From assembly GCA_947034885.2 (NCBI GenBank), contig OX344753.2:10850001-10914000 (forward strand): a stretch of 64,000 nucleotides of DNA, given 5' to 3'. The notes under the pieces were generated by a model. That model ran no database searches and was not told the DNA's origin. It was given only the letters and a program-made list of their open reading frames with translations. Both the position numbers and the translations under genes were made by a program. Positions 1-64,000 of the stretch are shown here, in pieces (within the stretch, counting starts at the first letter, position 1; every line of letters starts with the position of its first letter). This DNA comes from Thuidium tamariscinum (lineage: Eukaryota; Streptophyta; Bryopsida; Hypnales; Thuidiaceae).

Positions 1-1150
1 CGTTCTTTTTGTTGCCAACGCCTCGTTGCCTCGCACCTTCATGTACATGCGTTGGTTGAACGTGAGGCTGGAATAATGTAGGTTGTTGTGGCGTGCCCAA
101 CGCCATGGCAGTGCACAAGTCGGGCATATCAGCAAGGCTTCTATTGCCATGAGCACAAGGTTGGACACCCGCAATGAGGACATCACGGAAAGACGGACGT
201 CCGCAAGTGGGCATGAAGCTCGCTGGGGAATCCATCTTCAGTACCCTCTTCTCGCCTCGGACCCCAACCGAGCAATTTTGCAGAGTGCCGGTAAAATAGA
301 TATCGTAATTGCGCCCCTGACAAGTTTTGCAAGTCGTTGTAGCCCCTGGCCCCAGCTGGAATTGGATGAGAGACCAAGTACGCCCGATCCAGGAAGCCCA
401 AAAGTACTCGCTTCTTCTCGAGGTGAAATTGGTGGCTCCTTGCCCAATTGACCAAGATTGCGACTGTTGTAGCAAATTCCTGTGGTGGAGGTGGAGGTGG
501 AGGCCAAACATATCCATCTCGACGTCCTCTGGATCGCTTTCCTCCGCCGGCCATACTCCCGTACGCAATCAAAACGGCCTTTGATTCACCCTAAGCTTCA
601 CACTTGCAGCAATGAACACCCCTATTGTTCTCACCTGATGGCGGGTGTCTAACCCTACAGTTTGTGGTGGACGGAGAGAGCTGCCACAGCTTCGATTGTT
701 GCAGCTGCGGTCTTGAGTGCTGCAATTTGAAGTTCCCTCGCAAAGTGAGCTCCCTGTAGTGCTTGGAACATGCCCTCGGATCCCAAACCGCCCCTCTCAT
801 TACCAAAAGCCTCCATTTCAGCACCCTAATCTCTTGAACCTCCCTCGTCACTGCGTGCGTAGGTCAACAATCGATTCTTCAACTTCGATTGCGCCTTGGA
901 TTCGTGAAGCTGCATCGTGGAGCATCGAAAGCAAAACGGTGAAGGACCTTGGATCCGTCACGGGCCTTTGCTTCCCGCTCAAGTTGCGTCCAGCTTGGCA
1001 AGCCACCAACGGCAACTTCATCGTTCCCATACCTTGTTCCAAGTTCCCAAAGGATCATACATGCGTCATAAAAGCCTTGTCAGCGCGTACACTGTCCCCG
1101 TCTTTAGCATTTATGGCCATCTTTAGCCATTTATTTCCGTATGTACATCT
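1..1150. other. GC-richer unassigned region
   Basis: This stretch is clearly richer in G and C than the spacers further right and contains several overlapping open frames on both strands, none of which I recognise. On the minus strand, 572-183 encodes a stretch with a run of seven Pro followed by charged residues. The minus frame at 507-238 contains CYNSRNLGQLGKE, which looks faintly like a CCHC zinc knuckle that has lost Cys and His residues. No full-length domain can be supported. It may be a decayed retroelement or gene remnant, or the edge of a gene continuing left of the window. Confidence 0.3.
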
Positions 1151-1549
1151 CTAGTTTTGGTGGTTTATTCAATGCTATTTCCTCATGACAGCATGGATTG
1201 CTCTCATATTTGTCCCAGTGCATGCAGAGGCTAATTTCCCACACCCGTTTCCTTTGGGCCTTTCCCCAATTCAAACTAGAATTTTCCCTACCCCTCAAAA
1301 GAGGCCCATGTCGACCACAAAGTGGTCGACCAGTCCTTAATGGGTTCAGCAAAATATGGTAGTCTCCTTTTCAAGCTACTATTTAAGATCTAGGGCCAAT
1401 ATAAACTGCCCCTTATTCTCAAGTTATTCTCAAGTTATATGAGTAAGTAAGCCCAATTGTCTTGCTTTTTTCATAAAAGTAAAAGTAGATTGTCTTTTAC
1501 TTTAAATTCAAAAACTTCCGGGCTGCACCTCAATTATCTTCCGAAAATA

Positions 1550-1564
1550 AAAAAGTAAAAAAAA
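1550..1564 (-). terminator. Pol III terminator of tRNA-Trp
   Basis: Runs of A on the plus strand, hence T on the minus strand, lie 24-38 bp beyond the 3' end of the tRNA. T-runs of four or more are the known Pol III stop signal. Confidence 0.7.
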
Positions 1565-1587
1565 TCGGGGCGGAAGTTCGGGAGTTT

Positions 1588-1659
1588 TGAACCCGACGTG
1601 AATCGAACACGCAACCTTCTGATCTGGAGTCAGACGCGCTACCATTGCGCCACGGATCC
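1588..1659 (-). tRNA. tRNA-Trp (anticodon CCA)
   Basis: The minus strand folds as a 72-nt tRNA without intron. The 5' acceptor GGATCCG pairs with the 3' CGGGTTC (with two G-U pairs) and A is the discriminator base. The D-arm has GTGGCGCAATGGTAGCGC, the anticodon arm has CTGACTCCAGATCAG with CCA at 1627-1625, and the T-arm has GTTCGATTC. The sequence agrees with the plant nuclear tRNA-Trp consensus as I know it. CCA is not encoded. On the minus strand the gene is followed by a T-run (A8 at about 1557-1564 on the plus strand), a typical RNA polymerase III terminator. It lies about 290 bp downstream of the 3' end of the GSNOR coding region, same strand. Confidence 0.95.
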
Positions 1660-1947
1660 CCTGTAGACAAAATCTAGTCATTTTTATAAACATTTATATT
1701 CTAATTCCTCAGGGTGAACATGTATCTCATGAAAAATAGGTGACACTTCGTTACACGTTCCTGAAAGCACAAATACCCGATCTAAACAAGTTTGCGCGTG
1801 AATTAAAGGGCCTCACATGACCAACACAGAAAAGTTCTCATACATGGCAGAATGATCTGGGGAACTTTCTATGCTGGGAATACTATAGTATGTATTGTCC
1901 AAAAGGCTTCAGACCGCACTGCTGTCTTATCATATCATTCAACGTCA

Positions 1948-5368
<3,421 letters not shown>

Positions 5369-5770
5369 CGCAATCCGCTGCAACTCTGCAACTCACAGAT
5401 GACCACGCAATCAGAGCTACAATTTCGATGCGCATCAGATCTTGTGAAGAGCCTTCAATCTCCCTCAATCGTCTTCACAAATCTCACTGCAAGAAGGGAA
5501 TGAAAACACGAGCAAGCATAGAACTGCGAGAGTCGTCCTGATTCAATGCAAAGGCGAAAGTTCTTAAGAAAGTTCGAGAGAACCTACGAAATCTGAAGCA
5601 AGCTCTAGCAATCTCTGCAGTCAAGCTCGTCGATGGGATTGTCACGAAAGCACAGGCTGCACCACGGTGTGCGTGTATAATTGTGAGGGTGTGCTTCTTT
5701 GCTGCAGTGAGGGTCCGTGCAGGTTAGAGCAGAGCCGTTAGATTTGGAGGGAGGATCTGAGCCGTCATCT
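5369..5770 (-). promoter_or_regulatory. Leader and promoter region of the GSNOR gene
   Basis: About 400 bp of moderately GC-rich sequence upstream of the GSNOR start codon, bounded on its far side by the AT-rich spacer that starts near 5800. No strong TATA box is evident. Its role is inferred only from position and composition. Confidence 0.4.
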
Positions 5771-6392
5771 CCAACTTGAAAGCAGCCTCTGAGAGGGGCA
5801 ATTGGATGCCAAAATGCACATCCAGATTATTTATTTCAATATAAATCAGTACTATGGCACTCGCTACAGAAAAATACTATTTTTCTGCCCATTTCTGTTT
5901 AAAATATGGATAAAATCACCAATTTTGGCTGAAAAAAGTATTTGAATACAATTGAAAAGTCTCAAAGATTGATGACATCAATGTAGGAATTCATTGCTTC
6001 ACCATATTCTAAGTGTTTGTCATCAAGGTACTTTCTCTTTAAAAAAGAAATTTTAAGAGTGCTTAGCAACGGGGTTTTTTTTGGCTTTCTAGTGCCAAAT
6101 TGCACTAGAAAACTGAAAAAAATAATCTGGCAAAAAAACACTATAGAAAATGCCAAAAAACTTAGATGAAATCACCAGATAACTTTGAAATTTAAAAAAA
6201 TATTAGATGATATCGCCTCATTATGGATGAAAACCATACTATACATCCAATAAGTGAATGAATGTTGCAATTTGGAGCACCACCATAACATTTTTTATTG
6301 CCACTATGACACTTCTTTAAATATGAAAAAAAAGCCTTGGTGCTTGGAATGAATTAAAAAAAATTGGATTCCATGTATTTTGAATGTATAGA

Positions 6393-6604
6393 TACTACAA
6401 GATAATGGAGTGTTTTAAGTATAGTCCTAGAGATAACATTTTAAGTAATGACCTTTTTTGGAGACTTTAAGTAAGAAATAAGTGTCTTTTTAGTAAAATT
6501 TTACTAAAAAGACACTTATTTCTTACTTAAAGTCTCCAAAAAAGGTCATTACTTAAAATGTTATCTCTAGGACTATACTTAAAACACCCCTTTCTCTTGT
6601 AGTG
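6393..6604. mobile_element. CACTA-type palindromic MITE
   Basis: A 212-bp element. Its right end, read inward, is CACTACAAGAGAAAGG, the hallmark terminus of plant CACTA (En/Spm) transposons. The left end reads TACTACAAGATAATGG, i.e. the same with the first C mutated. It is flanked by the 3-bp repeat AGA (6390-6392 and 6605-6607), the target duplication length known for CACTA. The core 6410-6587 is a perfect palindrome of two 89-bp arms with no spacer, centred between 6498 and 6499. It has no coding capacity, so any movement needs a transposase supplied elsewhere. Confidence 0.8.
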
Positions 6605-6911
6605 AGAAGGGCTTTTTTTGTTCTACATGAATAATGCACTGAGGTCAATCATATAACTAATTGGGTAGTATAATACCAATGAAAAATCCATTGTTTACAG
6701 ATTCAAATTGAAATTGAAATTAACTTTTGAAGAATACAACTATACTTAAAAGACATTTCAATTGCAACTAAGCTTAAATTTGATCCTCTCAAATATACTC
6801 TAACTATAGTTTTAAAAATTAGAGTAGAAAAGATATGTCTTGCAAGCAAATCCAACTACAGCAATTCTACTTGAATTTCTTCTATCAAGGTTGACTTCAT
6901 GAACAAACTTT

Positions 6912-7244
6912 CATAAGAGGAGTTATGGGCCTCCAAAAGATGCTTTCAGGGTCGTTCCTTGAAACTACTCCCACTGTTGTAGACCAACCTCTATTGATTT
7001 GAATTTCAGAATTTCAGAATTTTTTTATAAAAAAATTCAAAATTGTATTAAAAAGAAAAAAATGATTTAAGAAAATATTTTTATAATATTCAATAATTAA
7101 TTAAAACAATTAATTAATATTATCTGATGTGGTAGTCACTCAACCACATCAATGTGTTGATGTGCCAATATTCACAACACTCCCATAGCATTTCCAGCAT
7201 TCGAAAATTCATAGTCTTCTAAAATGGCCACAAATCCTCTCATG
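6912..7244. mobile_element. Foldback MITE, family with CAT(T/A)AGAGG ends, copy 1
   Basis: Left end CATAAGAGGAGTTATGGGCC; the right end read inward is CATGAGAGGATTTGTGGCC, with AGAAGACTATG following. Similar ends and interior (a GGGTT/CCTTGAAAC motif, an AT-rich middle, TGTGG then an AACACTCCC-like motif) recur at 14909, 18071, 31375 and 32253. Ends are consistent with TA target duplications but are too decayed to be sure. Non-coding. Confidence 0.55.
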
Positions 7245-9325
7245 AGAGAAGTACCAAATATAACCTAGAAAGATGAATATATGACCTCAAATTAAAGTGA
7301 GTGTATAAAATTCTTACATTGTATATATATTTGTATGTTGTAACTATTTGTTCTTTAAAAAAATTTAATGTTCATAAATGAAATCATATATTATTTACAA
7401 GTCATAAATAATTCAATTTTTTTTGCAAAGATTTTAAATTATTGTGATTTTCAATGAAAAAAGTGAATAAAATTCATATTTAATCTAAAAATAGCTCAAA
7501 AACCTAAATTTATTTCTATGGATGTGGCTAAATCTTGATATATTACTAGTTGAGTAAATTATTCAATAAATATTATTTTATTAGAAAATCAGTAGACCAT
7601 GGTTGTAGGTCCCAAGCTCAAATTGCAATTAAGTATTAAATTTTAGGAACTTTCCAAATCTTCAAATTGGAGTAGAAAGTGGACTTCAATCATCATCTTT
7701 ATATTATAAATCAAGCTCAAATTCATTAAGAGTGACACTACTATGAAAATTTGTAATTTATTCATATGGACTCCAAATAATGTATTTAACGAAAGGGTGT
7801 CTAAAATGATAAAATTTTGACACAAAATCACTACAAGTAATTTTCTATCAATTTTTGTATTTCTAACATCTTCTTGTCAATTTCTTGTCAAATCTTTGTT
7901 AATCTCTCCTATTAGATGAAAACATAATGGTTTTTGTTTCTAACTACTCATCATGAACTTCCCCCGGTTTGACCTTGGTAGAAATTTTGCTTTCATGTTT
8001 GCTGCACCTACCACTGCCATTCTTTTGCTTCATTGTATTTTTCACCTTTCCCAACGTTTCTAATATTGTTCAAATTCTCAAGCAAAATTTCACCACCTCA
8101 TTTCTTTCCTTTGTTGCTTTTAAAATGTGCGTTTAATATGCTCTTTTGCCAATTTTGTGTAAATGTTATTTGGTTGATTAGGGTTTGGATGTTGTCTTCA
8201 AATACCACCAAAATACACGATTTTAGGTTTTAGGTCACGCACACTGTAAAAACATCGCCATTCAGTCAACACTCCAAATCATAGCAAGCTCCATCAATTC
8301 CACCCTACTTGCAAAGCCTCAAGCAGGAAATTGTATCCAAATTTCTGAAATTTGCATCAAAAATTAGGCGATGGCATTAAAGTTGTGGAGATTGGGATGG
8401 CTGGAATCTGTGTTGCTGCATTAAGTTGTAGAATTTTCTTCTTACTAGGCTACATTGCTTTCAACTTTTTGTCAAAACAAAGCATGTACAATCCAATAAT
8501 AAAATTAGTATTCAAGCATTAGCACCAACATGTACCAACAATGATTAACGATCAAAAAGTCCTTGAAAATTGAAAATTGTAAAGAACTAAATCCTTCCCC
8601 TATTGTGCTTGGACTAGACTTGGAAACTACGAAGCTTACACAAGCTACATACAAAAATTCTCTAAACCCTAAACCATAATGCAACACTATTTTTCATTCC
8701 ATTCTACATTATGGAATGCTTGCCTAAATTTTTAGTAAGCCAACTACAAAGGTCCCATAATTCTAGATTGGCTTAGACAGGCATTGAAAGGAAAAAAGAT
8801 TGTTGCTTGTGCATATTGAGATTCCTACAAACACCAAATCTATACCTTAAGAGAGGTACATTAGTTTGTTTTGTTTTGTTTGTCACCTTGAGATCTCTTA
8901 GACCATGTGTCCCCCAACCGTGTGCTTGGTACCATCGGAAAGCTCTCGATGAGGAGGAGTGCATGGACTTAGTTTTGTGGCATTTGGACTCATGGCAAGA
9001 AAGTTATTGAATTTCAAAGTTTTAATAAATTAAAAATTTTGAAAATTACTTTTACTTTGGATTTGACTATGGTAATAGCACAGGGCACACTAGTCTACTC
9101 TGAATTCTAAACTCTAAATTGTCCATTCCAACTATGAAGATCTCTATGATCCCAAACTATTGTCTCAAAGAAAGATAGCAAAAAGAGAAGAGTTCCAATT
9201 CACTAAAATTACTACAAACACAAAGAAACAGCAAATTCAGTTTGTAAGAAGCAATATCTGTAAAAGAAAACCCACCTACTATTGCTGATATGATTTCGGT
9301 AGAAGCAACCACTATTTTGTATGTA

Positions 9326-9652
9326 AGGTAAGAGGTCATATAATGGACCATCTGAGGGCTGAAACAGAATTTTAGGGAGGTAAAACTCTTAGAAATATTT
9401 TTCAGTAAATTTTCCTTGAAAGATAAGTAGAATTGACATCTAACCCAAGTCGTTTCATATTTTTTGGAGCTTTGTGGAATTAGTTATCAAATTTTGAAGT
9501 TGAAAGGACATAGGGCTCTAAAATGGTGCCATAGCTAAAATGTACACTGTCAGTACACTCTTGAAGGCTATGAAAAAGCAACATGTACAAATACTATGCA
9601 TTTAAGGTAGGGCACCATTTTAAAACCCGCTCCATTTAAGAGCCTTCTACCT
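9326..9652. mobile_element. TA-flanked MITE, AGGTA(A/G)GAGG family, copy A
   Basis: A 327-bp element with inverted ends AGGTAAGAGGTC (left) and AGGTAGAAGGCT (right, read inward), flanked by TA on both sides (9324-9325, 9653-9654). It is about 85 percent alike by eye to copy B at 41914-42234, end to end. The TA flank points to the Tc1/mariner superfamily. Non-coding. Confidence 0.75.
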
Positions 9653-9928
9653 TAATGGTTTTGGTAAGAAACAACCTTTCTTCACATGCTAAGCTTATAC
9701 ACTACAACATTTCAAACTTATGAAACAATACTAAACGTTGACTGAAAGCACAAGGTCTAAAATTGTCAAAGATGAAGCTATGATTGTCAAAGAGGAAGAT
9801 ATGATAAAAGTTTCAAATTGTGTGCAACACCATTGTACAGTACAGCACACAATGCCTGAATGATGTTGGCCAAATAATCTGTAAGATAGATAATTATGCT
9901 GAGAGGTTGAGGCAGACGAATTGGTGTA

Positions 9929-10242
9929 AGTAGGTGGCTCTAAAAGCAACCTGGCTCTAAAAGCGACCTCTAATACAGAGGTCCATTTTGCTTTCTTCAA
10001 TAGACAAATGCTGTACATTTTAGCAGGGGTGCTTCAAAGGGATACTTCAAGAAACCACTGCATTTCAACTTCAAAAATTTGTAACTAATTCCACAAAGGT
10101 TCCAAAAATACGAAATGACTTGGGTTGAATGCCAATTCCATTTATCTTCATACGAAAAATTAATTGAAAATTGTTTCAAGGAGTTTTGCTTCTCCAAAAT
10201 TGCAGTCAACTCTTAAAAAGTTGCTCTAAGAGCACACTACCT
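9929..10242. mobile_element. TA-flanked MITE, AGGTA(A/G)GAGG family, copy C (inverted, diverged)
   Basis: The reverse complement of this stretch aligns with copy A over shared motifs such as CAACCCAAGTC, TTTGTGGAATTAGTTA and TTTGAAGTTGAAA, and ends in CTACC followed by TTA. It lies in inverted orientation about 280 bp from copy A, so the two could fold on each other in a transcript. More diverged than copy B. Confidence 0.55.
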
Positions 10243-10728
10243 TAGTCAATATATACTTGTACATAGTGGTTGTGTTGTCCCATGGTTTGTATGGTGGATG
10301 ATGAGTGAGATTGGTCACTGTGGTGTGCAAGTTGAAAGAGAGCAGGATACTAAATCCTCCATTTGAAGTGGGCCCAGTAGGGTAAATTTTGGGTTCTCCA
10401 TGGTGAAAGTATGAAAAAAAGCCCCCTATTTTTTGTTGTGTTCAAGGTATGTTCAACATCATCAATACCTTATGCAGGGTCTTTGATTGCAAATATGAAT
10501 TCAAAAATATTTAAAAAAAATTTAAAAAATACCTGCATTTTCCTTGATGTAAATCCACCTTGCTAGGCCTACTTTGAATGGAGTCTACAAGTGGTTGCAA
10601 TATAGATTATAGTAGATGTGGCAATGCTCAATGTGTAAGATTATTGTTGTGGAGCTTGTTTGTAGTTGAGTGCTTTTTTGATACATTGTAGATACTATTA
10701 GAAGAGGGAAGATTGACCTTTTGTATAC

Positions 10729-10965
10729 CAATGGTCCTAGTATGTGAGCATGAAAGTGTGAACATGTGAGGCTTGAGCATATATATAAGTAGATGTCATG
10801 CATCTATTGAAGGTGTTTAGAACATAAACACATATAATATAGGTACTTATAGCATATATGCATTACTATCATAGAAGGTTACTATAATACAAACATTTAA
10901 ATCATAGGTGTATAGTGTTCTAGGCTCATAGGCTCACCCTTCTAATCTCACATAATAGCAACCTT
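10729..10965. mobile_element. Mutator-like MITE, copy 1
   Basis: A 237-bp non-coding element with long inverted ends. Left has TATGTGAGCATGAAAGTG, right read inward has TGCTATTATGTGAGAT. It is flanked by the perfect 11-bp direct repeat CTTTTGTATAC (10718-10728 and 10966-10976). Target duplications of about 9 bp and long inverted ends are the mark of Mutator-like elements. Four further copies lie in the window. Confidence 0.8.
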
Positions 10966-12319
10966 CTTTTGTATACTTATGTCATGTGAATCTATGCATA
11001 ACTTAGTACTTCGTTTGGAGCTAGCAAGTTTACATAACTTTAGACATTTGGGAGTTTATTTATTATTTAAGTTTTTGGCATGATTAGAACAATGTACCTT
11101 TGTGGAGTTAATATTTGTTACCTACTAATTTGTTTCAATCATGGGCCACTTAATTGTTTCAAGTAACTATACACATATTATTGAAATGTCCTATAATATT
11201 AGATGGATATTCCTATCAATGAAAGAAGGTTTGACTTCTACAAAGTACAATAAAGGTTGAAAAATGATCCAAGTTGATGAATGATGAATGTCCATGACAA
11301 CAATGAAGGTAGAAAAAATATAAATATTTAGTCTTTTTTTTAACTCAATTTTGAAGATTTTGTAAGCAAATGTTAATTTTTCCTAATAGATGTACCTTGG
11401 ATTTGAATTACTATCCTCTATTCATTGTGTCCTATACAAACTTTACTTTCTAATGGAGTTTATGACATTATATTATCAGTTTTAGATTTTGGAATTCCAA
11501 CATATAAAAGTTTTGTATAGTATAAATTTTGAATTGTTAAGGTAAGTACTAATTCAAACACTTAAAGAATTTTGTATGGTTCTATTATTACTAGTGAAAC
11601 TATTTCAATTTTTAGTAATAGTTAAAAATATATTTTAACTCAATTATACATGCATTAATTAAATATTCTATTTTCCAAAATTTGACATGTGACCCCTTAA
11701 TATTAAATTATCTACATGTAGTGAATTTCAAATATTTTTTTGAGATTTATTTTGCAAGGTATGTAGATGTTTCCCATACATCATTGCAATTGAATCTTCA
11801 AAAAGTCATTGTAGTGGTTCAGAGTGGTTTGGTTATTCATGTAAACTTATGTAGTTTACTTATAAAAATTCATAAAAATTACAATTTTGATTTTTAAAAT
11901 TCAAATTTGGTATACTTCATTGAGATTGCGTAAAAATCCAATGTTAATCATGCATGCATTACAAAAATACTAAATGAAGTTTTCATTTTCAAAAGTTCTT
12001 TGAATGGTACAATTGGCAATTGACAAGCAACCTTTTTTCTCGGCACCATGGGGCCAAATTGCATCATTTCAAAATAAACATCTTTCTTTTTTGTCAAATA
12101 AAAGTAATTTTTTTTTGCTAGAAATTTTCTAGTTCTCTTTAAAATATAGATGAAGTTGTCAAATTTGGATGAAAAAGTATATGAATATGATAAAAAGGTG
12201 TTTTTAAGTCCAAAAGACAAATGAATGTAGAAATACAATGCTTCATCAAATTTGAAGTGATTGTCATCTTGGCACTTTCTTAAAAAGTAAAAAAACTGAA
12301 GGGTTGGTTAGAAATGGCT

Positions 12320-12973
12320 TTAATCCCTAAATGTCCAAGATCTTTTTTGAACTTCTAGGAATTTGATCTAAAGTGAACCAAAAGTAAACTTTTTGATGAA
12401 CTTTATCAATTTAAAAAAAATGTAACTGGCCAAATTCAAACTAGACATGTTGGAGATTTCTTAGGAAAAGAAAACATGACAATATCACTTGTGGATTGAA
12501 AGATTATAATGTTTGATCATGAAAGTGTTAAAATTGCAAAAGTGATGTGAAGTCTTTCAATCCTCTTCTTACAAGTCAAAACTAAAATGTTGGTGACCAA
12601 AAAAATATGAAGTGAAAGGCCTAACATGCATAACCTCAATCAATTTATAGCTTCTCAAAATCTACTCTACAATCTTTTTAAATTAATTTCTGATGTGACT
12701 TTTTCTCCAAGATTTAGTGTATTTGAGGCTCATTTCCAAGAACCCTAAACACTAGAGAAAGTCAAGATTGCAATGGGTACCCTTGCACAAAAAATTTGAA
12801 TAGAAAAATCATAATCAATCATTTTCAAGATTGAATTTTTTGTGCTTAAAGTAGACTTTGAAAAGAATTCTCTAAAAATAAAAACTACTAAAAATAGCAA
12901 CTTAATTAGGTTTTCTTTTACTTCAAAGTTTTGCAAACACCAAATTTTGGTGCATTAGGCATTTAGCGGTTAA
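12320..12973. mobile_element. TTAA-flanked (piggyBac-like) non-autonomous element, family 1
   Basis: A 654-bp stretch bounded by TTAA on each side (12320-12323, 12970-12973). The left end reads TTAATCCCTAAATGTCCAAG. It is the reverse-complement relative of the 655-bp element at 36197-36851: both contain the CACCAAATTTTGGTG palindrome near one end and AACTTCTAGGAATTTG / CAAATTTCAAGAAGC-type sequence near the other. TTAA duplications with CCC-starting ends are the known signature of piggyBac elements. Non-coding. Confidence 0.7.
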
Positions 12974-13450
12974 CCCCTCAACGCCCAAGCTTGGATGGTG
13001 AGTTCGAGGTGGATGGAATGATCCTTTTACTATACATGGATTTTTGGGAAATTGGAGGAGTTGTTTGACATTTTCACCGTTGATTTAGGTTTGTAAATAT
13101 GCTCCAAAATAATTTGTTTTGATCATTTTTGATGAACTTCACCGTCCTGATTTCAAGATCATAATAGTTGGAATGAGGCTTAAGTGAGTGACAAGAAGGA
13201 AGACGGCGGTGACAATCAAAAGTTCCAAAAGAATATTTGCATTCATTAAGGTAGGCCCGTACAATTAGATTACATTTGTTCCCTACTCATTTAATCGTTG
13301 GTTAGTCATTAATTAGGATTTTTTAGGATTAGTAGTTTGGATTTTGTTTAACTTTTATTATATTAGGTTTAATGATCCAAATAGATAAAACAAAATCCAA
13401 AAAAATATCTATAGAATAATAGAACAAATTAATAAACAATTAGGGGTTAA
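12970..13450. mobile_element. TTAA-flanked (piggyBac-like) non-autonomous element, family 2
   Basis: A 481-bp stretch that begins at the same TTAA that ends the previous element. Left end TTAACCCCTCAACGCCC; right end read inward TTAACCCCTAATTG (TTAA at 13447-13450). Two elements sharing one TTAA suggests insertion of one exactly next to the other. The interior is unlike the other families. Non-coding. Confidence 0.55.
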
Positions 13451-14908
13451 TATTTTTAAAGATTTGATTTGATTTAGGAGATTGAACAATTTGGAATATT
13501 AAAAGTAATTCCAAAAAAATTAGGTATTGTTTAAAATACTTCAAAATTGATAAATTTCTAGACAATCAAGGAAAAAACAATAAACAAGGGAAATTTGAAC
13601 CAACAATTGGATTCAAATTCAAATTTCACAATAGATTACCAAAATGGAGGGAGTGGATATTACAAAACAATTCATTTGGTGGTTCTCAAAGATGGTAAGG
13701 TGGAGTCTTTTGAAGGAGAGGTATATAAAATCAACATTTTATTTTGATTTTTTTTTAATTTGATATGTTAAATTTCTAATTAAAAATTAATCCTTAGGTT
13801 AAAATTTTAGAATTAGAATTTAGAACATAGTAGTATAGTTGTTAGAATTTTTTTTAAATATATTATACTTAAAAAATAACCAAAAAATAAGAAAGATATA
13901 AGTAGATGAACTTTAGATGTTAATTTTGATGAAAATTTAAAATTTTCATCTAAATGAATCCAAAAGGGAATACAAAAACTTTAGTAGGATCTAGAATTTT
14001 TAGGTCAAAATAAAAGTTGAATTGCTTGCTCAAACCAAAATTAATTGAGGAATGACATTTAATTTGCTAATTTTCAAACAAATTTCATCCATATTCTCCC
14101 ATATAGACTTTGCTAAAAATTACACCTTCCAAGTACAAGAGGAAGTCCAATTTGAAAATTTTAATAGTATTGTTGATATTATTTTTGTGCATATCATTTA
14201 AGGAGGAATTGTTGATATAAAAATGATGGTTCTTCCATATTGGAGGAGTTACATTTTTACATTTGTAATAATGAGAAATATAACAAATTTTTGTTTAACT
14301 TTTCTTGCTTCAACATTATTTGGAAGTGGCTACAAAACTTCAAGTTCATGTCTTTTAATTAAGCTAATTGTTTTGTAAAATGGCTAGACATCCCAATTTA
14401 AAGGTTGTAATGGATTGTATTTTTTTTAAAGTTTGTTGTATAAATTAGAGGTTAAAGTATCAAGTAGACCTATAGCATATAGAAAATGGAATATGAAAGG
14501 TGAATTCACCAACCTTGTGAATGCCAATTCCATAATCACATTGCAAATTTGGTTTATGCATATGTCACCTATTTCTAATGCTTTAATTTTGGCACTTATA
14601 GATAAGTAGGATGAGATTGGGATAATGATTAGTAGTAAACTTAGGCAAAATAATGCCAACATTGTAGAGTTTTTGCAAGAGGGACTTTCTACAAGGGTGT
14701 TATTTTTCTACAATAGTCACAAGTCAAAGATTTTTAGAAATTCTAATACATCTCAACAACAATTATGATTTGGAGAAAGAAGTAGGAGGCTAAAAACAAT
14801 TTTGGATTTGGACAATACCATTTAATAGCATTGATTTCATTTCTTTAGTTCATCTCTCCAAAAGTTCAAGTTGACAATCAATTGTGGCATTTTTCTTGTG
14901 GTAATTCA

Positions 14909-15247
14909 CATTAGATGAAATTTGAGGGCAAGAAGAGGCTGTAAGTTCCTAGACTATAGGAACTCCAAGGAAAGATTGCCACATTAGTAGTTTGACCTAG
15001 TCGAGACTATGCCATATGAGATATTAATTTAATTTAATTAATTAATTATTATCAATAAAATTGAAAATTGAAAATTATCTTTTCAATTTCTTAATATTTT
15101 TTGAAAATTTTGAATTAAAATTGTTTTTTTAAGAAAATTAAAAAACTTAGGCTATCACAATTGCTTCACAGTACCTAAACAATAGAAGGAATAGCTAGGG
15201 GAATAACCTTGAAACAATCTCTTCTTGCCCTCTAATTTCATCTAATG
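14909..15247. mobile_element. Foldback MITE, CATTAG family, copy 2
   Basis: Inverted ends are CATTAGATGAAATTTGAGGG (left) and CATTAGATGAAATTAGAGGG (right, read inward), each followed by CAAGAAGAG. Together they give a near-perfect 29-bp terminal inverted repeat. The interior shares layout with the copy at 6912. Non-coding. Confidence 0.7.
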
Positions 15248-17095
15248 CTTGTTTATTTGTACAATGTATCAATAATGAATGGCAATGCAACAAAACTTTA
15301 TGTTTAAGTGTATATACTACTACAAATTCAAGGACCAAAACAACAAAATTTCAACTAAAATCTATTGGTTTCATTTGATGTTTTAGATGCATTGTTTTAG
15401 ACAATAGTCAACTAATATTTGTTGTTTTGGTCAAATTAAAAAAATGTTTTTTTGGGCCCCAAATTACCCAATATTAGAAAAAATTTCAAATTTTCACTGC
15501 CTTGGGATTTTGGACAACCACACAACATGCCCTATCTTTTGTTGCCAATTTGGTTTGAACCCATGACCTCATGCCTAACAACCCAAGAACCACAACCAAT
15601 ACATTGACATTCAACTTTCATGTTTTCATGAGGAATTTTTTTCTTACTTATCCATTTACACTTCATTATTTTTAAACTCAACAAACTTTAGCAGCCATTT
15701 TGGAATAGTAAAATAACTTTCTTCTAAAAACTTTATACTAAAAAAAGTTGTCAAATCAAGCTGAATTTCAGCTTCAAAAATCCATTTGTGATTTTGAGCC
15801 TCAAATCAAAAGTTATAGCCAAAAATTAGAGAGGATGTTTCAAAATGTCAAAAAAATGTTCTTTGCCCCCACTCTCTGATTTTTATGCATAACTTTTAAC
15901 TAGAGGCTCAAAATCACAAACAGGTTTTTTGGATGTGAAATTTAGCTTTACGTGACAACATTTTTTAGTCCAAAGTAAAAAAAAAGTTATCTGCTATTCC
16001 AAAATGCCCACCAAAGTCAGCTAAATTAAAAAAGACTTTGAATTTTGAATGATTAAGTTAAAAAAAAAATCATGTTACTCAAAATTCCAATTGTGGTGTT
16101 TTTACTCCTACCATTAGAGAAAATATGAACTCTCTACAAGGCCGTCAAGGTTTGACATGCAAGTTTGTTATTGGAACTCTACTGAGCTACAAGAAGACGA
16201 AATCATTGACAAAGATGGGTTTCAGCTTGTGTGAATATCAGGAGCATTTGTCATTTTTCTTCTTTTTTAATTCCGGATTTGTTAGAGGAGTTATTTCAAA
16301 GCCACTCCAATATAGTTTCTTATCATTTGCAATTACTTTTGTCAGGAGAGATGATAAGCTCCTACTTTCATGGTTCACCTGGAAGCCACAACTTGAATAT
16401 GTGTTTCATTTTCTCTGCGATGAAATGCTCTGACAATTGCAAAATTGACATTAACAATAATAGGGGAAAAAACGTGTCAAGCAAAAATAAATGTTATCTC
16501 AAAGTCCCTCTAGCACTTCTTAGAAGTCTTATAGAGAGTCAATATTTTCTCAAATGATGCCTAAGGCACTAAATTTTGGTATCAACAATATTTCAAAGTT
16601 GAATTGAAAGTTATCAAGTTATTAATTTTAATGGTTCATTTTTCTTAAAATTCTTTTTGAAATCTAGATTTAGCATCAAAACACCATGTTTGAAAATGAA
16701 TGATTATGAATTTTCAATTTAATATTTTGTTCAAGGGTGTCTATTGCTAATCTTCATTTTCTAAAGGGTAATTAATTATTTGACATCAATTTCCCAATTT
16801 TGATCAACATAATGATAAAGGTAGAAGAACGATCTAAGATCTTCTAAAATCTCAAAAAATGTACTCCTCATTAAATTTAGTCTAAAGATTTCCAAAAATT
16901 TCTCAAAATTTCCCTAAGATTTCAAATTTTTTTCCAAAGATTCTAAAGAGATTCCAAATATTCTAAAAAGATTTTGAATTCAACAAAAACTTGTCCACTA
17001 TAGTTGATTAAATAACAATTAAGTGCCATATATGATTGCCTTGCAACTACAACCATTGTTATTAGCACTAGTCTTATTTATACATTGTTTTCAAA

Positions 17096-18069
17096 TTAAC
17101 TCCTATAGGATTTTGACTATGTTTCCACCAAAGTCACTCTAAAACTGTGATTTCTAATACAAATGCAATTTTTTTGAAAAAAAACATTTTTTTGATATAT
17201 TTAACCGTAGGGTCTTGTATTTAAGTGGTTTGAAAAGATGTAGAAAAAATTTCAAAAATTTTTACCATGTAGATTGCAAGATTTTAACATTTTAACTAGC
17301 AAAAATCCTTTTTTTTATCCTTGCAAAAACCCGGGCAACAACATTTCACAAGGTCACATTTGTATGAAAAAATACTCAAAATGATGGTCACTCTTTGAAT
17401 TCATTTTACAATGCAAGTTGGCTTTATGCTCCAAAAATTTTAGATCATTTGGAATTTTTTTAACAGATAGGAAAAAAATAGATAGTAGAAAGAAGTAGAA
17501 AATGCTTGAAAATACTAAATTGCTAACAATTTATTTATAAAAATGAAAAATGTCAATCCAAATGGTTAAAGTATTGCAATAAACAATCTTCACCCAATTT
17601 TTTAGTTTTTTTTTCAAAAATATTAAAAATTGAATTAAATAAATAATTTCAAACTTTTTTGTACATTAAAGATTCTATAACTACTTGCAAACTACCCCAA
17701 ACTAAAATTCCTCATAACTTTTGACTCATTTATTGAAATGGAATGATTCAAAGCTTTCCACAAAGATAAAAATCTAATAAACCAATTTTAAATTTTTATT
17801 TTTAGAAAAAGTAATTTTTGAAGAATTTTTTTTTGCTGCCCGTGCTGCCCAGACTCCCAGAGTGCTTGTAGTTTGAACAAAACAACATACCATGCCATAA
17901 GTTTTTAACCATGCAGCTAAAATTTATGAAAATTGTTGGGCCTTGAAGCTATTCCTTGGACACATGTTGTGTGAAAATTTCAAAGAAAAAAAATAAAAAC
18001 TCCATTTGTAATGAGTTGCCTCAAATCGTTATGTTGCCAAAAAATACAATTCAGGGCTTTAGGAGTTAA
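17096..18069. mobile_element. TTAA-flanked (piggyBac-like) element, family 3, copy 1
   Basis: About 974 bp, from TTAACTCCTATAGG (17096) to CTTTAGGAGTTAA (18066-18069). It shares its internal order with the copies at 23083-24044 and 34410-35339: a TAACCGTAGGGTCTTGTA-like motif near the left, then AAACTACCCC, AAATGGAATGATTCAAAGC, CTGCCC, AAAATTGTTGGGCCTT and TGTGTGAAAATTT. No open frame spans it. The right half of this sequence also forms the giant hairpin at 18676-19422. Confidence 0.7.
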
Positions 18070-18070
18070 G

Positions 18071-18344
18071 CATTAGGGGATTTTTGAGGCCATTAGAAGA
18101 CTGCGAGTTCCCAAACTGCAGGAACGCAGTTTCTGTTGCATGAATAGGAATCCTACATGGTTGAAAGAGTGCCACGTTATTAAAAAAATTTGGGCTCTTT
18201 TTAATATTTTAGGACCCCCCAATTTTTATTTTTATTTTTATTTTTTTGGAAAAATGCTTGCCTAACAGCGGCCAACAGTTATGGGAACAGTTCTGGGGAA
18301 TAGCCCTGAAACGGCCCTTTGGAGGCCTCAAATTCCCTCTAATG
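18071..18344. mobile_element. Foldback MITE, CATTAG family, copy 3
   Basis: Left end CATTAGGGGATTTTTGAGGC; right read inward CATTAGAGGGAATTTGAGGC. The interior has a second inverted pair around TTCCCAAACTGCAGGAACG and the phrase GGACCCCCCAATTTTTA, which is shared inverted with 31375-31663 (TTGGGGGTCC). It begins one base after the TTAA that closes the preceding element. Confidence 0.75.
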
Positions 18345-18675
18345 TCATAGAATAAAATGTATAGATTACCAGAATGTAATAGACTTCAAATCTAGTATAA
18401 ATGTGAGCTATTCTCTAACATAGTTGTCAATATAGACAAGTTTAAGCTTCATAAAATTCACTATATTGATTAAAAGTTGCAAAACATCTAAATTTGACTA
18501 GGAAATAATTTCAACTATGAATTGATTATTGTTTCTAGTCAAAATGTTGAAGGAATGTCTTTCTTTGTGCATTATCTCTACAATACCATTTTTAGGAATT
18601 TCCACATTAGCTACTAGAAGCCACATATTATAAAAATCATAAAAGATAGAGTTATGCTTCATGGCAATTTAGAAG

Positions 18676-19422
18676 TTAACCCCTAAATGCCTAAGCTGCG
18701 TTTTTTGGCATTATAATTTTTTTGGGCAGCTCATTACGAATGGAGTTTTTATTTTTTTTCTTTGAAATTTTCACACAACATGTGTCCGAGGAGTAGCTTC
18801 AAGGCCCAACAATTTTTGTAACTTTTGACTTTGTGGTTAAGAAGCTATGGCATGATATGTCATTTTGTTTGAAGTGAGGGCAGCCCGGGCAGCTGAAAAA
18901 ACTTCTTTAAAAAAACTTTTTTTTCAAAAGTGAAATTTCAAATTGATTCTTTAGGTTTTTACAGACATGGGAAGCTTTGGATAATTCCATTTGGATTCAT
19001 GAGTCAAAAGTTATGAAGAATTTTAGTTTGTGGGTAGGTATGGAATTCGAAAACTCCATACCTACCCACAAACTAAAATTCCTCATAACTTTTGACTTGT
19101 GAATCCAAATGGAATGATCCAAAGCTTCCCATGTCTGTAAAAACCTAAAGAATCAATTTGAAATTTCACTTTTGAAAAAAAAGTTTTTTAAAGAAGTTTT
19201 TTCAGCTGCCCGGGCTGCCCTCACTTCAAACAAAATGACATATCATGCCATAACTTCTTAACCACAAAGTCAAAAATTACGAAAATTGTTGGGTCTTAAA
19301 GCTACTCCTTGGACACATGTTGTGTGAAAATTTCAAAGAAAAAAAATAAAAACTCCATTCGTAGTAAGTTGCCCCAAAAAATTATAATGCCAAAAAACGC
19401 AGCTGAGACATTTAGGGGTTAA
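18676..19422. repeat. Giant near-perfect hairpin made of two head-to-head half elements, TTAA ends
   Basis: Two arms of about 365 bp, nearly identical in inverted orientation, meet at a short loop near 19045 (CATACCTACCCAC on the right, GTGGGTAGGTATG on the left). The outer ends are TTAACCCCTAAATG and CATTTAGGGGTTAA, so the whole 747 bp has the TTAA plus CCCCT termini of the piggyBac-like elements. Each arm corresponds to the right half of family 3. It looks like a transposon rearranged into a long inverted repeat; a transcript would be almost fully double stranded. Confidence 0.8.
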
Positions 19423-20259
19423 GTACACCTATTATTTGAAGTTTATTTATCTTTGATTTTAGAGTATATTCTTTTATAGGAATGAAGGTTCAAAAATTGC
19501 TTACAACCTATGAATTTAGATTCCAAAGGGAAACTTTGAATAAAATGAGTCCAAACAACAAGTCTAAAATGGTAGCCAACTAATGGCCTATTATGCTCTT
19601 ATAGACCACAGTGAATATTTTCTTTATGTTTTAAAATAAACTATGTGATATTTTGAAGATGCCTAATCTGCCAACTATTGGATGTGAAAATTTAGTAATA
19701 AATTGCTATTCTTATATGAAATGCAACTTGAACTAAAGACTATCATTATTTCAAAGCAAAATATGGTACTAAAAATACAATAAAATCTCTATATTTCTAG
19801 AAACAAATATATATTCCAAAAAAGTTTCAAATATGAAACTTCAACTTATAAAGGGCAATATTAAACTTCTATAGTATTTTCTTCAAAAATTTGGATAGGT
19901 TTATATGAAGTAAAAACTTGGAATGGATGAAAGCCAATGTTTAGGATTATTAGTAAAGACATAAGCCAATGTAGGCTTCCTATTCCTAGAAAGGATCCAA
20001 TTTCTTGTTTTTTTGGACCTAAACTTAGTAATCTTGCAATCTATATGGTCAAATAGAATAAAATTTTCATATATTCCTTTAAAGACGGAGTACAATTTAG
20101 CATGGTTGTCATTGAATAGAATAGTTTTATTTTTCAATTTTTCTTGATGCATTAGAGAGTGGTAGCTAGGAACATTTATGTGTAAATCACAATTAAGGAA
20201 TTGTAGGATTTACATTGTAATCTAAATCCACCCACAACAATCTCAAACTTTTTCCTCAC

Positions 20260-20498
20260 CGGCAACGATGCTAGTGTGTTAGCATGAACATGCGAGCATG
20301 TGAGCTTCTAGTATATATAAGTAGATATACTACCACCTTTGAAGGTGTTTATAGTAAAAAGACGTATAATATAGATACCTACAATGTAAATATACTCTTA
20401 TCATAAAAGGTTTCTATAGTATAAGCACCTATATTATAGGTGCATGATCTTTGAGGCTCATAAGCTCACACTTCTATACTCACATACTAGCAACCCTC
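20260..20498. mobile_element. Mutator-like MITE, copy 2
   Basis: 239 bp, flanked by the 9-bp direct repeat TTTCCTCAC (20251-20259 and 20499-20507). It has the same inverted ends (GATGCTAGTGTGTTAGCATG / GTTGCTAGTATGTGAG) and interior (GTATATATAAGTAGATAT, TTGAAGGTGTTTATA) as copy 1. Confidence 0.8.
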
Positions 20499-20714
20499 TT
20501 TCCTCACTTGTCAAACTCTTTTGTGGTCTAACTTAATTTAGGTGATGTAAACAAGGGCAATTTAGAGGGAAAGGTATATTTACATTTTACACCTAGTGTT
20601 TGCTAACATCAATTATAAAATCATAATATCTTTGACAAGGACATAAAGGTGCTATTTTAAAGGAACATTTGTTTTGAGTTGGTTTGGCATTGGTATGGCA
20701 TAATTAGGGTCATC

Positions 20715-22390
20715 TTAACCCCTCATTGCCAAAAGTCCAATTGTGCCTAAAAATTTCTTGCTTTTCAAGCTTTATTTGTCTATATGCCACTAAAATATAA
20801 AGATTTTAACCGTACAATCTTCTAGTGTGCATCTTGAAAATGACTTAGATCAAATTTGGAGTCATTTGATTGTATAGATTGAAAGATTATTGTGTTTTAG
20901 TGTTGAAAATAGATGTTGAAATTTTCCTAAAAACACATGTAGAGGTCAAATTTGATTTCTAAACCTATTTGAATGTAAAAGCTTTAAACTAAAAAGTGTT
21001 TCAAAATCAACTTATAAAGACATTGGTGAAAAAAATGTCATTCAATTAATTCATTGTGTTTGCAAAATGACTTAGAAATTTCACAGAAATAGCAAAAAAG
21101 GGTGCAAAAAACATAACAATAGTTGGACCTCCTTTTAGGGTCATTGCAAGAAACACCGGTCCTATTTCACGTCACACCGCGAACCACTTTTTTGTTTTCC
21201 ACTATAACTTTTGGAGATTAAGTCCAATGAACATGAAATTTTTATTGAACATACCTAACTTGAAGTTTATTAGATTCTTTATTTTTCAGAAATTAAAAAA
21301 AATCATTTTATATTTAAAAAACATTTTCGTTGAGCTGTCACATAAATACGTTGATGGTTACCATTACGTTCGCAGTGTCTAAATTTAATGATTTGAAGAA
21401 GAAACTTTCATGGTCTATTTGCATAGGTGTAAAACCTATGAATTCCAAAAAGAAAATCTAAAAATATGTTTTTTTATGTCCTCCACATGAGTACAATTTT
21501 TTTTCCGTGGCACGCAATTTTTGAACATTGATGATGGTTCTAAGATCGTTCTTTTGGTCAAATCTCATCAAAATCAACTTTCCTCAAATGGCCAATTTTT
21601 AGTTTTTCTTAAAATTGATTTTCCTATTTTTTACAAATTAAAATGTGGAAGTACTCATTTTCATGAGATTTTGCACTTTTCTGGATTTCCTACTTAGAGA
21701 TTTTTCCTATGCCTTTCCTTTCTAGGGTACCTTCTTCTTAAAGGTTTATACATGAAACATATTTTCACTTTTTTTAAAACTTGTTTTTCTAATTTTAAAG
21801 TACTCCCGGAAAAAAAAAATACTATTGAAAACGCTACGTTTTTTGCACGGTGTTTCTTGCAATGACCCTCTACTAAAATGCTTCTTAGTCACTCATAACT
21901 TTTTGGATTGATATGAAATTTCAGCCACACAAAGAAAACTAAAATGTACAACTTTTCCCCAAAAAATGATTAGAAATAGACTATATATGAAGAAGAAACA
22001 AGCCTTTAAAGTTTATTGTAATCCAAAAATCATTGTATTTTGAACTTTGAATTGCTCCCTAACATTCAAAACAACTTGCATTGCCATGAAAATTTGACCA
22101 CAATAACTAGATTTCTATAGAAATATAACACAATAAATTTGATTGAAAACAAACATTGGATGAAGGAGATACAAGCTTTTGAAGTTGTAGCCATCAACTT
22201 TAGTATGGTGAACTCAAATTGAACCTACTAACTTTAATTGGCTCACAAAGTATCTTTACATTTTGGATAGATCTAAAAATTTACCATGCAAATTAGACTA
22301 GTGTGTGCAACTTTTCCAACAAGTTTTATTGAATTTGGACATTGGATGCAAAAATTATAGCACTTTGAATTGGATTGCTAGACTTTGAGG
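20715..22390. mobile_element. TTAA (piggyBac-like) element, family 4, interrupted by another element
   Basis: Starts TTAACCCCTCATTGCC. Its outer parts (20715-21136 and 21870 to about 22390) align in reverse complement with the intact 928-bp element at 48461-49388; motifs such as CTCTACTAAAATGCTTCTTAG and ATTGAACTCAAATT-type sequence are shared. The right end is decayed, with no TTAA left. A 733-bp foreign element sits inside (listed separately). Removing it leaves about 940 bp, the expected length. Confidence 0.65.
21137..21869. mobile_element. 733-bp DNA transposon with 22-bp perfect inverted ends, nested in a TTAA element
   Basis: Begins AGGGTCATTGCAAGAAACAC and ends with the exact reverse complement of its first 22 bases. 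The related empty copy at 48461-49388 reads straight through the insertion point (reverse complement ACCTCC then CTCTACTAAAATG), which shows this block was inserted. A clear target duplication is not visible; left of the element there are four T that the empty site lacks. No long open frame. A diverged single end (AGGGTGATTGCAAGAAATAC) occurs at 61174, so the family is repeated. The superfamily is unresolved. Confidence 0.7.
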
Positions 22391-23082
22391 ATACTTTTCG
22401 TCCACTTCCATGATGAGGAGTACTACCACAACAATGTTCTTCATAGAGGATACCTTTTCCTCTCTAGAGTTCTCATTGTACATTATGAAGAATAAAGTAA
22501 GCTTCAATATCAATGTCATTTGACCACTTGTTATAAAAAAATAAAAATTGGTTGCAAAATGAAGGGAATGCTTCATTCACATTTGTAGGAATGAAGGATA
22601 GAGAAGTTGTTTTTATAATCAAATCCATTTTTGGTCACGAATCTCCAAAGGGTATGGGAAAATATGAAGATGAGAGTTTGACAGTTCATTGTCAAAATAT
22701 AAAAATTATGTATGAATTGGAAGTTGAAACCTCATTTAGGCATAGTGAAATATTTTTTTTCAAAAACTTTGAACTATAAAAATTTTGTAAATTAATCTAA
22801 CATCCATTTCCAAATTTTTTTTCTAAATTTGAGCCTCCAATCAAAATATATGCACAAAGTTTAAAGTAGATGTTTGAAAATGTCAAAGAAAATGTCCATT
22901 CCAACCCTCTCTAAAGTTTGTCTAAAACATTTTATTGGAGGCTTTCAAAATCAAAAAAAGAATTTGAAGATGAATTTAAACTTGATGTCCCAATTTTTCT
23001 TAGTCCAAAGTTTAAAAATTATTATTATTCCAATATGCTTAAATTAGGGTTAAAATTTTAATTCAAATGCAATTCCTACTTT

Positions 23083-24044
23083 TGACTAAACTCCTAAAGT
23101 TTTTTACCATGTTTTCACCAAAAACACTCCAAAATTGCCATATCTAGCACACATGCAAAATTTTAGTTATGAAATAATTTTTGATACATGTAACTATAGA
23201 ATCTGTATTCATACATTTTAAGAAGATGAGGAAAAATTTCAAAAATTTCAGCCATGTAGCTTGTAAGATACTAGTGTTTGAATTGACAAATATCTTTTTT
23301 TTAAATTTGAAAAAAATAGACAACTACACTTTAGATGGTCACATTTGCATGAAAAAATGCCTAAATTGGTGGTTATTCCTTAGATTCATTTTTCAAAACA
23401 AGTTGGCTATGTGCTTGGAAATTTTTAGATCATTTTGAGTTGTACAACAAATAGGGGAAAAATAATAAATAGAAAGAAATAGAGAATGATTCAAAATACC
23501 AAATTATAAACAAATTCTTTATCGAGTTGAAAAATACCAATCCTAGAGGTTAAAATGTTGTAAGAAACAACCTAAATCTAAACCTTATTTTTCTATTTTT
23601 TAATTCCAAAATATTAAATGTTGAATAAAATAAAGGATTTCAAACTTTTTTTAGACTAGAGAGTCTTTAATAACTCACAAACTACCCCAAACTAAACTGA
23701 CTTGTCTTAAGTTCTGACTGATTTATCAAAATAGAATGATTTAAATCTTTCTACTTAGATATAAATCTAAAAAAACAATTTCAAATTTTTATTTTTTAGA
23801 AAAGTCATTTTTCAAGAAGTTATTTTTTTGCTTAAGTTGCTTGTTGAGCAATGAAACTACTTACCATACATGAGACCGTACAATAACTTTTTAACCATGA
23901 AGTCAAAATTTATGAAAATTGTTGGGCCTTAAAGCTACTTCTCTAGTATATGTGTAAAAATTTTAAAGAAAAAAATTCCATCTACAGTGAACTACTTGAA
24001 ATTGCTATATTGCCAAAAAACCTAGTTTAGATTCTAGGGGTTAA
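23083..24044. mobile_element. TTAA (piggyBac-like) element, family 3, copy 2 (decayed)
   Basis: The left end is mutated to CTAAACTCCTAAAG; the right end is ATTCTAGGGGTTAA (TTAA 24041-24044). Internal motif order is as in 17096-18069, including ACTACCCCAAACTAAA, AGAATGATTTAAATC and AAAATTGTTGGGCCTTAAAG. More diverged than the other copies. Confidence 0.6.
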
Positions 24045-24893
24045 TTATAATCAATAAAGCCCTACTAATTTAAAATTACATAACCCAAATGGTTTGTTTT
24101 GAACCTACTACCCTATATGACTATAAATAGTTTCTCTTTAAAATTCCAAATACAAACAATGAATGGCTTTTGAAGCAAGTGAGATAGATCATTGAATTAA
24201 TGTTGGCAATTTTGTACTTGCCCGTACCTCCTTGCATTACAAAAGACCAATGTTTGTACCCAAAAATCTACAAAATTCAAAGATTCAAACTTATGTGACA
24301 ACCACCTATAAATAAATGTCAAAGAATGATGAATAGTTGTAAACTTTCCTTTAGTAACACAACTTGTAACCTTTGCTAGCTTTGCAACCACATAGGTTTG
24401 GCGCTTACGAAGGAATGATAAAGTAGAGAAACCTAAAAGTAACACTTATTCACAACTTATACACATCTTGAGGGAAGCTACAAAATAAGACAATGTGCGC
24501 TTAATATTAAATGGTTAAGGAAACCAACAAAATTGGTTTCATATTTTTGTATGCTTGTATGAATATAATACAAATTTGTAAAAACAATTGTATAGATGCA
24601 TCTACTGTGGAGAATACACTGATACACAAGTGATCCCCAAGCATCCAAATACAACAAATCCTAAGCTTACATCACTCGCAAGAGATTGGCGAACATGGAA
24701 TTCACCCTCATCATCATAATAACTTCCTATACCTTCCCTATCAACTTTGAATTTACTTGAATGTTACTTTAGGGTTTATTTTAGGTGTCATTAAACAAAC
24801 CCTAGTACATTTGTGTGCTTTTACTTCAGTCAAATCTCCTACCAAAATAATTGCGTACCATCATTCCAAAGAACACTTCTTAAGGGCAGGTTT

Positions 24894-25033
24894 GTACTGA
24901 AAAACTTAAGTTGGATCCCAAAAAAATGGAGTATTATGATTGGAAGATAGCTATGAAACCAACCCAAAGTTCCAATCAAAACGCTTCAATTGTTTGGGAT
25001 CCAACCCCAATTTTTTTGGTGTCAACAGGACCC
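24894..25033. mobile_element. Tourist-like (PIF/Harbinger) MITE, copy 1
   Basis: A 140-bp foldback with TAA immediately left (24891-24893) and a mutated AAA right. Ends are GGGCAGGTTTGTACTG and, read inward, GGGTCCTGTTGACACC. It shares the interior TTGGGTT...TTCCAATCAAAAC with the cleaner copy at 37356-37508. It lies about 230 bp upstream of the H2B TATA box and so could form part of the distal promoter. Confidence 0.65.
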
Positions 25034-25175
25034 AAATTTTTCAGGGGTGGAGGACATAATCCGGTTTTTGAAAGTGGCTGGCCGTCCCGCCAATTTACGA
25101 ACTCCCCTCTCCTTCTCCTCTTCGAAGTGCTCGGGCGGGAAGAGGCACTGGCGCCAAGCTCGGTTTCGAAATCCC

Positions 25176-25199
25176 ACCGTCCGATCCAGATCGGACGGT
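25176..25199. promoter_or_regulatory. Perfect palindrome in the H2B promoter
   Basis: Two 11-bp arms, ACCGTCCGATC and its exact reverse complement, separated by CA, 64 bp upstream of the TATA box. It is GC-rich and lies in a GC-rich island with a CCAAT motif (reverse ATTGG near 25238). A dyad of this kind suggests a dimeric factor site. It is not the standard plant histone octamer (CGCGGATC). Confidence 0.5.
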
Positions 25200-25262
25200 C
25201 CAAACCGTCAATCCTCGGTAGGAAAATCGAGCCCGCCCATTGGCTCTGGTCGGAACCCCAGG

Positions 25263-25268
25263 TATAAA
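25263..25268 (+). promoter_or_regulatory. TATA box of histone H2B
   Basis: TATAAA located 118 bp before the H2B start codon. It predicts transcription starting around 25293-25298 and a leader of about 90 nt. A GCCCATTGGCT motif (inverted CCAAT) lies about 25 bp upstream. Confidence 0.7.
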
Positions 25269-25385
25269 GCATTTTGGACCGTCCTCTTCATCACAGTTCT
25301 CACACGCCATTCACAGCCTCGTTCGCAATTGTCGAATCCTCTTCGTTTTCTCTTTGTATTTCTCGTTCGATTTTCAGTTGCTGCA

Positions 25386-25919
25386 ATGGCGCCCAAGGTT
25401 GCAGAGGAGCAGAAGGCCGGCAAGTCCAAGGCCGAGAAGAAGCCCGTGGTGAAGAAGGCGGAGAAGAAGATCAAGGCCGACACCAAGGGCGACGCGAAGA
25501 AGAAGCGCTCGAAGAAGAGCGTAGAGACATACAAGATTTACATTTACAAGGTGTTGAAGCAGGTACGTTGCTGTGGTTTGGTATCTTTTCTTTGGTGTTT
25601 TGTGATTTTGGAAGTTGGCTTAGTGGTGTGTTTGAAATAGGGAAGGGGAACGGATTTTTCTAACGGCCTTTTTTTTCTGGAGCAGGTGCATCCTGATACT
25701 GGTATCTCATCGAAGGCGATGGGAATTATGAACTCGTTCATCAACGACATCTTCGAGAAGCTTGCGCAGGAGGCCGCTCGTTTGGCGCGCTACAACAAGA
25801 AGCCGACAATCACCAGCCGCGAGATCCAGACTGCAGTGCGTCTGATCTTGCCTGGCGAGTTGGCGAAGCACGCGGTGTCTGAAGGGACAAAGGCGGTGAC
25901 GAAGTTCACGAGTGCGTGA
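25386..25919 (+). CDS. Histone H2B (one intron)
   Basis: Core histone that pairs with H2A in the nucleosome. Exon 1 is 25386-25562 and exon 2 is 25686-25919, giving 136 aa. The Lys-rich N-terminal tail ([15 protein letters not shown]..., residues 1-45) carries several AEKK repeats. The fold starts at [19 protein letters not shown] and continues through [20 protein letters not shown] and [20 protein letters not shown]. The C-terminus [12 protein letters not shown] is the conserved ubiquitination-site helix (Lys of GTKAVTK). The 123-bp intron (donor CAG|GTACG, acceptor GAGCAG|GTG) falls in phase 0 after the Gln of VLKQ. In many plants the major H2B genes are intronless, so the intron is notable. 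The gene sits in a GC-rich island with its own TATA box. Confidence 0.97.
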
Positions 25920-28550
25920 ATGGTTGTCCTTTGAAGCCGGCGCTCCCTAACCCTACTTGGTGTTTATGAACACCATCTTTTCTGTGAAAGCCACCGCTCC
26001 TCAATGATCCTTATGCCTACTGCTTTATGCAAAGTAAGTCCCGTGGATGGTTGCGTCTCTGTGCATCTGTCTTTTCTGGTATTCGTGTTTGAGTCTTTAT
26101 TTTTGGTACTCGCGGCGCGTGAGGGTGTTGCGGTCCTATTGGATATCGTTCTACGATGTCTCTGGGTACTTTCCTTGTTCTTGGTGTTGGAAACTCGTAT
26201 GAATTTTGTTTTAAGAATCTACGCGGTACTCTACGGGGCGTGCTGTAGATGGTATCCTCGGTACTTGGATTAGTGTGCAGAGTTGTAGTTTTGCAATCCG
26301 CTAACATCCCGTCTATTCGTGGAGGTGCGTATTCAACCACTGTTGGTTTCATTAGACAACTGTAGGCGGAGTTTTCTTAACCCTAAACTGGTGTGGTTGA
26401 CCAACACTCATGCTACCACCGTGATATTGCGGCCATCCTTTACTTTGGTTGCTCAATCTCCTCCTTGGCTATTAAACTCTTCCCTGTTTGTCAACTACTG
26501 GAAGGGTTTTGTTGAATATCCGCCTGAATCTTGCATCACACCATCTCGCGGGCGTGATGAAGATGATTTGCTTCGCGAGCAGAGGGTGGTTCGTACGAAT
26601 ACGCGCACTTGCAGTTCACCCGTGAGATGGAGTAGGCCGCGATGCATAACTTCATGATCCCTAATGTGGTAGTTCTGCCATTGGGTGGATGGTCTAGTGG
26701 GAATTCATTTGTACTGTTTCCTGGAAGAGAAGACCATAGTTTAATTACAGATGACATGAAGTACTCTGTCGGTCCTCAAAAAGGTGTTTGCATTGGAAAA
26801 ATTTGAGTAGGCTGTATGGAGGCATACTTGGCTCCAATTTTACTTTTGTTGCCATGAACACATGCAATGTTTTTCACTGGTTGCCATGATTTAGAGTTCA
26901 TACCCTTTTGAATTATGCATTTTACAATACAACAAATGAGGTCCCAGAACTATGAGATTCCAAATGGACACTTATTTTAGGGATGGAGAGTCTCGAAACC
27001 AAATGGGATGGGTGAGTAAATATACAATGCTCCTGCATACATAGTTTGCATCTCAAATTGTCTATGGCTAGTCCTGTTTGGATGAACATGGGAAGTCGTC
27101 TAGTGGACTAAAATTTCCGCACTCGAAATTGCAATATGAAATCACGTAGTGATAAAAAATTTCATCTCAACTTATTTGGATCTCCATAGTTCCTTCATTT
27201 CCCGAAATGCAGATTGTGGAAATGCTTAAAATGGTGCAACTAGTACCCTGTAACTTCATGCTTGGTTCAGTGTGCTCCTTCCTTCTCAATGCTTGGACAT
27301 GTGAGAGGGATTGTGTAAAAAGTCGTGGGTAGGTACATCAGCCAAGCATGAGTATAATAGTGTTAGTGGTTACTAAAATTGTCTTTGAAGTATCATCCGA
27401 AGAGCCACATTGATTTGTCCTAGTTGTGTGTGCGATATTACTTTACCAAATCACGCTCTTTTGAATTGGTGCAGGATGTAAAATTTTGTGGGGAGATTTG
27501 TTCTGAAGGTGCGGCTAATTAGGCATGTTTTGCTACCTGAGGACCATCTTTGACACATTGCACAACTATTGGTTGGTTCATGTGAACGATTATGTGATTC
27601 AATATAAAATCATGATTTGATACACAGAATGTGGAGCCTGTCAGATGTTACCCTCAGTGATAGTCATTCCAGTGTCTATCATACTTTCCGGAGCTTGCAG
27701 TGCTTTATGCTGCCCACGCAACAAACAATCAGAGATTGTTCGCAACTCAGAAACTCGTTTCATACTTCTCCACTATTTTTTATTTTCATTTTTCACAAAC
27801 TTCTTCAAACTTTTCTGAAGTTTGCTCCCACCACTATTATACTGTTTCTTCGACTTTTGCTCTAATTGCTTTCCTAATCCTATTCTCCGAACAACTATCA
27901 CACAGAGAAACCAGATGGAACTTCACGTGGTGCCACTGTACACCCGTTCTACACTACTGGTTCACAACTCCCGGTTCCATTCCTCGTCAAACGGTTCGAT
28001 CTTGATGCTAGAATCTCGGTGCAGCATGTGCTATTCGACTCCATGCTCCAACAGCGTTTCCCGAATGACTTGGATTTTCGCTGTTGTCCACCCTTCCTGG
28101 TCTCAAAACCATTTCTACTACTCGTGCTCATCTACTTTTTGAAAAGCCCCAGCTATCGCATTTCAGAGTAGAACCTGTTCGACTATTCCCTAAGTTTACA
28201 TTCTTCACAGATGGACGATAGTCCAAATTTTTTATATTACAACAGTTGCTTCACATGGGTAATCTCCAACGGGAGAACATTTCGTTTATTACATAAGTAG
28301 ACAGCCTGAAATGCTGAACCTCAGCTCGGCTGTGTTAATTTTCAAACTCTAGCACAAATATATTTCTCCCTATCCGTATCCCTGGACATAGCCGGTCTCC
28401 ACAGTTGACGCTCTTGTACGCAGCTGACAACCAACACAAATCCGATGAGTAACTGATAATAGTATGACTTTAGCTTCAAAAAGGTGGTGTTATCCTGGTG
28501 TCAATTTTCCCCACCGCACTGCCTTCCTTCAAATCCTTCACCTCCCAACA
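25920..28550. other. H2B 3' flank and intergenic region, no gene recognised
   Basis: Mixed composition, not as AT-rich as the transposon-laden spacers. Open frames up to about 110 codons occur on both strands but none resembles a known family or shows a consistent set of splice sites. The first few hundred bases should include the H2B 3'UTR, and the last few hundred (28300-28550) the 3'UTR of the minus-strand peptide gene. Confidence 0.6.
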
Positions 28551-29636
28551 TTAAGGCATGTAATTATTGCAACGGGTAGCTTGCATACCTTGATTTTGCG
28601 TTGCAGCGGGTGGACCTGGTAGAGCGTAGGATTCCTTTGAAGTGGGCGTAGCTGGTGGAGTGTAATATAATTCCTTTGGAGCGGGTGAGGGGGAGTGGTG
28701 CGTTCCACTCAGTTCGGGAAGCAGTCGTCGTCGGGTACTAGCACTTGAAACTTTTTCCTGTTCCTGTAGGCCACATGATTACCATTCACACCATAACAGT
28801 CAAAACCTTGGCTGCAAATAGAGTCTTCACCACATAACAGTCTAAACAACACCCCCAACTGTTCACAGTACGAATTTTTATATTTGTGAACAGTAACAAA
28901 AGCTTAGCAGATAGTGCAGAGTTCATGACTGAAATGAGTAAAACAGTGCATATAATAGCCGAGCTAAATCTGTTAACTCGAGATGCGCTGCAGAAAAGAA
29001 ATAAATTCTTTGCAAGGATGTTGAAGCACGTTCTCAAGAATGCTGTGTAGTGCCAAGCACCATGCTGGCCAGGTTCCAATTGATGCCCCTCAGACATTGC
29101 AAGAGTTTATTGCTCAAACTAATCAATGCTGAATCGAAAATCATGTAATCAAGCAGAGATTATATATGTCACCTGTTGGTTGAGCGTCTGACCGTTGACG
29201 GATCCCACGCACAGCGATCCCACCATAAGACCTGGAAAGAAAATTGAAGTGACTCATCAAATTTATAAGCCCTGGCCACAGCATGACGATCCTGGCGCTC
29301 AAAATTCGGATCGAGAATTAAACCGCACAGGTCTAGAGTGTCATGACAAGAAGGCAGAGGTGATATGACCACATATCGCGAAACAATAACAAGTCTTATC
29401 ATGAGAGTATGAAAAACGGATATCTAAATCCTGGATTAACAAACCACAAATTAGCCGCCCCAAGATAGGTGACAGAGCCAAAAACTTCCAAGATAGAGCA
29501 GTTGATCACCATATTGGAACGACATTGCTCTGCAACGATCTCGGCAATCAGGTCATAAAAATGCTTGATGATGGCAAATGTGTCACTCACCGATGAAGCA
29601 GAACGTGATGGCGATCTCTTTCGCAGAGCCGGCCAT
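28551..29636 (-). CDS. Probable small secreted Pro-rich peptide precursor (3 exons)
   Basis: Function unknown. Exons: 29636-29591, 29231-29173 and 28763-28551. All junctions are GT-AG, phases join cleanly and the total is 105 aa. The N-terminus MAGSAKEIAITFCFIGLMVG plus SLCVGSVNG looks like a signal peptide with cleavage near residue 29. The mature part starts with Gln- and Glu-rich sequence, then has the tribasic RRR at 46-48. After it come LLPELSGTHH, SPSPAPK (59-65), YYTPPATPT (68-76) and LPGPPA (83-88), which resemble hydroxyproline/arabinogalactan or peptide-hormone precursors. A strong alternative donor (CAAG|GTATGC at 28589) could replace the last 12 residues with a further exon, for example one starting after the AG near 28421. 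The TATA box, lack of internal stops and composition support it; I recognise no named family, and CLE, GASA and RALF motifs are absent. Confidence 0.5.
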
Positions 29637-29771
29637 AGTCAAGCTTGGAATTCTCATTCTCTCGAGACGCGCAGTTGTACTTTCCAAACGAAGCTCAGGC
29701 ACTGCGCAATGGACTAACCCGAGCGAACGAATACAAGGCCGCTTCGAAAAATCAGTCAAGACTCCTCAACC

Positions 29772-29777
29772 TTTATA
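29772..29777 (-). promoter_or_regulatory. TATA box of the secreted-peptide gene
   Basis: TATAAA on the minus strand, 136 bp upstream of the proposed ATG at 29636. It predicts a leader of about 105 nt. The spacing supports the proposed start codon. Confidence 0.55.
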
Positions 29778-29879
29778 CTTAATACAGAGACATGCCGAAA
29801 GTAAAGAAACCGCAACAACGTCACTCTAGTCAAAATTACCAGCTTTGAAAAAATTTCTCCATTCGGAATCGGATCAGAA

Positions 29880-30720
29880 ATCCGGCGCAGTGTCATGGCT
29901 ACGTCGTCCCTCTCTCCCAGGCTCACATGACTTCAAATCCCGCTAAACATGAAGAATATTCCCGTCTCACACACGCGAGTTGCAATGTGTCCGAAATGAA
30001 TGTAGCCGGAATTGCAGACCAAAACTCCATTCCGCGATTGCGTTTCCACTTACCAATCGCGTCAACAGGAGAAAACAGTAAAACTAAAAATAGAACAATG
30101 TCGCGAACTTCAATGAAAATGTCCAGCTCGCCGTAACGGCAAAGCGAATCCCCGTACGCGCGAAATCTCTCCAGCTTGACATCTTCGAACGCACTACGCA
30201 ACCTGATGCTCCTCAGGTGCCCCTTGGTGGTGGTCCTGGACTCGTCCTGGTGTCGTCCTCGTCAGGAAACGGTTTGACACGGCGGAAAGTCCAGGGAATC
30301 CGGTGAGAAGAAGAGGTCATGGTGGGACTCCACCTGTAGGGAAAGAGATTTGATTTGGCTTGAGCGATTGTGAGAAGAGCTGAAGAGAGACGAGCTGCGA
30401 CAGCATCGCTGGCTCACGAGGTTCCTCTGCTTCCTCTGCTTTTCAGTCCGCTCTCGTCGCCAGAGAGGAGGAGGCACGAAGCTGCCAAGAGTGCGCAAGG
30501 TTTCCCTTCCGGTAACCAGGGCTTGATCATGGGTGGCCAAGGGTTTGCTGGGATCGACAAGTTAACTGAGGTTAACTTAACCTCAGTTAAACTTGAACCT
30601 CACGAGGTTCCTCTGCCCTTCAGTGACGCAGCGCTACAGGTTTCCTGCGCGGTAACCGGGGATTACAGAGTCGCTTGTCGCATTCTTTGGTTCAATGAAC
30701 TGGATCAGGGATTCTTTTTG
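29880..30720. other. GC-richer region with coding-looking fragments and a duplicated segment
   Basis: Contains minus-strand frames (30201-29923, 30540-30262) with plausible amino-acid composition but no family I know and no complete gene model. The 18-bp phrase CTCACGAGGTTCCTCTGC occurs at 30413-30430 and again at 30599-30616, each followed by related GGTTTCC...GGTAACC sequence. The segment was therefore probably duplicated and has diverged. It could be a gene remnant. Confidence 0.35.
30562..30590. repeat. 29-bp perfect palindrome ending in TTAA
   Basis: Two 14-bp arms (TTAACTGAGGTTAA and its reverse complement) around a single central C. It sits between the two copies of the duplicated segment at 30413 and 30599. 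It may be a junction product of the duplication or a protein-binding dyad. Confidence 0.6.
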
Positions 30721-31374
30721 GCTTTCTGGTACCAAATCGCATGATGAAAAAATAATTTGGCCTAAAAAAATGGCAACAAATTGTGAATTTTTTTGGGCCA
30801 AAAAACTCCAAATTGCTAGATTGTGAATCAAAATTATGGACGTGTGATATGTGTTTAATATGTGATATTTTTATCCAATATATAGATGAATCTTGAAATT
30901 TGGAGCATTGCTATAACCTTTTATGTTGCCACTTTGGTACTTCATAAAAAATGGAAAAAAAGGTTTGCTCTAAATATGTTTACAATAAAAATTAGTGTGC
31001 CCCACATTGGAGATTTCACCATAACAAGAAAATAAAACAGCCTCATTTAACCTTGAAGTGCTTTGACATCTAATTTCTGAACAACTAATAAATTGAAATT
31101 CAAGTTTCATTCTCATCAGTGATCCCAAAACTGGCTAAATTTCACTCATTTTCTACTTAATTTTTTCATGCCCTTTGTAAATTTTTTTTTAAATCTTTCA
31201 AAAATGAACATTTGGCTAAAAACCCTGAATCTATTCTGAAATCACTAATTCTCATTACTACTTGGATGAAAGTCATTCCAATTTGTGCACATATTTTATC
31301 AAGTCGTTGTCCTATATGATGGTTGAATTTGGTGTTACTACAATACATATCATACTTTTCTAAAATTACAAATG

Positions 31375-31663
31375 CATTAGAGGGGATTTGAGGCCTCTAA
31401 AGGGCCATTTCGGGGTTGCTCCCCGAAATTGTTCCCATAACTGCTAGCCGATGTCAAGCCAACATTTACCCCAAAAATAAAAAAATAAAAATTTGGGGGT
31501 CCTAAAATATGAAAAAATCCCCCCCAATTTTTTTTCAAAAATAAATAAATTCAATGATGCAGCACTCTCTCGACCACGTAGGATTCCTATTCATGCGGCA
31601 AAAACTACGTTCCCGCAGCCCGGGAACCCATAGTCTTCCAATGGCCTCAAAAATCCCCTAATG
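31375..31663. mobile_element. Foldback MITE, CATTAG family, copy 4
   Basis: Ends CATTAGAGGGGATTTGAGGC and, read inward from the right, CATTAGGGGATTTTTGAGGC. It contains the TTTGGGGGTCC phrase shared (inverted) with 18071-18344, which indicates the same subfamily. Non-coding, 289 bp. Confidence 0.75.
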
Positions 31664-32252
31664 TGGAAGTATGTCAAGAGGTTGCCTAAGCCATAATTGC
31701 ATTGATTCTAGTTCAACATTGGATTTGCAAAAATAAGGTTATAGATTTATTGTATATAAAAATCTCAAAAAAATCCACTATATGAAGAAAACTTCTTTAC
31801 AAATCCATTCCAACAAAATCTACTCAAAAAATGATAATATTTTGTTTGTAATTGAATTTTGAAGGAATTTTGAAATTTTCCTTTCTAATTTTATAAAAAA
31901 ATATTGGTGATAGTATTAGTAAATCTAATTGTTTGGATGGAATCTACAACTCAAAATGCACAACTTTATTTTATATCAATTCCAAAATATTCTTTGAAAT
32001 AGTACTTTATAATGATTTTTTTCAAATTGTCAATTTTGGAGAAGACTCTAAATTTTTGAATGTGTAGGGATTAAGGTATAGATTTTGCAACATGGCTAAT
32101 ATTTTCATTATTCATTACCTCAATTATATTCCCTTGATTTCTTACCCTTCAAACCTCTTTTTAAATGTTTGTTTTAAATTTGAACAAAGCAATAAATTGA
32201 AACACAAGTACTTTGATGAAAAGATTTGCAAAATTGCTAAGAGTTGGATAAG

Positions 32253-32603
32253 CATTAGTTAGAGGAGTTTTTGGCCTCTGGAAGACTATTTCAAGGCCAT
32301 TTGTTGAAACTATTTTCAATGCTGCAATCCAACCTTTATTGGTCTAAATTTTTGAATTCCAAAAAAAAACTTTTAAATTTAAAAAAAATTCAAAATTTAT
32401 TAAAAGCAAAAAAACAATTAGTAAAAAATTCAATTGATTCTTTTTTAAATGATTAATTAAAATAAATAAACTATTATTATTATCTAATGTGGCAATCACT
32501 TAACTTTATTAGATTGCTAATGTAGCAACATTCCCAATGTTCCCACAATGTTCTTAGCATTGAGAAATGTGCAGTCTTCTAAACACTCAAATCTCCTCTA
32601 ATG
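32253..32603. mobile_element. Foldback MITE, CATTAG family, copy 5
   Basis: Left end CATTAGTTAGAGGAGTTTTT, then GGCCTCTGGAAGACT. The right end read inward is CATTAGAGGAGATTTGAG, then TGTTTAGAAGACTG. The interior layout matches 6912-7244 (CCTTTATTGGTCTAAATTTTTGAATTCC against CCTCTATTGATTTGAATTTC). Confidence 0.65.
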
Positions 32604-32825
32604 TAAACTAATTCCAAAGATGCTACTAGAATGAGGAACCAATATAAGGATGTCATGAAAACTACATGTGCTCGCAATAGCCTTTGTTCTCTATAAGATT
32701 TACTATTTTCACAACAATATAAGTAAATGGAAGAAAACTGTTCTACTCTTCATAACATTCAATAGTATGCATTGTCATTGTTGTGGCTCTTGAATATTTT
32801 AAAATCTAATAGAACTTCATCAATA

Positions 32826-33151
32826 AGGATGAAGGTCTATAAAGTGCTCATCTAAGAGCTGAAATTGAGTTTTGGGGGAGTGAAACTTCTTGCTTTACTT
32901 TTTAGTAAATTTTCCTTCAAAGACAAGTGAAATTGGCATCTAATTTAAGTTGTCTCATATTTTTTGAAGCTTTGTACAATTAGTTATGAATTTTTGAAGT
33001 CAGAATGGCATAGGGTTCTAAAATAGCCTACCCCCTCAAATGTACATTATTTGTACATTCATGTAAAGATGAAAAAAACCCATATACAAATAGTGTAAAT
33101 TAAGGAAGGTGGGTGGTTTTAGAGCTATAGTGGTTTTTGAGCCTCCTCTCT
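32826..33151. mobile_element. TA-flanked MITE, AGGTA(A/G)GAGG family, copy D (diverged)
   Basis: Collinear with 9326-9652 over AGCTGAAAT, TAGTAAATTTTCCTTC, AGACAAGTGAAATTGGCATC and TTCTAAAATAG. Ends are decayed (AAGGATGAAGGTC, and GAGCCTCCTCTC before TTA). Confidence 0.55.
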
Positions 33152-34091
33152 TAGCTAAGAGGGCAAGTATAGGTTCAATGTGATAAGTAGGGTGCATGAA
33201 GGAAAGATAGTGGGCATTGAGGCTAATAAATGTTATGTTGCATTCATTGTTGTCAAAGACTTCATTTTGAAAACAAAGAAATGAGAACTTGGAAAAAAGG
33301 TTTGATCTCCAAACCAAGCTATTTAAAAGACATTGTGCACTCTCCTACATTCCCAAATTAGACTGGTTAAATAGAGGAAGGGGGGGCAAGTGACAGAAGA
33401 TTCTAATGCACTAAAGAACACAACATTTGGATACGATATGCTATAGTTACAAAGGGTCAAAGTTTTTTGAATAGAGGTTTTTAAATCATTTCTTCCACAT
33501 CAATCCATATATACTTTGGAAGATGCACATTGAATGATAATGGTGGTTCTAGGATCACTGGGGCATTTGGAAGGAGTCATCTTTATGTAAGCTTTGAAGG
33601 AAAAAAAGAAAAGACTTCATCAAGTACAATAGAATAGACTTTAAATTAATTTTTTGAATAGGTGAATATTATACCAATTTTAGGGGGTATTAAAATTGAT
33701 AGTTTATTCATAGAGGGGCCAAAAATATACAAGAAAGGAATACACTTTTGACTTCAAACAAGATTCATCCAAATATTAGGCAATTTAATATTAAAAACAA
33801 CCAATTGCTTATTAAGATTCATTCAGGTGTAACTCCCCTAAAATATTTTTGAATGGATAGAGGAAAAGAATCACCATTGAATATCACATGCATTAATCTT
33901 TGTTGATGATAAAATTCTATACAAGGTCCTCAATAGGTCTAAGTTGTAAAAGTCTTCATACTATTGTAAATGAAGTAAGACTCATATTAGCATTTTATAT
34001 CTAAAAGCATCATTAATGCATTCAACAAAATGATCTTTCAAATAAATAACTCTTGAATGATTACAAAACTCAAGATTGCTACTATTGGAAG

Positions 34092-34329
34092 CAATGGTTC
34101 TAATATGTGAGCATGAAATGTGAGCATGTAAGCTTTGAGTATATATATAAGTTGATATACTACAACCATGGAAGGTGCTCATAACATAAACACCTATAAT
34201 ATACATATTTATAATATAGAATCTCCAATAATTATAAATTTTTTCTTTAATATAGACACCTATATTACATATGTATAGTCTTTTAAGTTCATGGGCTTAC
34301 ACTTCTAGGCTCACATAATAGCAACCCTC
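34092..34329. mobile_element. Mutator-like MITE, copy 3
   Basis: 238 bp with a perfect 10-bp target duplication CTATTGGAAG (34082-34091 and 34330-34339). It carries the same ends (CTAATATGTGAGCATGAAA / TGCTATTATGTGAGCC) and interior as copies 1, 2 and 4. Confidence 0.8.
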
Positions 34330-34409
34330 CTATTGGAAGTATATGTACAATTATGTGAATAGATGAAAGACAATCCTTATTTGAATTGTGACAACAAACG
34401 TACATTCTA

Positions 34410-35339
34410 TTAACCCCTAAATTACCAAGGCATTTTCTGGCTCTAAAACCACTGAAAACTGCCATTTCTGCTGCAATCACTCAAGAAATCTAAAAAGAAC
34501 TTTTTTCCCAGAATCTAACCGTAGGATCTTGTAATTCACTTGTTTCAAATCATGTGGTAAGAATTTCATGAAGTTTGACTATACGGATTGGAAGATATTA
34601 GCATTTGAAGTTGAAAAAAAAAGTTTTTTTCAACTGCGGCCTGCAATTTCAGGTGACTTTGACAGACATTTGTGGATTTTTTTTGCACTACACACCATAA
34701 GGTTAAAATTTTTTATCTTGAAAATTTGAGTTGAGAGTTGGGGAAAAAAATTTCAGAATGTCAAAACTTGATTTTCACATATAAATAAATTGTTAAGTAG
34801 AAGTAGGTCCAATGTTGAACAAAATACTAAATTGTTAATAGCCCTTAGATGGAATTAAAAAATCATAATCCCAACGGTGGGATTGTTCTTGAAAACAAAC
34901 TTAACCTTTTCAAAAAAAATAATTGAAAAAAATTGAAAATTGCATTCAAAAATGAATTCTATAAGTTGTTTTTTGAAGAAGATGCTTAGATTGCCCCAAA
35001 AACAAGATTGTCCATAACTTTTTCATTATTAGTCCAAATAGGATGAATCAAAGCTTCAAATGTAGACAAAAACATAATATTTCAGAAAAAAAATTGAAAA
35101 AAAAAATTTTCATTTTTTTGTGGTTTTTTTTTTCTGCCCGCCGAACTGCTTTTTTGACTTCGGATGGCAAAACTTCTGCTCCCAGGCACCGATTGAAAAA
35201 AAACACTATATTTTTAGAAAGCTGATGTGATTTCCTATCTTCAAAAAAAGTTTCAAAAAATTAGGTCAAAACTTCAGGTCACATGAGCCTGCCCGAAATC
35301 CCAAGTGTCCCGAGGGGACTTTGGGAATTTAGGGGTTAA
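34410..35339. mobile_element. TTAA (piggyBac-like) element, family 3, copy 3
   Basis: 930 bp from TTAACCCCTAAATTACC to GGAATTTAGGGGTTAA. Both TTAA are intact (34410-34413, 35336-35339) and the first 12 bases of both ends are identical when read inward (TTAACCCCTAAA). The interior shares AACCGTAGGATCTTGTAATTC with 17096-18069. It is somewhat GC-richer near the ends. Non-coding. Confidence 0.8.
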
Positions 35340-35920
35340 AAACAATTTTTTTATAAAAATGACTGATAAATCATGACTGAAAAAATAAACAAATGATATG
35401 ACAAATCTTACAAATTCTATATTTATATTGTATAGATTCATAAAATAATTTGAATATAAATAATAAAAATAGTAATGATGACTTTATACTGTGTTGATAA
35501 TTTCACAATTTTAGCATATCAATCTAAAATTTAAGTGCTCAAAATAGAAATTATACCATAGGTGAATGTTTGAAGTTAATGGCCTTTACGTCAATTTTAC
35601 AAAGGTCTTTAGATTTTTCTCAAATTCAACAAAAAAAAATTTCTACAATTTTAAAAAACCATATTTTATATTTTTCTCCAATCAGAACTTCAAAAATGAT
35701 GAAAAAGAATATAACACATATAGATCATATCTAAAATCCTCAAATATAAATGGATTAGTAAGATACCCATTGGTATCTGACTTACCTCATACCTACTTTA
35801 TCCAAAGTTTGTTCCAAATATCAAGAAGAAGAAGACTACAATATTCTTCTTCTCCTAAGGCTAGAGTAATTGACAAGCTTGTTGAAGATCACAAATCTAT
35901 TTACTAGGCAACATGTAAAG

Positions 35921-36134
35921 TAGGAGCATCTATATCCAAACTTGTATCCAATGGTGTCACATTCTAGGTGAAGCAATGATTTTAGAACCTAAATTTAGGT
36001 TGCCTATACATAGCTTATCATTTTGGTCAACAAATAATAACCTATCTATAATCCACCTAGATTTAGGTTCTAAAATAACTACACTATCTAGATACTCATG
36101 CCATTGGATACAAGTTTGGTTTTTGATGCTCCTT
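35921..36134. repeat. Foldback repeat with about 100-bp arms
   Basis: The left arm runs from AGGAGCATC through CAAACTTGTATCCAATGG and TTTTAGAACCTAAAT to GTCAACAAATAA. The right arm is its reverse complement with scattered mismatches, meeting near 36027. This is probably a MITE of a further type; no target duplication could be fixed. Confidence 0.65.
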
Positions 36135-36196
36135 CCATATGCAAACAACAAAACTCCATGTTTAGAGGACATCATTTATGCAATGCATCTATTATA

Positions 36197-36851
36197 TTAA
36201 CTCCTAATTGCCTAAATCACCAAAATTTGGTGTTAGCAAAACTTTAAAGTTAAATAAAACCTAACCAAGTTGCTATTTTTAGTAGTTTGTATTTTTTGGA
36301 AAGATCTTCTAGAAGTCTAATTTTAGTGTTAAAAATTAGATCAAGAAAATGAATGATAGTGATTTTTCTATATAAGTTTTTATGCAAGGGTACCCCTTGC
36401 AATCTTGACTTTCCATAGTGTTGAGAGCTCTTGAAAATGAGCCTCAAATACACTAGATCTTGGAGAGAAAATCACATTCAAAATTCATTTTCAAAAATTG
36501 TAGAGTAGATTTTGAGGAGCCATAAATTGATTGGGGTTGTGCATGTTAGGTTCTTTAACCTCCTATTTTTTTGTCACCAAATTTTTAGATTTAACTTGCA
36601 AAAAGAGGATAGAAACACTTTACATCACTTTTGCAATTTTAACACCCTCATGGTCAAACATTATAATCTTCCAATCCATGAGTGCTATTGTTGTGTTTTC
36701 TTTTCCTATGCAATCTGTAATATGTCTAGTTTAAATTTGTACAGTTACAATTATAAAAAAATTGATACATGTTATCAAAATGTTGGCATTTTGTTCAACT
36801 TAGAGCAAATTTCAAGAAGCTCAAAACAGGCCTTGGGCATTTAGGGGTTAA
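36197..36851. mobile_element. TTAA (piggyBac-like) element, family 1, copy 2
   Basis: 655 bp between TTAA at 36197-36200 and 36848-36851. Ends TTAACTCCTAATTGCC and, read inward, TTAACCCCTAAATGCCCAAG. It matches 12320-12973 in reverse complement with nearly the same length, which fixes both boundaries. Confidence 0.8.
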
Positions 36852-37105
36852 GTACGCAATGTCATGACCCATCACAAAATCAGTCCATCACTTTTCACCC
36901 TCAAGAAATATCTTTCAATTATATCATCCAATATTCACAATGAAAACCCAGAGCACAACAAGATTGAAGCTATGATTGAACTCCAGCGCTATCAACGTCC
37001 TTCAATTGCCTACGAAGACTTCAGTTGTGTCTAGTAATTCTTCGTTGGAGGAAGAGGGCCAGGCTCTTTCTTTCTGGGACGGTGCGCATCAAAGAATCCT
37101 TCTGT

Positions 37106-40100
37106 TCAAGACCGTTCACCAGCAGTCTTTGGAAGTGTCGCCAAAGACACATAGTCTTGCGCTTGCTCCTCAAGTAACCCCAAGTCTTCCACAAGCCCAT
37201 GGACGATCACGTTTCGATATGACACCGGAGGAGCTAATATTTCAAACTCCCCAGACCTGAATTCCTGCATCTGAGATTCTGAGCATCTGTGGATGGTACC
37301 ATGCCAAAACACCCACATGTGAGAAAAACTGAGAATTCTTTCAATGCTGATATAAGCGCCTGTTTACACCACTGAAAAACTTTGGGTTGGAGCCCAACGA
37401 AATGGAGAGTTTTGATTGTAACTTTGGGTTGATACCATAGCTATTTTCCAATCAAAACATTCCATTTCTTTGGGTTCCAACCCGTATTTTTTGGGTGTAA
37501 ACAGACCCTAAAAACAGAGTGTATTTTGCACTGGGTAGGAAATGGCCAGATGAAGACTTCTAAGGTGACAAATTGCTACATGGAACACTCAAGATAAAGG
37601 ACACAGTTATGAGAAAAGTGAGACTCTTTCAGCTTCCTCTGGTTTTGGCTGATTCCCACATTGACCTACTTCAACCAGTTGTATCCATAGAGTACATGGA
37701 AGAACAAAACATTGTGTCCTCAATACATGCACAAACTATTGAAGTGCATGTGCTGCGAGCAGATAGTATTTGTCCTCCGGTGTACTCTCCGGATACATAT
37801 AATCAAATTAGGTCAAATGTTGGGAAATAGAGTGGCGCACCTTAGAGCTTGTCAAATCACAAGAACAGCATTCAAAGTCCCATCAGTGTATAAACATGAT
37901 ACGTACGTAAAGGTTAAAATTGGAAGACCGTCTTTCTCCCCAAGGTATAGCACGGTTCCATACCAGGACCCCTGTAAGAAATAACAGAATTACAACATGA
38001 GAGTTGGCAAGAAAAATGAATCAATAGTAGACACAAGTTAATTTTTTTTTCAGAAACAAGGCTCTTATACGCATATTACCAGAGATTTCTCACGATGGAA
38101 CCTTCTAGCATATGGAAACCAAACAAAGGCATGAACTTCAAATGTGGTCCATCACCTCTAAAGCCTACATGAAATTTGAAGCGTATCTCAATATTGACAT
38201 TACCTTAAAAATTTCCAACGAATGATGAGGTGTCTTCTTCAACACATTCATGTGTCTCCCGATCCCCCAGTTCTTCTCAACTCTGCCTGGATTTTCTTGA
38301 CTGATGACATCATTAAATTGTTCCATTCTGAAATCATGGGAAAAGGTAGGAGGTAAACAAATTGAACAGTGTGATGCAGTGTGATGCACACACTTCTTGA
38401 CAAAATGGTATCTATAAGAACAGTAACAAAATCACTGGAAACAACTAATAATCAGAAAAAATGAAATTAAAAAAAATTAAACTGACTTTCTGGATATGAA
38501 ACTAAAACAACTGGCACATGAAAAGAAGAAGGAAACAGTCTCACGTAATTTTGTAGGTTCGCACATGTGTGAGAACACCAGGTTCTGGAACAGGGTCAAT
38601 AAATGCAACCCCTCCTGGACCCCACATTCTCGTGCCCTTGTGTCCAAAGAATAAGCGGTTGGGGATGGATAGCCATTCTGAAGCCACAGGAGGTGAGTTA
38701 TCTCTACACCCCAGGCATGACCGTGACATGCCTTCTATCTGCATAGAGACCAACAAATACAAAGTATGCTCCATCATATTCGTTACATTAGCAAAGTTTC
38801 CAAAATATGGTGCATTTGGAAAATCGCTCCCAACTAAAAACTGGAGTGGTTAAAGACGCCCATCTCGAGCTGGAGTGGTATGCAACACTCAAATGAAATC
38901 CTAGATCTATACAATTTCTAGACTTTAGACCCCTGAGAATTTGGAAACGCGGTATCCAATAGGAACTACGGTTACTACACCTAATTTAGATACAGTAAGC
39001 ATTCAGTATAGTTATATTTTTACACTAACCAAGTTCCTTTTTTTTGGTCAAAAATGTTGAGGAGATTTTGATGCAAAATGCATTATTAACATACAGTATG
39101 CAAAAGTTAAAAGGCTTCAAAGTTTGTTGGTAGTTGACCTAAAACAGGCAAAAATTCTGATGTTAGTTCTGTGCATATTCTCAAATTCAATACGTACTCA
39201 CCATCAAAGATCATTTACGGTACCATTTAAGATACCAATTTGAATTAGATGTGGTTCCCTTATAGCAGTTTGAGACTCCCATCTTGACCCAGAGCAGATT
39301 TGTGACACTCATTTGAAACCTGAGATCTATGTTCTTCAAAGATTTAGAGTTAGTTGGGCAACAATAATCCCGCCCACTTGAAAGTCCTTATTTTCAGCAC
39401 TAGAATATCGGATTTTTGACACTAAAATTTGCCTGAGTAAGGAATATGTGTAACAATATCTTTAGAATAACTCTTCTGAACGTAAACAATATGAGAGACC
39501 CAGGCATGGAGTAGATATTATTCAACTTTGAAGTTATGCATACCTTTCCTCCTTCAATGTAACACATGAACCGTGGCTTGTACATGTTAGATCCATAACA
39601 GGCATACCAAATATGGCTGGATTCCGCTATCTCATCACCCACAGGATGTTCTATTGCACTGCTCAAGTCACTTTCCACCTCTACTGCAACTCCATTTAAA
39701 ACATTCTCCTCATCTGCAGTCATAATATTGAGAAGAACACTAATAGCTCAAATAAACTATACACGTAAAGAATTTTGTAGTACAATGCAATTTCTTCTGT
39801 CCAATTTCAAAGGACTTTGAAAAGTGAGAACATTATCTGTCAAAGAAGTATTAGAGCTTAAATAGTGTTTTCATCAAATCATTAGATTATAAACAGGTGG
39901 ATACAAGATCATTGGTGCAGTAAAGAATCGCTTGAAATAAAGTGGACACCATTATATAAACTTGAAAGTGAGCAGTCGACTTGAACTTCAAACAATGGAC
40001 AAGTTTTAGCATTAGCAAAATGGGTCTACTGGACAGGAATGCTACCCAAGACGGTGGCCTTCACAAATTCAGAGAAAATCACGTCTCATTATCTCACCAG

Positions 40101-41211
40101 CAGGAATCAATACCAAAAAAACAAATGAAACTAATTGACATGCATCACAAACTGATAAATTGCAAAGTCTTTCTTCAACCGACTGACCTAAACTATTATC
40201 ACCCAAAATCGCCAGTGTCCCAAAGTTGCCACCCTAAAATTTAGTAGACAATGGTTGCAATTAAGCTAAATCGAGTACTAAACTTAGCCCCCATGACATG
40301 CTTGTTCAGAAAATTGGGGATAAGTGTACATTATGCAACTTACCAAAAGGGTAAGTGTACATTTCAATTTTGCATACTTGGGGGTAATGGCTTCCCGGGT
40401 GCCCTGTTTACACCTCGAAATCTGTTTAAGATTACCGACCAATAACGAACTTTGAACCTTATAACATTTGCCAAATCATGTCCAAAGAAACACATTGACA
40501 GAATTCTCTCATTTGTTAACAAGAGCATCAATAGAAATTTCAACAGTCCAATGACAGGAAACTAAGCTCAGTCCTAAAAGTGACAATGTTGGGTGTCCCT
40601 ATTTATAACATACATGATGGTGATAATTCAGATGGTAATAATTTACTGCAAAAACTTTAAAATTGCCTATTTCTAAGCTCCCTTGAAGACGCACTACTGA
40701 CCTGCAAACGATGATGAATCCACTCCAGACTGGTGAAGGATAACATCGATATCCTTGGGTTCTATCTCCTTCATTTCAAGGTGGTCATCTCCTGAAACTC
40801 CACTAGCAGGATGCAGCAACTCTTGAGTTACCGGCGAGCTCCCATCCCATTTCGACAGAAGCTCATCAAGGTCCGCGATGGGTGTAACAGCAGGTTGCGA
40901 AGCCAGCTGCTCATGACCGTCATTGTCCATACTTCCTAATTGCTCCCTGAAATCTTCCTGCAAATTGGAAAAGAAGAGATCAGTTTACAGCCAGCCAACA
41001 ATGAACTAGACAACGAAACCGCAAATGTTTCAACCTACAGACAAACACATCACGTTAAACCTGCAGACTTCTTAAGCTCATGACATGTGCATTTCTGAAA
41101 TTGTCCAGATACAATTGTATCAGTAGTTTCAACAATGGCGTGACGCCCTAAAAAGGAGGTTTCAGGGTCAAAAGCTGCGGGCCATGCGATTCTGACTACC
41201 TCACATCCCAT
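37106..41211 (-). CDS. Gamma-glutamylcyclotransferase-fold (GGCT-like) protein
   Basis: Seven exons: 41211-41113 (tentative), 40957-40702, 39713-39544, 38738-38545, 38327-38204, 37971-37907 and 37286-37106; 362 aa. Introns are GT-AG and phases agree. Residues 1-118 are an acidic, low-complexity leader. The GGCT-like domain starts at WYACYGSNM (154-162), the loop that binds the gamma-glutamyl group in this fold. It continues through PPVASEWLSIPNRLFFG, WGPGGVAFIDP, TMEQFNDVISQEN and GSWYGTVLYLG to MQEFRSGEFEILAPP and a C-terminal VIVHGLVEDLGL motif. Similar plant proteins exist; some are labelled histone deacetylase-like in databases, which I cannot check. Substrate unknown. The first exon boundary (donor ATT|GTATCT) is the weakest; initiation at an ATG in exon 2 is the alternative. 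The exon upstream carries AAACCCTAA, a telo-box-like leader motif. A Tourist MITE lies in the last intron. Confidence 0.8.
37356..37508. mobile_element. Tourist-like MITE inside the last GGCT intron, copy 2
   Basis: 153 bp with TAA on both sides (37353-37355, 37509-37511). Ends are GCGCCTGTTTACACC and, read inward, GGGTCTGTTTACACC, with about 60 bp of inverted similarity (GGGTTGGA.CCCAA.GAAATGGA). TTA/TAA duplications mark the PIF/Harbinger superfamily. It lies between exon 6 and exon 7 of the GGCT gene without disturbing splice sites. Confidence 0.8.
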
Positions 41212-41900
41212 AGAGCTGAAGGCTTTAGGGTTTAGACTTAAAAATACCCCAGGCGGAGTTCTCAACGTCCCCAGAACCGTCGACGTCCAATCTTGAGAAC
41301 GGGCCCACTCGACGACTTCCAATACGCTCAAAGTGAAGTAAAGGTAGGCATCCGCCTGGCTAAGACGTCGTCATAACCGATGCGCAACAAAAATTAGTGA
41401 CCGACGCCCGAAACTTTTCAAGAAACTGTGCAACTGAATCCATGACCATGTCAGGAACACCAAATTTGATTGCCACCTCCCCCAAATGCAAAAAAACATT
41501 TCGAACACCAAATTGAAATTCCAAAGGACGAGAACCGGCCAAAGCGCTTTGATATGAACGGCACCCAGGTGAGGAAAGACAAGACTGGACCTGATTCAAT
41601 TGACGAATAGCCCGCAACAGAATGTGGTAACAATCTTCTCATGAAAACACTGAACAGGAACTTGGGTAGCCGAGGAATTGCAGCAATTTTGCAAGAATTT
41701 GCAGCATTCAGGTGATAACATCCGCACTGCTATGCGAATTGGGATTCCAGAAAGGGCATGCCACTCGACTTTGTATTCTCTTGTGTTGTACTCCATATTG
41801 CTTCGAAGGATCTGCCGCCACGTCCACCAAACCACTTCGCAGTTTCCAATAACATTATCATTAAGGTGGAAACACGTGTAACTGTCAAAACAAGCAATTC
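41212..41900. other. GGCT promoter side and unassigned frames
   Basis: Moderately GC-rich. Minus-strand frames (for example 41617-41360) have protein-like composition (FGVPDMVMDSVAQFLEKFRA) but no recognised family, and plus-strand frames overlap them. It could be promoter and leader of the GGCT gene or a remnant of a second gene. Confidence 0.35.
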
Positions 41901-41913
41901 AGATTTCAGATTA

Positions 41914-42234
41914 AGGTAAGAGGTCCTATAATGGACCATCTAAGGGCTGAAACAGAATTTCAGGGAGGTAAAACTTCTAGAAATATTTTTCAGTAGATTT
42001 TCCTTGAAAGACAAGTAGAATTGACATTTAACCCAAGTCGTTTCTTATTTTTTTGAGCTTTTTTGAATTAGTTATCAAATTTTGAAAGGACATAGGGCTC
42101 TAAAATGGTGCCCTAGCTAAAATATACACTGCCGGTACAATGCTGAAGGCTATGAAAAAGCAACATGTACAAGTACTGTACATTTAAGATATGGCACCAT
42201 TTTAGAACCCGCTTCATGTAAGAGCCTTCTACCT
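41914..42234. mobile_element. TA-flanked MITE, AGGTA(A/G)GAGG family, copy B
   Basis: 321 bp, TA on both sides (41912-41913, 42235-42236). Ends AGGTAAGAGGTCC and, inward, AGGTAGAAGGCTC. Collinear with 9326-9652 throughout. It lies upstream of the GGCT gene. Confidence 0.78.
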
Positions 42235-42236
42235 TA

Positions 42237-45225
42237 CTTGGAACCACGTACCTTTTCTTGATAGAATTTTTTTTTGTAATATTAGCAATTGAAAATCACA
42301 AAATTTTAAAAAATTAGAATTTTTGGATAAAATGTGTAATTTCTATGAATTTTCAAAGTAGAAGTCTATGGGCCATTAATTTAAAATTGTCACATACGGT
42401 GGAAACACCCAAAACTGTCCAAATAAGGAATTTAGCATAGTTGGAGGCATCTTTTTCTAAAGAATAATATTATTCTAGTATTAGCAAGAAAAATTCATGA
42501 ATATTAAAAAATATGTATAGATTTTTTGGATGCTATATGTAATTTCTATGATTTCTCAAAGTGTTGGCTCCCTAGACCATTAAAATTGTTCAATAGATGC
42601 CTCCAAATCTAAACATTGCAAAAATCAATAGTAAGCCAATCACATTATGGTATGTGTCCTTAATATGTGTCAGCAAATTAGAGTAAAGCATTTGGCAAAC
42701 ACATTAACTGTAGTTTAGGGATGATTTTGGATGAGTCTAGGGTCTACTATAAGGTATAGAGATGGTTTTGGGTGTTTCTCCCTTAAATTGGAACAATTGA
42801 ATAACACTTCAAAGTATATTTGTTAGAAATGAGTACAAGGATGGTTTTAAATGTTTTCACCTTAACCAATGCAGATTTCTTTTTGTTCCCCCTAGAAGCC
42901 CTAAGCATTGCAACTTTCTAATTAATCAATGATACTAGCATTGCAACTTTCCTAGTTAACCAATGATTTTTTGCAAATGAAACTAAATTCACTATATGGA
43001 TTCATAGAAGGATTATTCCAATCCCCAAGAGGAGAAGGTTTAGGTTGGTCAACAATGTGAAGTTAATTACCTTGTAAATTTCACAATGTAGCAAGGTTGA
43101 GGATTTAGAAGGGATAAGAGTATATCTAGAGGTATTGCTTTTAAACCTATTCTTGTATATTTTGAGATGAAAAGTGAAAACTAAATGCATGAATTTATTC
43201 AAATATTCACTTTGGAATGATAAAAATTGCAATTTTGTCATTGATTTGCAATTCTTTTGAATGTCAGCTTATTCATTTCAAAACATTCCATTGATAGCAT
43301 CAATGGTGAGGTTGTTTTTACTCTTACATTCACACTAGCAAACTTAGCATTGGTATGTTGGAAGTTAAAATATGGAATTGCACAAGTAGGGTACAAAAGT
43401 GATTCATTCTCATAATCTTGGACACAATATTTTGCTTGACTACACTTTTGATTGACTATTAGAGATGCTCTTTATCTCTTGCATAAGTCAAAATAGTCAC
43501 TCTAACTATGTAATTTTAAGTAGTGTAAAGTTAGTACAAATATAAATAGAGAGAAAATCACATGTCATTTAGAAATTGAATTTCTTTTTATCGATTGTTG
43601 AGAATTTCAAAGTGACTTTTTGTAGGAAAAGTGGGAAAAAAATCATGTCAAATATAAATTTTGCTTGAAAAATCTTATCATGGGCATATATTATAGGATA
43701 GGAGGTCGTAGTACAAACCAAATTTCATTCACTAATTCAAAAAAAAATTAGACCATGTTTATTGGCTTAAAGTTCAAATTGCAATAAAATACTTATTCTA
43801 AGAACACTTCCATATATTCAAACTAGAGTAGAAATTAGACTTGATAGCTTTCATTTCATAAGTTGGATTTACATTTGAAGAAAATTATTTTTATGGCCAA
43901 AATTCACATCAAGAACAAAAAGCTTGAAGTTATTAAATATCCTAAAATGAAATGTTTTAGATTTGTGATATATGGATAAAGAATCAAAGATTCTACTTTG
44001 TAAGAAGCCATAAAGAAGGTCCATTTGTATATTGTCTTTGAGTGGATAGTGAGGGACATGTTCCACCCACCCAAAAGATAGTGTACCAAGAAAACATTTG
44101 CATTTTAAAGTTCCCCTAGCCCCCCCTTGGGTATTAGTAATTAATTTAAATTTTATGTTTTAAATTCAGTACACACCACCCCCTCTTTATAATTTTGACA
44201 AGTAGTTGAGAAGACAAACAATATGGGACAATATCTGCTTCCATATTCATATCTGCTCCTATATTTGTAACTATATTTGGTAGTTTGTATTGATACTGTA
44301 TCTGTTCCCATATTCATATTTGATCCCATATTTGTAACCATATTTAGTATTCTATATTCATATCATATCCGTGTCCATACTTTTTTTAATGAGATCAACA
44401 ATTGTAGATGTCAACCACCTGCTACATCAACAACCTTCCATTTTTCTCTTCAAAAAGATTGATGGCAAGGAAGGGGCTTTTTTTTTATCAATGGTTGTGC
44501 TTATTCAAGGAGGGGGGGTTGGGGGCCAAGATTGCCTGCATCTTTTGCAAGGATTGTCAATACACAAGGGCATTTTGGAAGACATAGTTGCCCAACCTAT
44601 ATAATTTACAATATTAACTTTCAACTAACCATAAGGTTCTTTGTATACAAAAGCAAACAGAAACTACATAATTATTAATGTATTTAAAAAAATCATTTGA
44701 CAAATTCTAATGTTGATTGCGCACTTCTCATTCCAAAAACCCCTCAAGTATACAATCTTGGCTATTAATAAGGTCCTCATTTGAAAAAGATTATCCTATA
44801 TTAGAATATTCACTTCACCTCATTAAATAGGGCTATTGGTTTCACATAAGATAGAAGTGGCAATTACCAACCATGTCTAATTACTAACCTATAAAGGAGC
44901 AATATTCACAATCAAGGCCAAAATACATTTCCAACTAGAGCTTGAATTGTATGTTTTTGTTCCTTTTCAAAGTTGCCACTAATAAGGTGATGATACATAT
45001 CGAAATTAGTGAGCGGAAGAAGTGAGCGGAAAACAACTACGAAATGATCAAAGTTGGAAGACTTTGGACATTGGATACTAGTGAAATGCACTTTTTGCTT
45101 TCCAAAATTCACTAAAAATACAATTTGGGGAATAAAATTCCAAAAAGTTTAGTATTTCCATATTTCTTATCTTCCTACATGGGAAAAATGTCCACCACCT
45201 CATATTGTGCACCATCTACTCTATA
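42237..45225. other. AT-rich intergenic, no gene seen
   Basis: No supported coding region. Around 44220-44380 there is a decayed tandem array built on a CCATATTCATATCTG-like motif of about 20-35 bp. At 44514-44537 a G-rich run (GGGGGGGTTGGGGG) stands out. Confidence 0.55.
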
Positions 45226-45230
45226 ATCAC

Positions 45231-45478
45231 TTAACCCCTAAGCGACACAAACCAAATAGCTCTGAAGACAGGACCATTCTAAAAAAGCAACATAATTTGA
45301 ATCTGAATTGATTATTGCATTCCTCACCATGCAGATCTATAGCCAACAACCTCATCAATCTAGACTCATTTCTTTGGAGGAAATCCATCGTACGGATGCA
45401 TACATTATAAGGTTTGATGAACCCAGTCTCCCACAATCAAAGGTTTGAAAAACATCCCCTCTGACGTTCAAGGATTAA
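45231..45478. mobile_element. Short TTAA (piggyBac-like) element
   Basis: 248 bp from TTAACCCCTAAGCGACAC to, read inward, TTAATCCTTGAACGTC. Ends are of the CCCCT type with mismatches. The interior is GC-richer than its surroundings and unlike the other families. Boundaries rest on the two ends only. Confidence 0.45.
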
Positions 45479-45533
45479 TTGATTGGTTACTAGTGCCTCG
45501 ACCTTAATTAATTTGGTTACTTCTCTTGCAGAA

Positions 45534-45784
45534 CCAACAATGCTAATATGTAAGCATGAAAGTGTGAGCATGTGAACCTTGAGCATATATAAATATGTAT
45601 CATGCAATCATTGAAGGTGTTTATAATATAAACACCTATGACATAGGTACTTATAACATACATACGCTATTAACATAAAAAGTTATTATAATATAGACAC
45701 TTATATCATAGGTATATAATCTTCTAAACTCATAGGCGCACACTTTCATGCTCACACTTTTATACTCACGTAATAACAACCCTC
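45534..45784. mobile_element. Mutator-like MITE, copy 4
   Basis: 251 bp, flanked by CTTGCAGAA and CTTGCATAA (8 of 9 identical; 45525-45533, 45785-45793). Ends TGCTAATATGTAAGCATG and, inward, GTTATTACGTGAGTATAAAAG. It is slightly longer than the others because of an extra repeat of the TCACACTTT motif at the right end. Confidence 0.75.
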
Positions 45785-46111
45785 CTTGCATAACACAATT
45801 TGAAACTATATTAGTCTATGATTCCCCACCAAAAAATTCCATATTCATTTGCAGGGCACATTCTTTTGCACAATCATCGCATTACACAGGTCCACCCGCA
45901 TAATTGAGCATCATTGAGTAAGTACGGATTCTTTATCTGGAAACGTTTCCGTTGATTGAATCTTTATCATCTCTTTCCCTTGTCGTCGAGAATTACGCAC
46001 AGAACTGTGTCTCCTTGTGCAGTAGGACTCCACCTCCTCGTCGAAACATTTTTCTGCGCAATTCCAGCATTGCCCTGTACGAAGTCCACCTTTCTGTAGG
46101 AAGTGAGAAGA

Positions 46112-47405
46112 CGGTGGACAAGGCGTGCGCACAGAAATGGCCGGAGAGACAGATTGATATCGGCAAGAGTATGGATTAACCTGCAAGGGTTTCAATTTGC
46201 GCGTGGCAATGCAAAACATTTTGTCACAGCAACGAGTAAGGAGACAATGCACGCCAGTTTCTCTTCCTAAAAAACATGTGGGCCTCTACTTACGCGCAAT
46301 CCGCATCTTTCAGCTTGCCAATCCTCCGCATCGAAATGACCACGACGAAGCTATGGGAGAATGAAACCTCACAGTCATCAGAGGTCCGAAACAAGGCGTC
46401 AGGCTTTGAAATCGCGAAGGTGATAAAAAAGCGATGCGCACAGAGGATATCGGAGGAGAGAAAGATTGGTAGGGACGAACACGGATTAGGCTGCAAGGGT
46501 TTCAATTTGCACGAGGAAAGGCAAAACATTTTGTCACAGCAACGTTGATGAACAAGGAGCAAGGAGACAATGCACGCCAGTTTCTCTTCCTAAAAAACAT
46601 GTGGGCCTCTACTTACGCGCAATCCGCATCTTTCAGCTTGCTAAACCTCCGCATCGAAGTGACCAAGACGAAGCTATGGGAGGATGAAACCTCTCAGTCA
46701 TCAGAGGTCCGAAACAAGGCGTCAGGCTTTGAAATCGCGAAGGTGATAAAAAAGCGATGCGCACAGAGGTTATCGGAGGAGAGAGATTGGTAGGGACGAA
46801 CACGGATTAGGCTGCAAGGGTTTCAATAGCGGATGGAAATGCACATTCTGTAGCAGAAATATCGGTGGCTATGGAGAAAGACTATATTGCGCGTCTCTTT
46901 CTCTTCCTTATAAAAGTCTAGGTCTCCACTAACGAGCTCAGCCTGCCAATTTTCCACTTCAAATCAGCAAGACGGGGCTACGAGGGAATTCAACCTCAAA
47001 ATCACCAGAGCTCCGAAACAAGACTCCAGGCTTTGAAGGTGCGAAGCCATGCACACAGAAGAAATTGGTGGAGAGACAGACTGTCAGGGCATGAAAACGA
47101 ATAAGGCTGCAAGGGTTCCAATTTGCGCATGGAAATGCAACTATTCTGTCACAACAACTTTGGTGGCCAAGGGTTCCAATTTGCGCATGGAAATGCAAAC
47201 ATTCTGTCACAACAACTTTGGTGGCCAAGGAGCAAATATATATTGGGGGTCTGTTTCTCTTCTTTACAAAAATCTAGGTCTCTATTTGCGCGCAATCCGC
47301 ATCACCAATTTTCCACTTCAAAATCATCAAGACGGGGCACCAGGGAACTTCAACCTCAAGATCATCAGAGCTCCGAAACAAGGCGCCATCAATTGAAGGT
47401 GCGAA
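46112..47405. repeat. Tandem array of about 0.32-kb units
   Basis: Four imperfect units, marked by the phrase TTTCTCTTC at about 46258, 46581, 46908 and 47254, with a partial unit before them. Each unit holds the pyrimidine tract, a TATAAAAG-like variant (clearest at 46918), GCGCAATCCGCATC, a stretch AAACAAGGCGTCAGGCTTTG and GGCTGCAAGGGTTTCAATTTGCG. Units 1 and 2 are nearly identical; units 3 and 4 are more diverged. Within unit 3 a 58-bp segment is duplicated exactly in tandem (47111-47168, 47169-47226) with two differences. Frames run across the units on both strands but none is preserved in all units, so coding is doubtful. A duplicated promoter plus first exon is one possible explanation. 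Confidence 0.75.
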
Positions 47406-48460
47406 CGCCCTGGCAGCACTACACTTGCAGCAAACGCCCGTCACCCGTAATGCAACTCGATGTCATTTGCGAACAGTGGCAATCGTAACGTTAATGCAAG
47501 TGGCAAACATTGATAGTTTTCTTCCTTGCAGAAGGGAACTATTCCACCCGAAGTTCAGCGACCGCCGTGAGCATGAGAAGCTTCCGTCAGGACCTTGTCC
47601 ACCATATCCTAATAAAGCTATTCCAGAAATTGATGAGAAACAGGCAGAACCACCTTGGAAATACTACGGTGTCTTTCAACACAAACATGTAGGAGTACAA
47701 ATTAAGCGAGAGGTCAGTGGCCACTCGCACAATCCTCTGTCTGGCGGACTCATCAGCCATCTCTAAAAAGACCACAATGGGCTCACTCAAATCACAAGGA
47801 AAATGAGAGCAACAGGTTTCCTTGGCCAAACTCGACGGTGAGGGAAAGGATAACAAAAACCTGACAGACGTTGATTGCAAAGGGAGAAGAGCCAGGTGGC
47901 TGCACTGGCGTTGCCGACATTGATCCCGTAACTTGAGTCGCTAAAACATTCAGCTTCTGTAATTTACAGAATTCAAACTTGGCACTCCATTGTGGGTTCC
48001 GTAGCTTCAATTTTGTACCTATGAAATTTCTGAGTAGAATTTAAGCAAAATATTGAAACGTTGAAGACCGTTGGTTGCAGAGATGGAGTAGCCCGTCGAT
48101 TCTTCAGCAAACATAGACTAGCAGTTGATCTTGATCTTTGCTCTCGAGTGACTTGTTAGCCCGACTATCCTTGAAGTTAGTGGGTGCCCTAATTTCCAAA
48201 CACTTGACTGCCTGGCTAAATCCCGAGACGTTGGGTCTGGAGGCGCCTTGTTTCTACTTGCGGGGATTTGCTGTTACTTCGATGGCTATGGCGTTTCTTC
48301 AAGAACCGTTATTGCATCTCTTCACTCGCACTAAGCCCCGACACAATTTTGAAGAGGGAGTCCAATTCGTGCTTGCAATCTTCTCCGCGAACGACCTGCT
48401 CCACATTTTTGCTCAGACGGTGCCATTCTTTGCTTTCAAGTAGATCATTACATTGTGCAA
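47406..48460. other. Coding-looking but unassigned region
   Basis: Several short stretches look like exons. On plus, 47533-47713 follows a TTCCTTGCAG acceptor and ends before GTCAGTGG, and encodes a Pro/Lys-rich stretch ending in KYYGVFQHKHVGVQIKRE. On minus, about 47871-47714 contains EMADESARQRIVRVATDLSL. On minus, 48450-48309 contains ESKEWHRLSKNVEQVVRGED and ends at a stop. They do not join into one gene and I recognise none. The right boundary is the TTAA element at 48461, so a minus-strand gene may have been cut off from its upstream part. Confidence 0.4.
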
Positions 48461-49388
48461 TTAACCCTTCATCATGTGGCAGTTCAATTCGAAGCTGTAA
48501 CTTTTGCATTCAGTAAAACTTGTTGGAAAATGTGGGCTCTCTCTTCTAGGTTGTGTAGTAAAATTTTCAGATTGATCTAAGACTTACTGATTTTTTGAAA
48601 GCCAATTGAAGTTTAGAGTTTTAATTTGAGTTCACCAAACTGCATTTCATGGCTATAACTTTGGGGGCTTGTATCTCCTTCATTCAATGTTTGTTTTCAG
48701 TAAAAATTTGTTGAATTATATTCTTCTAAAAGTCTAATTATTGTGGTAAAATTTTCATGGCAATCCAAGTTGTTTGGAATGTTTGTGAGCAATTCAAAGA
48801 TAAAAAATTTGACATTTTTGGATTACAATGAACTTTGGTGGCTTATTTCTACTTCATACATTGTTTGTTTCCAATAGTTTTTTTTTGAAAAAGTTGTGAA
48901 TATTAGTCTAGTTCTTGTGGCAAAAATTTCATATCAATCCAAGAATTTATAAGTGACTAAGAAGCATTTTAGTAGAGGGAGGTTTAGCTATAGATGTGTT
49001 TTTTACAACTTTTTTGGGGACATTTTGAAACAATTCTACAAACACAATGAGTCAATTAAATAATATTTTCTTTTATCAATGTCTTGGTATACAATCTTTG
49101 AATCACTTTATAGTTCAAACTTTTTTCATTTGAATAGGTTTAGAAATTAAATTTCACCTCCAAATGTGTTTTTAGGAAAAATTTAACATCTTTTTTCAAC
49201 ACTAATAGATTATAATCTTACAATTTATGTGGCTAAATGACTCCAAATTTGATTGATGTCATCTGCAACACACACTACAAGATTGTACGGTAGAAATTTT
49301 CATACCTCAATGACATTTAGACTCATAACACTTGAAAAGGAAAGATGCTTGTAGACATTAAGATGCTTTAGGCAAAGTTAAGGGTTAA
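48461..49388. mobile_element. TTAA (piggyBac-like) element, family 4, intact-length copy
   Basis: 928 bp between TTAA at 48461-48464 and 49385-49388. Ends TTAACCCTTCATCATG and, inward, TTAACCCTTAACTTTGCC. It matches the split element at 20715-22390 in reverse complement and provides the empty site for the 733-bp insertion there. Non-coding. Confidence 0.78.
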
Positions 49389-49689
49389 TGAAATACATAT
49401 ATTAACTTTATATAGAGTTTTGAAGAAATCTTTTGATATAAGAACAATTTTTGTTGTAATCAAAATAATTACCAAACAAATTATGTTTAAGCTCATTCAA
49501 AATGAATTCAATCATGTTTTGCATAAGAATGGCAATGAATCTAATGAGGGATGGCATGAATAGGCGTCACAAGCATTTTTTTTGGTGCTTCTAAGATCCC
49601 AATTCTAAAATAGTACTTGATGTAACAATCAATTCTATTGAATTTTAGATCTTTTATACAATTTCAAATTGAAGGTTGTACACTAAGAC

Positions 49690-49927
49690 AAGGGTTGCTA
49701 TTATGTGAACCTAAAAATGTAAATTCATGAGCCTAAAAGATTATATGCCAATGGTCTTTGTGTCTATAATTATATAGAATTTTTTTATTATTATAGTGCA
49801 CCTATGTTATAAATACTTATATTATGGGTGTTTATGTTATAATCACCTTCAATGGTAGTATTATATCTACTTATATATACTCAAAGCTTACTTGCTTATA
49901 TTTGTATGCTCATATATTAGCATCTTT
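49690..49927. mobile_element. Mutator-like MITE, copy 5 (inverted, decayed)
   Basis: In reverse complement it matches copies 1-4: AGGGTTGCTATTATGTGAACC at its left, TTATGTTATAATCACCTTCAATGG and ACTTATATATACTCAAAGC inside, ATATTAGCATC at its right. The target duplication is no longer visible. Confidence 0.65.
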
Positions 49928-50349
49928 ATTAAATTATAGCCAACCCAAAAGTGTGAATTAAATAGATCATATTGAAGACAAGATTAAATGAATACATATG
50001 CCTTTGGATGTGCATATGATTTTAAGCTTCCAAAAATTATTACTGCATCTTATCTTTTTATTGTATATATTATGTCCTAAATCTAAAAATATATTCTAGG
50101 ATTCTTACATGTTTTTTTGCTTATGCCTTAATATAGTTGATTTACCTTCTTTAATTTTATTTATTAGGTCTTAAAACAATTTTTATTGCTTAATCCTTGA
50201 ATGATTGAATTATTTTTGAAAGTTTGTACATTTTCACTCATATTTGTATATGAATATATTATTTTATTTATTTTCCTAAAAATTACCTTTTGTAGGTTTT
50301 AGTATTATTTTGGATGAATAAGCAAGTACTTAGACAAGACTTTAGTTAG

Positions 50350-50562
50350 AGGCCTTCTATTCACCACATGGAGTATGATTGCTAAAGCATTTAGGGACCA
50401 ATAAATCTTACAATAATTTAGATGAAAAGCTATTTGGACAAAACATCATCAGTCTTCAAATAGGCCTTCTATTCACCACGTGGAGTATGATTGCTAAAGC
50501 ATTTAGGGACCAATAAATCTTACAATAATTTAGATGAAAAGCTATTTGGACAAAACATCATC
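50350..50562. repeat. 101-bp direct duplication
   Basis: 50350-50450 and 50462-50562 are identical apart from one base (CACATGG against CACGTGG), separated by 11 bp. Such low divergence in otherwise decayed spacer points to a recent event. Confidence 0.9.
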
Positions 50563-51898
50563 TTTAAATAAAGCTCAATTCTATCATCCCCAACTACAAA
50601 CTTTGGAGGTGTTAAAGAGTTAATATCATGGAGATACATTGGTTATGCATGTATAAAGGTACAAGAATTCATTTCTAGCCTTGTATCCTATACTAATCTT
50701 GATAGTACCATAATACAAGTAGTTTTAATATATAGATTACAAACATTGATGCAAAATATTGTTTAGATAATCTTTATTATAGAACTTCAAAATATTATAG
50801 TTTATGTATATAGATTTCAGAAAACTACCAGTTTTTATTTGAAAATTTATTATTTCACTTGTCATTGTAGTAACAAAAATCACAAGTCTTGGCTCCATCC
50901 CAAAGTATGTGGAATTGCTTAAGAAATGTTGTTGAGACCATTTTGTATACTTTGGATGTCTTCAAGTAGGATTATAGGATGGAATAAAAATACTTTTTCA
51001 TTTTATTTTTTTTCATTTTTTTTGAAGGGGGGAGTTTTTTTAATGCATTTTTAGAAAATAATATTAAGTATTTTTTTTATTAAGGTATTAATGAGTTTTC
51101 AAAATGGGAAGATTCTTAATCTACAAATCACCTATATAAAATGTAATTTGGCTACTTTTTGCTTTTTATACTTGATGTGAATTTTAGTTTTGAAAATGAT
51201 ATTTTTTGAATTTGAGCCTACCTAATGAAATGAAGTTGATCAAGTTAGTTTAGTTTCTATTCTAATTGGAAAATTCTTTAAAATTCTTAAAGTGCAATAT
51301 TTCTATTGCAAATTGGACTATTTGTTGATTTTCAAACCTTAAAATGATAGGGTAAATTTAGTTTATGACATGATATTATTCACAGTAGTATATACATAAG
51401 TTGACAATTTTAGGTTTTTTTGAACATAGTTTGTTTTTTATATTGATTTTTAACATTCTAAAATATATATATTTACATAATTTCAATTTTTGCAATTTCT
51501 TTCTCAAATTTCTATAAATTATAGAAACTCTTATGATTTTACCTCTACAAAATAAATATAAAAATTTCTTTCATATATGGTTGTAAAATGACAAAAAATA
51601 GAGAAAAAGATTTTGAAGCTTGAAATCAATGGTTATAGGCTATCTTTCTAAGGTTAGAAGGTTGGTAATAGGTACTTCAACTTTGGATTGATAGGTTTGA
51701 AATGTTCATGCTATATAAAAATATGAGAAAAACCATACTCAATATTGCTATCAAGATCAATGAAGCTATTTTTCTTTGTATTATATTCATAACATTATAT
51801 AACTAAGGTTAGCTATGGTCTTTTCCTTGATTAAAAGAACTATATTTTGCTAGATGCGTATATAGCAAGGTTATTTTTTTGATTGGTGTTCCCATACT

Positions 51899-52338
51899 GG
51901 CTTTACTACACTAGTCAATTTTTGGAGGGACCGCTGCTAGTTTGTCAAATTTTGACAGATGTGGCGAAATTTCGCAAAAAAAAAGCCCTACTACGCAAAC
52001 CTCTAATTTAATCCTTCATCAATGCCGCGGCTAAAAAGTGGACTATGAATGAGATGACTCCACTGTAGAAACAAAGAATGCACCACATTGGTCTAATCAT
52101 CAGAGTATTTTGATGACTTTGCTGCATTGGTCAATTTATGGAGGGACTGTTGCTGGTTCGTCAAATTTTGACAAATGTGGTGAAATTTTGCCAAAAAAAC
52201 CAACCTTACTATGCACACTTCTAACTTAATCCTTCATCAATGCTGCGGCTGAAAAGTGGACTACGGATGAGATGACTCCACTGTAGAAAGAAAGAATGCA
52301 CCGCATTGGTCTAGTAATTAGAGTATTTTGATGACTTT
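51899..52338. repeat. Tandem duplication of about 220 bp
   Basis: 51899-52120 and 52121-52338 are two adjacent copies, about 88 percent alike by eye. They share GTCAATTTTTGGAGGGAC, TCAAATTTTGACA, CCTTCATCAATGC, GAGATGACTCCACTGTAGAAA and GAGTATTTTGATGACTTT. The second copy lies next to the GC-richer promoter side of the Ca2+-ATPase gene. Non-coding. Confidence 0.85.
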
Positions 52339-52599
52339 CTTGGTTGTGGGGGCAAACATCCTTTAAGAGTCAATTCAAAGATTGGGGTTGGCAGAGGAAC
52401 AATATAAGATAATTTTGTTTACTGTAGAGGGCACTTTCCAAGGATGCAAAAGAGACCTCTGCCTCATTGATAAACAATATTTTTGTTATGCCCTCGCTGA
52501 GATGCTCTCAGGCATAACATTACAATGTTTCGGCCGCACAATTTGCTTTGCTACTGTAGTCTGTCTGCGCAAACAGTGATTTGATCTTAAGATTGCAGC

Positions 52600-54342
52600 T
52601 TCAAACCATACGACCTCCGCATCCACCAAGTCTGCGAACGAAATTCTTGCACCATGCCCGCGGCAATTATGGAAACCTCAAACAGAACATCAAACACGAG
52701 TCATGCGTTCACTAGAAGTTTTGCTTCAGACGCGAATGCTACCACGAGAAACTAAACCTTGCGCAATGTACAGCAATCAACCGCATTCAAGACGAGCTTA
52801 GAGAATTCAGAATACTTTGCGCTTCGCAAGGTGCACCGCTATGGCGCTCAGCTCGTCACCATGGCGACTCGACGTTCTGAGAAGATTCTGCGAGAACAGG
52901 GGCAAATGCGCCGCCAAATCTGGACTGGTGAAGTTCGGCGACTAGCTTCGCACAATGGCTTCAGCCGAGGTTGTCTGCTAATCAATAGTGTGTTTGTGTA
53001 AGCTACCTGTGAGATTTTGGAAGAGAGGGAGAGGAAGAGAATGTCTGAGGCGAACGACTGGTGAATAAATGCGCAAATAATTTAACGCGCTTGCGCACCA
53101 AGCGGGGGTGTCCAATAACGCGGTATTGCTGCGGTCATCACCTGCACTGCATCTGCAGTGCAAGCGCGTTTTCCGCTCGTTGCTCCATCGCGCCTCCCGC
53201 AGTCCCGAGTCCCGACAAGCTCCGCGCTCTCGGACTGGACGATTGTGAGTTCGCGTGTTTGACGTCCTGAGGTCCACTTGCATCTCCTGCCTCGTCTTTT
53301 CTTCATCGCCGTTCGCTTCTGTGCTTGCTGGTACACACTTTTCTGTCCGGTGGTACCTTGTCGCCCCCGGTGCAGGACTGCTGGTGCTGGCCTCTGTTGA
53401 CCACGTTCGCGTCTGTCACCCTACCCTGGTTGTTGGCCGTGCAGACTCGCTTTGATTCTGCCTCGTGCAGGATCGTTACGGTACTGCTTGTTAACTGCTG
53501 CTTCAAGTTCGTTGTGGTGAGTTTCTGTATTGATCATTTCCTGACATGGCCGGAGGTTCTCCTCTAAAATGGAACCTTCAAGAGCCTTCAAGAGTCTTCT
53601 GTATATAAGTTAGTTGTTGTGCTTTTCTTTCTTTTTCCGGCTTCTGAGCGAGTGTCTTTCTGTTGTTTGACGTTTGAAAGAGATCTTATAGCTTTGGAAA
53701 TATTCTAGGTTTCGTCACTGTACGACTGCAAAAATTAGAAAATTATTTTGTCACACCATCTTGGCTGTAGAAGAACGAAAGGATCGTTGAGATGAACGCG
53801 AAATTTGTGTCTTCTCCGTTCTCTTGCTTGTATTTGAATAGCGCCTCACTTTTTATTTAGCCTGTGGTTTTAGATGTACGAGAGCCAGGACTGGATGTTA
53901 GGATAGAGTCAAGTACTTGCTTGTTAGAGCAGTCTGTTTGAGCAGGGTGTCAGATAGAGCCACATTTTCCTTATTGAATTGTCAGCTGTTTCATTGTTGC
54001 AGATCAAGCGTCAAGAAAAACAAGAACAGAGTTGATTTGTGCCATATAGAGCAACGGATATCGACCAGGGTTCGGTAATTAAGACCGAGTTAATCAACAT
54101 ACCGTTGTGACACTGCTAGTTTTCAAAAGAAATGTCAGAGTGCATCTCGTAATGAAGTGATGTCCATCTGCTCCTGTCCACGAGCTAGAGTAGTTAGAAG
54201 CTTGGAAGCCGCACAGAAAATTGGGCATGCGGATGCTCTTCTTGCCAAAGCCGCGAGTTGACACTATTTTATCTGTACTGTTGTGTTGAGATTTTAGTGA
54301 ATCTGAACATTACACGAGCGTAACGGTCTAATTATTGTGCCA
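52600..54342 (+). promoter_or_regulatory. Promoter and leader region of the Ca2+-ATPase gene, with probable 5'UTR intron
   Basis: GC-richer than the spacer to its left. A donor (TTCGTTGTG|GTGAGTTT, intron from 53517) and an acceptor after a T-rich tract (CATTGTTGCAG, ending 54002) suggest a 486-bp intron in the leader, a common arrangement in plant housekeeping genes. Short frames here (for example at 52759-53001) look like leader or promoter sequence. Confidence 0.45.
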
Positions 54343-58640
<4,298 letters not shown>

Positions 58641-61150
58641 GCTATTGATAGTCAGAGGAATTGTCGCCGAACTTTCAGTCGCCTCCAATTAGATTGCATT
58701 AGAGTCTTAGAAAAATCCCGCAGGAAAACCTCCGAAAGACGACATCAACCGGTCTCAACTGCGCACTCGACTTCGGGGCAATGCTATTCCAAGTTGCCAG
58801 CTGCTGAAAATTGGTTGCCGTTGCACCTGTAAGTGCGAGTCGATCAAGCTTCCATTTGACTCCTCTTCTGACCTTGGACTTGCTGTAAGATAATTGTGAG
58901 GTGTTATGGGCAGAGAAATTTTTGGGAGATGTCAGAGCTCAATCTATGCAGTGAAGGATGGTAGCATAGGAGCAAACGGGGATCATTTGACCTTCCTAGC
59001 ATGTAGATCCGGGGCCTCACTCCCCTTGGTGTAGTGTTTTCCTTTGTCTTCACTAGAACTTAGCGATATCGAACCAATTTCATTAACCAGGCCCAGTTGT
59101 CACATTGTAATATTTATTACATTTAATAGTGTGAGGTCAGTGGTCAGAAACTTAGAATTCTTCTAGTCATATCATTCTAGAATCTTCAAAAGCCTGTTCT
59201 TATTGGTTCATGCGATGAAGTTGACTACAGTGGCTTGTAGTTCCTGGGCTGCTTTTTTGGCGTTCGGATGACTTTACAACAAGAGCAGGATACACTGAAG
59301 AAAATGCATTTCTTATTTAATCCTATTTCGGGTGGGGTGGGGTGGGGGTTGGGGGGGATCTGGATGGAAGTTTGCTTGAATGGCGTTGGAAATTGTCTCA
59401 TTGAGGAATTTGTCGATTTTCTATGTGAGCAGATGCTTATAATATAAATCACAAAAATTTGTCTTTCTTGTGTACTTGGTCATCTTGTAGGGCTATGCTC
59501 TTAGTCCATAAACAATGCAGAGGCCATTTTTTGGTTGATGGACAATAGAGAATCTTTTTGTGTAGGACATAATTGCAATTATTCATCCTTGGAATTAGGG
59601 GTGGAAGGGGAAGATCTCTTACAATGCTTTGACTTTTAATGAGTGCTTTTGAATTTTTTTTGAACCAATGATTCCCACACTATCAAAATTCTTGAATTCT
59701 ATAGCCATTGGCTCATCATTTATGGATTAAATGAGTTTTATCCATATAAATAACTTTCAAGTTTGAGTCTAACTAACTAAACGAATTTAAATTCTTATTT
59801 TGACTAGAAAATTGTGTCAAAAATTTCCAAAATTGAGAATTTGATTGCTATTTGAACTTCAAGTCCAACCACAAGCAATTGAAATATCTAATTGTAAACT
59901 GGCAAGAAAATTTAGTTTGTGGCATGATGTTCTATACTAGAATATAAATCTTTGGTGGAATTTTGAGAGTTTTAAAGCTTATTTTGTATTCTAAATTATT
60001 TTCAATTTTTCCTCAAAATCACTATAAATTCAAAATTTCACCAAAAAATCTAAATTTTTTTAATGATTTATAGAAGGCATGCAAATTGACCTCTGAAAAT
60101 TAAACTAAATGTTCTTATTAATTTTAATACTAAACAAATGAGCATGAAGGTGGCCACATTTTCATTATAACTTTCAAGTAGGATTGCATGTAGGCACTTG
60201 GCTTGTAGATATTTGTAGGAGGCGTAAGCTTGATCCTCCATGATGGAACCCTTTAAGAAATTTATGAGATTTTGGAAACGGATTAGATAGTGGTGACATA
60301 TTTTTGTGTTCATCATGTGATTCTTGGCACAATCAATAAGTTGAGAAGGCTATTTCCACCCAAATAGTTATATAATCATGGAGATGAATTGGGTAATGAT
60401 AATAACTTTTTGAATTTATCATGCAATTCTTGGTCCAATTAGTAAGTCAGAGGGCTCTTCCCACTCAATATTTTGCATTACAAAGCAGCCTCTTTGGAGG
60501 TTCAATTTTCCTCTAATGTTCAATGAAGGGGTGATTCTAGATGAAGGGGAGAATGGAGGTGGGCAAAAGGACAAAAAAGAAATGGTAGATAGGTAATAGG
60601 AAAAAGAGATAGTTGTAGGTGGATGAAGACCTAAACTAAGTGGATGGAGGCTATAGGAGCTTCTCTATCAAGGCTACGATAGAAGCGAGTGTGGGGTGTC
60701 AGGTTGGGCTCTATAAGAGGTGGGCTGACTTGGCAACGGGATGATGGCCTATACTTGTGGTCAAGCCTATGATCCACATCAACTTGACCTACCTTTGATG
60801 GCAAAATTTAACATTTTTCTAAAAGTTGTAGTGTAAGAAATTTGGAAGGCCAAGTACCTTGGTCAAAAGTGTAAGAACAAAAGTCTTTGAAGTAAAAAAT
60901 AAAATAAAGAGAGAATGGACATGGAGGCCTATATGTGGAGGATAAAGTAAGGGAGTTTAATTAAGAAATACACTTATAAAAGAGATTACTGTGGGCAAAA
61001 TGATGGATGAAGAAAGAAGCCATGACATGTTAATTAGGGACATTTGAAGTAGGGATTTACTACCAATTGCATTCAATGAATTGAATGTAGGAATCATGTA
61101 TGACATATAAACATTTATAGAATATGGAGGATACATGTCACAATAGGAGA
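58641..61150. other. ATPase 3' flank and AT-rich intergenic
   Basis: The first 300-500 bp should contain the 3'UTR. No other gene is supported. A fragment near 60488-60524 (GGAGGTTCAATTTTCCTCTAATG) resembles one end of the CATTAG foldback family. Confidence 0.55.
59330..59357 (+). other. G-quadruplex-forming tract
   Basis: Five G-runs of 3, 4, 4, 5 and 7 separated by single T or TT. This satisfies the usual G4 rule with one-base loops, which predicts a very stable structure. It lies about 690 bp downstream of the ATPase stop codon. Confidence 0.6.
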
Positions 61151-61173
61151 GGTATGACTATGATTTTTTCCCC

Positions 61174-61199
61174 GACTAGGGTGATTGCAAGAAATACTT
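61174..61199 (+). repeat. Single transposon end related to the 733-bp element
   Basis: AGGGTGATTGCAAGAAATAC differs at a few positions from the 22-bp terminus of the element at 21137-21869. The matching opposite end is not seen in the window. It lies about 1 kb left of the piggyBac remnant. Confidence 0.45.
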
Positions 61200-62129
61200 C
61201 ATGTTTTTGTCTCAAAAATGTAATTTTTGGCCAGAGGACTAACTGTACAACACGTTAGTAGTGTGCTTGCAAATCTTAAGTGTTGATTCAAGGGGCTTGC
61301 AGATTTGGACCATCAATTAGTATTATGTAGTACTATAGATTGCTACAAAGTACTGTAGAGGCCACTAATAGCAGAAAATAGCAGGAAAGGGGTTTGTGGA
61401 CCTTTTCATTTTTAGTACTTTAAAAAAATTCAAAAAATTATTTTTCTAAACAAGATTGTGGCTACATTACAAGAACTGAAGAAAGGATTCTTCTAGGAAA
61501 AATATTCCCTCTTCATATCCTTTGTACCAAGGAAGGTCACTTTGGCAGTTTGGCCCCATGTGCGCAACATACATGTTGCTATTTTCATAAAAACTCATCG
61601 TCAATCCTTGTAATGTTAGTAGACCTCCAACTTATGTAATTTCTAGCTTCAAATTTGGATTTTTGGGTCAAAAATTGGACTACCCCCCCAAAAAAATTAG
61701 CCAAGGTAGACACCCAATTAGGGGCAAGTTACACTATAAGAAACCTGTGTTTTTTTGGGTGTCAAGAAAAAAAACAGATTTGACATAGGAATGTTACTTG
61801 TGATGTTTTACCATGTTAAAACGGACATTGATTTACTTGCATTAATTTTAACATGCCCAAAACATGCTATTCTAATGAAAACATGACATGTTAAGCCTTG
61901 AACATAAAAAAAACACTGGTCAACGGGGGCCTCAAAGTTTGCCATGTGGCTAACACCTAAGCGCGGGAATGCCAATATGGAATATTTTTCATCCATTGCC
62001 CGTTGATGAGGTGGCACATGACGTGGCAATGACATGACATGCCATGTGGCAATGAAGAACTGGATGACGTGGCACCCAAATATATTGAGGTGGCTGGCTA
62101 CATCAGCACAATTTTGTGCCACTTAAAAA

Positions 62130-63476
62130 TTTCAAATTGTCCATGGACCTATGTAGGAGCCCTTGACTGTAGCGGCTTTGAAGGCCTATTTGGCAACCTC
62201 AATGTTCATTAGATTGAAAAGACAACCCAACATGAAGACATATTGGGCGAAAAAAGGTTCTTTCTTCCATTGCCCTAGAATATCTCAAATTTTTACCCAT
62301 GCTAGATTTCAAACAATTATAAGATGTCTTCATGTGACAAACCCATCTACATATGTGAGAGAAAAAGAACAACCAGTTTATGACAAAATGGGACAAGTTC
62401 ATTGGCTAGTGAATGAGGTGAGGGACAATTTCAAACAAAATTGGACATTAGGAAAATTCCTTACAATCGATGAGATGATGATTAGATACAAAGGGACCTA
62501 TTGTACCGCTAGGCAATACATGCCTAAAAAGCCCCAGAAATGAGGCATCAATGTGTGGTGTCTAGCGGATTCCGTGTCAAAGTATGTATATAACTTTGAC
62601 ATTTATTGTAGGGCCAACCCTAATATAGAATTTGATGAAGTGCCCGTTGTAGTCTGTAGAGAGCCATGATTAGCTCACAACATTGTAATCCAATTAGTGC
62701 AAGTTCTTGAGGAAAAAGGTCATATTCTTGTGATTGATAATTTCTTCTCAAATATAGGCTTGTTTACGGAGCTAGCCACCCTACACATTTATGCCATAGG
62801 GACAATACGATGTAATCGTGTTGGCTTGCCTTTGGAATTGAAGATAGTGAAAGATTGGAACAACTCTTTACAAGGGACATTGCAATGGAAAATGCACAAG
62901 AGTAGGGGAATATCTTGTGTCATTTGGAAAGATAGGCGGCCCGTCCTTCTAATTTCCACCCATGCATTGCCTCTAGGATTTCCTTGTATTCTTATTCCTA
63001 TAGTGCCTCGGAGGGATAGAGCAGTGAAGAATCTCGTTTCTACTTCTCCAATGTACTTAGAATATACGACACATATGAGGGGGGTGGATGTTGCAGATTA
63101 GTTGAGGGCATCATATTCATGCCAAATTAGATCCCACAAATGGTGGCACCGTGTGTTTTCATTTCTCTTGGATACCACCGTGGTGAATATGTACATTTTG
63201 TACAAAGATATTTTGGTACAAAGTGGTGGTGATAGAAAACCAATGACACACTTACAATTCAAGACAAAATTGTGTGAAGCTTTATTACAAAACTGGGAAG
63301 GGCGTGCTTGGGCCCCGGGATGTTGAAGAGGACAATCCAAGAAGGCATCTTCCAACATGGAGTTGCATACGCCGTCGTTGTCAACTTTATGGCGACCCAT
63401 GTTGTAGATATTATTGTTGTGCATACAACTGGACATACCTTTGTCTAAACCGGGGTTACTTTGAAGAATTTCACTA
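62130..63476 (+). pseudogene. piggyBac-type transposase, broken by stops and one frameshift
   Basis: DDE_Tnp_1_7 family transposase, the enzyme that cuts and pastes elements at TTAA. One frame carries the whole domain: PLTVAALKAYLATSMFIRL, then YMPKKPQK, HILVIDNFFSNIGL, YAIGTIRCNR, RGVDVAD and HKWWHRVFSFLLDTTVVNMY. All three catalytic Asp are present (codons 62469, 62736 and 63087). In-frame stops occur at 62154-62156 (TAG), 62541-62543 (TGA), 62667-62669 (TGA) and 63099-63101 (TAG). A +1 frameshift between about 63274 and 63326 moves the C-terminal Cys-rich segment (CQLYGDPCCRYYCCAYNW to EEFH, up to 63476) into another frame. The four stops sit where family members carry Trp, Arg/Gly or Gln, so single C-to-T or G-to-A changes explain them. 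No TTAA-flanked ends could be assigned to it in the window. Confidence 0.9.
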
Positions 63477-63639
63477 AGGGTTGAACAACCGTGGAGGTGA
63501 TCGTGGTCCATGCTGTCGAAATATGTAAAGGTTTGTTATTTGTTTTCCTTTGTTGTATTTTGTTGGGGCCTTCTTTCAATTTTTTTATATGGACTTTCTT
63601 TCCCTATTTTTTTTACATTGTCTAAAATTCTTTGTAGAG

Positions 63640-64000
63640 TTTATTGACATGTTTTTGAGGCCTTTTTCCCATCTTTTGTCTCTTTCCTATATATCTTGTA
63701 GGTATCTTCTTACAATTCTTTTTTCATTTCTTATATTCTTTTGAACATTTTTTGCATGTGTTATAGGTATGTTTTTACAATTCTTTTTTCTTTTTAATAT
63801 TTTTTGGGACTTTTTTACATATCTTACAGGTATCTTTTTACATTTCTTTTTTCATTTCCTTCATTGTTTTGAATAGTTTTTGCATGTGTTATAGGTATGT
63901 TTTTACATTTCTTTTTCCTTTCTAATATTTTTTGAGACTTTTTTACATATCTTATAGGTATCTTTTTACAATTCTTTTTTCATTTCTTATATTTTTTTGA
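63640..64000. repeat. T-rich minisatellite, runs off the right edge
   Basis: Repeating units of about 63-65 bp pair into a 128-bp higher-order period: TTATAGGTATGTTTTTACA at about 63761 and again at about 63889. In the alternating half-unit, CATATCTTACAGGTATC appears instead of CATGTGTTATAGGTATG. Each half-unit contains a pyrimidine tract followed by AG|GTA. Confidence 0.7.

Follow-up and report, generated by a model that had tools for sequence, protein, structure and literature searches.

PiggyBac transposons are best known from animals; they move by a hairpin cut-and-paste transposition pathway, and they serve for the scar-free insertion and removal of genes. Their described terminal motif is CC[C/T]T, and one published coral family starts with CCCCT (both as given in PMC2872659). 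In the passages cited here, plants are named among the hosts of piggyBac-like elements (PMC8086355), piggyBac appears among the angiosperm MITE superfamilies (PMC10004981), a PiggyBac entry stands in a fern repeat table (PMC6890710), and the plant work that is reviewed employs the insect piggyBac element (PMC10905368). We analysed a 64,000-nucleotide stretch of the Thuidium tamariscinum genome (the window), together with loci fetched from elsewhere in the same genome. The host is a streptophyte plant, and a LEAFY SAM domain was matched in its genome (E 1.6e-27).

A population of TTAA elements in the window

The original prediction listed nine stretches in the window as flanked by TTAA and bounded by CCCCT-like inverted termini. 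Seven of them (12320-12973, 12970-13450, 17096-18069, 18676-19422, 34410-35339, 36197-36851 and 48461-49388) carry TTAA and C-rich inverted termini at both ends, and the other two, 23083-24044 and 20715-22390, each have one decayed end. A and B4 have inverted terminal repeats of 19 bp, B1 of 13 bp, and G and C2 of 9 bp, where 12-19 bp is typical of the piggyBac superfamily. A pyrimidine comes first after TTAA in all 17 termini of a list compiled from previously noted TTAACC-like ends (13 CC, 3 CT, 1 TC), and the window termini mostly start with CCC, with C as the fourth base where the described motif has T. The window contains 10 occurrences of TTAACCCCT, against a mean of 0.58 and a maximum of 3 in 100 first-order Markov simulations, and TTAA[CT][CT]CCT occurs 16 times against a mean of 3.97 and a maximum of 11 in as many such simulations. 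No coding family was found at the cut-off used among the 10 of 17 open frames of at least 55 codons that were searched in these elements. The stretches are confirmed as a real population of TTAA elements with CCCCT-like termini.

Family A is represented by a 654-bp element on the plus strand (12320-12973; TTAA at both ends, 19-bp inverted termini 79% identical) and a 655-bp element on the minus strand (36197-36851; TTAA at both ends). The two are 82% identical over 657 columns, their similarity ends at TTAA on either side, and, as the original prediction noted, they lie in opposite orientations with matching lengths. Further copies are present elsewhere in the genome, and a decayed minus-strand fragment at 16557-16769 is akin to the right part of the family (71% over 215 columns). 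Element G (481 bp, 12970-13450) adjoins the first family A element, with one TTAA common to both. Its left end, TTAACCCCTCAACGCC, matches TTAACCCCTCACCGCC, from the termini of a transposase-bearing element, at 15 of 16 bases; no second copy of G was found in the fetched sample, so its boundaries are drawn from the termini.

Family B, which has many copies within the fetched loci, includes the 974-bp plus-strand element B1 (17096-18069), with TTAA at both ends and 72% identity to a second plus-strand element at 23084-24044, where the right TTAA is intact and the decayed left one reads CTAAACTCCT. A palindromic derivative at 18676-19422 repeats the B right end in two inverted copies: the palindrome is near-perfect, its arms are 95% identical over 372 columns, and each arm is 77% identical to 17695-18069, the right end of B1. 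The B4 element (930 bp, 34410-35339, plus strand) has TTAA at both ends and 19-bp termini that agree at 95%, and copies of 929 and 932 bp lie elsewhere in the genome (loci L020 and L004).

Family C comprises a 928-bp minus-strand element with TTAA at both ends (48461-49388) and its plus-strand homologue at 20715-22392, whose left end is intact, whose right end is decayed, and which is split by another transposon. Segments 20726-21092 and 21866-22334 match 49375-48508 at 75-78% on either side of the nested insert. The latter (about 734 bp, approximately 21135-21868) belongs to another, non-piggyBac family with termini GGGTCATTGCAAGAAACACC, and has a copy of 92.5% identity in L017 and further copies in L021 and L012. 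A last stretch, the 248 bp at 45231-45478, had been put forward as perhaps a further element; it has TTAA at its ends, but it stays a possible element only, because its termini match weakly and BLAST found no relative in the sample.

Termini and target duplication across the genome

The expectation that these termini recur behind TTAA is upheld genome-wide. We counted 30,159 occurrences of TTAACCCCT against 3,948 of the reversed pattern, and 1,445 of the 16-mer CCCCTAAATGCCCAAG against 0 for its control. TTAA directly precedes 1,131 of the 1,445 copies of the 16-mer (78%), and its background frequency is 0.64% of positions (447 in 70,000 bases from 7 loci); with three mismatches allowed, it precedes just 13 of 25 termini in the sample. 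Abutting elements with one common TTAA, as at 12970-12973, were also seen as AGGGGTTAACCCCT in 140 places (control 0); as a test for a special insertion preference, this count is a mild excess over the approximately 98 expected with independent sides.

Three nested insertions bear on the target site, two of them taken from a list of candidate empty sites that is rich in self-hits and tandem-repeat hits, and the third found separately. In one, a 929-bp B4-type element lies inside a family A copy, and excising it with one TTAA recreates the copy at 12320-12973, which has a single TTAA at that position; one of three aligned paralogs shows a 2-base gap at the insertion site. In another, a full-length piggyBac of 5,096 bp sits in one tandem-repeat unit, while another unit is uncut and reads CTAA. 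The remaining case is a 5,569-bp transposase-bearing element inside a family B copy, where all six B copies compared are uncut and read TTCA. The predicted empty sites with a single TTAA therefore hold in part: a 4-bp duplication fits all three cases, with exact TTAA in one and a one-base variant (CTAA, TTCA) in two. The TTAA target, or a one-base variant of it, is duplicated upon insertion.

Transposase-bearing copies in the same genome

Among 659 first-look candidates for piggyBac transposase genes, PF13843 scoring covered 116 matches, all 116 of which scored at E 1.4e-70 or better. An alignment of six of the proteins shows the catalytic aspartates D676, D781 and D897 to be invariant, together with a Cys/His tail, and the nearest solved structures are piggyBat (9c0f, 1.1e-27) and piggyBac (6x67, 1.1e-22). 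Several transposase families are only 30-45% identical to one of their number, and the PF13843 match begins at residue 533 in a frame of 1,023 residues and at residue 732 in one of 1,214. TTAA-CCC termini lie on either side of the transposase in six of the eight loci examined; within the stretches fetched, L035 has the right terminus only and L031 has none. Two full-length copies of one element share 99.96% identity across 5,096 bp and have unrelated flanks; by this sequence comparison, one full-length piggyBac family is shown to have spread recently. Relatives of the transposases were also sought among viral contigs; tblastn confirmed none of the 63 pattern matches obtained there.

The original prediction called for a comparison of the element ends with autonomous copies, and both termini and subterminal sequence do match piggyBac copies in this genome that encode a transposase. 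One such case is family B and a 7,573-bp element at C3:41.1M, whose transposase match is without stops. Positions 782-974 of B1 are 63% identical to the left 193 bp of this element (1.1e-17), positions 91-345 are 60% identical to its right end at equal distance from the terminus (9.7e-8), and the two elements are collinear and in register at both subterminal regions. Of the family B copies in the sample, three show a match to the C3:41.1M left end and two of these also to the right end; both ends of 18676-19422 resemble the left end of that element, at 65-66% over 216 columns. With the termini excluded, four comparisons of B right ends with the C3:41.1M left end gave scores of 29-58, where the best of 30 shuffles reached 12-16. 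Family B thus looks like an internal-deletion derivative of the C3:41.1M element, one in which both ends of the full-length element would have been kept and the transposase in the middle lost.

Other links involve the B4 element and family A. The left 179 bp of 34410-35339 are 59% identical to the terminal 178 bp of a transposase-bearing element at C7:5.36M, whose terminus agrees with that of 36197-36851 at 19 of 20 bases. The right 20 bp of 36197-36851 recur unchanged (20/20) at the terminus of a transposase-bearing element at C1:27.16M (L040), a locus picked for a listed 20-mer nearby and with a transposase frame interrupted by stops. For families A, C and G, no subterminal match above shuffles was found in comparison with five elements (160 comparisons; best z 3.9 for G and 3.1 for C), so that no parent was identified for these families beyond their termini.

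Alternative classifications and proposed mechanism

AT-rich or simple sequence could yield TTAACCCCT by chance, and the enrichment of TTAACCC alone in the window is in fact mild (16 against a mean of 9.13 and a maximum of 16 in 100 first-order Markov simulations). The longer termini, their pairing, the family homology that stops at TTAA and the genome-wide counts against reversed controls speak otherwise, and those counts refute a chance origin, which we hold to be the least probable reading of all. Another superfamily is also conceivable. Sola3 duplicates TTAA, so that the target and its length would be the same; in the transposase loci examined, piggyBac transposases sit between the matching termini, and an assignment to Sola3 is highly improbable. 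A Tc1/mariner-type element that duplicates TA and has ACCCCT termini would, once inserted at TTAA, leave filled and empty sequences identical to those of a TTAA duplication with CCCCT termini. Such elements, including Stowaway, require only TA without a wider fixed target, whereas the whole TTAA is found at 78% of the perfect 16-bp termini, and the transposases with such termini are of piggyBac type; there is very little chance that this classification is right. Tourist (PIF/Harbinger) elements would show a 3-bp duplication of TTA or TAA, and the ends TTAACCCC...GGGGTTAA have no fitting 3-bp direct repeat; in the nested insertions, register is regained when the element and 4 bp are taken out. 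Kolobok shares the TTAA duplication, as described in PMC9587614 and PMC6004289, but its ends are given there as 5'-RR...YY-3', against the pyrimidine-first ends of all 17 listed termini, and the matching termini flank piggyBac transposases, which makes Kolobok most unlikely for the families examined.

The piggyBac reading of the original prediction is supported by the genome-wide termini, the paralogous sites and the transposase-bearing copies. With a probability of about 0.96, judged from sequence, the stretches belong to several old families of non-autonomous (MITE-like) piggyBac transposons, mobilised at TTAA by the transposase of full-length copies. Having apparently no recognisable protein of their own, the window elements would depend on full-length copies at other sites of this plant genome for a transposase that would recognise their CCCCT-type termini and excise them; reinsertion at TTAA would then duplicate that target. 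We infer that the resident transposases probably move the window elements, and the movement may follow the hairpin cut-and-paste pathway, by analogy with known piggyBac. Somewhat better than even, in our view, are the odds of a still-active native plant piggyBac, with several transposase families, at least one of them recently spread, feeding on a non-autonomous population of about 13,000 elements or more.

If such an active system is real, it would offer seamless-excision transposases from a home-grown plant source. With many open native transposase frames, and likely substrates numbering in the thousands, the genome lets one ask for how long piggyBac has been present in plants, and it opens the questions of horizontal transfer into plants and of whether plant-adapted transposases perform better in plants. 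Correct annotation of TTAA elements in such genomes also becomes feasible.

Comparison with known systems

Like the piggyBac and piggyBat superfamily, the elements described here have a TTAA duplication and C-rich inverted termini, and their full-length copies encode a PF13843 transposase with a DDD triad and a Cys-rich tail. Unlike the best-known, animal members, they reside in a plant, their termini begin with CCCCT, and some of their frames have long N-terminal parts. In the Cys/His tail an upstream His is invariant and the end reads C....H, an order closer to the Pgm type than to that of T. ni, as both are described in PMC8086355. The Kolobok T2-MITEs of Xenopus, in the account of PMC6004289, likewise duplicate TTAA, but have purine-first ends and a different transposase. 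Likeness extends to the coral CMITEs and other piggyBac/TTAA MITEs, which PMC2872659 describes as non-coding elements with TTAA, resident piggyBac transposases and termini of the form CCC(C)T, CCCCTCAGTGTCCG among them; those are about 100 bp long, whereas the elements here measure about 480-975 bp and have several unrelated interiors and one palindromic derivative. An abundant population of this kind had been expected to be new or poorly documented in plants. Since plant piggyBac-like elements are already in print, with piggyBac mentioned for plants in the cited parts of PMC8086355, PMC10004981 and PMC6890710, the elements are not a new kind; what sets them apart is their unusual abundance, together with the recently spread full-length copies.

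TTAA elements of the window and their recurrence in the genome

Nine stretches of the window had been predicted to be TTAA-flanked, CCCCT-ended candidate plant piggyBac MITEs. The TTAA-terminus observation itself is confirmed: TTAA lies on both sides of seven of the nine, while the left end of 23084-24044 and the right end of 20715-22392 are decayed. The terminus TTAACCCCT occurs 10 times in the window against a mean of 0.58 (maximum 3) in 100 simulated sequences, and because TTAACCC, the short form, shows no more than a mild enrichment (16 against 9.13 expected, simulation maximum 16), the signal resides in the longer terminus. The recurrence of families, including in opposite orientations, also proved real: the family A elements 12320-12973 and 36197-36851 are oppositely oriented and 82% identical across their full length, the family B pair (17096-18069 and 23084-24044) is 72% identical, and the family C pair (20715-22392 and 48461-49388) has both halves in common. 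The longest open frame among the nine elements has 111 codons, and no protein family was matched at its cut-off by the 10 open frames of window elements searched.

The near-perfect palindrome 18676-19422 is an inverted duplicate of the family B right end with two 372-bp arms (95%); its transcript, if one is made, would fold into a long hairpin. A possible short TTAA element at 45231-45478 has termini resembling those of 8118-8367 in the sampled locus L015, and its interior had no BLAST match in the fetched sample. Adjoining elements may have one TTAA in common, as at 12970-12973, L014 6947-6950 and L016 3444-3447; perfect junctions of this kind number 140 genome-wide against about 98 expected.

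In the genome (363 Mb, 19 contigs), of which the window is G000:C5:10850001-10914000, there are 15,145 forward and 15,014 reverse copies of TTAACCCCT, far above its reversed control (1,956 and 1,992). This leaves about 26,200 excess termini, which would correspond to some 13,000 elements, an estimate that assumes two perfect ends each and takes no account of decayed or solo ends. The family A terminus TTAACCCCTAAATGCCCAAG was found 1,131 times (578 + 553) and its 16-mer without TTAA 1,445 times (741 + 704), both with a control of 0; TTAA directly precedes 78% of the perfect 16-mer termini, against a TTAA frequency of 0.64%. Facing TTAACCCCTAAATGCCCAAG pairs 554-655 bp apart, as expected of family A, number seven among the 100 matches listed of 1,131. 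In the fetched sample, partly chosen for TTAACCCCT, TTAA precedes 15 of 19 termini with 0 to 2 mismatches (a one-base variant precedes three more) and 13 of 25 with 3 mismatches, nine of the remainder reading TCAC.

Transposase genes and their termini

A PF13843 search of the genome gave 659 first-look candidates, and all 116 that were scored lie above the cut-off (E 5.7e-80 to 1.4e-70); there were no matches in 14 control genomes. Internal stops are absent from 74 of the 116, counted by hand. A 1,023-codon frame is common to 11 rows (269.4-269.6 bits); comparison at the DNA level covered two of these. The PF13843 matches of six translated frames have E values of 9.2e-73 or better. Relative to the first of these proteins the other five show 30 to 45% identity, and D676 (T-x-DE), D781 (DNF), D897 and D900 (GVDxxDQ) are invariant in all six, as are H982, C994, C997, C1005, C1008, C1013, C1017 and H1022 at the C-terminus.

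Termini were sought at eight transposase loci, and both ends are present in six, two of which are copies of one element. These two, at C2:31.5M and C1:16.2M (contig and position), span 5,096 bp with both TTAA, end in TTAACCCCTAAACGCCGGC and TTAACCCTGAAACGCCGGG, and differ by 2 mismatches, their flanks being unrelated. The others are a 5,094-bp element on C6 (locus L032) with 16-bp perfect ends TTAACCCCTCACCGCC, a 5,946-bp element on C7 (TTAACCCCTAAGCGCTCGAG and TTAACCCCTAAACGCCCAAG), a 7,573-bp element on C3 (TTAACCCCTAAAGGACCAAA and TTAACCCCTAAAGGTTTTGG), and a 5,569-bp element at C1:27.16M (L040; TTAACCCCTAACTGCCCAGT and TTAACCCCTAAATGCCCAAG). Only a right end, TTAACCCTTTAAGGACC, was found on C10 (L035), and no terminus in the stretch fetched at C1:24.98M (L031). 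The comparison of window ends with those of transposase-bearing copies, along the lines that the original prediction had proposed, bears it out: the TTAACCCCTAAATGCCCAAG end of L040 and the right end of 36197-36851 agree in all 20 bp, family A having counterparts in C7 and L040, element G (12970-13450) in C6, and family C, loosely, in C6.

For family B the resemblance extends beyond the termini. Positions 782-974 of the 974-bp element 17096-18069 match 678-486 of C3, running inward from the terminus (63%, E 1.1e-17), and 91-345 match 7969-7717, equally far from the opposite terminus (60%, 9.7e-8). The C3 left end is also matched by the palindrome, at both of its ends (216 columns, 65-66%), and by all three B copies of the sample, two of which match the right end as well; past about position 700 of the C3 element no B similarity was reported until its right end. 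With the 22 terminal bases excluded, B right ends scored 58, 58, 46 and 29 against the C3 left end (best of 30 shuffles, 12-16), the top four of 160 comparisons; the fifth paired the left end of B4 (34410-35339) with the right end of C7 (25 against 12). Aligned with its terminus included, B4 matches that C7 end over its terminal 179 bp (59%). Families A, C and G had no comparable subterminal match in these comparisons. At the level of sequence, the subterminal regions of family B descend from a transposase-bearing, C3-type element.

Nested insertions, mechanism and age

Three nested insertions are all consistent with a four-base duplication, as predicted for paralogous empty sites. A 929-bp B4-type element (L020 7564-8492) is inserted in a family A copy; the flanks of the insert, joined through one TTAA, align gap-free at the junction to 12320-12973, where a single TTAA is found; of two further copies, both uninterrupted, 36197-36851 reads TTAG and that in L014 has a 2-base alignment gap at the site. 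The full-length C2:31.5M element occupies a single repeat unit of a tandem array, in which another unit is uninterrupted and reads CTAA. The transposase-bearing L040 element (1628-7196) interrupts a family B copy, and all six B copies compared are continuous across the junction, reading TTCA. In another unit of the C2 repeat, a second TTAACCCCTAAGCGCC-type terminus follows identical flanking bases (L029 position 463, G000:C2:31543963), suggesting that one target sequence was used repeatedly there.

The target, its duplication, the termini and transposases with matching ends lead us to assign the TTAA elements of the window to piggyBac with high confidence; family B subterminal descent, the catalytic residues and recent copies are likewise established here. 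The piggyBac transposase binds the ends of its element, cuts the element out by way of TTAA hairpins and integrates it at TTAA (PMC7351741). By analogy, the transposases would bind the termini of the window elements, excise them, presumably by the same hairpin chemistry, and insert them at TTAA; such cross-mobilisation, and present-day activity, are what we infer. The window copies of family A are old, since full-length copies in the sample are only 71-88% identical to them, unlike the 1,023-codon transposase family, which has spread recently.

Other features of the window

The window also holds exons (54307-58640; PF00690, PF00122 and PF00689) of a gene for a P-type cation ATPase, an alcohol-dehydrogenase-like exon (3512-3985, minus strand) and one tRNA-Trp. 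The frame 24957-25640, which had no match in the Pfam search of the window, resembles an H2B gene start; its beginning is overlapped, upstream of its methionine, by a foldback element (24880-25036) related to another at 37347-37517. An inverted repeat at 6394-6603 (210 bp) is 97% self-complementary. A repeat of about 240 bp (10729-10969, 20263-20501, 34091-34329, 45535-45756, 49691-49927) has TATGTGAGC/GCTCACATA-like inverted ends, with no TTAA ends seen on its five copies. A separate DNA transposon, about 734 bp long and bounded by GGGTCATTGCAAGAAACACC inverted termini (21135-21868; L017 2909-3643; L021 8330-9061), has apparent flanking 4-bp repeats, GTTA in L017 and AATT in L021. The LEAFY SAM domain, to our knowledge confined to streptophytes, has six matches in this genome (best E 1.6e-27) and none in 14 control genomes, and the host is therefore a streptophyte plant.

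Comparison with known piggyBac elements

Plant piggyBac-like elements have reportedly been surveyed, probably by Bouallegue in 2017. Their presence in plants is stated, with a survey cited as reference 13, in PMC8086355; angiosperm MITE superfamilies include piggyBac (PMC10004981), the C-fern genome has 1,230 PiggyBac copies covering 122 kb (PMC6890710), and one piggyBac is listed for feather-grass (PMC8319324). The novelty originally suggested therefore holds in part: a first plant occurrence cannot be claimed, but among the literature matches listed we found no report of native piggyBac elements in bryophytes, nor any account of an equally abundant population accompanied by open transposases in this host, and the contribution here is one of scale and intactness. 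Only two solved structures matched the first protein, piggyBat (9c0f, 1.1e-27) and T. ni piggyBac (6x67, 1.1e-22). The Cys/His tail, with its upstream His and terminal C....H, is nearer to the Pgm-type arrangement than to that of the moth enzyme, as these are described in PMC8086355.
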